DNA of 64,000 nucleotides from an uncultured Dysgonomonas sp. (lineage in GTDB: Bacteria; Bacteroidota; Bacteroidia; Bacteroidales; Dysgonomonadaceae). The notes beneath the pieces were generated by a model that was not told the DNA's origin, searched no databases, and saw only the letters and a list, made by a program, of their open reading frames with translations. The position numbers were made by a program, and so were the translations under genes. Of this stretch, positions 1 through 64,000 are shown piece after piece. Position 1 is the stretch's first letter. The number at the start of each line of letters is the position of its first letter. Location: NCBI RefSeq assembly GCF_900079725.1, contig NZ_LT599032.1, positions 4,026,054 to 4,090,053 on the forward strand, in the 5' to 3' direction.

Positions 1-769
1 TGGCTGGAAGCAGAACGTCAGCCCGGTTGAGGTTTATATTATATTTAAGGAGACGTTCCTCATAAGTCATCTTTCTCAGCTTACACGAAAAACTAACGAG
101 TTCTTCACGTCTTATACGTCCACAGCGGCGAAGCAGGGAATCGAGTTTATTGATGTTCCCTCCTGAACCAATCAGAGATACTTTTACAAAATCTTTGCAG
201 TATTCGGCAAGCCAGTCTTTCATTCTTTCCCATTCGGCTCTTTCCTCTTCTTGAGATAAATTGCGTAAGGTCCCCAGTCTGAATCCCTCTGTGGCTATCT
301 CTTTATTCTGATGGAATATAACCATTTCTGTACTGCCGCCACCTACATCTGTGTATATATACGCCCTGTTTTCTTCCAAAAGTTCGTCTATACTGTTGGT
401 CAGGATAAAACGGGCTTCTTCTTTGCTGTCCACTATCTCGATTTCTATACCCGATTTGGCATATACATAATCGAGTACTTCATTTGCATTTGTAGCTTCC
501 CTGATGGCCGATGTAGCGCAGATACGCCACTTTTCCACATCGTTTACCTGAATCAGACCATGGAAAGCCTGCATGAGTATAGCGAGTTTTTCTTTTTTCT
601 GTTCACTGATCAGTCCGGTAGAGAATGTGTCTTCTCCTAGTTTTAGGGGTATGCGTATCAGGGAATCTTTTTTGAAGATTGCTTTGCCGTGATAGTCGAG
701 TACATCCGTAATCAGCAGACGTACCGAGTTGGAGCCTATGTCGATGGCTCCCAATCGTTTTATATCCAT
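1..769 (-). CDS. Ppx/GppA family phosphatase, C-terminus cut by window edge
   Basis: Exopolyphosphatase / guanosine pentaphosphate phosphatase family, which removes terminal phosphate from polyphosphate or pppGpp in the cytoplasm. About 256 residues are visible, reading off the window start. The N-terminus shows the actin-like ATPase phosphate-1 motif DIGSNSVR (residues 10-17), and a second glycine-rich motif DVGGGSTE lies near residue 140. The ATG at 769 is chosen because it begins this motif-bearing frame; an ATG slightly upstream at 794 opens a different frame without family features. A TACTTTTG -7 element lies about 25 bp upstream. Whether polyphosphate or pppGpp is the true substrate cannot be told. 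A PPK2-type polyphosphate kinase at 55.4-56.4 kb shows that polyphosphate metabolism is present. Confidence 0.9.
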   Translation of the reverse strand, partial: MDIKRLGAIDIGSNSVRLLITDVLDYHGKAIFKKDSLIRIPLKLGEDTFSTGLISEQKKEKLAILMQAFHGLIQVNDVEKWRICATSAIREATNANEVLDYVYAKSGIEIEIVDSKEEARFILTNSIDELLEENRAYIYTDVGGGSTEMVIFHQNKEIATEGFRLGTLRNLSQEEERAEWERMKDWLAEYCKDFVKVSLIGSGGNINKLDSLLRRCGRIRREELVSFSCKLRKMTYEERLLKYNINLNRADVLLPA

Positions 770-791
770 CTCTATACATTTTTTGTTTCGT

Positions 792-799
792 CAAAAGTA
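792..799 (-). promoter_or_regulatory. -7 promoter element for the ppx/gppA-like gene
   Basis: On the minus strand the sequence reads TACTTTTG, matching the Bacteroidota primary-sigma -7 consensus TAnnTTTG. It lies 23 bp before the ATG at 769. No clear TTTG -33 element is seen at the right spacing. Confidence 0.5.
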
Positions 800-873
800 T
801 GAGAAGGTGATTACGAAACGATTAAGTCACGGTTAAGTTTGGGGTGGGGAAACTAAAATTCGTTAAACAGTTA

Positions 874-1542
874 TTAAACAATCTTTTCAATGAAGATCTC
901 TTCAAACAGCTTCTTCGCTTTTACCTTTACTTCTTCCATGTTTACTTTGTATCCCAGCTCTTTTTCCATTGAGGTAACTCCTTTATCAATAAAACCACAG
1001 GGATTAATGAGTGAGAAAAAAGATAAATCGGTATTTACATTCAGTGCAAATCCGTGCATAGTCACAAAGCGGCTGCTGCGTACTCCAATAGCGGCTATCT
1101 TCCTCGTTTTTGAAGGCGTGGTTGTATCCAGCCATACACCTGCGGCACCATTAAGGCGTTCGGATTGAATATTATAAGATTGAAGAAGCCGGATAATAAT
1201 TTCTTCTACGTTAAAGATATATTGGCGAAGACCGATACCATAAGACTCCAGATCGAATATCGGATAACCTACAAGTTGTCCCGGACCATGATAGGTGATG
1301 TCACCACCCCTGTCTATTTGGAAAAGTGATACTCCTTTTTCTTTTAGGTAACTTTCCTGAAAGAGTAAATTCTCCTGTTTGCCATGTTTGCCAATTGTGA
1401 TAGTATGGGGATGTTCGCAAAACAGTAGATGATTATTAGTCTGAATTCCTTTATCCTTGCAGTTTAAAGCCTCTGCGAATAGTTGTTGCTGGTAATCCCA
1501 TGCAACGCCGTATTCTATTGTTTTCAGGTCTTCGTATATCAT
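874..1542 (-). CDS. lipB: Octanoyltransferase LipB
   Basis: Transfers octanoyl from octanoyl-ACP to the lipoyl domains of 2-oxoacid dehydrogenases and GcvH, the first step of de novo lipoate synthesis in the cytoplasm. The 222 residues match the family length. Motifs seen are RGGD (78-81), HGPGQ (85-89), the catalytic lysine K148 in KIAAIG and the catalytic cysteine C182 in NPCG, so the active site looks complete. It is the last gene of a minus-strand run DUF4286-ruvC-lipB, with 9 nt between ruvC and lipB, so cotranscription is likely although the functions are unrelated. No lipA is in the window. Confidence 0.96.
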   Translation of the reverse strand: MIYEDLKTIEYGVAWDYQQQLFAEALNCKDKGIQTNNHLLFCEHPHTITIGKHGKQENLLFQESYLKEKGVSLFQIDRGGDITYHGPGQLVGYPIFDLESYGIGLRQYIFNVEEIIIRLLQSYNIQSERLNGAAGVWLDTTTPSKTRKIAAIGVRSSRFVTMHGFALNVNTDLSFFSLINPCGFIDKGVTSMEKELGYKVNMEEVKVKAKKLFEEIFIEKIV

Positions 1543-1551
1543 ATGAGTTGT

Positions 1552-2115
1552 CTATTTTTTTACTTTTGACGGATTTTTATTTATATAATCTTTCCAACTT
1601 GTAAATTTTACTTCCTGAGAAGGGTTGTTTGTTTGAAAAAAATGGCAAACAGCAGCGGCTAATCCGTCGGTAGCATCCATCTGCGGTAGCATATTCTCAT
1701 TGGGGATTTTCAAAAAGTTTTGTAACATATAGGCAACCTGCTCTTTAGCTGCCCTTCCGTTTCCGGTAATCGACATCTTTATTTTCAATGGGGCATATTC
1801 AAAAATAGGAATATCACGGGATAAGGCAGCAGCCATAGCTACACCCTGCGCACGGCCGAGCTTGAGCATACTTTGCACATTCTTTCCAAAAAAGGGAGCC
1901 TCGATAGCCAGCTCGTCAGGCAGAAATTCATCAATCAGGCCGATTATCCGTTCAAAGATACGGCGAAGTTTGAGATAGTGGTCATCATACTTGCTTAATT
2001 GGAGTATACCCATTGCCAGCATTTCGGGCTTGTTATTCACCACCCTTAAAACACCATATCCCATTACCTGAGTCCCGGGGTCAATACCCAGAATGATCCG
2101 TTCCTTTTCTATCAT
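1552..2115 (-). CDS. ruvC: Crossover junction endodeoxyribonuclease RuvC
   Basis: Holliday-junction resolvase working with RuvAB in recombination repair. The 187 residues match the family length. The four acidic catalytic residues are visible: D12 (GIDPGT), E72 (AIEAPFF), D147 and D150 (MDATDG). The RuvC-typical basic stretch [15 protein letters not shown] follows residue 112. The start codon overlaps the stop of the upstream DUF4286 gene by one base (TAATG), which implies translational coupling. The C-terminus ends in a short lysine-rich tail. Confidence 0.97.
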
Positions 2116-2423
2116 TATAGTTCTATTTCTTCGAGTAATGTAACAAATCCCAGAGTTTTATTCCCGAAGCGTATCGTAATTTCTTTTTGCAAAGCCAGGC
2201 CTTCAGTTTCGAACCAGTGGTTGAGTGTGTCTACATTTTTTACTTTGAATTGCAAGGAATAACTGCTGCCGCTTTCTTCATGTTGTGCATGAATACGGGC
2301 GAATCGCGGTTCATGGAGGAATCCGCTGGTAGCAGCTTTCGGGATATATGTTTCTTTCATGTAGCTAATGTAATCGCCGCAAACATCGTCTTCTACATGA
2401 AAAGTGGTATTGAATATTATCAT
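2115..2423 (-). CDS. DUF4286 family protein
   Basis: A 102-residue protein of the DUF4286 family, which in Bacteroidota commonly precedes ruvC. It has no signal peptide, membrane segment or known catalytic motif. The sequence begins with a hydrophobic beta strand ([11 protein letters not shown]), consistent with a ferredoxin-like dimeric alpha/beta barrel fold; that fold is an inference. It is the first gene of the ruvC-lipB operon, with a TACTTTTG -7 element about 24 bp upstream. The function is unknown. Confidence 0.85.
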
Positions 2424-2446
2424 TTGTAAGTTTATTATATTTATAA

Positions 2447-2454
2447 CAAAAGTA
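2447..2454 (-). promoter_or_regulatory. -7 promoter element for DUF4286-ruvC-lipB
   Basis: The minus strand reads TACTTTTG (consensus TAnnTTTG), 24 bp before the start codon at 2423. The -33 element is not convincing. Confidence 0.5.
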
Positions 2455-3106
2455 CGAAAAGTTTATCTATATATAGATGATAGCTCTTTGAAGTATTGAT
2501 AGACCCCCACCATTGACTACACTTCGTTCTGTCGAACGTTGTTTCTCCCCAAGGGGTAGGGCTGGAAAGTTTTAATTTTTTTAGTTAAATGATGGGTACA
2601 AATAAAATTATTACACTGAGTTTCTCTGAGAAGACACTGAGATATATTGAGAGAATATACCCGCTCGCGCAGACGTCCTGTGTTGTTAAGAAAGGTATTT
2701 GTTACACTGAGAAACGAGATGTTTCACTCCGTTCAACATGACAAAGAGGATATAAGAATTCAGAACTTAACAGCCTACCCCTTGGGGAGGCTACAGGGAG
2801 GGTAGAAATAATAAGTAAAAAAGTGTAACCTTTGTTACCTTTTAATTAAAAATGGTCAACGAATACTAAAATAATAAGATGAAAATGATGAAAATTCTGT
2901 CAGATGTGTCAGGTTTTGGCTAAACGTAGTTAATAAATGTGAATTCGGTAATAAGTTATGAGTTATAAATCATGAATTGGACTTTACACCTTAACATCTC
3001 TCGTGAAAATACTGTTTGTTGCTAACTGTAAATCACTTATGCGATAGCCAACGCTAACGGCTAATAGCTAAAAGCTGAAATATGTGTAACCTTTGTTACC
3101 TTTTAG
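2455..3106. repeat. Intergenic repeat island 1 (composite, no gene)
   Basis: This island fills most of the gap between divergent genes. In order it holds the palindrome ATCTATATATAGAT (2465-2478), an AGCTCTTTGAA block, CCCCAAGGGG (2547-2556), a 26-bp block GAGATGTTTCACTCCGTTCA-like (2715-2740), an inverted CCCCTTGGGG (2778-2787), and two copies of GTGTAACCTTTGTTACC (2823-2843 and 3084-3104). The same modules occur in mirror order at 39.55-40.07 kb; the 26-bp block is identical there on the opposite strand. No convincing open frame is seen. The two CCCCAAGGGG arms could act as terminal inverted repeats of an approximately 240-bp unit. Confidence 0.8.
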
Positions 3107-3169
3107 TAATGTTATCCTTTTATTTCTGAAATTATCCTTATTTTTATAAACATATAAATCAAATACCAT

Positions 3170-4354
3170 ATGGATTCCTCTCTTATAGCAAAACCTGTAC
3201 GGGTAGCCTCGATAGATATATTCAGGGCTTTGACGATGTTTTTTATGATTTTTGTCAACGATTTCTGGTCTGTATCGGGTGTTCCCCATTGGCTGGAACA
3301 TGCGGCGGCTTCGGAAGATATGCTGGGCTTTTCGGATGTCGTATTTCCTTCTTTCCTTTTTATATTGGGTATGTCTATACCTCTGGCTATGGAGAGCCGG
3401 ATGAAGAAAGGTGAGACGAAAAAACAGATCTTATGGCATATAGTCGTGCGCTCGGTGGCATTGTTGGCTATGGGACTCTTTACCGTAAATCTGGAATCGG
3501 GTGTAGCGGATGAGACGGGTATAAGTAAACCTGTCTTTACGATATTAACATTGTTTGGTTTCTTTCTTATTTGGAACGTTTATCCAAAACAGGGAGGCGG
3601 TAAAAAGCATCTGTTTACAGCCTTGAAAGTTTTGGGGGTTATTATACTTGGTGTATTGGCAGTAATCTACAGAGATGGAGAGGGTGGATTGTTCCAGATC
3701 CGCTGGTGGGGGATTTTAGGGCTTATCGGCTGGACATATTTACTGTGTGCAATCATTTACCTGTTTTTATACAAGAACCGAATGTATTTGTGGATTGCAG
3801 GTGTGTTGTTTATATTGTTATGTGTGGCCGGATCTAATCACTGGTTAGGATTCTTCCATGAGATAATCCCGGGGAATGGTTGTTTCCATGCATTTACAAT
3901 GGGAGGTGTGTTACTTATGTTACTTTTTAAACGTCCTGAAACAGAAGTTAGCGGGAACCGTAAGTTAGTCATAACTTTCGTCGCAGGTATTGGGACTCTG
4001 TTGCTTGGATTCCTATCGCATTCATTCTGGATTATATCTAAGATACAGGCTACGCCGACATGGTTGTTTTTGTGTTTGGGAATATCCCTTCTGACATATG
4101 CTTTTATATACTGGCTCACCGATATGCAAGGGAAAGCATCGTGGTTTGATATTATAAAGCCTGCAGGAACAGCTACCTTGACCTGTTATTTGCTGCCATA
4201 TTTATTATATTCGATTTTTACATTGATAAATCTGCAATTACCGGAAGCCTTGTTGGTTAGTCCGGTCGGATTATTGAAGTGTGCTGTATTTTCATTGCTG
4301 ACTATCGGGCTTACTGCATTGCTGGTGAAGGTTGGAGTGAAACTGAAAATATAG
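3170..4354 (+). CDS. DUF5009 / heparan-alpha-glucosaminide N-acetyltransferase-like membrane protein
   Basis: A 394-residue polytopic membrane protein with about 10 predicted hydrophobic segments. The N-terminus, RVASIDIFRALTMFFMIFVN (residues 11-30), followed by a DVVFPSFLFILGMSIPLA segment, is the hallmark of the COG4299/DUF5009 family related to heparan-alpha-glucosaminide N-acetyltransferase. Family members are thought to move acetyl groups across the membrane onto sugars, but the acceptor here is unknown. The gene stands alone behind repeat island 1 and is followed after 64 nt by a TonB-C gene on the same strand. Confidence 0.85.
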   Translation: MDSSLIAKPVRVASIDIFRALTMFFMIFVNDFWSVSGVPHWLEHAAASEDMLGFSDVVFPSFLFILGMSIPLAMESRMKKGETKKQILWHIVVRSVALLAMGLFTVNLESGVADETGISKPVFTILTLFGFFLIWNVYPKQGGGKKHLFTALKVLGVIILGVLAVIYRDGEGGLFQIRWWGILGLIGWTYLLCAIIYLFLYKNRMYLWIAGVLFILLCVAGSNHWLGFFHEIIPGNGCFHAFTMGGVLLMLLFKRPETEVSGNRKLVITFVAGIGTLLLGFLSHSFWIISKIQATPTWLFLCLGISLLTYAFIYWLTDMQGKASWFDIIKPAGTATLTCYLLPYLLYSIFTLINLQLPEALLVSPVGLLKCAVFSLLTIGLTALLVKVGVKLKI

Positions 4355-4418
4355 GATTCTTTTTGTGGATTTTTGTATTGTAGTTTATCTATATAGAGTA
4401 ACTCATATTAGATAAGCT

Positions 4419-5141
4419 ATGAAGAGAGCATTATTATTTTTTCTTTTATCAGTAACCATCTTTTCTAATGCGCAGGAGGGGAGTTTGGGTAAAGACAATA
4501 TATATATTGCTGTGGATATTATGCCCCGGTTTCCCGGAGGGGAGCAAGAGATGTATAAATTTATGAAGGAAAGACAGAAGTATCCGGAATCGGCTATAAA
4601 GGCTAATATTGAAGGCCGGATTATTGCCAGATTTACAATAAAAACTGATGGTAGTATAACGAATATACATATTGTCAGAGGTATTCATCCCGACTGTGAC
4701 AGTTTAGTTGTGGATATAATAAAGGCGATGCCTAAATGGGAATGGGGAAAAGATGTAAAAAATATTAAGGATACAGATTTTACACTTCCTGTTATTTTTC
4801 GTCTGCCAATAGAAGGTATTGCAGATGGTGAGTCCATACTATTTATAGCAGATCAAATGCCGTCTTATCCCGGAGGGGAACAGGCAATGTTTGAGTTTAT
4901 AAGAGATAATCTGAAATGGTTGGATGATGGAACTGATTTTCAAGGTCGGGTAGTAATCCGTTTCATCGTTACTAAAGAAGGAAAGATTGTAAAGCCTGTA
5001 GTAATAAAAGGTCTTACATCTGCTGCGGATAAAGAAGCTCTCAGAGTAATAAATTTAATGCCGGACTGGATACCGGGAAAACATAAAGGAGAACTAGTGA
5101 ATGTATATTATACTATACCGATTGTGTTTCGGCTGAGGTAA
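4419..5141 (+). CDS. Secreted protein with two TonB C-terminal domains
   Basis: A 240-residue protein with a signal peptide (MKRALLFFLLSVTIFSNAQ) and two tandem TonB-C modules, roughly residues 28-130 and 138-240. Each opens with a PGGEQ motif (MPRFPGGEQEMYKFM and MPSYPGGEQAMFEFI) and contains the strand pattern of energy-transducer TonB domains. It lacks the N-terminal membrane anchor and proline-rich linker of a true TonB, so it is probably periplasmic and may bind TonB-dependent receptors or partner proteins rather than energise transport. Its terminator, directly after the stop codon, has been split by an IS insertion. Confidence 0.82.
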   Translation: MKRALLFFLLSVTIFSNAQEGSLGKDNIYIAVDIMPRFPGGEQEMYKFMKERQKYPESAIKANIEGRIIARFTIKTDGSITNIHIVRGIHPDCDSLVVDIIKAMPKWEWGKDVKNIKDTDFTLPVIFRLPIEGIADGESILFIADQMPSYPGGEQAMFEFIRDNLKWLDDGTDFQGRVVIRFIVTKEGKIVKPVVIKGLTSAADKEALRVINLMPDWIPGKHKGELVNVYYTIPIVFRLR

Positions 5142-5210
5142 AAAAAAGCCTGCTGTAATTAATTATGAAGTGAGCCCCAAAGTTTGGACAAAAAACTTTG
5201 GGGTTTATTT

Positions 5211-5732
5211 ATGAATAAAACACATTCCTTTTCCGACCGTCTCATGTATATGCATCTGCTTGAAGACGGTTACAGTATCAATTACGTAAGTACAAAGTAT
5301 GGGATCGGTTTTAAGCTCTTAACTTGTTTGTGGATTCAGTATAAGCAGCATGGTTTAGAAGCCTTACGCAAAAAGAAGAATATTTGTGCAAGTGGAGAGC
5401 TAAAGCGTACAATAGTCTCCGATATTGAAAATAATCATTTATCTTTGGTTGAAGCTTCGTTAAAATATGGAGCAAGCGACAGCCGTATATCCACTTGGCT
5501 ACGGATAGCCAGAACTGACGGTTTGAATGCGCTTGATATTACAAAAAAACGAGGCCGCGCAAAAGGTATGGGAAGACCTAAGAAGAAAGCACCTGAGACG
5601 GAACTCGAAAAGCTCCGTGAAGAGAATCTTAAGCTCAAAATAGAGAATGAGCTATTAAAAAAAGTGAAAGCCTTAGTCGAAGAAAAGGAAGCCCGTCTAC
5701 GCAAGATTGGGCGCAAGCCATCCAAGGACTAA
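5211..5732 (+). CDS. IS3-family transposase OrfA (helix-turn-helix)
   Basis: The 173-residue DNA-binding subunit contains two helix-turn-helix-like segments: DRLMYMHLLEDGYSINYVST, and later VEASLKYGASDSRISTWLR. A C-terminal leucine-zipper-like coiled coil (LEKLREENLKLKIENELLKK) follows. The ATG at 5211 is preferred over an upstream in-frame TTG at 5184, which lies inside the left-end hairpin. A run of seven A (5657-5663) in the phase A-AAA-AAA is a plausible -1 slippery site that would fuse OrfA to OrfB, whose frame is in the -1 register. Confidence 0.92.
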   Translation: MNKTHSFSDRLMYMHLLEDGYSINYVSTKYGIGFKLLTCLWIQYKQHGLEALRKKKNICASGELKRTIVSDIENNHLSLVEASLKYGASDSRISTWLRIARTDGLNALDITKKRGRAKGMGRPKKKAPETELEKLREENLKLKIENELLKKVKALVEEKEARLRKIGRKPSKD

Positions 5733-5776
5733 GGCAGAAAGGTCATGATCTTCAAACAATACTGAGGATCCATGGG

Positions 5777-6553
5777 ATGGCTCGCTCAACCTTCTATTAT
5801 CATATATCCCGTATTAACAGCACAGACAAATATGCTGATATAAGAAAACGTATAGTTGATATTTTTGAAGCTCACCACAAACGTTATGGGTATCGTCGGG
5901 TGTATATGCAGCTCCTAAATGAGGGATATTTGATTAATCATAAGACGGTGCAAAAACTTATGGCAGAAATGCATCTGAAATCAAAAGTCCGTAAGGTAAA
6001 ATATAAGTCATATAAAGGAGAAGTTGGCAGGATTGCTCCTAACGTACTTAATCGTGACTTTAAAGCTGAAAAGCCATACCGAAAATGGGCTACAGATGTT
6101 ACTGAATTTAAAATTGAGGGTAAGAAGGCATATCTTTCTCCTATTATTGATATGTTCAATGGGGAAATCATATCTTATACCATATCCGACAGTCCTGATT
6201 TAAAGATGGTTATGGATATGATAAAAAAGGCTCAAAATAAAGTGAACATAACCGGCGAACTTATTTTGCACTCAGATCAGGGATATCATTATCAACATAA
6301 GCAATATCAGATGACACTTAAAAAGAATGGAATTATACAAAGCATGTCTCGCAAAGGTAATTGTTTGGATAACGCTGTTATGGAGAATTTCTTTGGCATT
6401 ATGAAGTCTGAATTACTATATTTGAAGAAATTTAAGAGCATCAGTGAGTTTAAAAAGGAACTGACAGAATACATCGAGTATTATAATAATGAGAGAATCA
6501 AACTTAAATTAAAAGGAAAGAGCCCGGTAAAATACCGAACTCTATACACTTGA
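5777..6553 (+). CDS. IS3-family transposase OrfB (DDE integrase)
   Basis: The catalytic part of the transposase, 258 residues from the first ATG. It has an N-terminal HTH_21-type region (RYGYRRVYMQLLNEGYLINH) and an rve integrase core. The DDE residues lie in WATDVTEF, HSDQGYHY and MENFFG; the spacing between second D and E fits D-D-35-E. The frame is open well upstream of 5777 and reads AIQGLRQKGHDLQTILRIHG just before the ATG, a typical IS150 OrfB N-terminus. The functional product is therefore probably an OrfAB fusion (5211-6553) made by -1 frameshifting at 5657-5663. Confidence 0.93.
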   Translation: MARSTFYYHISRINSTDKYADIRKRIVDIFEAHHKRYGYRRVYMQLLNEGYLINHKTVQKLMAEMHLKSKVRKVKYKSYKGEVGRIAPNVLNRDFKAEKPYRKWATDVTEFKIEGKKAYLSPIIDMFNGEIISYTISDSPDLKMVMDMIKKAQNKVNITGELILHSDQGYHYQHKQYQMTLKKNGIIQSMSRKGNCLDNAVMENFFGIMKSELLYLKKFKSISEFKKELTEYIEYYNNERIKLKLKGKSPVKYRTLYT

Positions 6554-6624
6554 ATTTTTTATTAATCCGTCCAACTTTTTGGGGTCAGATCATTATGCAG
6601 GCTTTTTAAGGATTATTATTTTGT

Positions 6625-7719
6625 TTATTTAAAAACAATCTGTCGGTCTTTGATGTATTTTTCTATTGCATTTTGTAATTCTGTTTTCTTCAGTTCATCT
6701 GTTACAAGCTCATATATAGGAATAAGTTTGTCTAAATTCAAGTCTACAAGGGCAGCATTATCTTCAGTTAAAGATTGAAACCATTTGTTGATATTTAATT
6801 GTGGATATTGTTTCTGTAGATTGTAGACTCCGGATGGTATTAGGCTATTGTCACCTCCATGGTTTTCAATATAGAGGATAGGGATACCATTTAGTTTTAC
6901 ATTGTTTTCATCTGGCGGATTACCCGGCCCATTAGGCCAATAGCCAATACTCCTGAGAGTGTGTCTTATCCCATCTTCAATATACTCTTCGGTGTAGGAT
7001 ATGCCATCATATTCAGGAGTTGTATACCCCGATTTATCTATTTTAGACTTGTATATTAAATCCAGACGCATACCTTTGATATACTCGCCGATAACATGTG
7101 TACCGTATTTTTCAATGATTTTGTTTGCAGATAAAGAGGTGATATCATTCCTGAAATCGACTGTCAAATAATCAAAAAGATCGTCAGGTCTAGCATTTAA
7201 TGCGTACTTACCATTATGAAAGTAATAATGGATGCTGGCGAATGAATAATCCTTTGCATTTTTATCGTCTTTGTTATAGAGCATTTCATTGTCTAGAATA
7301 AAGCCTGAAAAAGCGTTAATATTATCGGGTATCGGATTCCAGTAGCTATCATTGGATATATTTGTAAGGTGTTTTGTATAACGCCATGCATTAGCTCCGG
7401 AAACGGTAAAATTTGAACTTTGGGTGGATTCCATTTTATCGTAACGTTCCGGTTTTTCATTTAGAAATTTATCTATATCAAGTACATTTTCTCTGACTGA
7501 AATATCGCTTGCATATGAACCAGTATAATCATAACCCTTTCCTAATAAATCTTTTTTGTTTGTAATTGGTTTTGATTTAAGGGGGGTAAATGCGTCCATC
7601 GGGTTTACTTCTTCCTGCTTTTCTTCAGGTACATCTACTGTAAAATCATCGCTATTGGAACATCCTGTGAAGGATAAGAATAGGCAACATAAGATCAGGG
7701 CATTAATTTTTTTCTTCAT
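6625..7719 (-). CDS. MACPF-domain lipoprotein (BSAP-like)
   Basis: A 364-residue lipoprotein: signal peptide with lipobox FTGC (17-20), then a low-complexity acidic stretch. The body begins LGKGYDYTGSYA (59-70), VRENVLDIDKF, as in Bacteroidales MACPF proteins, and YGTHV (205-209) followed by GEYIKGM resembles the MACPF signature (Y/W)GTH(F/Y)x6GG, although the final GG is not conserved. MACPF proteins insert into membranes as pores. Bacteroidales members include secreted antimicrobial BSAPs and surface proteins of unknown role. No immunity gene or altered receptor is evident nearby. Its 3' end faces the IS-split terminator. Confidence 0.75.
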   Translation of the reverse strand: MKKKINALILCCLFLSFTGCSNSDDFTVDVPEEKQEEVNPMDAFTPLKSKPITNKKDLLGKGYDYTGSYASDISVRENVLDIDKFLNEKPERYDKMESTQSSNFTVSGANAWRYTKHLTNISNDSYWNPIPDNINAFSGFILDNEMLYNKDDKNAKDYSFASIHYYFHNGKYALNARPDDLFDYLTVDFRNDITSLSANKIIEKYGTHVIGEYIKGMRLDLIYKSKIDKSGYTTPEYDGISYTEEYIEDGIRHTLRSIGYWPNGPGNPPDENNVKLNGIPILYIENHGGDNSLIPSGVYNLQKQYPQLNINKWFQSLTEDNAALVDLNLDKLIPIYELVTDELKKTELQNAIEKYIKDRQIVFK

Positions 7720-7772
7720 GGTCTGATTGTTTAGATTGTATCAAAGTTAAAAAATAAATTGAGAATGAAATA

Positions 7773-7803
7773 AAAAAGTCCGCACATTACTGCACGGACT
7801 TTG
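7773..7803 (-). terminator. Rho-independent terminator of pgk
   Basis: AAAAAGTCCG (7773-7782) pairs with CGGACTTTG (7795-7803). Read on the minus strand this gives a stem followed by a T6 run, placed 19-49 nt after the pgk stop codon. Confidence 0.8.
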
Positions 7804-7821
7804 TATATTGAGGTTGAAATA

Positions 7822-9084
7822 TTAATATCCTCTGATAGCTTTAATTCCCGGAAGAACTTTTCCTTCTATGAATTCAAGCAAAGCACCACCGCCAGTAGAT
7901 ACATAAGATACCTGATCGGCTAGGTTGAACTTGTTAACCGCAGCAACAGAGTCACCACCACCTACAAGGGAGAATGCTCCGGCTTTAGTTGCAGTAGCAA
8001 TTGCTTTAGCAACAGTTTCTGTACCGTGAGCGAAGTTGTCGAATTCGAATACGCCCACAGGACCATTCCAAAGGATAGTTTTAGAAGCCATGATTACATC
8101 AGTGAATTCTTTTTCACCTTTAGGGCCTATGTCGAAACCAGACCATCCGTCAGGGATATTGTCGGCATCTGTAAATTGTGTATTTGCATCGTTTGCAAAC
8201 TTGTCGCCAAGCTTGGCATCGCTGGCGATAACCAGGTTTACTCCGTTAGCCTTAGCTTTAGCCATAATGTCTTTAGCCAGTTCCAGTTTGTCGTCTTCGC
8301 AAAGAGAATTACCGATCTTGCCGCCATTCGCTTTTTCGAATGTGAAAGCCATACCACCACCGATGATAAGGTTGTTCACTTTGTCTAGCAGGTTTTCGAT
8401 GATATCTATTTTAGAAGATACTTTCGATCCACCGATGATTGCAGTGAACGGACGTGCAGTTTCTTTCATTACTTTCTCTACAGCGTCTATTTCTTTCTGC
8501 ATCAGATAACCGAACATTTTGTGTTCAGCATCGAAGTAATCCGCGATAAGCGCAGTAGAAGCATGTGCACGGTGAGCCGTTCCGAAAGCGTCATTTACAT
8601 ATACATCTGCATAAGATGCAAGTGTCTTTGTAAATTCTTTCTGGCTTTCTTTGATAGCTTTCTTTGCAGCAGCTTTTACGTCATCGCTTGCATCATCGGC
8701 CAATCCGCGAGGTTTGCCTTCTTCTTCAGCATAGAAGCGGAGGTTTTCAAGCAAAAGAGCTTCGCCCGGTTGAAGAGCAGCAGCTTTTATTCCGGCTTCT
8801 TCACCTACACAGTCGTTAGCGAATTGCACGTCAACTCCCAGAAGTTTAGATACGTGAGCAAGGATATGTTTCAGCGAATATTTTTCTTCTACACCTTTAG
8901 GACGTCCAAGGTGAGATGCAATGATCGGGCTACCACCGTCGGCTATGATTTTTTTTAGTGTAGGCATAGCTGCACGGATACGAGTGTCGTCTGTGATGTT
9001 GAAATCTGCATCTAGAGGCACATTGAAGTCAACTCTGACGAACGCTTTCTTTCCTGAAAAATTGAATTTGTCAATTGTAATCAT
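7822..9084 (-). CDS. pgk: Phosphoglycerate kinase
   Basis: Glycolytic enzyme interconverting 1,3-bisphosphoglycerate + ADP and 3-phosphoglycerate + ATP in the cytoplasm. The 420 residues match bacterial Pgk. Visible signatures are [14 protein letters not shown] near the N-terminus, the substrate loop HLGRPKG, the hinge-region [11 protein letters not shown] and the nucleotide-binding [12 protein letters not shown] near the C-terminus. It is monocistronic: its own terminator lies downstream and a TATATTTG -7 element upstream. The reading frame is intact. Confidence 0.98.
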
Positions 9085-9165
9085 GATTGTCTGTAATTAA
9101 ATATAATTAATATAATTGATTATCAGTGTATTGTTTGCTTGGATTTCCTATCCTTAAAAGCGGTA

Positions 9166-9173
9166 CAAATATA
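9166..9173 (-). promoter_or_regulatory. -7 promoter element for pgk
   Basis: The minus strand reads TATATTTG (TAnnTTTG consensus), about 80 bp before the pgk start. A long 5' leader would result. No clear -33 element. Confidence 0.45.
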
Positions 9174-9277
9174 CTAAATTCTATGGAAGATTTTTTGCTT
9201 CAAAATGAAATTATCGTGAAATTTGCCTGAATCTATATATTATGTTGTTATTTGTGAGTCAGACTTGACAAAAGTAA

Positions 9278-9285
9278 TATCTTTG
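9278..9285 (+). promoter_or_regulatory. -7 promoter element for marC
   Basis: TATCTTTG fits TAnnTTTG, and a TTTG at 9251-9254 is a possible -33 element with a slightly long 23-nt spacer. The start codon of marC lies at 9299. Confidence 0.5.
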
Positions 9286-9298
9286 CTGAAAAAAGAAT

Positions 9299-9931
9299 AT
9301 GACCGAATTGTTAGCCTACGGATTATTGGTTTTCACATCTTTCTTTACTCTTATAAACCCTATCAGCGCTATGCCTGTTTTTCTCGGGCTTACTTCCGAT
9401 ATGGAACCGAAAGACAGGGTTGCTGTGGCAAAACGGGCAGTGGTGGTTTCGCTGATTATCGTGTTGGTCTTTGCTTTTTCCGGGCAGTTTTTGTTCAGAG
9501 TATTTGGTATATCTGTCAACAGTTTCCGGATAGTAGGCGGCGCCATTTTCTTCGTTGTCGGTTTCGATATGCTTAATGCCCGGTTGTCGCCGATTAAGGC
9601 AAAGGGATCAGAGATAAAGCAGACAATCAAAGATATCGCTATTACACCACTAGCCATACCGATGCTTTGCGGCCCAGGGGCAATAACGAATGCTATCGTC
9701 TTGATGGAAGATGCGGATAGTATATTGCTAAAAGTAACTTTTGTAGTAGCACTATGTCTTATGTTGCTGGTTACTTATCTCATTCTTATCAGTTCATCAA
9801 AACTGATAAAACGGTTTGGCGAAACCGGTATCAATGTAATGATGCGTCTGATGGGACTTATAGTGATGGTAATAGCAGTTGAGTTTTTCCTGGCAGGGAT
9901 AAGGCCATTTTTAGAGAGCCTTTTCAATTAA
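9299..9931 (+). CDS. MarC family inner-membrane protein
   Basis: A 210-residue integral membrane protein with six hydrophobic segments. The N-terminal segment with FFTLINPISAMPVFLGLT and the central PLAIPMLCGPGAITNAIVL are characteristic of the MarC/UPF0056 family. The family was once linked to multiple antibiotic resistance, which was not upheld; its function is unknown. It ends inside the convergent DUF4328 gene (21-bp tail-to-tail overlap), so no terminator fits between them. Confidence 0.92.
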   Translation: MTELLAYGLLVFTSFFTLINPISAMPVFLGLTSDMEPKDRVAVAKRAVVVSLIIVLVFAFSGQFLFRVFGISVNSFRIVGGAIFFVVGFDMLNARLSPIKAKGSEIKQTIKDIAITPLAIPMLCGPGAITNAIVLMEDADSILLKVTFVVALCLMLLVTYLILISSSKLIKRFGETGINVMMRLMGLIVMVIAVEFFLAGIRPFLESLFN

Positions 9932-10597
9932 GGAGTCTTCTTTTTCTTCTGTTTCGAAAAGAAGCTTTTCTGCTTTATTATAATCTTCAATAATTATAAT
10001 AGTGATTATACAGAGTGTGGTTTCTATTGCTGAATTTATTACTGACAGGAATAAATTGGAACCGGTGTCAATGGATGAAAAACTCCATTCGATTCTGAAT
10101 GATATGCTTCCGAATATGAGGCTGAATATCCATATTGTCCACCATCCTTTAACATAATCTGTTTTCAGCCGTTCTGTATATGGCTCCTTACTATTGAACA
10201 AAAGATACTGGTCTGTTTTTATATATAGTTCTTTCATAATCCTGTATGGAACAAACAGATTTATGATTGGAATAAACCAAGCTCCGGCTGCCCATCCATT
10301 AGAATATTCGAGTTTATTCATCTTCTTTTCAAGATTGTAATAAGCTCTTCTGAACCACTGAATGAATGTTATAGCCGATGCTATTACCGCCAGAAATGTC
10401 AATATCGCTGTATAGCCCTCAACTGATGCTATTATAAAAAAAGTGTTTTCAGAAATGTATTCTTTGGGTATAATTTCATAACTAACCATTAATTGGATAA
10501 TCTCCAAAATAAGTGTTATTGCGCATGTTATCATTACAATCCATATTAAAGCGATGGCGTTTTTTGCTCTTTGGGAGTTAGACCTTAATTCATCCAT
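9911..10597 (-). CDS. DUF4328 domain membrane protein
   Basis: A 228-residue membrane protein. The DUF4328 signature NGWAAGAWFIPIINLFVPYRIMKELY lies about residues 99-124, preceded by FRRAYYNLEK. Five or six hydrophobic segments are predicted (near residues 14-38, 50-80, 104-120, 150-172, 180-202). The C-terminus is acidic. Function unknown. It converges on and overlaps marC. Confidence 0.82.
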   Translation of the reverse strand: MDELRSNSQRAKNAIALIWIVMITCAITLILEIIQLMVSYEIIPKEYISENTFFIIASVEGYTAILTFLAVIASAITFIQWFRRAYYNLEKKMNKLEYSNGWAAGAWFIPIINLFVPYRIMKELYIKTDQYLLFNSKEPYTERLKTDYVKGWWTIWIFSLIFGSISFRIEWSFSSIDTGSNLFLSVINSAIETTLCIITIIIIEDYNKAEKLLFETEEKEDSLIEKAL

Positions 10598-10754
10598 ATG
10601 TGTATTTCTTATATTAGATTTGATTATGACATAAAACTATAAAAATAAGTGATATAATGCATACACTATACTCTATTTAATTTATCGGCTTAAATACTTC
10701 GTTCCGCTTAATTTTTTTTAACTCCGAATTATCGGTTTTCAGATTTAACATTTC

Positions 10755-10762
10755 TATTTTTG
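10755..10762 (+). promoter_or_regulatory. -7 promoter element for the bat operon
   Basis: TATTTTTG matches TAnnTTTG, 118 bp before the moxR start. The long leader and the lack of a clear -33 TTTG make this tentative. Confidence 0.4.
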
Positions 10763-10879
10763 TCGTGCTTAGTAAAATAGGAGTGATATGCCCGTAAAAT
10801 ATCGGGGGCTAATCTGAGTTTACTAATTATAATTGAGGAAAATCAAACAATAAATATAAACGCAAAATAGTATAACAGT

Positions 10880-11872
10880 ATGGCGCAAGTTGACATTCGA
10901 GAACTTACCGAAAGGATACAGAGTAAAAGCTCATTTGTAGAATCTCTCACAATGGGTATGGATAAAGTGATTGTGGGACAAAAACATCTCGTAGAATCAC
11001 TTTTGATAGGTCTTTTAGCTGATGGGCATATCCTGCTTGAAGGGGTGCCGGGTTTGGCAAAGACTCTGGCAATAAAATCTTTGGCTTCGCTCATCGATGC
11101 TAAGTATAGTCGTATACAGTTTACTCCCGACCTATTGCCTGCCGATGTTATCGGAACAATGATCTACAGCCAGAAAAACGAAGAGTTCTTCGTAAAACAC
11201 GGACCTGTATTTTCAAATTTTGTATTGGCAGATGAAATAAACCGTGCTCCTGCCAAAGTACAGAGTGCATTACTCGAAGCCATGCAGGAACGCCAGGTGA
11301 CAATTGGAGAAAAGACATATAAATTACCGTCCCCATTCCTGGTAATGGCAACTCAGAACCCTATTGAGCAGGAAGGTACTTATCCGCTTCCGGAAGCACA
11401 GGTAGACCGTTTCATGCTGAAAGTAGTGATAAATTACCCGAAGAAAGAAGAGGAAAAATTAATCCTGAGAAACAACCTGACAGGAGACTATGGTAAATTA
11501 ACTCCGGTAATGAAAGCGGATGAAATCATTGGAGCCCGCGAAGTAGTGAAAGATGTTTATCTGGACGAAAAGATAGAGAAATATATTGTCGATATTGTAT
11601 TTGCTACACGTTTCCCTGAGGAAAACGGATTGACATCGCTAAAAGGAATGATCGGTTTCGGAGCATCACCGCGTGCATCTATCAGTCTGGCTTTGGCTTC
11701 GCGTGCATATGCATTTATCAAACGCAGAGGTTACGTTATCCCTGAGGATATTCGTGCAGTATGCCACGACGTATTGCGCCACCGTATCGGACTGACATAT
11801 GAAGCGGAAGCTAATAATACGAACTCCGATGAGATTATTAGCGAAATTTTGAATAAAATCGAAGTGCCTTGA
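10880..11872 (+). CDS. MoxR-family AAA+ ATPase, first gene of the bat operon
   Basis: A 330-residue AAA+ chaperone-like ATPase. Walker A GVPGLAKT (55-62), Walker B LADEINR (116-122), and sensor-1 region FLVMATQNPIEQEGTYPLPEAQ are intact. MoxR proteins are thought to help VWA-domain partners fold or acquire metal ions. The partners here are presumably the DUF58 protein, BatA and BatB encoded downstream. The stop codon at 11870-11872 abuts a repeat-framed module that separates it from the DUF58 gene; without it the genes would be only 4 nt apart. Confidence 0.95.
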   Translation: MAQVDIRELTERIQSKSSFVESLTMGMDKVIVGQKHLVESLLIGLLADGHILLEGVPGLAKTLAIKSLASLIDAKYSRIQFTPDLLPADVIGTMIYSQKNEEFFVKHGPVFSNFVLADEINRAPAKVQSALLEAMQERQVTIGEKTYKLPSPFLVMATQNPIEQEGTYPLPEAQVDRFMLKVVINYPKKEEEKLILRNNLTGDYGKLTPVMKADEIIGAREVVKDVYLDEKIEKYIVDIVFATRFPEENGLTSLKGMIGFGASPRASISLALASRAYAFIKRRGYVIPEDIRAVCHDVLRHRIGLTYEAEANNTNSDEIISEILNKIEVP

Positions 11873-12315
11873 TCAGTAAATAGTTGACAGTAAACAGTAA
11901 TCAGTACAAAGATGATTCAAAAAGATAGTATAGTTTATGAGAAGGCTTATTCATTTGCAATAAAAATTGTAGGATTGCATAAATCCTTAAACGGAAAGAA
12001 TGAATATATCTTGTCGAAACAAATACTTAGATGCGGAACATCTGGTGCAAATATTGCTGAAGCTAATGGTGCAATATCGCATGCCGATTTTTCGGCAAAA
12101 ATGAGTATTGCATACAAAGAAGTGCTGGAAACTAAATACTGGTAATCCTTACTTAAGGATACTAATTACTTGGAATTTGATACTTTCACAGAGATATATA
12201 AAGATGTGGATGAAATCGCAAGAATATTATTTTCGATACTAAAAACAACCAGAATAAAGTGACGGAAAATATAGTGTACGATACTGTTTACTGTTTACTG
12301 TTTACTGTTTACTGA
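11873..12315. mobile_element. Candidate 443-bp module: inverted heptamer repeats framing a four-helix-bundle gene
   Basis: The left block 11873-11907 (begins TCAGTAAA, contains CAGTAAACAGTA, ends CAGTAC) is inverted relative to the right block 12276-12315 (begins GTAC, four tandem ACTGTTT heptamers at 12283-12310, ends TTTACTGA). The outermost 8 bp are perfect inverted repeats. The module begins at the base after the moxR stop and ends 4 nt before the DUF58 start, as if inserted in a tight operon junction. Mobility is an inference; no target duplication is apparent. Confidence 0.55.
11912..12262 (+). pseudogene. Four-helix-bundle (S23/IVP-type) protein gene with one nonsense codon
   Basis: The frame from ATG 11912 to TGA 12262 is exactly 117 codons, with a single in-frame TAA at 12143-12145. 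The first part reads FAIKIVGLHKSL, LSKQILRCGTSGANIAEANGA and SIAYKEVLETKYW. After the stop, the same frame continues SLLKDTNYLEFDTF and ILFSILKTTR, exactly as in full-length four-helix-bundle proteins, which have YWLSLLKDT with Leu where the stop is; one TTA-to-TAA change explains it. The family is best known from ORFs in 23S rRNA intervening sequences and is related to the bAvd protein of diversity-generating retroelements. The 77-residue truncated product would lack its last helix. Confidence 0.85.
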
Positions 12316-12319
12316 ATTT

Positions 12320-13189
12320 ATGGAAACAAGCGAATTATTAAAAAAAGTACGTCAGATTGAAATAAAGACCCGTGGTTTGTCCCGCAATATATTTGCAGGA
12401 CAATACCATTCAGCTTTTAAAGGCAGGGGGATGGCTTTTTCAGAGGTACGTGAATACCAGTATGGAGATGATATCCGTGACATAGACTGGAATGTGACGG
12501 CCCGCTACAACAAACCTTTTATTAAGGTATTTGAAGAGGAGCGGGAACTGACGGTTATGCTTCTTGTGGATGTGTCTGCCAGTCAGGATTTCGGAACAAG
12601 GGATTCACTAAAGCGCGATATGGTTACGGAAATTGCAGCAACTCTCGCATTTTCTGCCATACAGAACAATGATAAAATCGGGGTGATTTTCTTTTCCGAC
12701 AAGATAGAAAAATTCATTCCTCCCAAGAAGGGGAAGAAGCATATACTATATATTATCCGGGAGTTGATAAACTTTCAGGCAGACAGTGCTAAAACCGATG
12801 TGGGAATGGCTCTTAAATATCTGACGAATGTTATCAAAAAACGCTGCACAACATTTATGATATCCGACTTTATAGATATACAGGATTATAATAATGCCCT
12901 GACTATAGCCAATCGTAAACACGACATAGTTGCTTTGCAGGTTTATGATAATCTCGAAACCCAACTTCCGAGTGTGGGGCTTATGAAAGTAATGGATGCA
13001 GAGACCGGGACAGAACGTTGGGTGGATACTTCGTCCAAGAGAGTACGTCAGGTATATCAGGACTGGTGGAAAAAGCAGCAGGAGAATATGCAGACGTCGT
13101 TTAACCGGAGTAAAGTAGATAATGTATCAGTGCGTACTGATGAGGATTATGTAAAGGCATTAATGGCCTTGTTTAAGAAGAGAAGCTAA
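12320..13189 (+). CDS. DUF58 domain protein of the bat operon
   Basis: A 289-residue DUF58 protein without signal peptide. The family hallmark GRGMAFSEVREYQYGDDIRDIDWNVTAR spans about residues 35-63, followed by a VWA-like fold with LLVDVSASQDFGT (metal-site DxSxS, around 85-97) and FMISDFID later. Such proteins always travel with MoxR and VWA genes and are presumed clients or adaptors of the MoxR ATPase. It is the second functional gene of the bat operon. A 78-nt gap with short AT-rich repeats separates it from the next gene. Confidence 0.93.
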   Translation: METSELLKKVRQIEIKTRGLSRNIFAGQYHSAFKGRGMAFSEVREYQYGDDIRDIDWNVTARYNKPFIKVFEEERELTVMLLVDVSASQDFGTRDSLKRDMVTEIAATLAFSAIQNNDKIGVIFFSDKIEKFIPPKKGKKHILYIIRELINFQADSAKTDVGMALKYLTNVIKKRCTTFMISDFIDIQDYNNALTIANRKHDIVALQVYDNLETQLPSVGLMKVMDAETGTERWVDTSSKRVRQVYQDWWKKQQENMQTSFNRSKVDNVSVRTDEDYVKALMALFKKRS

Positions 13190-13194
13190 CAGAA

Positions 13195-13262
13195 TTTACT
13201 AATGAGTCAATTTGCCAATAAAAGAATTGGCATATCGGCACATTAAAAAATTGGCACATTAT
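13195..13262 (+). repeat. Short repeats in the bat operon (TTGGCACATTA type)
   Basis: The gap between the DUF58 gene and the next gene holds degenerate copies of an 11-mer: ATTGGCATATC, CGGCACATTAA and ATTGGCACATT, plus an inverted TTTGCCAAT. They lengthen an otherwise short operon junction. Confidence 0.5.
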
Positions 13263-13267
13263 AACAT

Positions 13268-14326
13268 ATGTTGAAACTAAAAAATATACTATTGCTTGGC
13301 TTGCTTTGCTGCCTGAGTTTTTCGCTATCGGCGCAGAAGTCGACAGTAAGGGCAACAATACAGCCGTCGGATATCCTGATCGGGGAACAGGCAATCATTA
13401 ATGTAGAGGTTATTGCACCAAAAGGGCGGGATATCATTTTCCCTCTTTATCCGGATACCCTTATAACAGGTATCGAGGTATTGAAGATGCTGAAACCGGA
13501 TACGGTAATGACAGAGGTGATGACTATCAGTCAGAAATATGTTGTGACTTCATTCGATTCCACGCTATACCATGTACCTTACATGCAGGTGATAGATGGT
13601 GTGGATACGCTTCGTACAAACGATTTTGGGCTGAAAGTTTCCGCGCCGCAATTATCGGAGCAATCTTTGGCATATCTCGAGCAATTGAAGAATCATCAGA
13701 CTGATTCCATAGACTTCGAAAAGCTTCAGATATCGGATATAAAAACAGTGCAAGATCCGCCATTTGTATGGCAGGACTATCTTGAATATTTGTATATACC
13801 TCTGATTATACTATTAATCCTTGCACTTATAGGGCTTGCTGTTTACTTCTATATACGGAAGAGGAATAAAGGATATTTCTTTACCCCGAAAATTGTTTTG
13901 CCTCCTCATGTGGTCGCATTACAGGGACTGGATAAGCTGAAAACGTCTAAACTATGGCAGAAAGGGCAGGAGAAGGAATATTATACCGAGCTTACAGATA
14001 TTCTTCGTGAATATATAGATAAACGCTTCAGCATAGATGCACCGGAAATGATCTCGGATGATATTATTGCTTCGGTACATTTGGCTACAGATACAAAATC
14101 GGCTACAGATGGCTTGTCGCAGATACTGAAACTAGCTGATCTGGTTAAGTTTGCCAAATACACTCCGTTTGCCGACGAGAACGACCTGAGTTTGGTAAAT
14201 GCTTACCTGTTCGTCAATCAGACTAAGATAGAAGAGCGCCAGACACTGGAAGAGCAAAAGGATAGCTTGACGGAGAGTCAGGCACCGAAAGAAAAAGAAA
14301 ACAAAGAAGATAAAAAACAAAGCTAA
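13268..14326 (+). CDS. Bat-operon membrane protein with BatD-like and DUF4381-like parts
   Basis: A 352-residue protein. It has a signal peptide (MLKLKNILLLGLLCCLSFSLSAQ) and a beta-rich periplasmic part (25-165) resembling the first domain of BatD. One transmembrane helix follows (176-196), then a cytoplasmic tail with KLWQKGQEKEYYTELTDILREYIDKRF, typical of DUF4381-type proteins encoded between DUF58 and batA in MoxR gene clusters. The extreme C-terminus is a charged low-complexity tail. It probably links the periplasmic Bat proteins to cytoplasmic MoxR/DUF58. The stop is 4 nt before batA, so coupling is likely. The domain assignment is from sequence resemblance only. Confidence 0.75.
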   Translation: MLKLKNILLLGLLCCLSFSLSAQKSTVRATIQPSDILIGEQAIINVEVIAPKGRDIIFPLYPDTLITGIEVLKMLKPDTVMTEVMTISQKYVVTSFDSTLYHVPYMQVIDGVDTLRTNDFGLKVSAPQLSEQSLAYLEQLKNHQTDSIDFEKLQISDIKTVQDPPFVWQDYLEYLYIPLIILLILALIGLAVYFYIRKRNKGYFFTPKIVLPPHVVALQGLDKLKTSKLWQKGQEKEYYTELTDILREYIDKRFSIDAPEMISDDIIASVHLATDTKSATDGLSQILKLADLVKFAKYTPFADENDLSLVNAYLFVNQTKIEERQTLEEQKDSLTESQAPKEKENKEDKKQS

Positions 14327-14330
14327 AGAT

Positions 14331-15323
14331 ATGATGGATATAGTATATGCCAATCCGAAATACTTATACTTACTCTTATTGCTGATACCGCTGATTGTGT
14401 GGTACATCATTAAGTTGAGGAAGATGCAGGCTACATTTAAGATGTCTTCAGGCTTTGCCTTTGAGAAAGCACCTTCTACAATTAGAGTTTATTTGCGACA
14501 CTTTCCGTTTTTGCTACGGGTGATTGCGATTGCACTGGTTATAATCGTTCTGGCGCGTCCGCAGAGTGTCAATTCTTCGGATGTTTCAAATTCTGAGGGA
14601 ATTGATATTGTGATGGCTCTCGATATTTCGGGTACGATGATGGCGCAGGATTTTTCGCCTACACGCCTCGAAGCGGCAAAGAAGGTTGCCGCAGAATTTA
14701 TAAATGACAGGCCTAACGACAGGATCGGTCTGGTCATATTCGGAGGAGAAAGTTTTACTCAATGCCCGCTGACAACGGATCACAAGGTATTGTTGAACTT
14801 ACTCACAGAGGTTAAATTCGGAATGATAGAAGATGGTACTGCCATCGGTCTGGGTTTAGCTAATTCTGTAAACCGCTTGAAAGACAGTAAGTCCAAATCG
14901 CGGGTTGTAATACTTTTAACTGATGGTTCCAATAATGCCGGACAAATTGCACCTTTAACGGCAGCCGAACTGGCGGCGTCTTATGATATACGTGTTTATA
15001 CCATAGGGATTGGTTCCAGAGGGACGTCTACAGCAAGGATAATGACACCTTACGGCTTGCAGAGTATGCAGGTGTCAGGCGACTTTGACGAGCGCACTCT
15101 GACGGAGATAGCAGCCATTACCAAAGGGCAATACTTCCGTGCGACGGACAATACCAGTCTGAGTGCAATATACGACGAAATAGACCAAATGGAAAAAACT
15201 CATATAAGTGTAAACACTGTAACCAAGCGTAAAGAACTTTACATGCCATTTGCCATTTTTGCTTTGGCTCTGGTAGGACTGGAATTGGTTCTTCGTCGGA
15301 CTTGGTTGAGGAATATACCTTAA
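14331..15323 (+). CDS. batA: BatA, VWA-domain membrane protein
   Basis: A 330-residue member of the Bacteroides aerotolerance (Bat) set. N-terminal helices lie at about 8-28 and 58-76, then a von Willebrand A domain with MIDAS motif DISGTM (98-103), and a C-terminal helix about 308-325. The VWA domain probably faces the periplasm and binds divalent metal. Two ATGs are adjacent (14331 and 14334). batA and batB are paralogues of similar length and layout; this one varies the usual DxSxS to DxSGT. Loss of Bat proteins in Bacteroides was linked to reduced oxygen tolerance, but the mechanism is unclear. Confidence 0.92.
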   Translation: MMDIVYANPKYLYLLLLLIPLIVWYIIKLRKMQATFKMSSGFAFEKAPSTIRVYLRHFPFLLRVIAIALVIIVLARPQSVNSSDVSNSEGIDIVMALDISGTMMAQDFSPTRLEAAKKVAAEFINDRPNDRIGLVIFGGESFTQCPLTTDHKVLLNLLTEVKFGMIEDGTAIGLGLANSVNRLKDSKSKSRVVILLTDGSNNAGQIAPLTAAELAASYDIRVYTIGIGSRGTSTARIMTPYGLQSMQVSGDFDERTLTEIAAITKGQYFRATDNTSLSAIYDEIDQMEKTHISVNTVTKRKELYMPFAIFALALVGLELVLRRTWLRNIP

Positions 15324-15327
15324 AAAG

Positions 15328-15420
15328 TGAAAAGTGAAAAATTAAGAATTAAGAGTTAAGAATTAAGAATGGCGCGAGGCGACAAAGCTCATAACTTATA
15401 ATTTATAACTCATAACTTGT
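15328..15420 (+). repeat. AATTAAG heptamer and ATAACTT-type repeats between batA and batB
   Basis: The 106-nt gap holds GTGAAAA duplications, several phased AATTAAG/AGTTAAG heptamers (about 15339-15369), a short GC-rich link GGCGCGAGGCGAC, and three CATAACTT/TTATAACT units. It has no coding potential. A relative of the AATTAAGAATGAAAAATTAA run recurs near 24.58 kb. Confidence 0.6.
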
Positions 15421-15429
15421 ATAAGAAAT

Positions 15430-16452
15430 ATGTTTAAGTTTGCGAATCCTGAATATCTGTATTTATTCTTTGCGATACCTGTTTTTGTAATAGGTTTTAT
15501 CTTTCTGAATATAAGAAAGAGAAAAAGTGTGGAGAAACTGGGAACACTTGCCTTGGTAAAAAGAATGATGCCTGAACTTTCATTGAAACGATCGTATCTG
15601 AAATTCTGGCTTATACTTGTCGCCATAGGTTTCGGCATAGTTGTCCTTGCACGCCCGCAGTTTGGAACAAAAGTGGAGAAGGTAGACAAGAAAGGGATAG
15701 AACTGGTTATTGCCATCGACGTATCTAATTCGATGATGGCTGAAGATATAAAACCGAGCAGATTAGCTAAAGCAAAGCAAATGCTGACCCGTATTATCGA
15801 TGAACGCAGGGATGATAAAGTGGCTATCGTTGTATTTGCCGGAGAGGCTTTTATTCAATTGCCACTTACTCCTGATAACCAGTCTGCGAAATTGTTTTTG
15901 GAAACGATCGACCCCAGTCTTGTGCCTGTTCAGGGAACAGCGATCGGCAGCGCAATAGATATCAGCATGAGTTGTTTTTCTAACGATACGGATATAGATA
16001 AAGCTATTGTCCTGATTACCGATGGAGAAGGGCATGAAGGTGATGCAGAAGGAGCAGCCGCGCGCGCAGCCGATCAGGGAGTGCATGTGAATGTTGTGGG
16101 TATAGGTACAACGGAAGGTGCGATGATTCCGGTTTCACCGGGTTCTAACAATATGAAACGTGACACACAAGGGCAACCGGTTGTGACAAAGCTGAATGAA
16201 GAGATGTGCCGCCAGATAGCAAAAGCCGGAAAAGGGCTTTATGCACATGCTGATAATTCGAATAGTGCACTGAAAAGCCTGCAAGCAGAGTTGGAAAAAT
16301 TGCAGAAAAAAGAAATAGATGGAATAGCATATTCCGAATATGACGAAAAATATCAGATTTTCGCCTGGGTTATGCTGGCTCTGCTTCTACTTGAGATATG
16401 TGTGTTTGAGAAGAAGAACAGGATATTCCGTAATATCAGGTTGTTTAAATAA
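15430..16452 (+). CDS. batB: BatB, VWA-domain membrane protein
   Basis: A 340-residue paralogue of BatA. N-terminal helices at about 10-27 and 58-76, a VWA domain with canonical MIDAS DVSNS (97-101), and a C-terminal helix (about 313-330). The N-terminal block FKFANPEYLYLFF mirrors BatA's VYANPKYLYLLL, showing ancient duplication. Function as for BatA: envelope-associated, presumed partner of MoxR. It is followed by a 311-nt gap holding repeat island 2, which may separate a second transcription unit (batC onward). Confidence 0.92.
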   Translation: MFKFANPEYLYLFFAIPVFVIGFIFLNIRKRKSVEKLGTLALVKRMMPELSLKRSYLKFWLILVAIGFGIVVLARPQFGTKVEKVDKKGIELVIAIDVSNSMMAEDIKPSRLAKAKQMLTRIIDERRDDKVAIVVFAGEAFIQLPLTPDNQSAKLFLETIDPSLVPVQGTAIGSAIDISMSCFSNDTDIDKAIVLITDGEGHEGDAEGAAARAADQGVHVNVVGIGTTEGAMIPVSPGSNNMKRDTQGQPVVTKLNEEMCRQIAKAGKGLYAHADNSNSALKSLQAELEKLQKKEIDGIAYSEYDEKYQIFAWVMLALLLLEICVFEKKNRIFRNIRLFK

Positions 16453-16489
16453 AGTGAATCTGTATTTAAATCCGGGTGTTACTTTCTTT

Positions 16490-16712
16490 ATATAACTTTA
16501 TCTATATATACAGATAACAAGCGTGTTATCGATAAAAAGTAACAGTGCGTAAAAGTATAAAAATGTGTAACCTTTGTTACTTTTTAACAAGTAGTAAGTT
16601 TTAAGTAATAAGTGGGAGGTATAAGTAGACGAGATACGAGATACAAGTTGTTCACTGATGACTGTTTACTGTTAACTGATATATCTGTTACCTTTGTTAC
16701 CTTTTCAACTAC
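16490..16712. repeat. Intergenic repeat island 2 with 141-bp inverted-repeat partner
   Basis: The 311-nt gap between batB and batC has no gene. It opens with ACTTTATCTATATATA (from about 16490). A 141-bp unit at 16565-16705 is bounded on both sides by the GTGTAACCTTTGTTACC-type motif and contains GAGATACGAGATAC and heptad ACTG repeats. The reverse complement of this unit lies at 24664-24804 with only 5 mismatches. Confidence 0.9.
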
Positions 16713-16763
16713 TAATTGGCATAAATAAGTAAAAAAGTATTCTTAATTGAGACTGTGAACGAG

Positions 16764-17549
16764 ATGATGAAAAAGATTATATTCATAACATTATTAGCAT
16801 TAGTAACTATCAGCCTATCCGCCCAAAAGGGAGTTAGAAAGGCTGTGCGGACGGGTAATAAGGCATATAATGAACAACGATATGGTGCTGCTGAAACCGA
16901 ATACACCAATGCGCTGAAAGAAAATGCAAGTTCGAAAGAAGCTTCTTTCAATCTGGCTAACACATATTATAAGCAGCAGAGGTGGGATGATGCACTGAAA
17001 GAATATCAGCATTATCTGACTTTGGAGAGTGAAGATCAAACAAAGATGAGTTCGGCCTGGAGTAATATGGGTAATACATTCCTGAAAAAGAAAGGAAATG
17101 AAAAAGGACAGCAAATGCAGATGGCTCAGGGAGGACAACCTCAGCAGGGTGGGGGACAGCAAGCGGATAATCTGAAGCAGTCGATGGAAGCCTATAAGAA
17201 TGCCTTACGCCTGAATCCTAAAGATGAAGAAACCCGCTACAATCTGGCAGTGGTTCAGAAAATGATAAAAGATAAAGAAGACCAGAATAAAGATAATAAG
17301 CAAGACCAGAATAAGGATCAAAAACAAGATCCGAAACAAGACCCTAAGCAAGATCCGAAACAGGATCCTAAGCAGGATAAGCAAGACCAGAAGCAGGATC
17401 AGAATCAAATGTCGCAGCAAAATATGCAACAGATACTTCAGGCTTTGGAACAAGACGAGAAAGAAACACAAGAACGTGTAAAACAGGCTAAAGCTCAGGA
17501 GCGAAAACAAAAGAACGAAAATAACAGAAAGCAAAATAAAGACTGGTAA
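16764..17549 (+). CDS. batC: BatC, TPR-domain protein
   Basis: A 261-residue periplasmic TPR protein. ATG 16764 is preferred over an in-frame GTG at 16755 because it opens a clean signal peptide, MMKKIIFITLLALVTISLSAQ. TPR units follow (NKAYNEQRYGAAETEYTNAL, NLANTYYKQQRWDDALKEYQ, and a third near SMEAYKNALRLNPKDEETRYNLA) and then a long Q/K/D-rich low-complexity tail with a KQDP tetrapeptide repeat. TPRs suggest a scaffold for the other Bat proteins. The stop codon overlaps the next start by one base (TAATG). Confidence 0.9.
   Translation: MMKKIIFITLLALVTISLSAQKGVRKAVRTGNKAYNEQRYGAAETEYTNALKENASSKEASFNLANTYYKQQRWDDALKEYQHYLTLESEDQTKMSSAWSNMGNTFLKKKGNEKGQQMQMAQGGQPQQGGGQQADNLKQSMEAYKNALRLNPKDEETRYNLAVVQKMIKDKEDQNKDNKQDQNKDQKQDPKQDPKQDPKQDPKQDKQDQKQDQNQMSQQNMQQILQALEQDEKETQERVKQAKAQERKQKNENNRKQNKDW
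17322..17369 (+). repeat. 12-bp tandem repeat encoding KQDP x4 in batC
   Basis: Four in-frame units of the form AARCARGAYCCN encode Lys-Gln-Asp-Pro, followed by degenerate KQD/QKQD units. Third-position variation between units shows they are not newly slipped. Copy number could vary without breaking the frame. Confidence 0.85.
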
Positions 17550-18400
17550 TGAAGAGAAAAGGATATAGCTATTCAATTTGTCGGTTTTGCTTGTCAGTTG
17601 TATTACTATTCCCCTTTCTGTCGGTGGCTGTTGGCCAAAGTGTTAAGGTAAACGTCAAAGCTCCCGAGACAGTATTTATCGGGGAACAGTTCAGAGTGGA
17701 CTATGTAGTTGAAAGTGATGATGATGTAAGAGAGCCGGTAATAATAAAGAATATGGAAGGTTTCTCCATATTATATGGCCCGTCTGTATCATCGACAAGG
17801 GCAGTCCGTTTTAATAACGGCAAACGAATAACGGTCTACACCACTACATCTTCCTATTATCTGGAAGCCTCCAGAGAAGGTAAATACACTTTACCCCGCG
17901 CTGAAATAACGGTAAATAGCAAGAAATATAAAGCGGAGTCCGTTAAAGTAGAAGTGAAATCGCCGAAAGATGCGGCGGACGAGGTCGATGCTTTTGTAAA
18001 AACAACTGTATCCCGAACAAGTGTAAGCCTGTCAGATACATTGACGCTTACATACAGATTATATACAACTAAAGAAATTAAGCGTATAATAAGTGCGGAT
18101 TTTCCTGTTATCAAAGATTTTTATACCACTAACATAACACGTTCTCGTCAAACCTTTAGAGATGAGGAGGTGAATGGCAAAACCTATAAGGTTGTCGAAC
18201 TTAGGCGCTTAATCCTTCAGCCGCGTAATCAGGGACAGATGACTATTCCCGAAGGGCAGGTATCGGTAGAATATTCTACCCCGACAGGCAGAAGGGTACG
18301 TGATATGTGGGGAGATGTGTATGATGAGACAATAAGAAGTGAAAAATCTTTAATACTAGAACCCGTAATAATACGGGTACAAGACCTGAAAGCAATATAA
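17549..18400 (+). CDS. Short BatD-like protein without membrane anchor
   Basis: A 283-residue exported protein with an N-terminal signal segment (LSVVLLFPFLSVAVGQ). It aligns by eye with the first half of the full BatD encoded next: FSILYGPSVS here against FDVLYGPSVS there, DAFVKTTVSRT against DAFVRAIFSKT, and a shared strand pattern. It ends shortly after the second BatD-type domain and has no transmembrane helix. It may be a specialised periplasmic partner or a 3'-truncated tandem duplicate of batD. The reading frame is intact and starts within the batC stop codon, so it is likely expressed. Confidence 0.75.
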   Translation: MKRKGYSYSICRFCLSVVLLFPFLSVAVGQSVKVNVKAPETVFIGEQFRVDYVVESDDDVREPVIIKNMEGFSILYGPSVSSTRAVRFNNGKRITVYTTTSSYYLEASREGKYTLPRAEITVNSKKYKAESVKVEVKSPKDAADEVDAFVKTTVSRTSVSLSDTLTLTYRLYTTKEIKRIISADFPVIKDFYTTNITRSRQTFRDEEVNGKTYKVVELRRLILQPRNQGQMTIPEGQVSVEYSTPTGRRVRDMWGDVYDETIRSEKSLILEPVIIRVQDLKAI

Positions 18401-18505
18401 ATAAACGTTGATATTCAATATTACACTTTAAAGTTATGATTTTCGATGAATGTTATACTGGAATGGACGAACTATGTTTGATGGCACAAAGTGTAGTCAA
18501 TAAGT

Positions 18506-18518
18506 AGGTCTGTGACCT
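18506..18518 (+). promoter_or_regulatory. Palindrome AGGTC-TGT-GACCT before batD
   Basis: A perfect 5+5 palindrome lying 62 bp before batD, followed 9 nt later by TATTTTTG (18528-18535), a possible -7 element. The 180-nt gap also has a direct repeat TTAAAGTTAT(G/T)ATTTT at about 18428 and 18518. Similar palindromes occur at 44669, 45694, 47475 and 53398. Confidence 0.6.
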
Positions 18519-18580
18519 TAAAGTTATTATTTTTGTATTCTGAATAAATATAGACCTAACGAAAAAGAGTAAATAGAGTA

Positions 18581-20416
18581 ATGAAAAAGTATCTGATTTT
18601 ATTGACATTATTACTCATAAGCATTTCAAAGATATGTGCTGATAACATCACCTTTGTTATTAGTGCCCCTGCTACTACAGTGAAGGGTGCGCAAATACAG
18701 CTGCAGTATGTGTTGAAAGGTGGCGAAGGCAGGGAAATCCATGTGCCGGATGAAATAAAGGGCTTTGACGTGCTTTATGGGCCATCTGTTTCACAAATGT
18801 ATAGTTCTTCAAACATCAACGGGAAAGTGACCTCGGAGAGTAATATAACCTATACGTACCTATTGTTGGCTAAAGAAGAAGGCACCTTTACCTTACCTTC
18901 AGCATCAGTAAAAGTAGGTGGTAGTAATTATAAATCGAATACTGCCCAAATAAAGGTCTTACCTCCCGATAAGAATGCCCAGCCACAACAGCCCGGGCAG
19001 CAGGTGAAAGCGACAACGTCTTCTTCTACAGCCGGAAATGTCAATCCGAATGATGCTTTTGTAAGGGCGATATTCTCTAAAACTAAGGTGAAAGAACAGG
19101 AAGCGGTGACTGTAACATTCCGTTTCTACACAGTACTGAATATAAGAGATGTAGGGAAGATACAATTTCCTGAATTTGAAGGCTTCATGACCGAGGATTT
19201 CGAACTTCCGGCAAATCGCCAGATGGCTTTGGAGCATTATAACGGACGTAACTATTATACTGTAGATGTAAAGAAAACGCTCTTGTTTCCTCAACGGTCG
19301 GGTAAAATGACGATACCGTCGGGTACAATGGAAATCGTATTCGAAGTGGCTTCAGGTAAAAAGGTGCAGACGTTTTTCGGCCCTCAGGAAGTAATGACCG
19401 AGTCTAAAAAAACACTGAAGACAACACCTGTTACAGTCGATGTATCCGCACTTCCGATACAAAACAAGCCTGCTAATTTTTCAGGAGGAGTGGGCGACTT
19501 TTCCTTCAAACCGTCCATATCTGCAGAAAAGATTAAGGCAAACGACGCTGTTACTATCAAGCTGGATATAACAGGGACAGGGAATCTGAAGCTTATAAAG
19601 AACCCTGAAGTCAAGTTCCCGAAAGATTTCGAAACTTATGATCCGAATGTAAAGAATGATTTTAAGTTAACCGAGAATGGGCTGTCGGGTACAAAATCGA
19701 TAGAGTATATGTTTATTCCCCGTTATCCGGGTAAATTTACAATACCGGCTATTGAATTTTCCTACTTCGATACCAGAAGCGGTTCTTATAAGACCGTTTC
19801 GTCCCCTTCATATACGCTGGATGTAGATAAGGATCCGAATGCGGGAAAGAATGTGTCTACCAGTTATTCGAGTCAGAAAGAACTTGAAATGGAGCAGGAT
19901 ATCCGTTATCTTAAAATAGGAAATTATTCATTTACAGACCCTCAGAGTTTCTTTGTAGGTTCCCTTTCATATCTTCTGTGGTATCTGATTCCGTTAGTAC
20001 TGTTTATTGCGTTTACAATAGCATACAGGAAACAGATAAAGGCGAATGCCGATATAGCGATGATGCGTACCAAGAAAGCGAATAAGGTGGCGACCAAGCG
20101 CCTTAAGCTGGCTAAGAAATATTTGCAGATGCAGCAGAAAGATAGTTTCTATGAAGAAATCCTGCGTGCTGTATGGGGTTATCTGAGTGATAAATTGACG
20201 ATCCCGGTTGCAGACCTGAATAGGGAGAATATTGAAATTGAATTGTTGAAATACGGTGTGGGTGATGATCTTATAAGCCAGTTTATAGATATATTGGATA
20301 CAGGGGAATTTGCCCGTTATGCGCCGTCCGAATCGGGGCATGCAATGGATGATCTCTACAATAATACAGTAGATGCTATCGGTAAAATGGAAAGTACAAT
20401 TAAGAAAATAAAATAA
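18581..20416 (+). CDS. batD: BatD, aerotolerance membrane protein
   Basis: A 611-residue BatD-family protein: signal peptide (MKKYLILLTLLLISISKICA), several beta-sandwich domains in the periplasm (about 20-440), one transmembrane segment at about 463-483 (LSYLLWYLIPLVLFIAFTIAY), and a cytoplasmic helical tail with the conserved FYEEILRAVWGYLSDKLTIP region. The tail resembles that of the DUF4381-like protein at 13.3-14.3 kb. It is preceded by the short BatD-like paralogue and followed after 6 nt by batE. Proposed to organise the Bat complex in the inner membrane; direct biochemistry is lacking. Confidence 0.92.
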   Translation: MKKYLILLTLLLISISKICADNITFVISAPATTVKGAQIQLQYVLKGGEGREIHVPDEIKGFDVLYGPSVSQMYSSSNINGKVTSESNITYTYLLLAKEEGTFTLPSASVKVGGSNYKSNTAQIKVLPPDKNAQPQQPGQQVKATTSSSTAGNVNPNDAFVRAIFSKTKVKEQEAVTVTFRFYTVLNIRDVGKIQFPEFEGFMTEDFELPANRQMALEHYNGRNYYTVDVKKTLLFPQRSGKMTIPSGTMEIVFEVASGKKVQTFFGPQEVMTESKKTLKTTPVTVDVSALPIQNKPANFSGGVGDFSFKPSISAEKIKANDAVTIKLDITGTGNLKLIKNPEVKFPKDFETYDPNVKNDFKLTENGLSGTKSIEYMFIPRYPGKFTIPAIEFSYFDTRSGSYKTVSSPSYTLDVDKDPNAGKNVSTSYSSQKELEMEQDIRYLKIGNYSFTDPQSFFVGSLSYLLWYLIPLVLFIAFTIAYRKQIKANADIAMMRTKKANKVATKRLKLAKKYLQMQQKDSFYEEILRAVWGYLSDKLTIPVADLNRENIEIELLKYGVGDDLISQFIDILDTGEFARYAPSESGHAMDDLYNNTVDAIGKMESTIKKIK

Positions 20417-20422
20417 GGTCTG

Positions 20423-21247
20423 ATGAAACGAATCATATTATCTTGCCTGTTCATATTCGCTATATATTCTGTTGCTTATGCACAGGACTCAATCCCCGCT
20501 GTGAGTGATTCGCTGGCAACTGCAAAAGGAAGCCGGAATCAAACCGAAACGTCTTCCGACCCGGCCACAACAGCTTACAATGAAGGCGATTTCCGTAAGG
20601 CAATTGAAATACTGGAAGCTCAGAAGAACGAACAATTGGAAAACGGGTTGGAGTCAGCCCAATTGTATTATAACTTAGGTAATGCTTATTTCAGGGTGAA
20701 TGACTTGGCTCATGCCCGCCTGAACTATGAAAAAGCCATGTTGCTTGATCCGGGAGACCGGGATACACGCCACAATATTGAATATCTGTCTACCAAAATA
20801 GAGGATAAGATATTGGTAGCCGATACATTCTTTCTCAGCATATGGTTCAGGGCTGTTCAGAATTTATTCAGTTCGAATACTTGGGCCGTCATAGCAGTGG
20901 TTTCGTTTCTTCTGTTGATGGGATGCTTATCGGTCTTCTTCTTTAGTCGTTATGTTTCCATGAAGAAAACTGCCTTCTATATAGGACTCGCTGCATTGGT
21001 TATTGTTATACTTGCAAACGTATTCTCTTTCGGTCAGAAGAATAAGATCGAGCATAGGGATACAGCCGTTATCATGGCTGGTTCGGCATCTGTGGTCAGC
21101 TCTCCCGATATTAACAGTAAAGAACTCTTCATATTACACTCAGGAACAAAAGTATATATAACAAAAGAGGACCGTAACTGGCTTGAGATTGAAATAGATA
21201 ACGGCAGTGTAGGCTGGATTCAGCGCGACAAACTGGAAATAATATAA
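20423..21247 (+). CDS. batE: BatE, TPR and SH3-like membrane protein
   Basis: A 274-residue protein closing the bat operon. Signal peptide MKRIILSCLFIFAIYSVAYAQ, TPR units (YNEGDFRKAIEILEAQ, YYNLGNAYFRVNDLAHARLNYEKAMLLDPGD), two membrane helices near 150-172 and 180-200, and a C-terminal bacterial SH3-like domain (SASVVSSPDINSKELFILHSG..., ending GWIQRDKLEII). The SH3 part may bind cell-wall material. This layout is the same as BatE in other Bacteroidales. The PAP2 gene starts 26 nt downstream and may be cotranscribed. Confidence 0.9.
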   Translation: MKRIILSCLFIFAIYSVAYAQDSIPAVSDSLATAKGSRNQTETSSDPATTAYNEGDFRKAIEILEAQKNEQLENGLESAQLYYNLGNAYFRVNDLAHARLNYEKAMLLDPGDRDTRHNIEYLSTKIEDKILVADTFFLSIWFRAVQNLFSSNTWAVIAVVSFLLLMGCLSVFFFSRYVSMKKTAFYIGLAALVIVILANVFSFGQKNKIEHRDTAVIMAGSASVVSSPDINSKELFILHSGTKVYITKEDRNWLEIEIDNGSVGWIQRDKLEII

Positions 21248-21273
21248 TCCCTTAAAACCTGAAAAACACATAG

Positions 21274-21969
21274 ATGAGTCTTGTAGAAAAAATATTGCCA
21301 TATGAGCGTAACCTGTTTCTGTGGCTGAATGATCACCATACTGACTATTGGGACACATTTATGTGGATATATAGTGGTAAACTTATCTGGTTACCTTTGG
21401 CTATTACCGGCCTTGTAGTATTTGTATATAAGATAAAATGGAAAGAGGCTCTTTTGTTATTGCTCTGTGCTACATTAGTTGGACTTCTTTGTGACTTTGT
21501 CTCGGCAAATCTTATCAAGCCCTATTTTGAGCGATTGCGACCTACACATCATCCCGATTTTGAGGCCTTTGTGGAAGTAGTAAAAGGATATCGCGGAGGA
21601 CGTTACGGGTTTATTTCCAATCATGCGGCCAACGGCTTTGGAGTCGTGGCTTTCACATCCCTGCTATTCCGCTATAGATATCTCACTCTTACGATGATAT
21701 TATGGGCTGCAACAACGGCATATTCACGTATTTATCTGGGCGTTCATTTTATCTCTGATGTTGTCGGAGGGGCTATTTGGGGCACTTTAATAGGCTTTTT
21801 GGTGTATTATATATATTTAACCTCTCGCCGGTATATTCTGAAAGTTCCTAAAGAGGAGGTTAGAATGCCAGTCTATAGCAAAGAAAGAGCAAAGATATTA
21901 GTCGGCGCAATATTACTTACGGTAGTATCAATTGCTATATATAGTGCAATATTTGATATTCCTTCATAA
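21274..21969 (+). CDS. PAP2-family membrane phosphatase
   Basis: A 231-residue membrane phosphatase of the type-2 phosphatidic acid phosphatase family, active on lipid pyrophosphates such as undecaprenyl diphosphate or on phosphatidyl phosphates, on the periplasmic face. The three motifs are present: C1 KPYFERLRP, C2 SNHAANGFG (SNH in place of the usual PSGH), and C3 SRIYLGVHFISD, giving the catalytic histidines. About six hydrophobic segments are predicted. The exact substrate cannot be decided from sequence. It follows batE on the same strand. Confidence 0.9.
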   Translation: MSLVEKILPYERNLFLWLNDHHTDYWDTFMWIYSGKLIWLPLAITGLVVFVYKIKWKEALLLLLCATLVGLLCDFVSANLIKPYFERLRPTHHPDFEAFVEVVKGYRGGRYGFISNHAANGFGVVAFTSLLFRYRYLTLTMILWAATTAYSRIYLGVHFISDVVGGAIWGTLIGFLVYYIYLTSRRYILKVPKEEVRMPVYSKERAKILVGAILLTVVSIAIYSAIFDIPS

Positions 21970-22047
21970 AATCCATTGTTTTTCAAAAAAGAATTTTATA
22001 ACTTTAGAACATATTCCTAATCATTTACCATTTAAAACTTAGAGAGT

Positions 22048-22302
22048 ATGACTAGAGTTATTACATTTTCAGAGCTTCGCAAAATCAAGGATAGTTTACC
22101 GGATGGAAGCATACATCAGATAGCTGATACTTTACAAATTCCTGTAGAAACAGTCTGGAACTACTTCGGAGGATACAGTTACGAAAAAGGGCAAAGTTGT
22201 GGAGTACATATAGAACCCGGGCCGGACGGAGGTTATGTTTCACTCGATGATACTACTATTTTGGATATGGCTTTAGAAATGATGGAAGCGAAGGAAGCTT
22301 AA
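22048..22302 (+). CDS. Small DNA-binding-like protein, Bacteroidales-conserved
   Basis: An 84-residue cytoplasmic protein. IHQIADTLQIPVETVWNYFGG (about 26-46) resembles a helix-turn-helix (HQIADTL, turn, VETVWNYF), and HIEPGPDGGYVSLDDTTILDMAL follows. I recall similar small DNA-binding-like proteins in Bacteroidales, but there is no proven function. It has its own terminator just downstream. It could be a small transcriptional regulator; nothing in the sequence shows a target. Confidence 0.7.
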   Translation: MTRVITFSELRKIKDSLPDGSIHQIADTLQIPVETVWNYFGGYSYEKGQSCGVHIEPGPDGGYVSLDDTTILDMALEMMEAKEA

Positions 22303-22312
22303 GAAAAAATAC

Positions 22313-22345
22313 AGAGATGAATGCCAAAAGTGTTCATCTCTTTTA
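22313..22345 (+). terminator. Rho-independent terminator after the small DNA-binding-like gene
   Basis: AGAGATGAA (22313-22321) pairs with TTCATCTCT (22333-22341) and a TTTT run follows. Confidence 0.8.
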
Positions 22346-22378
22346 AAATAAGTACAACAACAATAAATATATACAGCA

Positions 22379-23500
22379 ATGGGAGATAAACTGGTAACAC
22401 TTGCGATTCACACAAACGAAAAAGCCCAGATATTGAAAGGCGTACTGGAAAGTGAGAATATTGAAGTCCATATCAATGATGTGGATTTGGATAATCCGGG
22501 AGTATCGCCCGGCGTTCGTATCCGTATCAAAGAATCCGATCTGCCCAAAGCCCTGAGTGTAGTGGAGAGCCGACACCTATTTAGCTACGATGAGGAAGAA
22601 ACATATAGGACTGATGACGGGCGTAAACGCATTCTTATACCAGTCGATTTTTCCGATTACTCACTTAAAGCATGCAAAATAGCCTTTAATCTGGCTCGTG
22701 ATCTCAACGCGAAAGTAAAGATACTTCATGTATATTTCAATCCATACTATCCCACAGCCTTGCCCATGGCCGAAGCATTTGCCTATCAGGGAAAGGAAGA
22801 GAAGGAATTCCAGAATATTATAGAGAAAGTAAAGGAAAATATCCAGAAATTATGTAATACGATAGACCAAAAGGTTTCGGAAGGAGAATTTCCTTCTGTA
22901 AACTATTCCTATGTATTACGTGAGGGTTTGCCGGAGGAAGAAATAGTGACCTTTACCAAGGAGTATAAACCGACACTGATAATTATGGGGACCAGAGGTA
23001 AGGATCAGAAAGATGCCGATCTCATCGGTAGCGTAACTGCTGAGGTAATAGAAATGACTCACGTTCCATTAGTTGCCATTCCGGAAAATACACCTTTTGC
23101 CGATTTGAGGGAAGTGAAGAAGATGGCATTTCTTACAAACTTCAGCCAGAGGGACTTGATCTCATTCGATTTGCTGGCAAAACTCTTACAACCATATAGC
23201 GATGTACAGATCGTACTTACCCATATAGCCGTAAAGAAGGGTGACCGATGGGACGAAATAAAACTTGCAGGAATCAAAGACTATTTCAGTAAGCAATATC
23301 CGGGGTTAAACCTCGACTATAAGTTGATCGACACCAATGATATGCTCAAGAGTCTGGACGAATATATAAAGAATGACAAAATACAGATATTATCTCTGAC
23401 CACCAGTAAGCGGAATATCTTTGCCCGTATGTTTAGTCCGAGTATCTCGCGTAAGATGCTGTTTCACTCCGATACACCTTTGTTGGTACTAAGAGGATAA
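22379..23500 (+). CDS. Universal stress protein with N-terminal DUF2007-like domain and two Usp domains
   Basis: A 373-residue cytoplasmic protein. Residues 1-70 (VTLAIHTNEKAQILKGVLESENIEVHINDVD...) look like a DUF2007 putative signal-transducing domain. A Usp domain follows (about 78-228), opening RILIPVDFSDYS and ending in the ATP-binding type motif MGTRGKDQKDADLIGSVTAEV. The second Usp domain (about 235-373) is degenerate and lacks a clear G-2x-G-9x-G motif. Usp proteins respond to starvation and stress, often by nucleotide binding. The N-terminal fusion is the notable feature. It is monocistronic, with a strong hairpin terminator downstream. Confidence 0.85.
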   Translation: MGDKLVTLAIHTNEKAQILKGVLESENIEVHINDVDLDNPGVSPGVRIRIKESDLPKALSVVESRHLFSYDEEETYRTDDGRKRILIPVDFSDYSLKACKIAFNLARDLNAKVKILHVYFNPYYPTALPMAEAFAYQGKEEKEFQNIIEKVKENIQKLCNTIDQKVSEGEFPSVNYSYVLREGLPEEEIVTFTKEYKPTLIIMGTRGKDQKDADLIGSVTAEVIEMTHVPLVAIPENTPFADLREVKKMAFLTNFSQRDLISFDLLAKLLQPYSDVQIVLTHIAVKKGDRWDEIKLAGIKDYFSKQYPGLNLDYKLIDTNDMLKSLDEYIKNDKIQILSLTTSKRNIFARMFSPSISRKMLFHSDTPLLVLRG

Positions 23501-23529
23501 AATGCTAGACATATCATATAATATCGTAT

Positions 23530-23569
23530 AAATCTATTCGTTATCTTTGAAGTTAACGAATAGATTTTA
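23530..23569 (+). terminator. Hairpin terminator after the usp gene
   Basis: AAATCTATTCGTTA (23530-23543) pairs with TAACGAATAGATTT (23554-23567), followed by TTA. The loop overlaps TATCTTTG (23542-23549), which could also serve as the -7 element of the next gene. Confidence 0.7.
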
Positions 23570-23662
23570 CACTTAATACCTAGCCTTATAAAATGATACA
23601 TCTACTTATCCCCTATGATTACGTTCCACACGGATTTTTTTCTCAGTAAATAAACCTCCTTT

Positions 23663-24535
23663 ATGAGACTATCGGCTTTCTTAGTCTGCATACTATCTTT
23701 GTGTTCGGTAAAAGCTTCTGTATATAGTGCCGATTCTGTTCCGGATGTAATACCTAAAGGTGCAATTTCTTTCCATAGTTTCAAGAATAATATCATTCTG
23801 GATGGTTTTGTTAACGACTCCATACCGATGAAAGCTCTTCTCGATATAGGGGCATGGGGATTGGCTGTGCCCGAATATTTAAGAGCAGATAAAGTAGCCG
23901 GGAAAAAATCTGAGCGCATTCGTTTCAATGTGGGTGACTGGACAAAGACTATGGATGTTATATTTATGAGCCCGGGTAGCCAGTTCCTGCATTGGTATGG
24001 TGAGGATTGCGTATTGCTGGGCTGGGATTTTTTCAACAGGCGCATACTCGAGATATCCTATAAAGACCAATATATAAGGGAACTGAAACCTATTGAACTG
24101 GATAGCCTGAAAGGGTATGACTGTATAAAATTTCAGAACCGCGGGCGCAGGCTGCTTATTCCTGCTAGAGTAACCATTGGAGGAAAGATCATAGAAGGGA
24201 ACTGCTGGATAGATACAGGCCTGAACGGAACGTTGTTCTTTGCTCACAACGTACTATCCAAATACGGTCTGGATATAGGCAAAACCAAAGAAGGGCGGGC
24301 TAAGAATCTGGACAGCGATCGTACGAAAGTAAATATAATGAAGGCAGACACTATCAGCGTGGGTAATAGTATACTTACAGGTAAAGATGTGATTTTTACT
24401 AATTCCGAATGGTTTGTCTTCAAAGAGAATGATATGTATATTGGTCTTTTGGGGAATCAGTTTTTCAAATATTTTTCGGTGATATTCGATTTTCGAGAAA
24501 ATAACCTATACCTTAAATCTTCAGCTTCCGATTGA
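23663..24535 (+). CDS. Retropepsin-like aspartic protease, exported
   Basis: A 290-residue protein with a signal peptide (MRLSAFLVCILSLCSVKA). Two aspartyl-protease half motifs are seen: ALLDIGAWGLAVPEY (D of DIGA about residue 56) and CWIDTGLNGTLFFAH (DTGL about residue 183), each followed by the hydrophobic strand typical of the pepsin/retropepsin fold. This makes it a single-chain two-lobe protease, though the first motif is DIGA rather than DTG/DSG. It is probably periplasmic. No linked substrate is evident; the downstream gap is repeat-filled. Confidence 0.72.
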   Translation: MRLSAFLVCILSLCSVKASVYSADSVPDVIPKGAISFHSFKNNIILDGFVNDSIPMKALLDIGAWGLAVPEYLRADKVAGKKSERIRFNVGDWTKTMDVIFMSPGSQFLHWYGEDCVLLGWDFFNRRILEISYKDQYIRELKPIELDSLKGYDCIKFQNRGRRLLIPARVTIGGKIIEGNCWIDTGLNGTLFFAHNVLSKYGLDIGKTKEGRAKNLDSDRTKVNIMKADTISVGNSILTGKDVIFTNSEWFVFKENDMYIGLLGNQFFKYFSVIFDFRENNLYLKSSASD

Positions 24536-24585
24536 TGGTAAATCTGATAATATACAAAAGGTAATACGGAAAGCAATTGATAATT

Positions 24586-24915
24586 AAGAATGAAAAATTA
24601 ATAATTAGCTTTTATCAATCAGCGGAGACCCATGACTTACTATCTAAAACTCTTTATTTGCTAAAAAGGTAACAAAGGTAACAGATATATCAGTTAACAG
24701 TAAACAGTCATCAGTGAACAACTCGTATCTCGTATCTCGTCTACTTGTACCTCTTACTTATTACTTAAAACTTACTACTTGTTAAAAGGTAACAAAGGTT
24801 ACACTTTTTCATTCATTTGCTAATATGCTAATTCTCAAATCTGCGAATCAATACATCAAAGAACTCAAGGCTAATAACCTTCAATCATCAGCCTACTACT
24901 TATAGATAAAGTTTG
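24586..24915. repeat. Intergenic repeat island 3 (inverted partner of island 2)
   Basis: The 475-nt gap between the retropepsin and DinB genes contains no gene. It begins with an AATTAAGAATGAAAAATTAA run. The core 24664-24804 is the reverse complement of 16565-16705, the same length with 5 mismatches, and is bounded by AAAAGGTAACAAAGGTAAC-type motifs. TATAGATAAAGTTT near 24902 matches the module that begins the other islands. The two copies face each other across the 8-kb batC-to-retropepsin segment. Confidence 0.9.
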
Positions 24916-25010
24916 CGAAAAGTCTTTATCTTAATTAAAAGCAAATCATTACATCAAACTCCAAAAAAACAGTAATTTTACAGTTACTTAAAAAATAATC
25001 ATTAATCGTA

Positions 25011-25496
25011 ATGGAAACATCACCAAATACAGATTTCTCAATTGTCATTGATGGTATCAGCCAGGTAATACGAGAGTGGGAGAATAAGCTGTTAAATCTT
25101 CCTGCAGAAGCGATATCTGAGAGACGGAATGTCCAAAACAGAACAATAAAGCAACTGATAGGACACCTGATAGATTCAGCGTCTAACAATCAGCAGAGAA
25201 TGGTGCGTTTACAATACAATTCCGAACTGGTATTTCCCGATTATACACAGGACAATGATCTATGGATAGCTATACAGAACTATCAGGAATCCGACTGGGT
25301 AGGATTGGTTAATCTGTGGAAATACTATAATTTGCATATCATTCAGGTTATAAAGAATGTAGATAGATCTAAGTTGGGAAATATATGGACCGATTTTGAA
25401 GGCAATGTGGTAACATTGGAAGATATGATTAACGGCTATCTCGGGCATTTACACTTACATATGGGTGAGATAGAAGAGCTAGCCGACAAGAAATAG
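25011..25496 (+). CDS. DinB-family protein
   Basis: A 161-residue protein with the four-helix DinB/YfiT-like fold. Metal-binding-type histidines are at LIGHLIDSASNNQQR (about residues 46-60) and in the C-terminal GYLGHLHLHMGEIEEL. These positions match the three-histidine metal site of the superfamily. Members include thiol-dependent transferases and stress-induced proteins, so the activity here is unknown. The DPP III gene starts 25 nt downstream and is probably cotranscribed. Confidence 0.82.
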   Translation: METSPNTDFSIVIDGISQVIREWENKLLNLPAEAISERRNVQNRTIKQLIGHLIDSASNNQQRMVRLQYNSELVFPDYTQDNDLWIAIQNYQESDWVGLVNLWKYYNLHIIQVIKNVDRSKLGNIWTDFEGNVVTLEDMINGYLGHLHLHMGEIEELADKK

Positions 25497-25521
25497 ATAA
25501 GAATTTAAATTATATAATTAA

Positions 25522-27594
25522 ATGAAGAAAACAATATTAATAACTATGACCGGATTATCAATGATGCTTGCCGGATGCGGAGGGGGGCAAAAAGCTCCGG
25601 AGAAGCAGGCTGAAGCAGACACTGTCCCTGCTGATTTCAAATATGAGGTAGATGCCTTTGCCGACCTCGAAATCCTGCGTTATTATGTTCCCGGATTCAA
25701 TAATCTGACTTTGGAGCAAAAAGAATTGGTTTATTATCTCTCTATGGCAGCTGTCGAAGGACGGGATATTCTTTTCGACCAGAATAATCGGTACAACCTC
25801 GCCATTCGCCGCACGCTGGAGGCTATCTATGGAAATTACAAAGGAGATAAGAATTCGGTTGATTACAAGGAGTTTGAAGTATATCTCAAGCGTGTGTGGT
25901 TCTCCAATGGGATACACCATCACTACGGCGAGGAAAAATTCTTGCCAGGCTTCTCTAAAGAATTTTTTGCGGAGCAGGTAAAAAACTTACCGGCGGAACT
26001 TGTACCGGTAAAGGAAGGTCAGTCTGTAGATGATTTTATAAAGATGCTTACCCCTGTCATGTTCGATGCCAAGGTAATGGCAAAGAAAGTGAACCAGTCG
26101 GGAGGAGACCTTATTCTCACTTCTGCCAATAATTATTATGGAGAAGGAGTTACCCAAAAAGAAGTTCAGGACTTTTACGGGGCAATGAAAGATACGACCG
26201 ACCTTACGCCTATATCTTACGGGCTAAATAGCCGTTTGGTAAAACAAGACGGGAAACTGATCGAAAAGGTTTGGAAAGTAGGAGGCTTGTATTCGCCTGC
26301 AATTGAGAAAATTGTTTTCTGGCTCGAAAAAGCGCAGGCTGTAGCCGAGAATGACGCGCAGAAGAATGTGATCTCTAAACTTATATCATATTATAAGTCC
26401 GGTGATTTGAATACGTTCGATCAATATGCGGTGGCATGGGTTGAAGATTTAAATTCTCAGGTCGATTTTGTAAATGGTTTCACAGAAGTTTATGGAGATG
26501 CTCTTGGTATTAAAGCCAGTTGGGAATCTATTGTAAATTTCAAAAATGTAGAGGCGACAAAACGCACCGAGATCATCAGTTCAAACGCGCAATGGTTCGA
26601 GGATCATTCGCCTGTGGACAAGAGCTTCAAAAAGGAGAAAGTAAAAGGTGTTTCGGCCAAAGTAATCACCGTTGCGCAACTTGGTGGAGACTGCTATCCT
26701 GCAACGCCTATCGGCATTAATCTGCCGAATGCGGACTGGATACGTAAAGATCACGGTTCAAAATCGGTGACTATAGAGAATATAATGGAAGCATACGACG
26801 CTGCAGGTGCGCATACCGGATTCGGTAAAGAGTTTATGTGGTCGGATGTTGAAGTGAATTCTATAAAAGAATATGGCTTCATTACCGATGTGTTGCATAC
26901 CGACCTCCACGAATGCCTGGGACATGGTTCGGGGAAATTACTCCCTGAGGTTGACCCTAATGCATTGGGTGAATTTAGTTCTACCATCGAAGAAGCCCGT
27001 GCCGACCTGTTCGGACTGTACTTCCTTGCCGATGCCAAACTTGTAGAACTGGGGATTATCCCAAATGCGGATGCATACAAGGCTGAATACTATAAGTTTA
27101 TGATGAATGGACTGATGACGCAACTTGTGCGTATCGAACCCGGTAAAGACATCGAAGAGGCACATATGCGCAACCGTCAATTGATAGCCAAATGGGTTTA
27201 TGAAAAAGGAAAAGCGGATAATGTAGTCGAATATAAGGTAAGAGATGGCAAAACATATGTTGTAGTAAACGATTATGCCAAACTGCGTACATTATTTGGC
27301 GATTTACTTGCCGAAATACAGCGCATCAAATCGGAAGGTGATTTCAATGGAGCAAAAGCTATTGTAGCGAATTATGCGGTAAAAGTTGATCAAAAATTGC
27401 ATAAAGAGGTGCTGGAGCGTTACAAGACTTTGAATATGAAACCATACAAAGGATTTGTTAATCCGGTATTCCAATTGGTACAAGATAAAGATGGTAAGAT
27501 TACCGACGTGAAAATCTCTTATACCGAAGGATATGCCGAACAGATGCTACGCTATTCGAAAGAGTTTTCGACATTACCTACCTATAACGATTGA
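25522..27594 (+). CDS. Dipeptidyl-peptidase III family (M49) lipoprotein
   Basis: A 690-residue zinc peptidase of family M49, removing dipeptides from the N-terminus of short peptides. Signal peptide with lipobox LAGC (about residues 16-19), so it is probably membrane-anchored. The zinc motif is HECLGH (463-468), with the second glutamate motif EEARAD at 490-495, the pair expected for DPP III; the bacterial HEXXGH spacing is pentapeptide-type rather than the longer eukaryotic form. Length and motif positions fit Bacteroidales DPP III. Its 3' end faces a terminator that has been split by IS copy 2. Confidence 0.93.
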   Translation: MKKTILITMTGLSMMLAGCGGGQKAPEKQAEADTVPADFKYEVDAFADLEILRYYVPGFNNLTLEQKELVYYLSMAAVEGRDILFDQNNRYNLAIRRTLEAIYGNYKGDKNSVDYKEFEVYLKRVWFSNGIHHHYGEEKFLPGFSKEFFAEQVKNLPAELVPVKEGQSVDDFIKMLTPVMFDAKVMAKKVNQSGGDLILTSANNYYGEGVTQKEVQDFYGAMKDTTDLTPISYGLNSRLVKQDGKLIEKVWKVGGLYSPAIEKIVFWLEKAQAVAENDAQKNVISKLISYYKSGDLNTFDQYAVAWVEDLNSQVDFVNGFTEVYGDALGIKASWESIVNFKNVEATKRTEIISSNAQWFEDHSPVDKSFKKEKVKGVSAKVITVAQLGGDCYPATPIGINLPNADWIRKDHGSKSVTIENIMEAYDAAGAHTGFGKEFMWSDVEVNSIKEYGFITDVLHTDLHECLGHGSGKLLPEVDPNALGEFSSTIEEARADLFGLYFLADAKLVELGIIPNADAYKAEYYKFMMNGLMTQLVRIEPGKDIEEAHMRNRQLIAKWVYEKGKADNVVEYKVRDGKTYVVVNDYAKLRTLFGDLLAEIQRIKSEGDFNGAKAIVANYAVKVDQKLHKEVLERYKTLNMKPYKGFVNPVFQLVQDKDGKITDVKISYTEGYAEQMLRYSKEFSTLPTYND

Positions 27595-27681
27595 ATCGGA
27601 ATCCGGAATTAAGGAAATAAATATAAAAAAGTCCTGACAAGTTGATCTGACCCCAAAAAGTTGGACGGATTAATAAAAAAT

Positions 27682-28458
27682 TCAAGTGTATAGAGTTCGG
27701 TATTTTACCGGGCTCTTTCCTTTTAATTTAAGTTTGATTCTCTCATTATTATAATACTCGATGTATTCTGTCAGTTCCTTTTTAAACTCACTGATGCTCT
27801 TAAATTTCTTCAAATATAGTAATTCAGACTTCATAATGCCAAAGAAATTCTCCATAACAGCGTTATCCAAACAATTACCTTTGCGAGACATGCTTTGTAT
27901 AATTCCATTCTTTTTAAGTGTCATCTGATATTGCTTATGTTGATAATGATATCCCTGATCTGAGTGCAAAATAAGTTCGCCGGTTATGTTCACTTTATTT
28001 TGAGCCTTTTTTATCATATCCATAACCATCTTTAAATCAGGACTGTCGGATATGGTATAAGATATGATTTCCCCATTGAACATATCAATAATAGGAGAAA
28101 GATATGCCTTCTTACCCTCAATTTTAAATTCAGTAACATCTGTAGCCCATTTTCGGTATGGCTTTTCAGCTTTAAAGTCACGATTAAGTACGTTAGGAGC
28201 AATCCTGCCAACTTCTCCTTTATATGACTTATATTTTACCTTACGGACTTTTGATTTCAGATGCATTTCTGCCATAAGTTTTTGCACCGTCTTATGATTA
28301 ATCAAATATCCCTCATTTAGGAGCTGCATATACACCCGACGATACCCATAACGTTTGTGGTGAGCTTCAAAAATATCAACTATACGTTTTCTTATATCAG
28401 CATATTTGTCTGTGCTGTTAATACGGGATATATGATAATAGAAGGTTGAGCGAGCCAT
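27682..28458 (-). CDS. IS3-family transposase OrfB (copy 2)
   Basis: The 258-residue protein is identical to OrfB of copy 1, with the same DDE motifs (WATDVTEF, HSDQG, MENFFG) and the HTH_21-type N-terminal region. As in copy 1, the -1 frame is open upstream of the ATG, so the working transposase is probably an OrfAB fusion. Identity to copy 1 suggests that both are intact and recently active. Confidence 0.93.
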   Translation of the reverse strand: MARSTFYYHISRINSTDKYADIRKRIVDIFEAHHKRYGYRRVYMQLLNEGYLINHKTVQKLMAEMHLKSKVRKVKYKSYKGEVGRIAPNVLNRDFKAEKPYRKWATDVTEFKIEGKKAYLSPIIDMFNGEIISYTISDSPDLKMVMDMIKKAQNKVNITGELILHSDQGYHYQHKQYQMTLKKNGIIQSMSRKGNCLDNAVMENFFGIMKSELLYLKKFKSISEFKKELTEYIEYYNNERIKLKLKGKSPVKYRTLYT

Positions 28459-28502
28459 CCCATGGATCCTCAGTATTGTTTGAAGATCATGACCTTTCTG
28501 CC

Positions 28503-29024
28503 TTAGTCCTTGGATGGCTTGCGCCCAATCTTGCGTAGACGGGCTTCCTTTTCTTCGACTAAGGCTTTCACTTTTTTTAATAGCTCATTCTCTATTTTGA
28601 GCTTAAGATTCTCTTCACGGAGCTTTTCGAGTTCCGTCTCAGGTGCTTTCTTCTTAGGTCTTCCCATACCTTTTGCGCGGCCTCGTTTTTTTGTAATATC
28701 AAGCGCATTCAAACCGTCAGTTCTGGCTATCCGTAGCCAAGTGGATATACGGCTGTCGCTTGCTCCATATTTTAACGAAGCTTCAACCAAAGATAAATGA
28801 TTATTTTCAATATCGGAGACTATTGTACGCTTTAGCTCTCCACTTGCACAAATATTCTTCTTTTTGCGTAAGGCTTCTAAACCATGCTGCTTATACTGAA
28901 TCCACAAACAAGTTAAGAGCTTAAAACCGATCCCATACTTTGTACTTACGTAATTGATACTGTAACCGTCTTCAAGCAGATGCATATACATGAGACGGTC
29001 GGAAAAGGAATGTGTTTTATTCAT
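28503..29024 (-). CDS. IS3-family transposase OrfA (copy 2)
   Basis: 173 residues, identical to OrfA of copy 1, with the same preferred ATG (an in-frame TTG lies 27 bp upstream in the terminal hairpin). It contains the helix-turn-helix segments, C-terminal coiled coil and the A7 slippery run before the frame change. Confidence 0.92.
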   Translation of the reverse strand: MNKTHSFSDRLMYMHLLEDGYSINYVSTKYGIGFKLLTCLWIQYKQHGLEALRKKKNICASGELKRTIVSDIENNHLSLVEASLKYGASDSRISTWLRIARTDGLNALDITKKRGRAKGMGRPKKKAPETELEKLREENLKLKIENELLKKVKALVEEKEARLRKIGRKPSKD

Positions 29025-29095
29025 AAATAAACCCCAAAGTTTTTTGTCCAAACTTTGGGGCTCACTTCAAAGTTTATCTGTCAGGATTTTTTGTA

Positions 29096-29740
29096 TCAGA
29101 ACATCAGCATTTTCAACCCGAAGGATAATCTTAAATATTCTTTCGGGCCCAGATAACTGTTGGTGAAAGCACTGGCGATATACAGGTCATTACTGCTTAT
29201 CTCATAGAACAGTGTGAGTGACTTGGCAAAGAAGCGTTTGTCCGGAGGGATATTATACGTTATACGTTGTCCCAGATAGATATTGAAACGCATCTTTGTC
29301 GAAAACGAATAATAACTGCTGGGATATTTATCGGGTTCACTTACCCAGAAATCCCCGTCGAAGATAGTATTTACATACAGTCCGGTAGCCAGGGGATCTA
29401 TTGAGAAATGTCTGTTCAAATCTTTTTTCCACGGGATAAAGTTCTGCTTCAGAGTAAATGTTATCTTGGAACGCTTGGTTGAATATTTTGGCAGATATCC
29501 GAAGAATATATCCGTTTCCCACTGATTGTTTTTTCCGTAATCCCATCCCAAACCTAATGATATCAGCCCCATTCCGCCGGCATACTGCACTTTGGTATAA
29601 TTGGGGATAAGGTTTTCCCATTGCGATTTATATTTCTCAATGCGTCTGTCATAGCCGTTCTGGGCCGCAAGTGTGTTTGTAATAAGAAGCATTGCAAGAA
29701 TGCTCAGATATAATTTATATTTAAAATTCAATAACTTCAT
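29096..29740 (-). CDS. Outer-membrane beta-barrel-like protein, unknown function
   Basis: A 214-residue exported protein: signal peptide about MKLLNFKYKLYLSILAMLLITNTLAAQ, then alternating hydrophobic/polar strands with many aromatic residues (LGLGWDYGKNNQWETDIFFGYLP, FSTKMRFNIYLGQRITY). It ends in phenylalanine (LSFGLKMLMF), which is the outer-membrane barrel signature. I do not recognise a specific family. Its start overlaps the 3' end of the upstream phosphoesterase gene by 20 bp in another frame, so the two are translationally linked. Its terminator is split by IS copy 2. Confidence 0.72.
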   Translation of the reverse strand: MKLLNFKYKLYLSILAMLLITNTLAAQNGYDRRIEKYKSQWENLIPNYTKVQYAGGMGLISLGLGWDYGKNNQWETDIFFGYLPKYSTKRSKITFTLKQNFIPWKKDLNRHFSIDPLATGLYVNTIFDGDFWVSEPDKYPSSYYSFSTKMRFNIYLGQRITYNIPPDKRFFAKSLTLFYEISSNDLYIASAFTNSYLGPKEYLRLSFGLKMLMF

Positions 29741-30524
29741 AATCGTATGTATCGTCAGGCTTAATTGTCAGCAGTAAATATTGGCGTCTTGCCACATTTG
29801 GGGTACCATAGTACATCACCCCGTCGTTGAACAGGTCATCTACCTGTGCCCAGTGGTCATGTGCATTCAGGCAAAACTGCAATTTCCGGAATTCTTTTAT
29901 ATATCGTTGAAAAACATTGGCTACATTATTGTTGAACTGTTCCGAATAAGGACGCACATGCATTGCAAATATCGTCTTTTCATACTCTTCCCTTTCGTCC
30001 TTATATTCCTGTTCGATGAACTGAAAATCCGGAACCGGATGCGAATAGTCAAATTCAAGGGCATTTGTATTCAGACATATGAATTTAGTGTTGCCTGCTA
30101 AAAACGAAAAGTTCACCTCGCCGAATACTTCATGGAACACATCTATGCCATTAGCCAGGCAATCATGGTTTCCCAGAAGCACCACATATGGTACATTCAG
30201 TTTGTTCATAATGTCCCTCTGCCACAGAAATTCTTTAGTGAGGCCGAAATCCGAAATATCTCCACCATGAATAACGAAATCCACATCGTTCCGTTTATTT
30301 ATAGTTTTCACAAAATCTTCTGTTTCGTCATAGGCGCGTTGTGTATCTCCTGTCATTACAAAGCGGATCGATTTCTTACCTTTGCAAGCCTCTTCTATAC
30401 GTGCAATATTTTTTGCATTAATTCCTGTTTCCCCTTTTATACGCCCGTCGTACGGGTGATATTCTATCATCTCACATGCTGTGAAGGTTAGAAGAGCAAA
30501 CAAGAATATGTATGTTTTCTTCAT
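29721..30524 (-). CDS. Metallophosphoesterase lipoprotein
   Basis: A calcineurin-like phosphoesterase of about 267 residues. The start at 30524 is chosen because it gives a clean lipoprotein signal (MKKTYIFLFALLTFTAC); an ATG 30 bp upstream would add a hydrophobic decapeptide. Metal-site motifs appear in order: MTGDTQ, HGGDISD, LLGNHDC, and HDHW near the C-terminus. The substrate is unknown. It is the first gene of a pair with the outer-membrane barrel gene, which suggests a joint surface or periplasmic role, but this is inference. Confidence 0.85.
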   Translation of the reverse strand: MKKTYIFLFALLTFTACEMIEYHPYDGRIKGETGINAKNIARIEEACKGKKSIRFVMTGDTQRAYDETEDFVKTINKRNDVDFVIHGGDISDFGLTKEFLWQRDIMNKLNVPYVVLLGNHDCLANGIDVFHEVFGEVNFSFLAGNTKFICLNTNALEFDYSHPVPDFQFIEQEYKDEREEYEKTIFAMHVRPYSEQFNNNVANVFQRYIKEFRKLQFCLNAHDHWAQVDDLFNDGVMYYGTPNVARRQYLLLTIKPDDTYDYEVIEF

Positions 30525-30584
30525 AAAAATTAATAATAAGTAAAGTAGGTGCAAGTTTACGTGTAAAAATGGGTTTTAGTATCC

Positions 30585-30629
30585 AATAAGTATAAAATGT
30601 GCTTTATTCAGTTCTTTTTTATACTTATT
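30585..30629. promoter_or_regulatory. 13-bp perfect inverted repeat in a divergent intergenic region
   Basis: AATAAGTATAAAA (30585-30597) is the exact reverse complement of TTTTATACTTATT (30617-30629), with a 19-nt loop. It lies 61 bp before the minus-strand phosphoesterase start and 169 bp before the plus-strand DUF2185 gene. It could be an operator or a weak hairpin. No T-run makes it an obvious terminator for either gene. Confidence 0.5.
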
Positions 30630-30797
30630 TTAACAAAAAGGCGACTTTGTTAACGCATTAATGAAGGGAGACTCTCACTTTAGGGGACATATGAGAGATC
30701 ACATGATGCGGAAAACAAATATATTTTTCGTAGAGGGTAAGGAGAAACAAAACATTATATAATTAAAATACCTATCTTTATTCTCAAATAATAAGAA

Positions 30798-31079
30798 ATG
30801 AAATTTAAAGAAGAACAAAAAAATAAATCGGTATTAACTACCAGCTATGTGCTGACCAACGGTTCACCGGTTACCTTCGTTCTATATGATGAAGACGGCG
30901 ATTGGCAACTTTTTGGTGATGAAGAAGTGGCTGATGAAGAAGATGCCTATCTTGTATCTGTAGATGAAATGCTGGAGATGGAGCCTGCCCTCCGTAAATT
31001 ACCTGATTTACAGCCGGGACAAGCAGCTACCCGAGAGAAGGATAGCACCCGCTGGTTTATAGTAGAAGAGGAGGAGTAG
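30798..31079 (+). CDS. DUF2185 (Imm33-like) protein
   Basis: A 93-residue acidic cytoplasmic protein. LTTSYVLTNGSPVTFVLYDEDGDWQLFGDEEV (about 14-45) fits DUF2185, a family whose members are predicted as Imm33-type immunity proteins in polymorphic toxin systems or as stand-alone housekeeping genes. No toxin is adjacent, so immunity is not supported. It sits just upstream of miaB on the same strand but with a separate -7 element between. Confidence 0.75.
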   Translation: MKFKEEQKNKSVLTTSYVLTNGSPVTFVLYDEDGDWQLFGDEEVADEEDAYLVSVDEMLEMEPALRKLPDLQPGQAATREKDSTRWFIVEEEE

Positions 31080-31130
31080 ATATTTAACATAGCTTGGACG
31101 GGATACTTATGCGGTGTTCCGTTTTTTTTG

Positions 31131-31138
31131 TACTTTTG
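31131..31138 (+). promoter_or_regulatory. -7 promoter element for miaB
   Basis: TACTTTTG fits TAnnTTTG, 62 bp before the miaB start. The -33 region has only a weak TTGG-like match. Confidence 0.5.
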
Positions 31139-31200
31139 CCTGACTGAAACGATTTGAGATAAATCGTTTTTATTTTATTATTTATTAAAATTTTATTTCT

Positions 31201-32571
31201 ATGAACAACGAAAAAGGACTGGACTTTAAATCCACGACTGAAACCGGAGAGAAAAAACTGTTCATCGAAACCTATGGCTGCCAGATGAATGTGGCAGACA
31301 GCGAGGTTGTCGCATCTGTGATGCAGATGGATGGTTATACCATGACAGATAAGCTCGAAGATGCCGATGCTGTATTTGTAAACACATGTTCGATTCGTGA
31401 TAATGCCGAACAACGGGTTATCCAGCGACTCGACTATTTTAATGCCCTGAAGAAAAAGAAGAAGTCCAATATGATTATCGGAGTTCTCGGGTGTATGGCA
31501 GAAAGGGTGAAAGAAGAACTGCACGACAAACATCATGTCGATGTGGTAGTAGGCCCCGATGCTTACCTAGACCTGCCTAATCTGGTGGGTGCCGCCGAAA
31601 GTGGCGAAAAAGCAATCAATGTCGTTTTATCAAAAACTGAAACATATAAGGATGTAATACCTTTGCGTATCGGAGGAAATCATATTTCGGGCTTTATATC
31701 CATTATGCGCGGATGCGATAAGGTTTGTTCGTACTGCATTGTGCCTTATACCAGAGGACGCGAACGCAGCCGCCTGCCTCAGAGTATATTGAACGAAGTT
31801 GCCGATTTACGCGATAAAGGTTTTAAGGAAGTAACTCTGCTGGGACAAAATGTAAATTCGTACCGCTATGAGAACGAAGATGGTACGGTGGTAGACTTTT
31901 CCCGTTTACTCGAAATTGTAGCACTCGAAGCTCCTAAAATGCGCATCCGGTTTACCACCTCATATCCTACCGATATGACTGATGAAACGCTGGAAGTGAT
32001 AGCGAAGTATGACAATCTTTGCAAATTTATCCACCTACCTGTACAATCGGGAAGCAGCCGTATGCTGAATGTGATGAAACGTAAGTATGACAGGGAATGG
32101 TATCTGAACCGTATAGAGGCTATCAAACGGATTATTCCGGGATGCGGACTCTCTACCGATATAATGTGCGGATTCCATTCCGAAACGGAAGAAGACCAGA
32201 AGGAGACTCTATCTCTGATGCGTGAAGTATGTTTCGATTCGGCTTTTATGTTTAAATATTCGGAACGTCCGGGAACATTTGCTGCCAAGAAGTTGGAAGA
32301 CGATGTGCCCGAAGATCTTAAAATAAAGCGTTTGCAGGAAATTATAGAATTACAGAACGACTGTTCCCTCGAAAGTAATAAAAGGGATATCGGCAAAGTA
32401 TTTGAAGTATTAGTAGAAGGATTCTCTAAACGTTCTAAGGAACAACTGTTTGGGCGTACTTCTCAGAATAAAGTTGTTATCTTTGATAAGGGCAGTCATC
32501 GTATCGGGGATTTTGTAACTGTCAGAATTACAGGGAACACTTCGGCTACATTATTTGGCGAGGCCATTTAA
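31201..32571 (+). CDS. miaB: tRNA-2-methylthio-N6-isopentenyladenosine synthase MiaB
   Basis: Radical-SAM methylthiotransferase that adds a methylthio group at position 2 of i6A37 in tRNAs, using two 4Fe-4S clusters. The 456 residues match the family. The N-terminal UPF0004 domain carries the auxiliary cluster cysteines (C27 in TYGCQMN, then NTCS and GCMAE). The radical-SAM CxxxCxxC is C172, C176, C179 in RGCDKVCSYCIVPYTRGRERSR, which discriminates MiaB from RimO. A C-terminal TRAM domain follows. Cytoplasmic. The reading frame is intact. Confidence 0.97.
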   Translation: MNNEKGLDFKSTTETGEKKLFIETYGCQMNVADSEVVASVMQMDGYTMTDKLEDADAVFVNTCSIRDNAEQRVIQRLDYFNALKKKKKSNMIIGVLGCMAERVKEELHDKHHVDVVVGPDAYLDLPNLVGAAESGEKAINVVLSKTETYKDVIPLRIGGNHISGFISIMRGCDKVCSYCIVPYTRGRERSRLPQSILNEVADLRDKGFKEVTLLGQNVNSYRYENEDGTVVDFSRLLEIVALEAPKMRIRFTTSYPTDMTDETLEVIAKYDNLCKFIHLPVQSGSSRMLNVMKRKYDREWYLNRIEAIKRIIPGCGLSTDIMCGFHSETEEDQKETLSLMREVCFDSAFMFKYSERPGTFAAKKLEDDVPEDLKIKRLQEIIELQNDCSLESNKRDIGKVFEVLVEGFSKRSKEQLFGRTSQNKVVIFDKGSHRIGDFVTVRITGNTSATLFGEAI

Positions 32572-32803
32572 GTTATAGATAGAATAAATATTGCATCTTT
32601 AAATTCTAACTTGTTTTCATTGTTTTACTTATCTGAGTACTAAATAGCTCTATGACGGTAAAATATATACATAGTTTAGTTATTTTTATTAAAGATTTTT
32701 CCTGCTTTTTCAAAAAGTAACTATATTAGATGTCCATTTTGGAAAACATAGAAAGGAAATATTTGTTATAGAAAAAAGGATTAATTTAAAAATTTAAAGA
32801 ATT

Positions 32804-33007
32804 ATGAATAAAACTGGCTCTAATTTATTATTTTTAGCCATAGGTGCAGCATTAGGTGCTGCTGTAGGCTATGTTGCAGCTTCTGATAAGAAAGAAGAAT
32901 GGTTAAAAGACATAAACAGCCTTGTGGATAAAGTAAAAGGCAATGTAAAACATGCAGCAGGCAGAGGCCGGGAAAAAATAGATGAGTTGAGGAACGATGT
33001 TGAATGA
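32804..33007 (+). CDS. YtxH domain protein
   Basis: A 67-residue protein with a glycine/alanine-rich hydrophobic N-terminus (LLFLAIGAALGAAVGYVAA) and an amphipathic lysine-rich helix, as in YtxH-type stress proteins. It probably spans the inner membrane once. Its stop overlaps the next start by 11 bp. The trio 32804-33744 resembles the YtxH/holin-like/hypothetical sets common in Bacteroidota. Confidence 0.8.
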   Translation: MNKTGSNLLFLAIGAALGAAVGYVAASDKKEEWLKDINSLVDKVKGNVKHAAGRGREKIDELRNDVE

Positions 33008-33377
33008 CCAGAAAACAGACAAAAGCTTAAATACTCTGGTTGAAGAAATCAAATTAGAACTATTAAGCTATATCAACAAAAGAATCCGGCTGTTTAAACT
33101 GGATGCTTTTGAGAAGTTGAGTCTCTCGGCTTCTGCAGTAGGATATGGCTTAATAGTTCTGTCTATTATCGCTGTACTCATGTTCTTCCTGCTCATCGGG
33201 CTGGCATTTTTTATAGGTGAACTTTTAAGTAGTCTGGCAGCCGGATTCGGTATTATGGCTCTGTTTTCTTTATTCGTACTATTGATTGTTTTTCTGCTTA
33301 GGAGAAAGATAAAAGAATCGATTCTGAATAGTACTATAAACTTTTTCAGAGGAATGGAGGATGATGATGAAAAATAA
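32997..33377 (+). CDS. Phage-holin-family (DUF1469-like) membrane protein
   Basis: A 126-residue protein: N-terminal helical arm, two hydrophobic helices near 44-70 and 75-97 (IVLSIIAVLMFFLLIGLAFF, GFGIMALFSLFVLLIVFLL) and a charged C-terminus with RRKIKESI. This fits the Actinobacteriophage-holin-3 / DUF1469 family, which in Bacteroidota is a chromosomal envelope protein rather than a phage holin. It overlaps the genes on both sides, so all three are translationally coupled. Confidence 0.78.
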   Translation: MLNDQKTDKSLNTLVEEIKLELLSYINKRIRLFKLDAFEKLSLSASAVGYGLIVLSIIAVLMFFLLIGLAFFIGELLSSLAAGFGIMALFSLFVLLIVFLLRRKIKESILNSTINFFRGMEDDDEK

Positions 33378-33744
33378 ATTAACACCATTAGAAGAACTCC
33401 GTCAGGAAAAAGCAATAGCAAGGCGTGAGTGCGCTGAAAGCGAAGAGCGACTGGGAGAACACTGGACATATCTTTCCGATAATGCAGGCCCGCTCCTCTT
33501 TCAGAGTGCGATGAATACGATACTTCGCCAATTCGGATTCGGACCCGGAGAGAAATCTAAAGATGCCGAAGATGGTGGAGGAGTAGCACACAGTGGCTTG
33601 TTGGGTAGCCTGATGGCATATTATCCTATTGTATGGGAAATAGTACAACCGATGCTGCTGCGTTTTGTTGTCAAAAAGATAAAGTCTATTTTCTCGGGAA
33701 AGAAAAAGAAAAGACGGAGAGACTCTGACGAAGACGACGATTAA
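33367..33744 (+). CDS. Unrecognised small protein, third gene of the YtxH operon
   Basis: About 125 residues. Three consecutive ATGs (33361, 33364, 33367) follow a GGAGG at 33356-33360; ATG 33367 has the best 6-nt spacing, which favours MKNKLTPLEELRQEK. The middle has a hydrophobic stretch GLLGSLMAYYPIVWEIVQPMLLRFVV, then a strongly basic FSGKKKKRRRDS tail with terminal acidic residues. I do not recognise a family. The likely role is in the membrane with the two upstream genes. Confidence 0.65.
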   Translation: MKNKLTPLEELRQEKAIARRECAESEERLGEHWTYLSDNAGPLLFQSAMNTILRQFGFGPGEKSKDAEDGGGVAHSGLLGSLMAYYPIVWEIVQPMLLRFVVKKIKSIFSGKKKKRRRDSDEDDD

Positions 33745-33866
33745 TTCAACCGAAAAAGAAATAACAGGGAACAAGGGAGTGGTGTAGAGCCGTTTTCTTG
33801 TTTTTTGTTCTTAGATAACCCATTTTAGTACCTGTTTAAATCTTTCTTTCCTGTAGTATAAGTAAA

Positions 33867-34844
33867 ATGCTTACAAAAAGAGTTGAAGATATACAGCACA
33901 AGATGAATGTGTATGGTAAAGAGAAACGGCCATTTCTCTTTACTGTTAACTTTGATCTGACCGAAGGCTTTTTTTTAGAAAATCCTCTCGGGCAGACAGA
34001 GGTATTATTCGATGTAAGAGGACGGGGTAATTCTTCTGTGAAAAAAGCAATTGAAAACGATATACAATTTAGTACGAACCCTCTTACTTATGCTGCTTAT
34101 AAAGCGAAATTCGATATTGTCCACCAAGGTTTGCTAAAAGGTTATTCCTATCTTACTAATCTGACAATAAAGACACCCATATCTACCAATCTATCATTCC
34201 CTGATATTTTCGCATATAGTAATGCTCCTTATAAACTGCTATTGCCCGGACGCTTCGTCTGTTTTTCACCTGAACGGTTTGTGAAAATATCGGGTCGGAT
34301 TATATCTACCAATCCGATGAAAGGGACAATAGACGCTTCTATTCCTAATGCCGAGCAAATTATCTTGAATGACTATAAAGAAACCGCAGAACACAATACA
34401 ATTGTAGACCTGTTGCGCAACGACCTGAGTATTGTAGCCGATTATGTGCAAGTCAGCAGATTCAGGTATATAGACCGGATAAAAACCAACAGAACCGATA
34501 TTTTGCAGGTAAGCTCTGAAATCACAGGACGGTTACAGGATGATTACGCTGATAATTTCGGAGATATCATTTTCGGAATGCTTCCCGCCGGGTCTATATC
34601 AGGCGCACCAAAACCGGCAACCTTAGATATTATCAGAGAGGCAGAGAATGAACCCCGTGGATACTATACCGGAATATTCGGCTACTATGACGGTAAAGAA
34701 CTCGATACGGCGGTAATGATACGTTTCATAGAAGAGGACGATGGCCGGTACTATTTCCGAAGTGGAGGAGGAATAACTGCCTATAGCGATTGTGAGAGCG
34801 AATATAAAGAGGTACTGAGTAAAATCTATTTACCGATAATATGA
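33867..34844 (+). CDS. pabB: Aminodeoxychorismate synthase component I-type protein PabB
   Basis: A 325-residue chorismate-binding enzyme, the short PabB form common in Bacteroidota. It converts chorismate with ammonia to 4-amino-4-deoxychorismate in folate (pABA) synthesis. Signatures are GRFVCFSPERF, TNPMKGT, MLPAGSISGAPKPATLDIIREAE, and RGYYTGIFGYYDG. The gene overlaps pabC by 4 nt (ATGA), supporting pABA synthesis over anthranilate synthesis. The glutamine amidotransferase partner PabA is not in the window. Confidence 0.92.
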   Translation: MLTKRVEDIQHKMNVYGKEKRPFLFTVNFDLTEGFFLENPLGQTEVLFDVRGRGNSSVKKAIENDIQFSTNPLTYAAYKAKFDIVHQGLLKGYSYLTNLTIKTPISTNLSFPDIFAYSNAPYKLLLPGRFVCFSPERFVKISGRIISTNPMKGTIDASIPNAEQIILNDYKETAEHNTIVDLLRNDLSIVADYVQVSRFRYIDRIKTNRTDILQVSSEITGRLQDDYADNFGDIIFGMLPAGSISGAPKPATLDIIREAENEPRGYYTGIFGYYDGKELDTAVMIRFIEEDDGRYYFRSGGGITAYSDCESEYKEVLSKIYLPII

Positions 34845-35440
34845 CGCAACTTGTTTTTACCGAAGCATTAAAAATACTGGACGGTAAGTTCTGCAACCTG
34901 CCTTTTCATCAGGAACGCATTCTTCGTACGTCAAAGACCTTTTTCACAAAACCGACTTTGGTTGACTTGTCGGAAGGCGATATTCCGCCCGAATACAGGA
35001 GTGGGATAGTAAAATGCCGTATACTATATTCCGACCATGTGATAGGCGTTGAATACCAATGTTATAAGTTCAGAGCTATCCGGAAACTCAAGTTAGTGGT
35101 TGATGATAGCATCGACTACTCTTTTAAATATGCGGACAGGCACAATATAGATAACCTTTTCTCCCAAAAAGAAGATTGTGATGATATCTTAATAGTAAAG
35201 AATGGCTGTATAACCGACACATCATTCAGTAATGTCGTATTCAGAAATGAATCGGGCTTATACACACCCGCTTCTTATCTGCTGGCGGGAACTAAGCGCC
35301 GATTATTGCTAGAACAGGGCGTTATACAAGAAAAAGAGATAAAGGCGGAGGACATAAAAGAGTATTCAAGGCTATACATAATCAATGCCATGATAGACCT
35401 TGAAGACGATGTAAGCCTCGAAACTTCCGACCTTATATAG
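34841..35440 (+). CDS. pabC: Aminotransferase class IV, aminodeoxychorismate lyase PabC-type
   Basis: A 199-residue PLP fold-type IV enzyme, expected to release pyruvate from 4-amino-4-deoxychorismate to give pABA. The sequence is short for the family but has the conserved ILIVKNGCITDTSFSNVVF (about 125-143) and TPASYLLAGTKRRLLL. Translation is coupled to pabB by an ATGA overlap, which is the best evidence for function. A branched-chain or D-amino acid aminotransferase role is less likely given the context. Confidence 0.85.
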   Translation: MTQLVFTEALKILDGKFCNLPFHQERILRTSKTFFTKPTLVDLSEGDIPPEYRSGIVKCRILYSDHVIGVEYQCYKFRAIRKLKLVVDDSIDYSFKYADRHNIDNLFSQKEDCDDILIVKNGCITDTSFSNVVFRNESGLYTPASYLLAGTKRRLLLEQGVIQEKEIKAEDIKEYSRLYIINAMIDLEDDVSLETSDLI

Positions 35441-35443
35441 AGC

Positions 35444-35719
35444 CTATTTCAAGAAGTTACTTTTTACAATAGTCTCTACTCTGGTTTTAGTCGAATCTGT
35501 CGAAATAGCAGTTACGTCTCCCGTACAGTTAGTAAAATACACATAGTTACCCCGGTCATAAAATCGATATACTTTACACCCTTCATGTTCGAAAAGGTAT
35601 TCCACCTTATAAGTCTGATTATTATCAGAGGCTCTACTGGCAACAGGCCGCTGCGAATAACATGAAGATAAATTAATGACCACTATGCTGGTCAAAAGTA
35701 AGGTAAAGAGTGCTTTCAT
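35444..35719 (-). CDS. DUF4884 lipoprotein
   Basis: A 91-residue lipoprotein: MKALFTLLLTSIVVINLSSC with lipobox ending at C20, then the DUF4884 core YLFEHEGCKVYRFYDRGNYVYFTNCTG, a Bacteroidales-specific family. Function unknown. It converges on pabC with only 3 nt between the stop codons, so no separate terminator is visible. Confidence 0.8.
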   Translation of the reverse strand: MKALFTLLLTSIVVINLSSCYSQRPVASRASDNNQTYKVEYLFEHEGCKVYRFYDRGNYVYFTNCTGDVTAISTDSTKTRVETIVKSNFLK

Positions 35720-35752
35720 ATCCTTATTCTTTATTTTGTTAGACTTCAGTCC

Positions 35753-36922
35753 TTATTCTTCATCTTTTCTTTTCGAATCGTACTTCTTTCCTGCAAATAT
35801 ATCATACTTGCGGAACTCACATTGCAATGAACCATTAACAAGTTGTATTTTTTTAGATGGTTTCAGCCCGATTTTATCAAAGCATTCTTTCTTATAACTG
35901 AGTACCCATGCCGAATAACCCATAAATACATGCTTGAAGCGTTCCCCTATCATTTCATACAATCCGTTCAGGTCTTCCGGTTTTATACGTTCGCCATATG
36001 GTGGATTCGTAATCAATATTCCTTTCTCCGCGGGAGCCTGTGTGTATTTTTCGAAAGGCTTCGCTTCGAGATTGATATGACGTTCCAAACCTGCACCCTT
36101 AACATTTTTTGCGGCTATATCGATAGCTTCCTGAGAAATATCCGATCCATAAATCTTATAATTGAATTCCCGTTCTCCGCTATCATCGTTGTATATGGTT
36201 TCGAAAAGGTCGGCATTAAAATTCTTCCACTTTTCGAAAGCGAAATTCTGACGGTATATCCCCGGCGGTACATTCATAGCTATCATAGCAGCTTCGATAA
36301 GCAGTGTCCCTGAACCGCACATCGGATCCACAAAGTCGGATTCGCCCCGCCATCCTGTTTTAAGGATCATTCCTGCTGCCAGCACTTCGTTCAAAGGTGC
36401 TTCTGTTTGGGCTACACGGTATCCTCTTTTATGCAATGATTCGCCCGAGCTGTCAAACGACAAAGTACATTTGTCATGCGCGACGTGAAAATTGATAAGC
36501 AGGTCGGGATTTTTTGTATCCACAGACGGACGTTTGCCCGTTTTTTGCATAAAGTAGTCGGCAATAGCATCCTTTACACGGTAAGCCACAAATTTAGAGT
36601 GGGTGAAATAGTCTGAAAAAGTGATAGCGTCAATGGCGAAAGTACTATCCTCTGTCAGATGTTCATACCAGTTCATAGCCTTTACCTTCTTATATATTTC
36701 GTCTGTATTTTTAGCCTTAAATTCAAATACGGGACGAAGTATGCGTAAGGCTGTCCGGCTGTGTATATTTGCTTTATAGAGCATTGCCAGATCTCCTTCG
36801 AAGGAAACCATACGCTTACCGATCTCCAGATTATTTGCTCCAAGTCCGATAAGCTCTTCAGCCAAAACATCTTCTAGGCCGGCCATCGTTTTGGCTATCA
36901 TTGTAAATTCTTTCTTTATCAT
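35753..36922 (-). CDS. THUMP-domain class I SAM-dependent RNA methyltransferase (RlmL N-terminal type)
   Basis: A 389-residue 23S rRNA guanine-N2 methyltransferase-type protein. An N-terminal THUMP domain binds RNA (AKTMAGLEDVLAEELIGLGA... about 8-150), followed by the UPF0020/Rossmann methyltransferase with SAM motif FVDPMCGSGTLLIEAAM and catalytic NPPYGER (about residues 302-309). It matches RlmL (G2445) more than TrmN; the RlmK half is absent, as is usual outside Gammaproteobacteria. The downstream gene DUF4884 is on the same strand after 33 nt. Confidence 0.92.
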   Translation of the reverse strand: MIKKEFTMIAKTMAGLEDVLAEELIGLGANNLEIGKRMVSFEGDLAMLYKANIHSRTALRILRPVFEFKAKNTDEIYKKVKAMNWYEHLTEDSTFAIDAITFSDYFTHSKFVAYRVKDAIADYFMQKTGKRPSVDTKNPDLLINFHVAHDKCTLSFDSSGESLHKRGYRVAQTEAPLNEVLAAGMILKTGWRGESDFVDPMCGSGTLLIEAAMIAMNVPPGIYRQNFAFEKWKNFNADLFETIYNDDSGEREFNYKIYGSDISQEAIDIAAKNVKGAGLERHINLEAKPFEKYTQAPAEKGILITNPPYGERIKPEDLNGLYEMIGERFKHVFMGYSAWVLSYKKECFDKIGLKPSKKIQLVNGSLQCEFRKYDIFAGKKYDSKRKDEE

Positions 36923-36937
36923 CGTTTGCTTATCAGC

Positions 36938-38488
36938 TTATAATTTTATTTTTTTCGATTTCCCTTTCGATTCGTTGTGGAAAGCGTCTACTGCGGTGAC
37001 TACATATTTATACTCCTTATTACCACCTTCGTAAGGCAATACAAGGCTGTTGTCCCGTGTTATGGCTACAATATACTGAGGGTTGTCCAGATTCTCTTTC
37101 TCTCCTTTCGCAAAACGGTAAACCACATAGTATTGGGCTGTTTCAGGATCATATTTGTCCGAATTGCTTTTCCAATTCAATGTATGAGAGGTTGCTGTAT
37201 AGGATTCCTCCACCTTATTTACCTTCTTAGGACTTTTGTTGTGCATATGCTTATATGCCGGAATAAGGGCAGGGTATTTGTGATAATTATTTTTCAATTG
37301 GGTAGCGATACCCTTGTAGTTATCCAATAATTCGTATGCCGGCCAGAAACAGTTGCCATGTACAGTTGTAAAACTACGCGATAGCACCATCTTTTCATTC
37401 AGCTGATTATCACCCGAAGGCTGTGTATTAGCATCCATTGTCCGTTTTACATCCTGACCGATATAAAGATGCTGGTCGTAATTATTGAACGCCCACCATT
37501 TGATCAGGGTTTTATAATCGGCGGCTTTGTGGCCTATCTCCCAATATACCTGAGGCATATTGTAATCTATCCAGCCATTTTTTACCCATAACTTTACATC
37601 GGCATACAGGTCATCGTAATTTTGCAGACCATTAGTATCACTTCCCGAACCGTCAGGGGTGCTTTTCTTATTGCGGTAAATACCAAACGGGCTGATTCCA
37701 AATCTTACCCATGGTTTTGATGTCATCAGGGTATGTTTTATCTCTTGTATCAGCAAATTCACATTGTTGCGCCGCCAGTCGGTCAGTTGATTCTGAGAGA
37801 AACCCTGTTGTTTTGCATATGTCCTAAAACTGTTATCATCAGGGAATCCTTCTCCGGCAATAGGGTAAGGATAGAAGTAATCATCCATATGTATAGCATC
37901 TACTTCGTAACGCATTACAATATCTTTTACCACATCGCAGATAAATTTACGGTTGGCAGGAATGCCCGGGTCGAAATAGATTTTACCCCCGTATTTTAGA
38001 AACCGTTCAGGGTATCTACGGTATATATGGTTTTTTGCGAACATATCATTCTCGCTGGCTGATACGCGGTAAGGATTGAGCCAGGCATGAAGTTCCATAT
38101 TGCGTTTGTGACATTCTTCTACAAGGAATGCCAAAGGGTCGAATCCTCCTTCGGGAGCTACCCCCTGCGTTCCGGTAAGAAAAGCGCTCCAAGGCTCCAG
38201 TTCCGATTTATAGAATGCATCAGCATAAGGACGTGCCTGAAAAATAACGGCATTGATACCTTCGGCATGAAGTTCATCCAGTGTTTTTATGAAATATGTT
38301 TTCAACTGCGATACTGTCATAGTCCTATACCTTGTTTGCCAGGCTGTACTTAGCCATGCCCCGCGGAATTCTCTTTTGGGGTGGGCTATATCGGTAAATG
38401 TAACACGTTGTTGCTGGGTTTTACAGGACGACAGTATAGATAGAACTATAACTGTCAGGAGCAGATGAAGGGCTTTATTTTTATTCAT
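36938..38488 (-). CDS. GH10-like (GHL10/DUF187) hydrolase lipoprotein
   Basis: A 516-residue lipoprotein (MNKNKALHLLLTVIVLSILSSC). The GHL10 barrel has FRGAWLSTAWQTRY, NAVIFQARPYADAFY, ELHAWLNPYR, DAIHMDDYFYPYP and RFGISPFGIYRN, followed by a C-terminal FnIII-like region (about 430-516). Family members are glycosyl hydrolase-like enzymes acting on surface or peptidoglycan-related glycans; one studied relative, DigH, cleaves denuded peptidoglycan. The catalytic identity here is inferred. It lies 15 nt upstream of the methyltransferase gene on the same strand. Confidence 0.87.
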   Translation of the reverse strand: MNKNKALHLLLTVIVLSILSSCKTQQQRVTFTDIAHPKREFRGAWLSTAWQTRYRTMTVSQLKTYFIKTLDELHAEGINAVIFQARPYADAFYKSELEPWSAFLTGTQGVAPEGGFDPLAFLVEECHKRNMELHAWLNPYRVSASENDMFAKNHIYRRYPERFLKYGGKIYFDPGIPANRKFICDVVKDIVMRYEVDAIHMDDYFYPYPIAGEGFPDDNSFRTYAKQQGFSQNQLTDWRRNNVNLLIQEIKHTLMTSKPWVRFGISPFGIYRNKKSTPDGSGSDTNGLQNYDDLYADVKLWVKNGWIDYNMPQVYWEIGHKAADYKTLIKWWAFNNYDQHLYIGQDVKRTMDANTQPSGDNQLNEKMVLSRSFTTVHGNCFWPAYELLDNYKGIATQLKNNYHKYPALIPAYKHMHNKSPKKVNKVEESYTATSHTLNWKSNSDKYDPETAQYYVVYRFAKGEKENLDNPQYIVAITRDNSLVLPYEGGNKEYKYVVTAVDAFHNESKGKSKKIKL

Positions 38489-38510
38489 GGAGTCTGTTTA
38501 AAATATGTAT

Positions 38511-39428
38511 TTATTTTTTATAGTGTAAATAAACTTTCACCGGATAATGGTCTGATGGCAAACGGGTTTCTGCTTCAGTTGAGAACACTTCTTTCGGGAA
38601 ATCCCCGACATGCAGTTCTTCGCTGTTTTCTATCGGAACACGGTATGTATCAGTGAGTACACCATAGCGATCAACTTCAAATCTGCCGCTTACGAATATA
38701 TGGTCGATACGGCTGTTAGTCATCAGGTTAGGCTTGAATGCGTTGAATGTACCATTCAGTGCATAGCGAACTCCGGCTTTCTCATACGAATCGAACAGGA
38801 TATTCGAATTTGCCAATAGTTTATAACTTTCGTGAGTCTGGTCTACATTGAAGTCGCCTGTCAGTATTACAGCATCTTTACCGCACATTTCCTCTATCTT
38901 TTTCAGTACCAGTTGTGCGCTGTGCCTGCGCGCTTCTACACCTACATGGTCCATGTGCAGATTGAAGAACCAAATTTTTTTCTTCTTTTTCCTATCTTTA
39001 AATTCGGCCCATGTACAGATGCGCGGCAGGGCTGCATCCCAGCCTTTATTCGGAAAGTCTGTTTGTTCGGCCATCCAGAAATGCCCTGATTTCAGCAGTT
39101 CAAACCTGTCCTTTTTGTAAAATATAGGAGCATATTCTCCTGCGGTTTTCCCATCGTCACGGCCAACCCCTACATATCCGTACTGAGGTAATTCACGTTG
39201 CAGGTCTTCCAGTTGATTGTGAAGCACTTCCTGCGTGCCCAGAATGTCAAAATCGTTGAACGAGATCAACTTTGTGATTACAGGATAACGGCGCTCCCAT
39301 CCGTTGCCTTTCTGCGCATCACCCTGATTATTGTAACGGATGTTATAACTGCCTACTACTAAATCCTGCGCATAGATAAAACTCACACATAGGAATACAA
39401 AAACCGATAAAGAAATAGTTTTTTTCAT
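38511..39428 (-). CDS. Endonuclease/exonuclease/phosphatase family protein, exported
   Basis: A 305-residue EEP-fold phosphodiesterase with signal peptide MKKTISLSVFVFLCVSFIYAQ. Catalytic signatures are GSYNIRYNNQ, GTQEVLHNQ (Glu), HMDHVG, LTGDFNVDQ, SRIDHIFVS and SDHYPV near the end. Such exported EEP proteins hydrolyse phosphodiesters such as phospholipids, inositol phosphates or DNA; the substrate is not decided. It precedes the GH10-like gene on the same strand by 22 nt, so the two are likely an operon. A TACTTTTG -7 element lies 44 bp upstream of its ATG. Confidence 0.9.
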   Translation of the reverse strand: MKKTISLSVFVFLCVSFIYAQDLVVGSYNIRYNNQGDAQKGNGWERRYPVITKLISFNDFDILGTQEVLHNQLEDLQRELPQYGYVGVGRDDGKTAGEYAPIFYKKDRFELLKSGHFWMAEQTDFPNKGWDAALPRICTWAEFKDRKKKKKIWFFNLHMDHVGVEARRHSAQLVLKKIEEMCGKDAVILTGDFNVDQTHESYKLLANSNILFDSYEKAGVRYALNGTFNAFKPNLMTNSRIDHIFVSGRFEVDRYGVLTDTYRVPIENSEELHVGDFPKEVFSTEAETRLPSDHYPVKVYLHYKK

Positions 39429-39471
39429 AAGGAAAAATATATCAGAAGTAATAATCGTTAATATGTACTTA

Positions 39472-39479
39472 CAAAAGTA
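39472..39479 (-). promoter_or_regulatory. -7 promoter element for the EEP-GH10 operon
   Basis: The minus strand reads TACTTTTG (TAnnTTTG), 43 bp before the start at 39428. Confidence 0.5.
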
Positions 39480-39539
39480 GGAATAATAACTAAGATGTCT
39501 TTTATATAAAGTAAAGTAAACGCATGATTATATAAAATT

Positions 39540-40070
39540 TGAGTTCAAATCAGCTATTTATTAAAAAGGTAACAAAGGTAACACATGTTTCAGTTAACAG
39601 TCAACAGTTAGCAGTTAACAGAAATACAGTTTTCCAACTTATTGCTTATTGTTTAAGACTCATTACTTGTTGAAAAGGTAACAAAAGTAACAGATATATC
39701 ATTAAATAGTCAACAATTAGAACTCCTTTATACTTATTACTCAATACTTACTACTTTGAAAAGGTAACAAAGGTTACACTTTTTTACTTATTATTTCTAC
39801 CCTCTCTGTAAGTCCCCCAAGGGGCAGGGCTGTTAAGTTCTATTTTTTTTACCCTCTGTGTCATGTTGAACGGAGTGAAACATCTCGTTTTTCAGGGTCG
39901 GGATCCTTCGTTTCACTCAGGATGACAGCAGAAAATAACAGAACAAAGTAGAGAACTAAACAACCCTGCCCCTTGGGGGATTTAGGGGGCTGTTCATTCT
40001 TTCAAAGAACTATAGCTAATAGTCTTTAGCTATCAGCTCTAATTATATAGATAAACTTTCCTAAAACTTA
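39540..40070. repeat. Intergenic repeat island 4 (mirror of island 1)
   Basis: The 700-nt divergent gap has no gene. From left to right: AAAAGGTAACAAAGGTAAC-type motifs at 39564-39584, 39673-39692 and 39759-39779 with AACAGT heptads between, CCCCAAGGGG (39815-39824), the block matching 2715-2740 in inverse (39862-39887), a GGATCCTTCGTTTCACTCAG sequence (39901-39920), CCCCTTGGGG (39969-39978), AGTTCTTTGAAAG-type sequence, and ATAGATAAACTTTCC. The order is exactly inverted relative to island 1. The -33 element of the next promoter lies just past its right end. Confidence 0.9.
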
Positions 40071-40077
40071 TTACACG

Positions 40078-40109
40078 TTTGCCCTGTTTACATAAATACC
40101 TTATTTTTG
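40078..40109 (+). promoter_or_regulatory. Consensus Bacteroidota promoter for the metallophosphoesterase gene
   Basis: TTTG (40078-40081), a 20-nt spacer, then TATTTTTG (40102-40109): a near-perfect TTTG-N19-21-TAnnTTTG promoter. It lies 20 bp before the ATG at 40130 and excludes an upstream ATG at 40079 as the start. Confidence 0.75.
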
Positions 40110-40129
40110 TTATAGCTAAAAAGATACCC

Positions 40130-41374
40130 ATGAAACAGATTTTACCGTATATATTATTTCTCCTTTTTGCGACTTCAATATTCGCCGGTGAACCGATAAG
40201 GATAGGTGTGATAACTGATACGCATTACCTTTCGGAAAAGCTGATGGATGATGGTTATGCATTACAGGATTATATACAGGTGAGCGGGAAAAATATAAAA
40301 GATGCCCCCGCAGTATTGGATAAAGTATTAGATGATTATCTGCATAGCGATATACAAGTATTGCTGGTAAGCGGTGATATGACAAAAGACGGCGAAAAAC
40401 AGAGCCATCTTGATTTTGTAAATAAATTGAAACCCTTACAGGATAAGGGAGTAAAAGTATTCGTTATACCCGGCAACCACGATATAAATATGCCTAACTC
40501 TGTAGAGTTTAAAGGAAATAAGACGCTGCCTGTATCGAATGTTACTCCCAAAGAATTCACGGATATTTATGCTTCATGCGGATACAATAATGCTTTACTG
40601 AGAGATACGGCGTCGTTGAGCTATGTGGCTCTACTCGATGCTCATACCTGGCTTGTGGCCATAGATGCGGCAAGGTATAAAGAATATAAGACCCGGAGTA
40701 TTTCGGGCGGAAAGATCTCTTCTGATACCGAAAAGTGGCTTGTTGAAGTTTTGGATGAAGCCAGGTTGCAGAATGTAACTGTAATAGGTATGATGCACTG
40801 GGGGCTAACAGAGCACATCGTATACCAGTCTATGTTCTTCAAAGATTATCTGGTAGATGACTGGAAGCGTCTTGCAAATCTTTTTGCCGATAAAGGTATG
40901 AAAGCCGTTTTTACCGGTCATTTCCATTCCAATGATATATCGGCCTTTACCTCTGATAAAGGAAATACGATTTATGATATTGAGACCGGGACATTATCCG
41001 GCTATCCCTTTTCTTATCGCTTTATAGAATTGAGTGAAAAAGGGATGGATATAAAAACAAAAAATGTAACTTCGTTACCGGATAATCCGGCATTGGCAGA
41101 AGAGGATAAACAGCGTATGCAGTCTTTATCTAATAAATTAGCTGTTCAAAAGCTGAAAGGGATGGGTTATAATTTACCCGATGATGTATCGAAGCAATTC
41201 GCAGACGTGTTGTCCCAGATATTTGTATTACATCTGTACGGAGATGAAAAGCCGGATGAGAAATTGAAACAATCGATGCTCAGATTATCCAAAGCAATGG
41301 AAACCCCGATGGATATGGAAGATTTGCAGATCGACTTTCCTCCTGCCGATAATAATGTACAGATCGCTTTTTGA
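40130..41374 (+). CDS. Exported metallophosphoesterase
   Basis: A 414-residue calcineurin-like phosphoesterase. The start at 40130 gives the signal peptide MKQILPYILFLLFATSIFA and lies 20 bp after a consensus promoter; the in-frame ATG at 40079 precedes the promoter. Metal-site motifs: VITDTHY, LVSGDMTKDG, VIPGNHD, MMHWG, FTGHFHSND. Residues 320-414 form a separate helical region. The substrate is unknown. It ends in a TGATG that overlaps a possible start of the next gene. Confidence 0.88.
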   Translation: MKQILPYILFLLFATSIFAGEPIRIGVITDTHYLSEKLMDDGYALQDYIQVSGKNIKDAPAVLDKVLDDYLHSDIQVLLVSGDMTKDGEKQSHLDFVNKLKPLQDKGVKVFVIPGNHDINMPNSVEFKGNKTLPVSNVTPKEFTDIYASCGYNNALLRDTASLSYVALLDAHTWLVAIDAARYKEYKTRSISGGKISSDTEKWLVEVLDEARLQNVTVIGMMHWGLTEHIVYQSMFFKDYLVDDWKRLANLFADKGMKAVFTGHFHSNDISAFTSDKGNTIYDIETGTLSGYPFSYRFIELSEKGMDIKTKNVTSLPDNPALAEEDKQRMQSLSNKLAVQKLKGMGYNLPDDVSKQFADVLSQIFVLHLYGDEKPDEKLKQSMLRLSKAMETPMDMEDLQIDFPPADNNVQIAF

Positions 41375-41409
41375 TGAAATTATATAGAAAACACAATAAA
41401 CTACTATCT

Positions 41410-42147
41410 ATGATTAAAAGATTGATTATTTCTCTACTCATTTTTATTCCTTTGGTATCTTTTTCCCAAAATGTAAATAATTCCGATAAATTAATACCTT
41501 TTCCTGATAGCCGGACAGGTAAGGTCGGATATGGAAATGCCAAACTGGGTGTTGTTGTAAAACCTCAGTTTACATCAGGAGGTTATGATATAAACGGTTA
41601 TTATGTGGTTTCGAAAGGGAAGGCTTTGGAGCCCGATGAAAAGTTTGCAGTGATAGACCGAGCAGGGAATTACTATATCAATTTTAAAGAAGGATATGAA
41701 TTTATTGCTCTTGGCAACGAAGAGAATAAAGATCTCATAATGGTAAAGAAAAAAGGTAAATATGGTTATATCGACTATAATAAAGTAGTTGTTATACCTT
41801 TGATTTATGATAATCTGGGCGATTTTCATGCAGGGTTGGCCTATGCCGAGCAGGGAGGAAAATATGGATTCATTAATAAAAAAGGAGAAGCAGCCATTGA
41901 CTTCGCATATGAAGGTGCTGGTGATTTCAGGACGTTGAAGTCCGGTGAATATTATGCACGGGTGGAGACAAATGATAAATATGGCTGTATAAATCTAAAA
42001 GGGGAGTTTATCATCCCTTGCGAATACGACTTTATAGAAACAAGCCAGGTAAATACGATTGCTGCGACGAAGGGCGACGAAATATATCATTTCGATATAA
42101 ACGGCAAACTGGAGAAGAAAGAAAAAGCGCAGAACAATATAAAATAA
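41410..42147 (+). CDS. WG-repeat protein, exported
   Basis: About 245 residues with signal peptide MIKRLIISLLIFIPLVSFSQ; ATG 41410 is preferred because it opens the signal peptide, though an ATG at 41374 overlapping the previous stop is possible. The mature part has about four WG-like repeats (KVGYGNAKLGVVVKPQF, KYGYIDYNKVVVIPLIYDN, KYGFINKKGEAAIDFAYEG, KYGCINLKGEFIIPCEYDF). WG repeats form a beta-propeller-like surface with binding roles; the partner is unknown. It lies directly between the phosphoesterase and rnhB. Confidence 0.82.
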   Translation: MIKRLIISLLIFIPLVSFSQNVNNSDKLIPFPDSRTGKVGYGNAKLGVVVKPQFTSGGYDINGYYVVSKGKALEPDEKFAVIDRAGNYYINFKEGYEFIALGNEENKDLIMVKKKGKYGYIDYNKVVVIPLIYDNLGDFHAGLAYAEQGGKYGFINKKGEAAIDFAYEGAGDFRTLKSGEYYARVETNDKYGCINLKGEFIIPCEYDFIETSQVNTIAATKGDEIYHFDINGKLEKKEKAQNNIK

Positions 42148-42159
42148 ATAATATCCGCA

Positions 42160-42759
42160 ATGCTACAATTATCATTATATCCGGATCAGATAGAAGCCGG
42201 ATGCGACGAAGCTGGGAGAGGATGTCTGGCTGGGCCTGTATTTGCTGCTGCTGTGATACTACCGAAGGATTTTGAATGTGAGAAACTAAACGATTCTAAG
42301 CAGCTGACCGAAAAAGAACGATATAACCTGCGTCCTCTTATCGAGGAGAAAGCTTTAGCCTGGGCTGTAGGAATTGTGGATCATAAGGAGATAGATAAGA
42401 TAAATATACTGAATGCATCTTTTCTGGCTATGCAGCGGGCTGTAGCTTCATTGAAGATCAGGCCGCAGCATTTATTGATCGACGGCAACAGGTTTAAGAA
42501 ATATGAGGATATACCCCATACATGTGTGGTGAAGGGGGATGGTAAGTTACTGCCTATTGCAGCAGCATCTATTCTTGCCAAGACATATAGGGACGATTAT
42601 ATGGAGAAACTGCATGGAGAGTATCCCTTGTATGACTGGGATCATAATAAGGGCTATCCTACGAAGAAGCATCGTCTTGCTATAAAGGCGCATGGGGTGA
42701 CTCCCTATCACCGGCTTACATTTAATCTTACAGAAAGGCAGCTGAAACTTGAATTTTAA
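42160..42759 (+). CDS. rnhB: Ribonuclease HII
   Basis: A 199-residue RNase H type 2 that cuts the RNA strand of RNA-DNA hybrids and single ribonucleotides in DNA, working in the cytoplasm. N-terminal [20 protein letters not shown] carries the DEAGRG signature with catalytic D and [19 protein letters not shown] and [14 protein letters not shown] (with catalytic D) follow. The C-terminal [15 protein letters not shown] is typical. It starts 12 nt after the WG gene stop, so cotranscription is possible. Intact. Confidence 0.96.
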
Positions 42760-42789
42760 TAGAAAAAAATAATACTTAATATCGAGGTC

Positions 42790-43362
42790 TTAGTGGCCGA
42801 ATTTTCCTTCGAAATCTTTTGAAATTTCATTCAGAAAATATAGTGTACTTTTACGTGTATTTACTCTGAATTCCTGTATATTATCATTAAGTTCGAGAGC
42901 ATTGTCGGTAATGAAGTCTTCAGCTCTGATTATGCGTGGCAGCAGTTTATTGTTTGCATGGTTCTCATATAAATAAGATATATCGGTAACCTCCAATATG
43001 CATTTATCCTGAAACAGGAATCCGTTTATACGGTATCTCATAATCATTTTTTCGCGTACACCTTTCGAATTTGCGGGCAGAAGTAGTTCTATCCTAGATT
43101 TAGCAATAAACTCATTGTTCTTCGTATCGTGACGTACACTTGATATGAAAGGGTCTTTGCCATAATTAATGATAGCCCACTCCTTTAGTATCTTATAGTT
43201 GGCATCTTTAGAAATATCTTTTTGGGCCGAAATCTCTTTCAGAAATGTAACTTTTCCTTCAATAACGGGAACGTTAATGAAACTCTCACCCGATCTGACA
43301 ACCTGAGAGAAACATACGGCAGAGAGCATGAAACAAATAGTATAGAGTATTAGTTTTTTCAT
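42790..43362 (-). CDS. DUF4468 protein (TBP-like fold), exported
   Basis: About 190 residues, start 43362 chosen because MKKLILYTICFMLSAVCFSQ is a clean signal peptide; upstream Met codons add a poor leader. The core (EGKVTFLKEISAQKD..., KILKEWAIINYGKDPFISSVRHDTKNNEFIAKSRIELLLP, YRINGFLFQDKCILEVTDISYLY) fits DUF4468, a Bacteroidota family predicted to have a TBP-like fold. Function unknown. It has a well-spaced promoter upstream. Confidence 0.83.
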   Translation of the reverse strand: MKKLILYTICFMLSAVCFSQVVRSGESFINVPVIEGKVTFLKEISAQKDISKDANYKILKEWAIINYGKDPFISSVRHDTKNNEFIAKSRIELLLPANSKGVREKMIMRYRINGFLFQDKCILEVTDISYLYENHANNKLLPRIIRAEDFITDNALELNDNIQEFRVNTRKSTLYFLNEISKDFEGKFGH

Positions 43363-43384
43363 AGTTTGAGTCATTTGTGTGCTG

Positions 43385-43414
43385 CAAATATAGGAATATA
43401 TTTGAAAACTCAAA
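43385..43414 (-). promoter_or_regulatory. Promoter of the DUF4468 gene
   Basis: On the minus strand TTTG (43414-43411), an 18-nt spacer, then TATATTTG (43392-43385), 23 bp before the start at 43362. This matches the Bacteroidota consensus. Confidence 0.65.
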
Positions 43415-43437
43415 GAACGAGAAGACTCTATTTCATT

Positions 43438-44586
43438 TTACGATTGTATGGCTTCCAGGTGATTTTTTAATGTATTAGAATACATTTCCAGCATCTTATC
43501 CCACACAAAGTCATAGTCGATATAATCGAGATCTATTTTCTGTATTTGCTTATCCAGATAAGATTTAAAGCTTTCCAACTGCTCGGATGTATACTTATCA
43601 TTGAACTTACTTACTTTGTAAAACATGTCATAGGCCATGTAATTACATGGGAATATTTCATAGTTGGAGTGTATCTCCTTATCAATGATTTTTGCAGCCA
43701 GTTCGGGCTGTAAACGTTTGTCGGGCTCAGTAATCTTATCCAGTTCAGGATTGATACAGTTTCCGAAGCGGAATATTACATTCCCTTTTTGTCCCAGTAT
43801 GCCGATTTCCATATTCAGAAGATCGTCTCGTTGAGATTTTTTGAAGTCAGGATCATCGCGTTTTTGTTGAAATTCTTTGGCTTTCAGATAATCACACGGG
43901 TCATATTCATATGAAATAGACAGTGGTATAAGATTCAGTTCTTTCAGACTTTCAATGAACGGCTTATCTTCCGGATATAATGCCAACATTTTCAACAGGC
44001 TGTCCTGTGTTCTGTCATCTGAATTTTTAGCCCGGCCTTCACGCTGTGCGATCCATACCGATTCACCTTTCGATGATATTACATGATGGATATATTCAGA
44101 TAGGTGCTTGGATGCGGTGAGTCTTTCTTTTATAGAAAGGCCGCGCCTTACTATAAAGCTCTTATTGAGTCTCACCAGCTTATCTATCCAGGGATGGATA
44201 AGCAGATTGTCGCCAATGGCGATTTCTGTTGTTTTGAATCCTTCCTTGTGACGGAGTATATTCAACAATCCGGCATCCAGTACAATATCCCTATGGTTGG
44301 ATAGAAAGAGGTGTTGTACCGATTTGTCGATGGTTTCCCATTTATCACCTTTGATACTGGTTGCTACTTTCATGCCCAGCATTGTTACCACCGGGTATAT
44401 CATCTCTGCCTGAAACTGTTCTTTGGATTTATATCTCAGCATTTCGGCCGAAAATTCATCCCAGTCTATATTCGGTATTATATATTTTACAGCGTGCTGG
44501 AATCCCGGATCTACCAGTATATCCTGAATGGCTTGTTCCACCTCATGGTCGTATAGAGGTGCTATGTCGTCAAATTTATTACTCAT
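43438..44586 (-). CDS. Glycerol-phosphate acyltransferase-family protein
   Basis: A 382-residue cytoplasmic-face acyltransferase, annotated in Bacteroidota as a 1-acyl-sn-glycerol-3-phosphate acyltransferase. The catalytic-type motif is LFLSNHRDIVLD (93-104); the histidine and following acidic residue are spaced HxD or Hx5D rather than the canonical Hx4D. A second block IAQREGRAKNSDDRTQDSLLK resembles the EGxR substrate motif. Two hydrophobic stretches are weak, so it may be a peripheral membrane protein. A palindrome-repeat lies between it and ddl. Confidence 0.78.
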   Translation of the reverse strand: MSNKFDDIAPLYDHEVEQAIQDILVDPGFQHAVKYIIPNIDWDEFSAEMLRYKSKEQFQAEMIYPVVTMLGMKVATSIKGDKWETIDKSVQHLFLSNHRDIVLDAGLLNILRHKEGFKTTEIAIGDNLLIHPWIDKLVRLNKSFIVRRGLSIKERLTASKHLSEYIHHVISSKGESVWIAQREGRAKNSDDRTQDSLLKMLALYPEDKPFIESLKELNLIPLSISYEYDPCDYLKAKEFQQKRDDPDFKKSQRDDLLNMEIGILGQKGNVIFRFGNCINPELDKITEPDKRLQPELAAKIIDKEIHSNYEIFPCNYMAYDMFYKVSKFNDKYTSEQLESFKSYLDKQIQKIDLDYIDYDFVWDKMLEMYSNTLKNHLEAIQS

Positions 44587-44668
44587 AACCGTAGGTAATC
44601 GTAAGTATTAATGATATATTCTAAAGTTATAACTGCTCATTGTATTTATACTTAACAAAGCAATAAAA

Positions 44669-44681
44669 AGGTCTGTGACCT
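44669..44681 (+). repeat. Palindrome AGGTC-TGT-GACCT, part of an approximately 57-bp repeat
   Basis: A perfect 5+5 palindrome 83 bp before the acyltransferase start. The flank TATAACTGCTCATTGTATTT and following AT-rich sequence align with the minus strand of the ddl and flippase copies, but in the orientation opposite to the acyltransferase gene. This copy thus looks more like a dispersed repeat than a gene-specific operator. Confidence 0.6.
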
Positions 44682-44686
44682 AAAAT

Positions 44687-45670
44687 TCAATTCGCGTTAA
44701 ATTCGTTTTCTATAATTTCTGTCAGCACATCAGTTATATTTAATCCTGCTGCAGCTACCTGCTGAGGAATAAAACTGGTCTGTGTCATGCCGGGAACGGT
44801 ATTTACTTCCAGTAAGTACGGCATATTGTCGGAGATGATAAAATCTACTCTGATAATACCTTTGGCTCCTACCATATCATATATGTTGCGAGTTAATCGC
44901 TGTATCTCATTTGTCATTTCATCCGGTATGCGGGCAGGGGTAATTTCCTCTACCTGGCCCTCATATTTAGCTTCATAGTTAAAGAATTCATTCGGAGTGA
45001 CTACTTCCGTAATAGGAAAGACCACTTCTTTACCCTTTATTTTATAACAGCCGCAGGTGACTTCTTGTCCACTGATAAAGCTCTCGATAATTACTTCGGG
45101 TGTTTCGCCGAACGCAATGTCTATAGCTTTTTGCAGTTGTTCTATCGATTTTACTTTCGTTGTAGCAAAACTCGAACCTCCTGTGTTTGGTTTTACAAAC
45201 ATAGGAAATCCCAGCTTTGCAGCAATGTCATCTATGCTGCAACTTGTATCTTTATTCAAATATAACGAATCTGCGACTCTTATCCCAAAGTTTTTAAGAA
45301 AATTATTGCAGACAAATTTGTTCATGGTCAAAGAAGAAGCCATCATGCCGCAGGTAGAGTAGGGGATGTTGAGCATATCGAAGTAGCCTTGCAAGCGGCC
45401 ATCTTCGCCTGGTGTACCATGTATAATAATGAACGCAAAGTCAAATTTTATTTTCCCGCCCTTTTCCGGACATGTATAGCTAAAATCGTTTTTATCGACA
45501 GCATATGTCACACCGTCTGCTTCGACAGTCCAGCTTTCCCTAACTATTCTAACTTTGTGAATATTGTATTTTTCTTTATCCAAAAAGGAATAAACGCCGG
45601 ACATACTTTTTTCCGATACTACTATTTCGGAAGAATATCCTCCCCATACTATGGCGATGTTTCGTTTCAT
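44687..45670 (-). CDS. ddl: D-alanine--D-alanine ligase
   Basis: ATP-grasp ligase making D-Ala-D-Ala for peptidoglycan in the cytoplasm. The 327 residues begin at MKRNIAIVWGGYSSE (start 45670), preferred over a start 30 bp upstream that would overlap the palindrome. GGYSSEIVVSEKS, HGTPGEDGRLQGYFDML, FVKPNTGGSSFATTKV, VTCGCYKIKG and the C-terminal LEVNTVPGMTQTSFIPQQ are the classic Ddl motifs. Intact. It lies between the acyltransferase and rluD genes on the same strand. Confidence 0.96.
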   Translation of the reverse strand: MKRNIAIVWGGYSSEIVVSEKSMSGVYSFLDKEKYNIHKVRIVRESWTVEADGVTYAVDKNDFSYTCPEKGGKIKFDFAFIIIHGTPGEDGRLQGYFDMLNIPYSTCGMMASSLTMNKFVCNNFLKNFGIRVADSLYLNKDTSCSIDDIAAKLGFPMFVKPNTGGSSFATTKVKSIEQLQKAIDIAFGETPEVIIESFISGQEVTCGCYKIKGKEVVFPITEVVTPNEFFNYEAKYEGQVEEITPARIPDEMTNEIQRLTRNIYDMVGAKGIIRVDFIISDNMPYLLEVNTVPGMTQTSFIPQQVAAAGLNITDVLTEIIENEFNAN

Positions 45671-45693
45671 TGGTCGATTAAACTTGATAGTTA

Positions 45694-45706
45694 AGGTCAC
45701 AGACCT
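45694..45706 (-). promoter_or_regulatory. Palindrome AGGTC-TGT-GACCT before ddl
   Basis: On the minus strand this reads AGGTCTGTGACCT, 24 bp before the ddl start. The flanking AT-rich sequence 45707-45750 aligns with that beside the palindrome at 53398. It may be an operator, a 5' UTR hairpin, or part of a mobile repeat. Confidence 0.6.
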
Positions 45707-45773
45707 GATTTATTATTTTTATATGTAAAACAATAACTGATCGTTATGTTTATAAATCCTTTTCAATTCCTTC

Positions 45774-46844
45774 TTATATTTCCCTGTTGGCTATATATCC
45801 CCGCCATTTCTCTAGCAGTTGGCCCATATCATCCGGTATAGGCGCTTCGAACATAAGTTCTTCGCCCGTACGTGGTTGTATGAAGCCCAGTGTCTGCGCA
45901 TGTAGCGCCTGGCGTGGACATATGTTGAAGCAATTCTGAACGAACTGCTTGTATTTTGCAAAATGAGTTCCTTTCAGTACCTCGTTGCCTCCGTACCGTT
46001 CGTCGTTGAACAATGTATGTCCTATATATTTCATATGCACACGTATCTGATGTGTACGGCCTGTTTCTAAGCGGCATTGTACCAATGTTACGTAACCAAG
46101 GCGTTCAAGTACCTTGTAATGTGTGACCGCAGATTTACCGTGTTCCCCGTCTTTGAAAACGGTCATTAACATACGGTCTTTCAGATCGCGGCCGATATTG
46201 CCTTCTATACGTCCTTCATCCTCTTCGATTGCACCCCAGACGAGCGCTACATATTGGCGCTTTGTGGTTTTGTTGAAAAACTGAGCGGATAGATGTGCTT
46301 TCGCATAAGCATTTTTTGCCACTACAATCAGTCCTGAGGTATCTTTGTCGATGCGGTGGACAATCCCCAAACGTGGGTCCTTGGCATCATATTCGGGAGT
46401 GTCTTTCAGTAGGTACGCTACAGCATTTACCAGGGTCCCCTGATAATTTCCGAATCCCGGATGTACAACAAGCCCCGGAGGTTTGTTAATCACCATCAGG
46501 TCGTCATCTTCATAAACTACATCCAGAGGGATATCTTCCGGTATTATTTCCAGTTCGCGTGGGGGGCGGTTCATCACTACGGATATAACGTCGAGCGGTT
46601 TTATCTTATAGTTTGATTTTACAGGATTATCATTTACCAGAATACAATTTGCTTCTGCAGCTTGCTGGATTCTGTTGCGTGATACACCCACGATATGCAT
46701 TGCCAGATATTTGTCGATGCGTATCATACCCTGTCCCTTGTCGGCTACAAACCGGTAATGTTCGTATAGGCCCGAATCTTCCTGTCCTTCGGTTAATTCA
46801 TCTTCCGGAAGGTCTTCTATGTTGTCAAAAGAATCGTTCATCAT
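45774..46844 (-). CDS. rluD: RluD-type 23S rRNA pseudouridine synthase
   Basis: A 356-residue RluA/RluD-family enzyme converting uridines of 23S rRNA helix 69 to pseudouridine. N-terminal S4 domain (about 40-95), catalytic motif HRIDKDTSG (163-171) with catalytic D166, and RKKGTHQIRVHMKYIGHTL-type motif (here GRTHQIRVHMKYIGHTLFND). The assignment to RluD rather than RluA/RluC rests on the S4 domain and length. The start overlaps the PASTA gene stop by one base (TAATG), so the two are coupled. Confidence 0.9.
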   Translation of the reverse strand: MMNDSFDNIEDLPEDELTEGQEDSGLYEHYRFVADKGQGMIRIDKYLAMHIVGVSRNRIQQAAEANCILVNDNPVKSNYKIKPLDVISVVMNRPPRELEIIPEDIPLDVVYEDDDLMVINKPPGLVVHPGFGNYQGTLVNAVAYLLKDTPEYDAKDPRLGIVHRIDKDTSGLIVVAKNAYAKAHLSAQFFNKTTKRQYVALVWGAIEEDEGRIEGNIGRDLKDRMLMTVFKDGEHGKSAVTHYKVLERLGYVTLVQCRLETGRTHQIRVHMKYIGHTLFNDERYGGNEVLKGTHFAKYKQFVQNCFNICPRQALHAQTLGFIQPRTGEELMFEAPIPDDMGQLLEKWRGYIANREI

Positions 46845-47458
46845 TATTGAAAGAAAGATTCATCTACATTGGTATCTGCATCGGGGATGCTGTCTTCGAG
46901 AGCTTCTCCTCCCGCACCCACAGTCATTCTCAGAGTAGAACCTTTCGGTATTTTTTGATTTGGAGACAGTGTTTGTCCTTTATATGAAACTGAGATAACG
47001 ATACCGGCATATGCTGACGGCACCTCTTCTATTATGATCTTGTCAAATCCGAGCGAATTTAGCTGGGCTTCAGCCTGACGGCGCGAATAATCTTTTAGTT
47101 CGGGTATAGCCACCATCTGAATGCCTTTAGCCTGAATGGTAAGGAAAATGGTACGTCCTTCTTTTACTTTCGATTGCTCTTTGGGTGTTTGTTCTGTAAT
47201 AGCTCCGGGAACACCTCCTGTTGTAAAAATAGAGTCCACAACTTCATATTGAAGGTTTGCAGCTTTGAGTATTCCTTCTGCATCTTCTACTTGTAAGCCT
47301 TTTACTGCAGGCACAACAACGGATTCGTCGTGTTTGGTATATATGCTCAAAAAGAATAATACGATAATTACCAGGACGAATCCGGCGGCAATCATCAACA
47401 ATATATTCTTAACGTAAATATTGGTCAGAAATTTCGAAACAAAGCTTTTTTTCTCCAT
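46844..47458 (-). CDS. PASTA domain membrane protein
   Basis: A 204-residue protein with one N-terminal transmembrane helix (about 15-38, NILLMIAAGFVLVIIVLFFLSIY) and PASTA domains (about 45-110, 112-180) with VPAVKGLQVEDAEGILKAANL, KVKEGRTIFLTIQ, IPELKDYSRRQAEAQLNSLGF. PASTA domains bind uncrosslinked peptidoglycan or muropeptides. There is no kinase domain, unlike Firmicute PASTA kinases. It is a Bacteroidota operon partner of rluD. A TATTTTTG -7 element and an AGGTC palindrome lie upstream. Confidence 0.88.
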   Translation of the reverse strand: MEKKSFVSKFLTNIYVKNILLMIAAGFVLVIIVLFFLSIYTKHDESVVVPAVKGLQVEDAEGILKAANLQYEVVDSIFTTGGVPGAITEQTPKEQSKVKEGRTIFLTIQAKGIQMVAIPELKDYSRRQAEAQLNSLGFDKIIIEEVPSAYAGIVISVSYKGQTLSPNQKIPKGSTLRMTVGAGGEALEDSIPDADTNVDESFFQ

Positions 47459-47474
47459 GTAAACAAATTAAGTA

Positions 47475-47487
47475 AGGTCATAGACCT
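47475..47487 (-). promoter_or_regulatory. Palindrome AGGTC-TAT-GACCT before the PASTA-rluD operon
   Basis: On the minus strand AGGTCTATGACCT, 17 bp before the PASTA start and about 20 bp downstream of the -7 element, so it would lie in the 5' leader RNA. The flank (TAGGTC..GACCTTACTT) matches the copy at 53398. Confidence 0.6.
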
Positions 47488-47507
47488 ATTCCATATTGAA
47501 CGTGATG

Positions 47508-47515
47508 CAAAAATA
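47508..47515 (-). promoter_or_regulatory. -7 promoter element for PASTA-rluD
   Basis: The minus strand reads TATTTTTG (TAnnTTTG), 50 bp before the PASTA start. Confidence 0.5.
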
Positions 47516-47586
47516 TTAAAAAATTACGGGTTTTGCTCCTTTTACATTACATATTTATGTTATTATAAGTAAAGATATCCCTAAAG

Positions 47587-47617
47587 AAAAAGGATAGCCA
47601 AAAATGACTATCCTTTT
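47587..47617 (-). terminator. Rho-independent terminator of the Lrp-family gene
   Basis: AAAAAGGATAG (47587-47597) pairs with CTATCCTTTT (47608-47617). On the minus strand this yields a stem followed by T residues, 22 nt after the stop codon. Confidence 0.8.
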
Positions 47618-47638
47618 ATATTAAGAATGAGTTATATC

Positions 47639-48103
47639 TTATTCCGATTTAGATATTGGTATCTGGCGTTTAACTCCCTGACTAAGAGAAATCATAGTCT
47701 CGGTAGCTACAACACCCGGTATATCCTGTATCTTATTATTCAACAAATCCATCAGATGCTCGTTATCGCGGGCATACAATTTGATAAGGATAGTGTATGG
47801 TCCTGTGGTAAAATGAGATTCAACGATTTCAGGAATCTTGTCCAGTTCAGGAATCACAGTCTTATACATGGAGCCTCTTTCCAGTTTTACCCCGATATAT
47901 GTACACGTGTTATACCCCAATACTTTTGGATTTACAAAATAACCGGAACCTACTATCACATCCATCTCAATCATGCGTTGTACACGCTGATGAATGGCAG
48001 CACGGGAGACACCACACTCAAGAGCAACATCTTTGAATGGAATCCTCGCATTCTGAGATATAATCTCCAGTATCTTCTTATCAAGTTTGTCAATTTTCTG
48101 CAT
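47639..48103 (-). CDS. Lrp/AsnC-family transcriptional regulator
   Basis: A 154-residue regulator: N-terminal winged HTH (DKLDKKILEIISQNARIPFKDVALECGVSRAAIHQRVQRMIEMDVI, about 4-48) and a C-terminal RAM/AsnC ligand-binding domain (about 63-140). Such proteins bind amino acids and multimerise as octamers on DNA. No adjacent amino-acid gene points to a regulon. It has its own terminator and a promoter upstream with TATATTTG. Confidence 0.93.
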   Translation of the reverse strand: MQKIDKLDKKILEIISQNARIPFKDVALECGVSRAAIHQRVQRMIEMDVIVGSGYFVNPKVLGYNTCTYIGVKLERGSMYKTVIPELDKIPEIVESHFTTGPYTILIKLYARDNEHLMDLLNNKIQDIPGVVATETMISLSQGVKRQIPISKSE

Positions 48104-48132
48104 AATATGAGCGTTTTATCGTTATTTTAATC

Positions 48133-48140
48133 CAAATATA
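48133..48140 (-). promoter_or_regulatory. -7 promoter element for the Lrp-family gene
   Basis: The minus strand reads TATATTTG, with CTTG 18 nt upstream as a degenerate -33. It lies 30 bp before the start at 48103. Confidence 0.55.
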
Positions 48141-48224
48141 GGATATTTTTTATAAAAACAAGGCTTTTTGCTCGAAAATTTACATTGGATGTGCCAAAAT
48201 AGTATCTAAATCTTACTTTTTGAC

Positions 48225-49241
48225 TTATTTCTTTTCAATGTCCAATAGTTCGATATCGAAGATCAAAGTAGAGAAAGGTTTGATAGTTCCTCTGTCTTGT
48301 GCGCCATAAGCCAGATCGTAAGGGATATAAACTTGCCATTTAGATCCTACAGGCATCAATTGAAGTACTTCAGTCCATCCTTTGATAACGGCACTTACAT
48401 TAAATGTAGCTGGTTCTTTTCTGTCTACAGAACTGTCGAATACAGTACCATCAAGAAGGGTACCGTGGTAGTGTACTTTCACTACATCGGTAGCTGTTGG
48501 TTTTGCACCTGTACCTTCTTTTACTATTTTGTATTGAAGTCCGTCAGGAAGAGTCACAACGCCTTCTTTGGCTTTGTTTTCATCAAGGAACTTTTGACCT
48601 GCTTCTATTTGAGGAGTATATTGTTTCTTCAACTCTTCTTCTTGTCTTGCCTGAGCTTTAGCTTGTACTTCCTGCATTTTTACCTGGAAAAGAGAAGCCG
48701 GATCGTTTACGGCAAATTTACCTTTTTTCATTGCAGTAGCCATTGCTGCTATAAAAGCGCTGGAGTTGATTTTTTCTTTCGAGTCCGGTCCGTACATTTG
48801 ATTGATCAAATTAGGGAACATTTGTTTCGAAATTTGTCCTCCGACAGAAATACCGGCATAATATGCAGATTTAGAATCAGGAGCATCGATGCTTTCTTTC
48901 AGCCCTTTCAGGAATTCTGCTATATTTCTTTCGTTTACTTTTACAGTAGAGTCAAGCTTGTGTTTCATTACTTTTTGTAATGAATCTTTTTTGAAAGAAT
49001 CTTGCTCTGCTTCAATTTGTCTTTTGTAAAAAGCAGTAAGACCGGTAGTATCGCTAACTACACCTAGCTGTTGTAAGTGCATAGAAAGCCCTTGGTCATA
49101 CAGGCTTGCTCCAAAAGCATAAGAAATAGTATCGTTTTCGGTTTTCAATGAAGCATCTGACGAAACGCTTCCTCCACAAGATGTAAACAACGCTCCTACG
49201 GCTACGAAAGCACCAAGGGCAACAACTTGAATTTTTTTCAT
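48225..49241 (-). CDS. FKBP-type peptidyl-prolyl isomerase lipoprotein
   Basis: A 338-residue lipoprotein (lipobox FTSC near residue 22) of the Mip/FkpA type. The N-terminal half (about 30-210) is helical with FKBP_N-type dimerisation features ([22 protein letters not shown]) and the C-terminal FKBP domain (about 245-338) carries [41 protein letters not shown] and [12 protein letters not shown]. It accelerates proline isomerisation in periplasmic protein folding. It is the first of two tandem, related FKBP genes on the same strand, probably an operon. Confidence 0.92.
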
Positions 49242-49262
49242 GTTTTAACTAAATAATTATTA

Positions 49263-49847
49263 TTAAACAATATCTAAAATTTCTACTTCAAATATCAGGG
49301 TAGAGTTAGGTTCGATAGATTGTCCTGCTCCCGCTTTTCCATAAGCAAGATTAGAAGGAATGAATAGTTTCCATTTTGAGCCTGCAGGCATTAATTGAAG
49401 GGCTTCGACCCAACCCGGGATGACTTGGTTTACACCAAATGTGGCAGGTTGTCCGCGTTCTACCGAACTATCGAATACAGTGCCATCGATAAGAGTTCCG
49501 TGATAGTGGCATTTTACCTGGTCTGTAGCTTTCGGCTTAGAGCCGTTTCCTTCTTTCAGTATTTCGTATTGAAGACCACTTGGCAGAGTTACAACACCCG
49601 GTCTGTTTTTGTTGATTGCTAAAAACTCTTCTCCGGCTTTTAGGTTTACTTCAAGTCTTTCATCTTGCAGTTTGGTGAAATAATCGTTCATTACTTCCTT
49701 AGCCTCATCATATGACATGGCAAGCGGAGCTTCGTTTATTACATCCTGCATCCCTTTCAAGAAAGCTTCAAAATCTACTTTTTTGATACCGGAACTTAAG
49801 AAGTTATTACCAATACTTAATCCCAGAGCGTAACTGATTTTATCCAT
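49263..49847 (-). CDS. FKBP-type peptidyl-prolyl isomerase
   Basis: A 194-residue FKBP without a lipoprotein signal. The N-terminal MDKISYALGLSIGNNFLSSGIKKVDFEAFLKGMQDV corresponds to the FKBP_N dimerisation region, and the C-terminal domain has [23 protein letters not shown] and IPGWVEALQLMPAGSKWKLFIPSNLAYG, nearly matching the neighbouring lipoprotein FKBP. Probably cytoplasmic and a paralogue from tandem duplication. A TACTTTTG -7 element lies 86 bp upstream. Confidence 0.9.
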   Translation of the reverse strand: MDKISYALGLSIGNNFLSSGIKKVDFEAFLKGMQDVINEAPLAMSYDEAKEVMNDYFTKLQDERLEVNLKAGEEFLAINKNRPGVVTLPSGLQYEILKEGNGSKPKATDQVKCHYHGTLIDGTVFDSSVERGQPATFGVNQVIPGWVEALQLMPAGSKWKLFIPSNLAYGKAGAGQSIEPNSTLIFEVEILDIV

Positions 49848-49932
49848 ATGTATTTTTATTTTTAATTAATATTGTAAATCAGAATGATAGATAACTGATA
49901 ACAAAGATTAATTGTTTATTTTAATTAGCCAA

Positions 49933-49940
49933 CAAAAGTA
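49933..49940 (-). promoter_or_regulatory. -7 promoter element for the FKBP pair
   Basis: The minus strand reads TACTTTTG, 86 bp before the start at 49847. It is divergent to the sirtuin promoter at 49984, with 43 bp between. Confidence 0.5.
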
Positions 49941-49983
49941 ATTCTTTTCGCGATACATTGGTGAAATTTATAGGCGAAAAAAC

Positions 49984-49991
49984 TATATTTG
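49984..49991 (+). promoter_or_regulatory. -7 promoter element for the sirtuin gene
   Basis: TATATTTG, 30 bp before ATG 50021. It lies inside a longer open frame that begins at 49958, so it argues for the downstream start. Confidence 0.55.
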
Positions 49992-50020
49992 TATGTCATA
50001 CTTACATTTTTTTAATATTT

Positions 50021-50713
50021 ATGAAACATATTGTTGTTTTATCAGGTGCCGGAATGAGTGCAGAGAGTGGTATATCCACATTCAGGGATTCTGGAGGATT
50101 GTGGGAGCAGCATTCGATAGAAGATGTAGCTACTCCTGAAGGATTCAGGCGTAATCCGCAGCTTGTTCTTGATTTTTATAATGCAAGGCGGAAAGCGGCT
50201 TTTGAAGCTAAACCCAACAAAGGGCATATCGGGTTGGCGGATATGGAAAAAGAGTATAAAGTATCGATAATCACTCAAAATGTGGATAGCCTTCATGAAC
50301 GAGCGGGTAGTACCAATGTAATACATCTGCATGGCGAACTGGATAAGGTACGTTCTACGGCCGATCCTTCCATCATCTATACGCTTACTCCCGATAATGC
50401 AGAGGTTAAAGTGGGGGATAAATGTGAGAAAGGTTCACAGCTCCGACCACATATTGTCTGGTTCGGAGAGGCTGTGCCAATGATAGAAAAGGCTATAGAG
50501 GTGGTGCAGACAGCCGATATACTGGTAGTGATAGGTACGTCGTTGAATGTATATCCGGCTGCTGGGTTATTGAATTATACTCATCGGGGAACCCCCGTTT
50601 TCCTGATAGACCCGAATGAAGTAAAGGTTTACCAGCAAGATATTCATTTTATAAAGAAAGGGGCATCGGAAGGTGTAGAAGAATTAAGGGAATTGCTGAA
50701 AAAAATGATATAA
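50021..50713 (+). CDS. cobB: NAD-dependent protein deacylase (sirtuin)
   Basis: A 230-residue Sir2-family deacylase; start 50021 (MKHIVVLSGAGMSAESGIS) is chosen because the promoter -7 element lies within the alternative upstream frame. Motifs: GAGMSAESGISTFRDSGGLW, TQNVDSLHERAGS, and catalytic His in LHGEL. The Y/R pair of class III sirtuins (SIRT5/CobB-like desuccinylases) is seen in FYNARRKAA. The usual zinc-binding four-cysteine site is missing: only one Cys (DKCEKGSQLRP) occurs there. This is a structurally reduced sirtuin. Confidence 0.88.
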   Translation: MKHIVVLSGAGMSAESGISTFRDSGGLWEQHSIEDVATPEGFRRNPQLVLDFYNARRKAAFEAKPNKGHIGLADMEKEYKVSIITQNVDSLHERAGSTNVIHLHGELDKVRSTADPSIIYTLTPDNAEVKVGDKCEKGSQLRPHIVWFGEAVPMIEKAIEVVQTADILVVIGTSLNVYPAAGLLNYTHRGTPVFLIDPNEVKVYQQDIHFIKKGASEGVEELRELLKKMI

Positions 50714-50719
50714 TAGAAA

Positions 50720-50745
50720 ACGGCGGGAACTAATTCCCGCCGTCT
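50720..50745. terminator. Bidirectional rho-independent terminator between sirtuin and pepD
   Basis: CGGCGGGAA (50721-50729) pairs with TTCCCGCCG (50734-50742), with A-rich left and T-rich right flanks, between convergent genes. Confidence 0.9.
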
Positions 50746-50749
50746 CTTT

Positions 50750-52204
50750 TTATTTAATGTTTTCGAGAGTCTTTACCAGATAATCATAGAACTTGGTTAC
50801 TGTATCTATTTCTACAAACTCGTCAGGAGAGTGGGCGTTGAGAATTGTAGGGCCAAAGGAAACAATATCCAGTCCCGGTGTACTGCCCAGGATGATACCA
50901 CATTCCAGTCCGGCGTGTACAACCACTACGTGCGCTTTCTCCTTATACATGGTTTCGTATAGTTTAGCCATCATATTCAGTGTGTCCGATTGGGCATTAG
51001 GCTGCCATCCCGGATAACCGTTTTCGATGGAAACTTTCGCACCGGCAAGTGCAAATACGCTTTCCAGACTTGAGCAAATTTCGTCTTTACGGGATTCCGA
51101 AGAACTGCGGGCAAGGATCTTAGCTGCAATATGCCCTGATTCTGATTTGATGGATGCAAGGTTGGTGGAAGTTTCCACGATGCCTTCAAAATCGGTAAGC
51201 ATGCTGATTACACCATTTTGGCAACCAACTACAGCATTAATCAGGCTATCCTGTATTTCTTCAGGTATGAGCGTCTTCGGTAAGTCTGCTTTTGCAGCTT
51301 TGAAGGATAAGTTTTGCTCTACGGCTTTGTATTCTTCTTTGAAAATCTTTTCGTACGATTTCACTAGTTTCAGGAAGTCTTTTTCATCCTCTTCGGGAAG
51401 TGTCACGATGGCAACGGCTTCGCGAGGGATCGCATTGCGCAGCGAACCTCCGTCGATTGCCGAAAGACGTACTTCATAACTGCTTACAGCTTCTTTGAGG
51501 AAGTAGAACATAAGTTTGTTGGCATTGGCTCTGCCCAGATGTATTTCTGTTCCTGAGTGACCTCCTCTCAGGCCTTTCAGCGTGATTTTATAAGCTATAT
51601 CACCTTTTGGCACTTTTGCATCTTTGAATTCCCAGTCTGCATTTACATCTGCACCTCCGGCACAACCAACACAAAGTTCACCGATTTCTTCAGTGTCGAG
51701 GTTTAGTAAGATGCTACCCGAAAGAAATCCTTTCTTCAATCCCATAGCGCCTACCATGCCTACTTCTTCGTCGACGGTAAATAAAGCCTCGATTTTTCCG
51801 TGCTTTAGTTTTTTGTCTTCCAGAACGGCCATCATAGCTGCTGCACCGATACCGTTGTCAGAACCTAAAGTGGTTGATTTGGCTTTTACTTTGTTTCCGT
51901 CTATAACAGTTTCTATAGGGTCTTTAGTGAAATCATGCTTTACGTCAGAATTTTTCTGAGGAACCATATCCAGATGGGATTGCAGGATTACAACAGGAGC
52001 CTTCTCCATACCTTTTGTTGCAGGTTTGGTAATCAGTATATTACCCGTCTTGTCTTGCTTTACGTCCAGCCCGAGCGATTTACCAAAGTCGATGACAAAT
52101 TTAGTAACCTCTTTCATCTGGCCCGTAGGGCGTGGGATTTGAGTTAAATCGTAGAAGTGCTTCCACAATTGTTGCGGTTTTAGTTTAAGTATTTCTTTCG
52201 ACAT
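50750..52204 (-). CDS. pepD: Aminoacyl-histidine dipeptidase PepD
   Basis: A 484-residue M20-family dimetallic peptidase cleaving dipeptides such as carnosine-like substrates in the cytoplasm. Metal-site motifs: LQSHLDMVPQ (His, Asp), TTLGSDNGIGAA (Asp), VDEEVGMVGA (Glu-Glu), and LNLDTEE, with HAGLECGII and HSPDEFVE near the C-terminus. The length is that of PepD rather than shorter M20 peptidases. A TATCTTTG -7 element lies about 32 bp upstream. Confidence 0.95.
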   Translation of the reverse strand: MSKEILKLKPQQLWKHFYDLTQIPRPTGQMKEVTKFVIDFGKSLGLDVKQDKTGNILITKPATKGMEKAPVVILQSHLDMVPQKNSDVKHDFTKDPIETVIDGNKVKAKSTTLGSDNGIGAAAMMAVLEDKKLKHGKIEALFTVDEEVGMVGAMGLKKGFLSGSILLNLDTEEIGELCVGCAGGADVNADWEFKDAKVPKGDIAYKITLKGLRGGHSGTEIHLGRANANKLMFYFLKEAVSSYEVRLSAIDGGSLRNAIPREAVAIVTLPEEDEKDFLKLVKSYEKIFKEEYKAVEQNLSFKAAKADLPKTLIPEEIQDSLINAVVGCQNGVISMLTDFEGIVETSTNLASIKSESGHIAAKILARSSSESRKDEICSSLESVFALAGAKVSIENGYPGWQPNAQSDTLNMMAKLYETMYKEKAHVVVVHAGLECGIILGSTPGLDIVSFGPTILNAHSPDEFVEIDTVTKFYDYLVKTLENIK

Positions 52205-52235
52205 ACGATTATGTTTTAAAATTTACGAATAGTAA

Positions 52236-52243
52236 CAAAGATA
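52236..52243 (-). promoter_or_regulatory. -7 promoter element for pepD
   Basis: The minus strand reads TATCTTTG, 32 bp before the start at 52204. The -33 match is poor. Confidence 0.5.
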
Positions 52244-52340
52244 GAAAAATATCAGTGCAGATAATCAGTATGATCGATATTTTTAGATTATTTCTGAACA
52301 GATTGTTGACAATCTGTTTTCTCTGTTGTGGTAAATTATT

Positions 52341-53354
52341 CTATTTCTGTTTCTTTAAAGCCAGAGCCGCTATTCCGAATAATCCGCAAAGAATAACCCA
52401 TATGATGGATTGTAACGCAAACACCCCCGTCGCAAAGGCTGTGGCATTTAATTCGCTGACTCCATATAGCATCAATGAAGCTACTACTGCTATCTGCCAG
52501 GGGCCCAAGCCGCCGTTGGAGGGAATAATCATACTGAGACTACTCAGAGCAAAGGTTATCAGTCCGGCTGTAATGCCCAGATCTGCGGTGAAATCGAAGG
52601 CGTAGAACGTAATGTAAAAGTAAAAGAAATAGGAAGTCCAGATAGCAATTGAGCAAAGCAGCAGGCGTCCTTTGGTTTTCATTCTCCATATGGTTTTCAT
52701 GTCATTGGCCATGTTGGAGATGAAGCTTTTCACCTTCTTTACTATTATATTTTCTTTGAAGAACTTGAAAACTATATAGGTGGTGATAACTGCTGCAACA
52801 AGTGCTATATATAGAACAGGCGATTTTACAATCATCAGAATGATGTCCAGTGTTGATTTGCTTTGTTCCAGTTGAGTGATAAAAAATTGCATGTTTATCA
52901 GGAATGCGGCAAGGCAAATAACAATAACTGTTATCATATCGAATATACGGTCGAGGATCATAGTTCCGAATAACTTAGTGAACGGAATCTTCTCTTCTTT
53001 AGCCACCATACCGCATTTCCAGATTTCCCCGGCTCTGGGTATCGCAAAGTTTACAGCATATCCTCCGAGAATGGCGTATATAAGGGTCGATAATTTGGGC
53101 GTATATCCAAGTGGCTGAATAAATAATTCCCAACGGTAGCCTCTTATAATGTTGCCTAATAAGCCAAATATGAGAGAGGATAGAAGAATCAGCCAATTGG
53201 CATTTTTGAGGACAATCCACAATTCGGCTGGGTCTATTTTGCTGATAAGGTAATAAACGATGGCAATGCCCAGCAATAAAGGCAGTACTATCTTTACGAA
53301 AGTATTGAGTAATGATTTTTTCTTAGGGGTCGTTACTTCTGTCGATTCTTCCAT
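52341..53354 (-). CDS. Lysylphosphatidylglycerol synthase TM-region / flippase-like protein
   Basis: A 337-residue polytopic membrane protein (about 8 helices) of the UPF0104/LPG_synthase_TM family. GYAVNFAIPRAGEIWKCGMVAKEEKIPFTKLFGTMILDRIFDM is the family hallmark, and SLSMIIPSNGGLGPWQIAV occurs later. Such proteins lack the aminoacyl transferase domain and are presumed lipid or isoprenoid-linked glycan flippases. The substrate is unknown. An AGGTC palindrome lies 44 bp upstream. Confidence 0.85.
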   Translation of the reverse strand: MEESTEVTTPKKKSLLNTFVKIVLPLLLGIAIVYYLISKIDPAELWIVLKNANWLILLSSLIFGLLGNIIRGYRWELFIQPLGYTPKLSTLIYAILGGYAVNFAIPRAGEIWKCGMVAKEEKIPFTKLFGTMILDRIFDMITVIVICLAAFLINMQFFITQLEQSKSTLDIILMIVKSPVLYIALVAAVITTYIVFKFFKENIIVKKVKSFISNMANDMKTIWRMKTKGRLLLCSIAIWTSYFFYFYITFYAFDFTADLGITAGLITFALSSLSMIIPSNGGLGPWQIAVVASLMLYGVSELNATAFATGVFALQSIIWVILCGLFGIAALALKKQK

Positions 53355-53397
53355 TCGAATTGTAAAATTGTATTATCTTTATATAACAGTAGAAGTA

Positions 53398-53410
53398 AGG
53401 TCGCAGACCT
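53398..53410 (-). promoter_or_regulatory. Palindrome AGGTC-TGC-GACCT before the flippase-like gene
   Basis: On the minus strand AGGTCTGCGACCTTACTT. The adjacent 53411-53460 sequence aligns with 45707-45760 beside the ddl palindrome over about 50 bp. Five palindromes of this type are in the window. Confidence 0.6.
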
Positions 53411-53514
53411 ATTTATTACTTTCATATCTAAAACAACAATAGTCAGTTATAATTAAATAATGTTGCATAAGACACCTTCTTTTACTTATAAGCAAATTTT
53501 CAGTAATAAAACAC

Positions 53515-53522
53515 TACCTTTG
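53515..53522 (+). promoter_or_regulatory. -7 promoter element for ksgA
   Basis: TACCTTTG (TAnnTTTG), 31 bp before ATG 53553. The -33 is not clear. Confidence 0.5.
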
Positions 53523-53552
53523 CGCCTGCAAAGATAATCATAATTGTTAAGC

Positions 53553-54353
53553 ATGGCAGTAGTTAAAGCAAAGAAATTCTTAGGACAGCACTTTTTGAAA
53601 GACCTGGATATCGCCCGTCGTATTGCGGATACATTGGACGATTTTCCGGATGTACCTGTAATAGAAGTGGGCCCGGGGATGGGAGTGCTTACCCAATATC
53701 TGATAGAAAAGGAAAAGGAGCTTACTGTAGTGGAGCTGGATCGCGATTCGGTTCCATACCTTAATGAGCATTACCCGGCCTTGCGGGGACATATTATTGA
53801 AGATGATTTTCTTAAACTGGACTTGTTGAAAATATATGATAACCAGTTTTGTGTAATTGGTAATTATCCATATAATATTTCTTCCCAGATATTTTTTAAA
53901 GTACTTGATTATAAAAACCATATACCATGTTGTTCGGGAATGCTCCAGAAAGAAGTCGCCGAACGTATTGCCGCCAAACCCGGCGGGAAGATATACGGTA
54001 TATTAAGTGTACTGCTTCAGGCATGGTACGATATTGAATATCTTTTCACGGTCAGTGAGAAGGTGTTCGACCCTCCTCCGAAGGTGAAGTCGGCGGTGAT
54101 TAAGCTTGTCAGGAATAAACGCCAGAGTTTGGACTGTGATGAAAAATTGTTCAAAACAGTTGTAAAAACAGGATTTAATCAACGTCGTAAAACATTGAGG
54201 AACTCAATGAAGCCATTGCTCGGAAAAGATTGTGATGCTTATACCGATCCGATTTTTAATGAGCGACCCGAAAGGCTCTCGGTTGCAGATTTCGAAAAGC
54301 TGACAAATATTGTTGCCGCTTTTCTGCCCGGGAGACAAGAGGAGAGGAAATAG
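53553..54353 (+). CDS. rsmA/ksgA: 16S rRNA A1518/A1519 N6-dimethyltransferase
   Basis: A 266-residue SAM-dependent methyltransferase dimethylating two adenines in helix 45 of 16S rRNA during small-subunit maturation. Start ATG 53553 (MAVVKAKKFLGQHFL) is preferred over an in-frame TTG 9 bp upstream. Motifs: LGQHFLKD, VIEVGPGMGVLTQYL (motif I), NYPYNISSQIFFK (motif IV NLPY-type, here NYPY), and FNQRRKTLRNSMKP. Kasugamycin sensitivity depends on this enzyme in other bacteria. corA follows after 28 nt. Confidence 0.96.
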   Translation: MAVVKAKKFLGQHFLKDLDIARRIADTLDDFPDVPVIEVGPGMGVLTQYLIEKEKELTVVELDRDSVPYLNEHYPALRGHIIEDDFLKLDLLKIYDNQFCVIGNYPYNISSQIFFKVLDYKNHIPCCSGMLQKEVAERIAAKPGGKIYGILSVLLQAWYDIEYLFTVSEKVFDPPPKVKSAVIKLVRNKRQSLDCDEKLFKTVVKTGFNQRRKTLRNSMKPLLGKDCDAYTDPIFNERPERLSVADFEKLTNIVAAFLPGRQEERK

Positions 54354-54381
54354 AGTACACACCCTTTAAAAGAAAGCGCTC

Positions 54382-55326
54382 ATGTCGGAAGTAAAATTAT
54401 TTTACCATAAAGACAATGCTATAAGAATGAGCCGTAGCATTGAATTCCTGAAAACTACACCCATTAAAAACTTCCTTTGGATCGACCTGAACAATGTAGA
54501 TGAAGAAATAGAGAACGAACTGGAAGACTATCTGAAAATCTATATACAGGAAGAGGAAGAGATGGTCGAAATTGAGATGTCGTCGCGCTATATGGAGACT
54601 ACAGACTCTTTGGTAGTCAATTCGAATTTTTTGTTAAGCAATTTCGAAAGAGAACCGGTTTCTTTCATCCTCAAAAATAATATCCTGATTACCGTCCGTG
54701 GCGAAGACCTGACTTCTTTCCATGAAACGATAAAGAAGATATCTGCTAATCCAAAAATGTATCCGACAGGTTATCATGTTTTTGTGGCTATATTGGAGAC
54801 ACGGGTAGAAATAGACGCAGATATGGTGGAGGATATGACACAGGAGATTACAACCCTCAGTAATAGTATCAGTATTCAGGAAGCCGATGAAGAGCTTTTG
54901 ATGGAGATAAAGAACCTTCAGGAAAAGACAATGATGTTGCGTGAGAATATTATAGACAAACAGCGTGCTGTATCCAGTATGTTGAAAAGTGAACTGATGC
55001 CAAAGGAACTGCATGGCAGGATTACCATTCTTATTAAAGATATAAACTCCCTGCTCGAACATATCCGTTTCAGTTTCGACCGTCTGGATTACTTACAGGA
55101 TACTTTCCTCGGGTTTGTGAACATCGAGCAAAATAAGATTATCAAGATGTTTACCGTGATTTCCGTTATATTTATGCCGCCTACACTTATTGCCAGTATA
55201 TACGGGATGAACTTTGGCGATATGCCGGAACTGAGCTGGGAATTCGGGTATGCATTCTCAATCGGGCTGATGATATTCGCTGTGGCTGTTATTCTGATTT
55301 ATTTCAAGAAAAAGAAATGGCTTTGA
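54382..55326 (+). CDS. corA: CorA-type magnesium transporter
   Basis: A 314-residue Mg2+/Co2+ channel. A long cytoplasmic N-terminal domain with coiled helices is followed by the signature YGMNF (in LIASIYGMNFGDMP, about residues 273-286) between two C-terminal transmembrane helices and a short basic tail KKKKW. The pore motif GMN is intact. It forms a pentamer in the inner membrane in studied homologues. Likely cotranscribed with ksgA. Confidence 0.94.
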   Translation: MSEVKLFYHKDNAIRMSRSIEFLKTTPIKNFLWIDLNNVDEEIENELEDYLKIYIQEEEEMVEIEMSSRYMETTDSLVVNSNFLLSNFEREPVSFILKNNILITVRGEDLTSFHETIKKISANPKMYPTGYHVFVAILETRVEIDADMVEDMTQEITTLSNSISIQEADEELLMEIKNLQEKTMMLRENIIDKQRAVSSMLKSELMPKELHGRITILIKDINSLLEHIRFSFDRLDYLQDTFLGFVNIEQNKIIKMFTVISVIFMPPTLIASIYGMNFGDMPELSWEFGYAFSIGLMIFAVAVILIYFKKKKWL

Positions 55327-55349
55327 TTATAGCATAGGTCATGTGATAT

Positions 55350-55386
55350 AAAAACGCATAAAAGACGGTCTTTTATGCGTTTTTCT
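55350..55386. terminator. Bidirectional terminator between corA and ppk2
   Basis: AAAACGCATAAAAGA (55351-55365) and TCTTTTATGCGTTTT (55369-55383) form a 15-bp stem with a 3-nt loop. It lies between convergent genes. Confidence 0.9.
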
Positions 55387-55414
55387 TATTTTCTGAATTC
55401 TCTATTCTGTTCCT

Positions 55415-56407
55415 CTACGACTTTCTTATCTTTCTGTCGGATTTGGCGGCTTGCTTATCTTTTATTGTTTTTATTTTCGCAGCCTTTGGGGGTCTCGGCG
55501 AAGTTTTGGGCTTTTCCGCTTCAGTGTTTTGGGGTGCCAGAATTTTTTTTGCTGCTTCTAATTCTTGCTTAGCAGTCTCTGTTAATACAGGATAATGTAA
55601 TTTCAGATCGTTGATCCTGTCACAGATAATTTCTCCTACTGCATATCGCATAAACCATTTGTTATCGGCCGGGATTACATACCATGGGGCATCTTCGGTA
55701 GATGTATGGGTGAGCATATCGGAATATGCTTTCATATAATCGTCCCAGTGTTCGCGCTCTTTGAGGTCCGATGCAGAGAATTTCCAGTTTTTTGATTCAT
55801 CGTCAAGCCTTGCCAGAAAACGCTTCTCTTGCTCTTCGTGTGATACATTGAGGAAGAATTTAAGTATTATGGTTCCGTTTTCGGTCAGGTGGCGTTCAAG
55901 GTCGTTGATCTGCTTGTAACGCTTTTTCCAGAACTTGTCGTCAATATCTTCTATTTTGTTGATTTTTGGTAATTTTCCGTTCAATACTATTGATGGGTGC
56001 ACTTTGGCAACCAATACATCTTCATAGTGCGAACGATTGAATATACCGATCCTTCCGCGCTCGGGCAAGCATTTATAGATTCTCCACAGATAATCATGGT
56101 CGAGTTCTTCTGCCGATGGTTGTTTAAAAGAATATACCTGGCATCCCTGCGGATTAATACCCGACATTACATGCTTTACTGTACCATCTTTTCCGGCGGC
56201 ATCCATCGCCTGAAAAATAACAAGGACGGAATAGCGATCCTGAGCATAGAGTTTATCCTGGAGCTTTGCCAGTTTTTCTGTATTTTCGGTCAGTAATCTT
56301 TCTGCTTCGTCTTTTTTTAATCCGGCAGTGTAGCCTGTTTGATAATCGGAGACTTTGTGTTTTTCTCCGGGCTTAGCGATTATTTTCTTCAGAACATCTT
56401 TTTTCAT
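55415..56407 (-). CDS. ppk2: PPK2-family polyphosphate:nucleotide phosphotransferase
   Basis: A 330-residue kinase using polyphosphate to phosphorylate nucleoside mono- or diphosphates. Walker A FQAMDAAGKDGTVKHV (65-80), NPQGCQVYSFKQPS, and the FNRSHYEDVLVAKVH motif (123-137) define the PPK2 fold. The extreme C-terminus (about 280-330) is Lys/Pro/Ala-rich and low complexity (KTSPRPPKAAKIKTIKDKQ), an extension beyond the enzyme core that may bind polyphosphate or nucleic acid. The PPK2 class cannot be fixed by eye. A Ppx/GppA-family phosphatase lies at the window's start. Confidence 0.9.
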   Translation of the reverse strand: MKKDVLKKIIAKPGEKHKVSDYQTGYTAGLKKDEAERLLTENTEKLAKLQDKLYAQDRYSVLVIFQAMDAAGKDGTVKHVMSGINPQGCQVYSFKQPSAEELDHDYLWRIYKCLPERGRIGIFNRSHYEDVLVAKVHPSIVLNGKLPKINKIEDIDDKFWKKRYKQINDLERHLTENGTIILKFFLNVSHEEQEKRFLARLDDESKNWKFSASDLKEREHWDDYMKAYSDMLTHTSTEDAPWYVIPADNKWFMRYAVGEIICDRINDLKLHYPVLTETAKQELEAAKKILAPQNTEAEKPKTSPRPPKAAKIKTIKDKQAAKSDRKIRKS

Positions 56408-56419
56408 AATGGCGCTTTT

Positions 56420-57211
56420 TTACAATGTAATATATATTCCAATAAACATACAAATGGAGAATATTGTTGCATTTATCAGTAACCCATGTCTGAATTTCAG
56501 CCTTTTGTATATAATAGCTACTCCTAATAAAATACCAATTATACTACAAATACTTTTAAGGACAAGAAACCAATCGGGATACATGAAGAAGTATAGTATT
56601 CCACCAAAGTGTTGAGAATATAATCTGCTTACAGCAAGATACAGCCAACCGGAATTGAATCCAATCATTAATACACCCAACTGTTTATTGTATTTGGCAG
56701 GACTTATTGTCTGGTATTTTTTCTTGATATCCAATACCATCAAATAATCATGTTCTCTTTCCTGTATGATTTCAAATCCCAGTTTCAGATACATTCCCGC
56801 AGCATAATTATTCTTGTCTACACTCAGGGATGTTTGTTTGTAACCTTCTTTGCGAAGGTGTTCTATCATCCTTGACATTAACAGTGTACCGTAGCCCTGA
56901 TTCCTGTATTCTTTGAGTAATGAGATCGCAAATTCAGGAGTTTCATTATCTATATTTCCAAAGCCTTTTACTTCTCCTGCCAGAATGCGAGTCCATACTG
57001 CACCTATTATCTTGCCGTTGAGTACGGCTACCAGGCAATAGTCATCTTTCAGTTTGCCAAAATCGTGTATATAAGCGTCTATTTCCGGTCTCTTGATTAT
57101 ATCGTATGGTAGAGGCGCGGAGCCTTCGTCCTGATAAATTGCTTCATATAGCATACTTTCAAGAACAAAGAACTCCTCTCTTTTTATTTCCCTTACCGAT
57201 ATTCTTTCCAA
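56420..57211 (-). CDS. GNAT acetyltransferase fused to C-terminal membrane helices
   Basis: A 263-residue protein. The first ~160 residues are a GNAT N-acetyltransferase (IREIKREEFF..., acetyl-CoA-binding LKEYRNQGYGTLLMSRMIEHL, about 95-120, and YLKLGFEIIQEREHDYLMVLDI). The rest (about 175-263) has about three hydrophobic segments: VLMIGFNSGWLYLAV, LVLKSICSIIGILLGVAIIY and LINATIFSICMFIGIYITL. A membrane-tethered acetyltransferase is unusual. Its start is 1 nt from the gamma-CA gene stop (57213), so the two are probably coupled. The substrate is unknown. Confidence 0.82.
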   Translation of the reverse strand: MERISVREIKREEFFVLESMLYEAIYQDEGSAPLPYDIIKRPEIDAYIHDFGKLKDDYCLVAVLNGKIIGAVWTRILAGEVKGFGNIDNETPEFAISLLKEYRNQGYGTLLMSRMIEHLRKEGYKQTSLSVDKNNYAAGMYLKLGFEIIQEREHDYLMVLDIKKKYQTISPAKYNKQLGVLMIGFNSGWLYLAVSRLYSQHFGGILYFFMYPDWFLVLKSICSIIGILLGVAIIYKRLKFRHGLLINATIFSICMFIGIYITL

Positions 57212-57212
57212 G

Positions 57213-57734
57213 TTATTCTTCTTCTTTGAACCAGCCCGAATACATCAGGTAATTCTTTGCAATCTTCTGATTCATTTCCTTAGCCTGTTCCGGATCTACT
57301 TTTTTTACAAATTTGGCAGGTACACCGGCATAAATACTACCCGGTTCTACCTGTGTACCGCTAAGCACAACTGAGCCTGCCGCTATTATTGCACCTTCGC
57401 CGATGACTGCATGATCGAGAATGATAGCTCCCATACCTATTAACGCGCCATTTTCTATTTTAGCTCCATGTATGACTACATTGTGTCCTACAGAAACATC
57501 ATCGCCAATCTCTACTACCGACTTTTGATATAATGTATGCAGTACACTGCCATCCTGGATATTTACACGGTCTCCGATACGGATGGAATTTACATCACCA
57601 CGCAGTACGGTGCTGAACCATACACTGCAATCGTCTCCTATAACTACATCGCCGATGATTGTTGCATTCTCGGCCAGATATGTATTTTTTCCTATTTCGG
57701 GTGTGAACCCTCTAACTTCTTTAATTAATGCCAT
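57213..57734 (-). CDS. Gamma-carbonic anhydrase family protein
   Basis: A 173-residue left-handed beta-helix protein built of hexapeptide repeats (ATIIGDVVIGDDCSVWFSTVLRGDVNSIRIG...). The three zinc-ligand histidines are placed at H66 (VLHTL), H84 and H89 (SVGHNVVIHG). These YrdA/PaaY-type proteins may be carbonic anhydrases or cysteine-related acyltransferase-like proteins; activity is not provable from sequence. It overlaps the TlpA gene by 14 bp and precedes the GNAT gene, suggesting one operon. Confidence 0.9.
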   Translation of the reverse strand: MALIKEVRGFTPEIGKNTYLAENATIIGDVVIGDDCSVWFSTVLRGDVNSIRIGDRVNIQDGSVLHTLYQKSVVEIGDDVSVGHNVVIHGAKIENGALIGMGAIILDHAVIGEGAIIAAGSVVLSGTQVEPGSIYAGVPAKFVKKVDPEQAKEMNQKIAKNYLMYSGWFKEEE

Positions 57735-59148
57735 TGTTATTTATATAATAATCGAAAAGTTTTTCCAAGTTTTGTTCGCTTACTTTTTTTGCTATGATTG
57801 TTTTGTTTTTATTTAAAACGAAGACAGCCGGAATACCTGATGTGTCATAATAAATCCAGTATTGGGATTTATATTCAGGGTCGGCACAATTTATCCAATC
57901 GCCGATGTTTTTGCTTTTTACAAACTTTTCCCATTCTTGTTTATCATGGCTCAAATTGATAGTTACTACCTTAAGCCCTTTATCTTTATATTTTGCATAC
58001 AGTTTGTCGTGAAGCTCGGGTGTGGCTGTTTGACAATGTCCACAACTTGGACTATAAAAATATAAGAGTAAATATTCCGCATCAATATCATTTGTATTGA
58101 TAGTATCGCCATCAAGGCTTTGCAAAGTCAGATTATGAGCTTTCATCCCGATACGGTTGTTTTTAATTAGCTCGTATTGTCTCCGCAATTCCGAATTCTG
58201 GGCACTATCGATCCAAGCTATATCTCTGTCGAAAATATAATCTTCAGCCAGACGAGCCCAGATATTTTCATCACCCATGCGCAGGCTCTTTAGTGATTCG
58301 TTTGTTAGTTTCGACAGCATCTCTTTAAAACAAAATTCATTTCCTTTTGTTTTGGCTACAAGTCTGCTAGCAGCACTGGCAACCGAATCGGGCACCTGAT
58401 CTACCCAATGTTGCAGATATGTATCTATATGGCTGTCCATATAGTTGGTCGACCATAGACGGGGATCGGTAAGGTCTATATTGTCAAAGAAATGCAGTTT
58501 ACCATATTCTCTGTTTTCTTGGAATTCTTTCCCGTCTTTTGGCTGCTTGTAAGGTAATGTAACAGCTTCCGTACCTTTAAGAAAAATTCCGAACCAGTTA
58601 TCTTTATTATCTTCTATAGTTTTCCGGATATAAGCCTGTGTATTTTCATCCAACTTTAGTATTTCTGTATCAAGGTCTTTTCTTTTTTGAGCTGCAATAG
58701 AGGTGTCTTCAAGCTGTTTCTCCAGTTTGCTTCGTTCTATATCTCTTTTTTGGATGTTATCCAAGTATGCCCACAATAGTTTGGTGCTGTTGCTGCCCGT
58801 TACAGTACTTTTTGTAAAGTCTTCTTCGTTTATATATAGATGGATATCATCTTCTCCTTTATCGAGAAGGAGGTCTATGCGAAAGTCTGGCTTGATGAAA
58901 ATGAAATATTGCCCCGCAGTTAATCCTTCCGGAATGCTAATCTTGGCTTTTCCCTCGCTGGAGAGCTGTACCGAATCGCGTGCATAGGTAGTACCTTTCC
59001 AATAGTAGCCTAGGTACAGCATGTTGTTTTTTTGAGATGGAATGTTTGCATCAAGGTGAAAGCTCGCTTCGTCTTTGTTTGTGTTTTTTTGAGCCTCCGC
59101 TTTGAATACAAAGAGGAGGCTTATAAGGATCAATATATTATATTTCAT
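57721..59148 (-). CDS. TlpA-family thioredoxin-fold protein with DUF4369/DUF5106-like N-terminal domains
   Basis: A 475-residue exported protein (signal peptide MKYNILILISLLFVFKAEAQ). An N-terminal DUF4369-like beta domain (DANIPSQKNNMLYLGYYWKG..., about 30-130) and a helical DUF5106-like middle (about 130-330) precede a thioredoxin domain with active-site Cys369-Gly-His-Cys372 (SPSCGHCQTATPELHDKLY). The type is common in Bacteroidota as a periplasmic thiol-disulfide reductase, perhaps with cytochrome or surface-protein clients. Its start overlaps the aminopeptidase gene by 11 bp. Confidence 0.9.
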   Translation of the reverse strand: MKYNILILISLLFVFKAEAQKNTNKDEASFHLDANIPSQKNNMLYLGYYWKGTTYARDSVQLSSEGKAKISIPEGLTAGQYFIFIKPDFRIDLLLDKGEDDIHLYINEEDFTKSTVTGSNSTKLLWAYLDNIQKRDIERSKLEKQLEDTSIAAQKRKDLDTEILKLDENTQAYIRKTIEDNKDNWFGIFLKGTEAVTLPYKQPKDGKEFQENREYGKLHFFDNIDLTDPRLWSTNYMDSHIDTYLQHWVDQVPDSVASAASRLVAKTKGNEFCFKEMLSKLTNESLKSLRMGDENIWARLAEDYIFDRDIAWIDSAQNSELRRQYELIKNNRIGMKAHNLTLQSLDGDTINTNDIDAEYLLLYFYSPSCGHCQTATPELHDKLYAKYKDKGLKVVTINLSHDKQEWEKFVKSKNIGDWINCADPEYKSQYWIYYDTSGIPAVFVLNKNKTIIAKKVSEQNLEKLFDYYINNNGIN

Positions 59149-60916
59149 TCGTTTTTTCTTTTAACCAGCCTTTTTCTTCCTCAGTTAGCAGAGGTGAAAG
59201 ACGATCATATACAAATTTGTGGTATTCGTTGAGCCATATGATTTCTTCCTTGGCCAGCATTTCTTTCACTACCGGTGTTGTGTCTATCGGACAAAGTGTA
59301 AGTGTTTTGAACGAATAGAAATCACCGAACTCTGTAGTCGTCTCATGCTGTGTAAGTATAAGGTTTTCTGTGCGGATACCATATTTCCCGGCTCTGTATA
59401 GCCCCGGTTCATTGGATGTAACCATACCAATCTGTAGTGTGGTAGGATTCTCATTCATACGGATGCTTTGCGGGCCTTCGTGTACATTGAGGAAATGGCC
59501 TATGCCATGTCCTGTTCCGTGCAAATAATTTATACCGTTGTCCCACATGGATTTTCGTGCGAGGATGTCCAGCTGGCTACCGCGTGTTCCCTGCGGATAA
59601 ATGGCGGTGGCAAGGCTGATGTGTCCCTTCAAAACCATTGTGTAATCTTTTTTCATTTGCTCGGTAAGCGAGCCTACAGCTACAGTACGGGTGATGTCGG
59701 TAGTGCCGTCAAAGTATTGTGCGCCGGAATCTACCAGGAGGAAGCCTTCGGGCTTGATTTCAACCGAACTTTCAGGTGATACATGGTAATGTACGATAGC
59801 TCCATTAGGGCCGTAACCTGAGATGGTGTCAAAACTTTCCCCTACAAAATTATCTTGCCGGCTTCTGTATTCTACCAGCTTTTCAGGAATCATAATTTCT
59901 GTAACTCCACCTTTCGGTACAGCTTTTTCGAGCCACATGAAGAAATGCACTAAGGCGACCCCATCGCGTTCCATCGCGTTGTTGAATCCTTGTATTTCGG
60001 CTTCATTTTTTATGCTTTTCATCAAATCGGCAGGGGATGGGATATCTACGATCCTGTTCTCTGTCGGGATTGTATTGTATAGGCTGAAAGTTATTTTGCT
60101 ACTGTCGAGGCAAACAGATGTTTTTATATTTGATACGTAATCATATACTTTAGAATATTCAGCAACTGTTACTCCTTCTGCTTTCAGATAATCTGTCGTT
60201 TCCTCAGAAAGTTTTTTCGGATCAATAAATAATACTGTTTCATTGCGTGAAATATAAGCATAACTTACGGTCACCGGATTGCATTTTACATCATTTCCTC
60301 TGATGTTGAATATCCATGCAATGGTATCTAATGATGCTACAAGTAAAGATTCGGCTCCGTTTTTTTCGACAGAGTCGCATATGCGTGCTATTTTCTTGCG
60401 AGCCGGTTCGCCTGTATACTTTTCAGGAAGTACAAAGAACGGATTCTTTGGGATTTCAGGCCTGTCGTGCCAAATGGTATCGAAAGGGTCATAATCGCTG
60501 ATCAGATGCAGCCCTTTTATATTCAGCTTATGAGTCAGGCTGAATGCTTCTTTAGCGGCATACACATTGCCGTCTATACCCACATAGTCGCCTTTTCCGA
60601 GTTCGGAAGCCAGCCATTCATCAATGGCGGGAGTCTGAGGCAAACCATCTTTGAAGAGGTCTATCCCCGTACCATCCAGTTCACTCGCCGCCTGAAGGAA
60701 GTAGCGCGAATCAGTCCATAATCCGGCTTTTTCGCGGGTTACAACCACTGTTCCGGCCGACCCGGTAAAGCCGCTTATCCATTCCCTCGAAGCCCAGTGT
60801 AACGCAGGGTATTCGCTCAGGTGAGAGTCTGTACTGGGAATAATAAAGGCATGCAACCCTTTCTCTTCCATGAACCTGCGTAGAGCATTCAGTCTTTTAT
60901 GAATTGTATTACTCAT
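59138..60916 (-). CDS. Aminopeptidase P family (M24) protein
   Basis: A 592-residue Xaa-Pro aminopeptidase, cleaving N-terminal residues before proline. Start 60916 gives MSNTIHKRLNALRRFMEEKGLHAFIIPSTDSHLSEYP, the normal family start; an ATG 66 bp upstream adds an atypical leader. N-terminal creatinase-like domain, then M24 metal ligands: LLVDSGAQYFDGTTDITRTV (two Asp), GTGHGIGHFLNVHEGP (His), SNEPGLYRAGKYGIRTEN (Glu, Glu). The large length is the cytosolic (APP1) type. It overlaps the TlpA-family gene, so the two are probably coupled. Confidence 0.93.
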   Translation of the reverse strand: MSNTIHKRLNALRRFMEEKGLHAFIIPSTDSHLSEYPALHWASREWISGFTGSAGTVVVTREKAGLWTDSRYFLQAASELDGTGIDLFKDGLPQTPAIDEWLASELGKGDYVGIDGNVYAAKEAFSLTHKLNIKGLHLISDYDPFDTIWHDRPEIPKNPFFVLPEKYTGEPARKKIARICDSVEKNGAESLLVASLDTIAWIFNIRGNDVKCNPVTVSYAYISRNETVLFIDPKKLSEETTDYLKAEGVTVAEYSKVYDYVSNIKTSVCLDSSKITFSLYNTIPTENRIVDIPSPADLMKSIKNEAEIQGFNNAMERDGVALVHFFMWLEKAVPKGGVTEIMIPEKLVEYRSRQDNFVGESFDTISGYGPNGAIVHYHVSPESSVEIKPEGFLLVDSGAQYFDGTTDITRTVAVGSLTEQMKKDYTMVLKGHISLATAIYPQGTRGSQLDILARKSMWDNGINYLHGTGHGIGHFLNVHEGPQSIRMNENPTTLQIGMVTSNEPGLYRAGKYGIRTENLILTQHETTTEFGDFYSFKTLTLCPIDTTPVVKEMLAKEEIIWLNEYHKFVYDRLSPLLTEEEKGWLKEKTNEI

Positions 60917-60941
60917 ATATTGTATATTTATATAAAATGTA

Positions 60942-61292
60942 TTATTCTTTATACATCGAACAGCTACCATCAAATTTAGCACCCGGTTCGATTTCTATTG
61001 TTGCCATTCTTATATTCCCTTTCAGGAATGAGGAAGCCCTGAGTATAACATTTTCGACACATGAGATATCTCCATTCACGGTTCCCCATATTTCTATGTT
61101 GGAACAGTTTATGTCGCCCGTAATTTTACTGTTGTTTCCTACTATAATTTTTCCTTTACAATTTACATTTCCTTCTATTGTGCCATCTATCCGAAAATCT
61201 TCTTCAGCACTGATATCGCCTGTTATTTGTGTACCTGAGGCGAGGATGTTGTGAGTGTTGGCTGTTGTTATAACCTCTTTGATTTTTGCCAT
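60942..61292 (-). CDS. Bactofilin family cytoskeletal protein
   Basis: A 116-residue bactofilin: central beta-helix core of repeated strands (TQITGDISAEEDFRIDGTIEGNVNCKGKIIVGNNSKITGDINCSNIEIWGTVNGDISCVENVILRASSFLKGNIR...). Start 61292 gives MAKIKEVITTA; an ATG 33 bp upstream is possible. Bactofilins form filaments that scaffold cell-wall synthesis and cell shape. No M23 peptidase gene is linked here. It is 25 nt before the aminopeptidase P gene on the same strand. Confidence 0.9.
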   Translation of the reverse strand: MAKIKEVITTANTHNILASGTQITGDISAEEDFRIDGTIEGNVNCKGKIIVGNNSKITGDINCSNIEIWGTVNGDISCVENVILRASSFLKGNIRMATIEIEPGAKFDGSCSMYKE

Positions 61293-61442
61293 GCTACTAA
61301 TTTGTTCGGTTTTATTAGAAAACAAACTTAGTTAAAAATCATCAGAACTATAGGAATCTTCATCAAAAATAGCAATGGTTTTAATAGTTTATAACATGTT
61401 TTCTGCATGACCGGTAAATCATTGGAAATGCATCTTTTTACC

Positions 61443-61450
61443 TATCTTTG
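61443..61450 (+). promoter_or_regulatory. -7 promoter element for folB
   Basis: TATCTTTG (TAnnTTTG), 31 bp before the GTG start of folB. A TTGG about 17 nt upstream is a weak -33. Confidence 0.5.
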
Positions 61451-61480
61451 CTTGTCGAATAATCAAAATACAACATAATT

Positions 61481-61834
61481 GTGAAAAGTTTTATATTATT
61501 AGAGAACCTGACCTTTTATGCCAATCATGGCGTTTTTGGTCAAGAGACTGTGGTCGGTAATGTTTATATCATTAATCTGAAGATCGGGGTAGACCTCACG
61601 AAAGCATCTGTGTCAGACGATTTGAATGATACTATAAGCTATGCGGATGTTTATGAGGATATTAAAATAGAGATGATGGTGCCGTCAAAATTATTGGAGC
61701 ATGCAGCGAAACGTATCATCGATCGTCTAAAGAGTAAATACACTCAAATAGAAAGTGTTGAGCTTAAACTGTCGAAACGTAATCCGCCTATTGGTGCGCA
61801 GTTGGATTGTGCAAGTGTAATTCTGATTGATTAG
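61481..61834 (+). CDS. folB: Dihydroneopterin aldolase FolB
   Basis: A 117-residue enzyme of folate synthesis, converting 7,8-dihydroneopterin to 6-hydroxymethyl-dihydropterin. The family signature ENLTFYANHGVFGQETVVGN appears at residues 7-26, with the C-terminal VELKLSKRNPPIGAQLDCASVIL. The start is GTG (61481); an in-frame ATT precedes it and no ATG is near. A TrmH-type gene begins 6 nt downstream. With pabB-pabC at 34 kb this gives two folate-pathway genes in the window. Confidence 0.9.
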   Translation: MKSFILLENLTFYANHGVFGQETVVGNVYIINLKIGVDLTKASVSDDLNDTISYADVYEDIKIEMMVPSKLLEHAAKRIIDRLKSKYTQIESVELKLSKRNPPIGAQLDCASVILID

Positions 61835-61839
61835 AAGCT

Positions 61840-62367
61840 ATGAGGGTTAAAAAAATTACGGAACTTAACAGGATTTCGATAGATGAATTTAAGGCTGCAG
61901 AAAAAACTCCGTTGGTTGTTATTTTAGATAACGTAAGGAGTTTGAATAATATAGGATCGGTTTTTCGTACTTCAGATGCATTTTTGATAGAATCTGTTTG
62001 TCTATGCGGGATAACAGCTTGTCCACCAAATGCAGAAATACACAAAACGGCTTTAGGGGCTGAGGATTCTGTAGATTGGGCGTATTATAAAGATACGAGA
62101 GAAGCTGTCAGGGAATTGAAAAACAGAGGTTTTACTATTTGTGCTATAGAGCAGGCTGAGCGCAGTATTAAGCTCGATGAACTGGTGTTGGATAAGGCTA
62201 AAGGATATGCTGTCGTTTTAGGAAACGAAGTGAAAGGTGTCCGGCAGGAGGTTGTGGATTTATGTGATTGTTGTATCGAAATTCCTCAGTATGGAACAAA
62301 ACATTCATTGAATGTTTCCGTTGCAGCAGGTATTGTTATGTGGGAATTTTTTAAACAGTTGGGGTAA
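61840..62367 (+). CDS. TrmH/SpoU-family RNA methyltransferase
   Basis: A 175-residue SPOUT-fold ribose 2'-O-methyltransferase. It shows motif 1 NIGSVFRTSDAFLIESVCLCG (about 32-52), motif 2 VVLGNEVKGV (about 127-136) and motif 3 EIPQYGTKHSLNVSVAAGIVMWEF (about 148-171), the last with a Asn-Val-Ser core. It lacks the N-terminal substrate-binding extension of RlmB, so a tRNA (TrmH/TrmL-like) or rRNA target is open. Closely follows folB, likely same operon. Confidence 0.9.
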   Translation: MRVKKITELNRISIDEFKAAEKTPLVVILDNVRSLNNIGSVFRTSDAFLIESVCLCGITACPPNAEIHKTALGAEDSVDWAYYKDTREAVRELKNRGFTICAIEQAERSIKLDELVLDKAKGYAVVLGNEVKGVRQEVVDLCDCCIEIPQYGTKHSLNVSVAAGIVMWEFFKQLG

Positions 62368-62384
62368 CTTTGCGATATTTTTGT

Positions 62385-62392
62385 TAGTTTTG
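62385..62392 (+). promoter_or_regulatory. -7 promoter element for the DUF4301 gene
   Basis: TAGTTTTG fits TAnnTTTG, 40 bp before ATG 62432. TTGGGG near 62359 is a possible -33. Confidence 0.45.
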
Positions 62393-62431
62393 CAGTTGGA
62401 CTTTAATAATATAGATGTATAACGTAAGGCT

Positions 62432-63949
62432 ATGATCACAGAATCAGATAAACTTTATCTTGAGGAAAAAGGTATTTCCCCGGAAGAATTTCAAAAACAA
62501 ATCGACAGTTTCAAAAAAGGATTTCCATTTTTGGAAATATCAGCTCCTGCTTCGGTCGAAAAAGGAATAATGGTAGTTTCAGATAATGAGGAACAAAAAT
62601 ATTTGGATGCATGGAGTAAATATGCATCTTCGGGTCGTAAGATAATGAAGTTTGTTCCAGCCTCAGGTGCTGCCAGCAGAATGTTTAAGGATTTGTTTGA
62701 ATTCCTGGATGCGCCCTACAATGTACCCACTTCTGCATTTGAAAAAGCTTTCTTTGAAGGACTCGAAAAGTTCGCTTTTTATGAAGAATTAGATGCAGTT
62801 TGTATCAAAAATGAAGGTAAAGATATCGAGACTTTGTTAGCAGGAGGTGACTATAAATCCGTAGTGAAGAATCTACTGAAAGTGGAAGGGCTTAATTATG
62901 GAAGTTTGCCAAAAGGGTTACTTCGGTTTCACCGCTACGACGGTTTTTCCCGCACTCCGGCCGAAGAGCACTTGCAGGAAGGTTATCTGTATGCCCGAAA
63001 TGACAAAGGAGAGATAAATCTTCATTTTACAGTGTCTCCGGAACATCGAAGCTTGTTTGAAAAGTTGATTAGCTCGGAAAAAGAAAAAGCTGAAAAAGAA
63101 TTGTCGGTTAGTTATAATATAAGTTTTAGCGAGCAAAAGTCCAGCACAGATACTGTAGCTGTGGATGCAGATAACGAGCCATTCAGGGATGATGATAAGA
63201 TCGTATTCAGACCTGGAGGACATGGAGCACTGATTGAGAATCTGAATGATTTGGATGCGGATATTATCTTTGTGAAAAATATAGATAATACAGTGCCTGA
63301 TAAATACAAAGAAATTGAGACTAAATATAAGAAGATACTGGCAGGTGTGCTGGTGGAAACTCAGGGGAAAGTTTTCGATTATTTGAAGCTTTTGGATAGT
63401 GGAAAATATACCCATGACGAATTGTTGGAGATTCTACATTTTGTGCAGAGTGTGCTGAATGTAAAGAATCCTGATACAAAATTCCTGGAAGATGCAGAGC
63501 TTGTTCTTTATCTAAAACGTAAACTGGACAGACCATGTCGTGCCTGCGGTATGGTAAGGAATGTCGGGGAGCCCGGCGGAGGACCGTTTTTGGCGGTGAA
63601 TTCGGATAAAACGGTTTCTCTTCAGATTCTGGAAAGTTCACAGATAGATATGTCAGATGAGGCAAAAAAAGAGATGTTTAAAAGTGGGACACACTTTAAT
63701 CCTGTAGATATTGTGTGTAGTGTAAAAGATTACAGAGGATACCATTTCAATCTGAAAGATTATGTGGATTACAATACAGGGTTTATATCTATCAAGTCGA
63801 AAAATGGAAAGGAGCTAAAGGCTTTGGAGCTACCCGGATTATGGAATGGGGCTATGTCTGATTGGAATACAATATTTGTAGAAGTTCCTATTGAGACTTT
63901 TAATCCTGTGAAAACTGTAAATGATTTATTGAGAGGACGCCATTTGTGA
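62432..63949 (+). CDS. DUF4301 family protein
   Basis: A 505-residue cytoplasmic protein of the DUF4301 family, found mostly in Bacteroidota. The N-terminal MITESDKLYLEEKGISPEEFQKQIDSFKKGFPFLEI and the internal KFVPASGAASRMFKDLFEF and RPGGHGALIENLNDLDADIIFVKNIDN resemble nucleotidyltransferase-like elements (GGxG-type loop and an acidic DADI/VKNIDN metal-type strand). This suggests a sugar-nucleotide transferase fold but no activity is shown. The rest of the window (63950-64000) has no recognisable feature. Confidence 0.82.
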   Translation: MITESDKLYLEEKGISPEEFQKQIDSFKKGFPFLEISAPASVEKGIMVVSDNEEQKYLDAWSKYASSGRKIMKFVPASGAASRMFKDLFEFLDAPYNVPTSAFEKAFFEGLEKFAFYEELDAVCIKNEGKDIETLLAGGDYKSVVKNLLKVEGLNYGSLPKGLLRFHRYDGFSRTPAEEHLQEGYLYARNDKGEINLHFTVSPEHRSLFEKLISSEKEKAEKELSVSYNISFSEQKSSTDTVAVDADNEPFRDDDKIVFRPGGHGALIENLNDLDADIIFVKNIDNTVPDKYKEIETKYKKILAGVLVETQGKVFDYLKLLDSGKYTHDELLEILHFVQSVLNVKNPDTKFLEDAELVLYLKRKLDRPCRACGMVRNVGEPGGGPFLAVNSDKTVSLQILESSQIDMSDEAKKEMFKSGTHFNPVDIVCSVKDYRGYHFNLKDYVDYNTGFISIKSKNGKELKALELPGLWNGAMSDWNTIFVEVPIETFNPVKTVNDLLRGRHL

Positions 63950-64000
63950 TTGTATACCAGTTGATTGACGTTTTCTCTTGTGTGTGATGGAAAACGGATC

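What the first reader, a model, noticed from the sequence alone, without database searches (positions are those of the whole stretch)
5142..29092. Both copies of an IS150-type element sit in the loop of a rho-independent terminator hairpin
At copy 1 the arms AAAAAAGCCTGC (5142-5153) and GCAGGCTTTTT (6597-6607) flank the IS. At copy 2 the arms TCCTGACA (27632-27639) and TGTCAGGA (29079-29086), with A6 and T6 outside, flank the IS. Each hairpin lies between convergent genes and both stems contain CCTG...CAGG. In IS orientation both insertions fall at the junction of loop and 3' arm, with target duplications TTA and AAGT. IS3-family elements such as IS1397 are known to enter loops of intergenic palindromes. 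Two of two in terminators here suggest structure-guided targeting that avoids gene damage; two cases cannot prove it.
Basis: partly seen in the sequence, partly recalled or inferred. Interest (0 to 1): 0.78.

Follow-up and report, generated by a model that had tools for sequence, protein, structure and literature searches.

The report
Jumping gene that lands in hairpin loops
A bacterial jumping gene, and many of its relatives in other bacteria, tends to land in the loop of hairpin-forming DNA, often the stop signals of transcription between genes; this spares genes and hints at a transposase that reads DNA shape rather than sequence.

Summary
The genome holds five identical 1427-bp IS150-type (IS3 family) copies; all 5 sites rebuild a terminator hairpin when the IS and one 3-4 bp duplication are removed. 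In 4 of 25 genomes of the genus, copy 2's site is empty with a hairpin. Of 135 sites (own five plus relatives), 52 are terminator-like, and the target touches the loop in 49 of these, against 105 of 341 intergenic control positions in such hairpins. A threshold fixed beforehand held on later loci: 22 of 69 against 120 of 2105 controls. In 24 more sites the target lies between the arms of a dispersed REP-like palindrome. No base consensus was found, so structure is probably read. Against: 52 of 135 sites meet no strict criterion, and E. coli IS150 is not enriched (3 of 15). The left end is usually a strong hairpin with a T-run, which may replace the split terminator (untested). Closest known: ISPsy8, IS1397, ISKpn1 (REP) and IS1272 (terminators, other chemistry). 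Verdict: real targeting preference; new variant of a known kind.

The parts
5142..5153 (+). 5' arm (with A-run) of the terminator hairpin split by copy 1
5163..5165 (+). target duplication TTA, left of copy 1
5166..6592 (+). IS copy 1, 1427 bp, IS3 family / IS150-type
5168..5210 (+). left terminal inverted repeat inside an 18-bp hairpin followed by a T-rich stretch (terminator-like) just before OrfA
5211..5732 (+). OrfA of copy 1 (HTH_28, Pfam), from the ATG; one search lists it from a TTG at 5184
5657..5664 (+). A7G run where the OrfB frame (-1) overlaps OrfA; candidate frameshift site
   Evidence: frameshifting inferred from IS3 family biology
5651..6553 (+). OrfB frame of copy 1 (ATG at 5777), DD(35)E integrase core
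6569..6592 (+). right terminal inverted repeat of copy 1
6593..6595 (+). target duplication TTA, right of copy 1
6597..6607 (+). 3' arm and T-run of the terminator hairpin split by copy 1
27632..27639 (+). arm of the terminator hairpin split by copy 2
27639..27642 (+). target duplication AAGT, left of copy 2
27643..29069 (-). IS copy 2, identical to copy 1
27682..28584 (-). OrfB frame of copy 2
   Evidence: limits carried over from copy 1
28503..29024 (-). OrfA of copy 2
   Evidence: limits carried over from copy 1
29025..29067 (-). left-end hairpin of copy 2
   Evidence: position carried over from copy 1
29070..29073 (+). target duplication AAGT, right of copy 2
29079..29086 (+). other arm of the terminator hairpin split by copy 2, followed by T6

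Best explanation
These are copies of an IS3-family, IS150-subgroup insertion sequence whose transposase prefers the loop of hairpin-forming DNA as target. In this genome the hairpins are intrinsic transcription terminators; in some genomes of a Bacillus order they are a dispersed REP-like palindrome. Shown: location in loops, 3-5 bp duplications at most sites, empty sites with hairpins in the same genus, no base consensus, many relatives alike. Inferred: OrfAB with the circular IS intermediate captures a palindrome that is extruded as a cruciform or single-stranded hairpin and joins the IS ends 3-4 bp apart in the loop, so both arms survive on either side. Also inferred: the element's left terminal repeat, itself inside an 18-bp hairpin followed by T's, stops transcription arriving from the left, so the IS brings a terminator to replace the one it splits and shields its own transposase genes from read-through.
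For: Own genome 5 of 5. In 4 of 25 genus genomes a match spans the junction of copy 2 (G006 89%, G011 74%, G013 75%, G003 68%), and all 4 show an uninterrupted hairpin there. Discovery set: hairpin plus T/A run 30 of 67 against 45 of 1578 intergenic controls. Threshold then written down; later loci 22 of 69 against 120 of 2105, Fisher 7e-11; 17 of 60 after removing sites from genomes or loci seen earlier and one artefact. Loop position 49 of 52 against 105 of 341 controls. 24 of 24 repeat sites have the target between the arms. At most 0.37 bit at any flank position over 51 sites; loops of 3 to 30 nt (the limit allowed) among the 52. Distant IS3 elements 0 of 13 by score, 3 of 13 by fold. Left-end hairpin score at least 14 in 104 of 135 elements, 92 of these with a T-run; windows inside the IS reach 11.8 at the 99th percentile, 17.5 at most.
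Against: 52 of 135 sites meet none of the strict criteria, though some have weak or long-loop hairpins by eye. E. coli IS150 and ISKpn8, nested in the same clade, show 1 of 15 by score and 3 of 15 by fold, no more than controls. A Prevotella-type subgroup has a weak left-end hairpin (6-8) and mostly weak targets, but the G922 elements have the weakest left end (5) and still use palindromes, so left end and target are only loosely linked (Spearman 0.34, not corrected for kinship). The p-values take no account of kinship between genomes. Cruciform or single-strand recognition was not observed. Copies without two usable ends or flanks were left out (59 of 160 matches, 19 of 94 loci).
Confidence: 0.75

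Rival explanations
1. Selection only: the element inserts anywhere, and only copies between convergent genes, beside terminators, survive.
For: 4 of 5 own copies lie between convergent genes. A distant IS3-family element in G003 sits beside a terminator hairpin in 5 of 5 copies without entering the loop, so terminator neighbourhoods are a refuge, or a target, for others too.
Against: Within terminator-like hairpins the target touches the loop in 49 of 52 sites against 105 of 341 control positions; insertion beside the hairpin should be as harmless. Distant IS3 elements living under the same selection are not in loops more than chance (3 of 13).
Confidence: 0.07
2. A dimeric transposase reads a symmetric but loose sequence in ordinary double-stranded DNA (A-run, GC-rich half site, spacer, complementary half site, T-run); no unusual structure is needed.
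For: A-rich left and T-rich right flanks are visible; E. coli IS150 sites, many at paralogous hok-type loci, share GCCCC..GAGGC around the target.
Against: No position exceeds 0.37 bit in 51 clade sites, loops vary from 3 to 30 nt, and T-poor palindromes are used.
Confidence: 0.2
3. The target is not the DNA palindrome but the transcription termination event: a paused polymerase or the RNA hairpin exposes the site.
For: 52 of 135 targets look like intrinsic terminators.
Against: 24 repeat sites with T/A counts of 2-4 and 7 strong hairpins without a called T/A run need no termination; the IS lies in the loop-coding DNA, upstream of the U-tract where polymerase stops (established knowledge of termination).
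Confidence: 0.1

Closest known systems
ISPsy8 (IS3 family, Pseudomonas syringae)
   Same: IS3 family, 3-bp duplication, inserts at the symmetry axis of a predicted REP hairpin, 5 of 5 copies (PMC1525189, passages read).
   Different: Always one repeated sequence at one base; here unrelated unique terminators with no sequence consensus. Its subgroup relation to this element was not tested.
IS1397 and ISKpn1 (IS3 family)
   Same: IS3 family, target intergenic palindromes; transposase sets the specificity (passages of PMC1525189; original papers not held).
   Different: Target is a repeat family (REP/PU). A paper titled as palindromic unit-independent transposition of IS1397 in Yersinia is in the reference list of PMC2817692; I could not read it and it may describe other hairpins. 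Kinship of these elements to this clade was not tested.
IS1272 / TnSha1 (IS1182 family)
   Same: Targets hairpins, several confirmed as terminators, with little primary sequence conservation (PMC4923244, passages read; PMC5678879, abstract and outline only).
   Different: No target duplication, cuts in the stem and deletes or replaces part of the hairpin; different family. Here 3-4 bp duplication in the loop at 5 of 5 own copies, both arms kept.
IS150 / ISKpn8 (E. coli, Klebsiella), ISEnfa3 (Enterococcus)
   Same: Same clade: OrfB 56-58% identical, same type of ends.
   Different: IS150/ISKpn8 sites not enriched for strong hairpins (3 of 15), IS150 left-end hairpin weak (8.4); the one ISEnfa3 site read has a short hairpin (score 8.4).

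Membership tests
IS3 family | DD(35)E transposase in OrfB | tested here: met
   D107, D167, E203, spacing 35; NF033516 319 bits over cut-off 160
IS3 family | OrfA and OrfB overlapping, OrfB in -1 frame with an A-run | tested here: met
   OrfB frame open from 5651, OrfA ends 5732, A7G at 5657; frameshifting itself not tested
IS3 family | Terminal repeats TG..CA and 3-5 bp duplication | tested here: met
   over 135 sites duplication 3 bp in 74, 4 in 28, 5 in 4, none in 29
IS150 subgroup | OrfB groups with IS150 apart from other IS3 elements | tested here: met
   node 0.987 holds IS150, ISKpn8 and this element against 9 outgroup sequences (and L081); tree rooted at midpoint, outgroup not monophyletic
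REP-targeting IS (IS1397, ISKpn1, ISPsy8) | Target is one dispersed repeat at a fixed base | tested here: not met
   The five own sites differ in arm and loop sequence; a dispersed repeat is the target at 24 sites of relatives
IS1272-type terminator targeting | No target duplication; part of the hairpin stem deleted | tested here: not met
   Duplications of 3-4 bp at 5 of 5 own copies and both arms kept
IS1272-type terminator targeting | Hairpin used without sequence consensus | tested here: met

The most novel reading that the evidence does not exclude
One transposase reads hairpin DNA twice: at its own left end, which in most of the elements examined lies inside a strong hairpin (18 bp here) followed by T's, and at the target, a terminator or REP-like hairpin. 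Transposition is then a swap of one terminator for another, a way to multiply with little harm, kept from Bacteroidota to Bacilli and weakened together with the left-end hairpin in some branches.
Probability: 0.3. Interest if true: 0.82.

Novelty: new variant of a known kind. Interest (0 to 1): 0.66.

Why it matters
From general knowledge, target choice in the large IS3 family is taken to be mostly loose, with a few REP-specific members. A clade found in several phyla that enters hairpin loops of very different sequence would be a natural, testable case of structure-guided DNA transposition, would explain how such elements spread through intergenic space without breaking genes, and could give a tool for tagging the ends of operons. 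It also suggests that terminators split by such ISs may be replaced rather than simply lost.

Tried and rejected
Rejected: that CCTG..CAGG is the signal (3 of 5 own copies; no consensus in 51 sites); that the loop/3'-arm junction is the rule (31 against 41 of 96); that the repeat of the Bacillus order is Rfam Bacillaceae-1 (two such hits lie beside, not at, the insertion sites in 16 loci; no Rfam match at E 0.1 on the repeat in 8 loci with an uninterrupted copy). A first scoring with loops up to 20 missed long-loop hairpins and was replaced before the held-out test. The fold-based measure and the repeat class were devised after seeing the later loci, so only the score threshold is a held-out test. 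Of its 94 loci, 6 repeated known sites and 19 failed; of the 69 sites, L215 and L217 had been looked at before, L321-L326 come from genomes of the discovery search, and L267 was later dropped: without these, 22 of 60 pass by score and 17 of 60 with a T/A run. L057, L059 and L267 were dropped as probable palindromic contigs (long perfect or nearly perfect inverted repeats as flanks), L103 for N's. Of 50 outgroup loci 13 were usable (3 of the 50 belonged to the clade). Phage records: 7 with a relative, not analysed. Paper searches on terminator or hairpin targeting listed no report of this for the IS150 subgroup that I recognised; most subscription papers are not held. No structure prediction was run; orientation against replication was not tested.

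Full report
What is there. The window holds two identical 1427-bp copies of an insertion sequence (5166-6592 +, 27643-29069 -). OrfB is an IS3-family transposase (319 bits, cut-off 160) with D107, D167, E203 (DD35E), in the -1 frame to OrfA with an A7G run in the overlap. Ends are TGAAGTGAGCCCC... / ...GGGGTCAGATCA. The genome has five copies, all 100% identical, which suggests recent movement.

Both hairpins exist at the stated coordinates and the empty sites fold far better than shuffles. All five reach score 13.4 or more with a T/A run, a level met by 89 of 6507 intergenic and 17 of 12,158 sampled positions of the window. Four of five lie between convergent genes by simple ORF calls.

The empty site. 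A joined query for copy 2 matches across the junction in four other genomes of the genus (25 searched): G006 (89%), G013 (75%), G011 (74%), G003 (68%); each has an uninterrupted hairpin there, in G003 and G013 with different arm sequences. The palindrome is therefore not part of the element.

Relatives. Scans by OrfB gave loci from Bacteroidota, Fibrobacter and Bacilli; 80 of 419 confirmed places were returned. Of 158 loci with a match (160 matches), 70 distinct sites had both ends and both flanks, relatives at 54-76% OrfB identity; 67 were kept, own five included. Scoring the best stem that encloses the target: 35 of 67 exceed the 95th percentile of intergenic controls, AUC 0.85; with a T/A run 30 of 67 against 45 of 1578 intergenic and 18 of 1965 random positions. 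Distant IS3 elements from related genomes (24-36% identity): 0 of 13, AUC 0.46.

Held-out test. The threshold (12.1, T/A at least 5) was written down before 94 further loci were scored: 69 sites at 48-61% identity, 28 above threshold, 22 with a T/A run, against 138 and 120 of 2105 intergenic controls, Fisher 7e-11, AUC 0.79. One Treponema site is in this set and does not pass. Leaving out sites seen before, sites from earlier genomes and one artefact: 22 and 17 of 60.

Position. By folding 80 nt around each target, it touches the apical loop of a stem of 8 or more pairs in 5 of 5 own, 39 of 62 discovery and 52 of 68 later sites, against 328 of 1677 intergenic and 465 of 2111 random positions; IS150/ISKpn8 3 of 15, outgroup 3 of 13. 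Over all 135 sites: 52 terminator-like, 7 strong hairpins without a called T/A run, 24 in a repeat, 52 neither. In the terminator-like class 49 of 52 targets touch the loop, against 105 of 341 control positions lying in such hairpins (341 of 7985 intergenic positions drawn; p 4e-19). This is the main argument against survival alone. Sites within one genome are separate events, but the genomes are related and the p-values take no account of that.

The repeat class. In several genomes of the order of Bacillus sp. CECT 9360 (G507) the target is the middle of a dispersed palindrome GAGCCTCCTC..GGGGTCTC, found 69 times in G922, 62 in G786, 27 in G768, 25 in G1005, 13 in G507, 12 in G756, 10 in G931, 0 in the window's genome, and 0 times in each when read backwards. 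The inner stem varies but looks complementary (by eye). In 24 of 24 such insertions the target lies between the arms. So relatives of a terminator-user are REP-like-users, as known for other IS3 elements (PMC1525189, passages). No Rfam family was matched at the repeat in 8 loci.

What is recognised. No flank position exceeds 0.37 bit in 51 sites; the left is A-rich, the right T-rich. Variable arms, loops of 3 to 30 nt, palindromes without T-runs: structure is the simplest common factor. This is inference.

The left end. In the window's element the left terminal repeat is one arm of an 18-bp hairpin (-24 kcal/mol) followed by TTTATTT. A score of 14 or more is met by 104 of 135 elements, 92 of them with a T-run; windows inside the IS reach 11.8 at the 99th percentile and 17.5 at most, E. 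coli IS150 8.4, outgroups 5.6-11.1. This could stop incoming transcription and replace the split terminator; not tested. Its link to target choice is loose (Spearman 0.34 without correction for kinship; exceptions).

IS150 itself. On the tree, E. coli IS150 and ISKpn8 fall inside the clade, yet their sites are not enriched for strong hairpins. By eye many carry GCCCC..GAGGC around the target, and many are at paralogous hok-type loci, so they are not independent. Of 21 loci, L234 and L237 gave no ends and four repeated a site, leaving 15. Inconclusive.

Literature. ISPsy8, IS1397, ISKpn1 (REP) and IS1272/TnSha1 (hairpins and terminators, no duplication, stem deletion) are the nearest precedents. 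Searches in the held library listed no paper that I recognised as reporting terminator-loop targeting for the IS150 subgroup; only listings and passages of a few papers were looked at, and most subscription papers are absent, so priority is not claimed.

Verdict. Observation confirmed; interpretation supported as a preference; mechanism (DNA structure) likely but unproven; a new variant of a known kind.

Noticed in passing
L183, L206, L207, L208, L209 (genome G003): A distant IS3-family element (ends TGTCCCGTCCTAAAATAGG, 1341 bp) sits just beside a terminator-like hairpin, outside its loop (within about 12 nt of the folded stem), in 5 of 5 copies listed for that genome; 4 of the 5 have a 3-bp duplication: a second, different terminator association.
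   Followed up: partly
G922, G786, G768, G1005, G756, G507, G931; e.g. L289-L299, L302-L308, uninterrupted copies L331-L338: Dispersed REP-like palindrome GAGCCTCCTC..GGGGTCTC with a variable, apparently compensated inner stem, 10 to 69 exact-pattern copies per genome; no Rfam match on it in 8 loci. In L252 and L292 a Bacillaceae-1 RNA gene (Rfam) lies close to the insertion site.
   Followed up: partly
L214, L216, L220, L221, L223, L227-L232, L235-L238: E. coli IS150 and Klebsiella ISKpn8 recur next to type I toxin-antitoxin loci (hokA, hokB, mokC, plasmid hok, ibs), many around a shared GCCCC..GAGGC.
   Followed up: partly
L040, L043, L047, L049, L063, L069, L075: A subgroup of the clade, mostly from Prevotella, has a weak left-end hairpin; several of its sites carry GGGACA/TGTCCC motifs at the target.
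   Followed up: no
L030, L031: In L031 the copy lies about 10 nt upstream of a terminator-like hairpin instead of in its loop; the right flank of L030 (left flank missing) looks alike.
   Followed up: no
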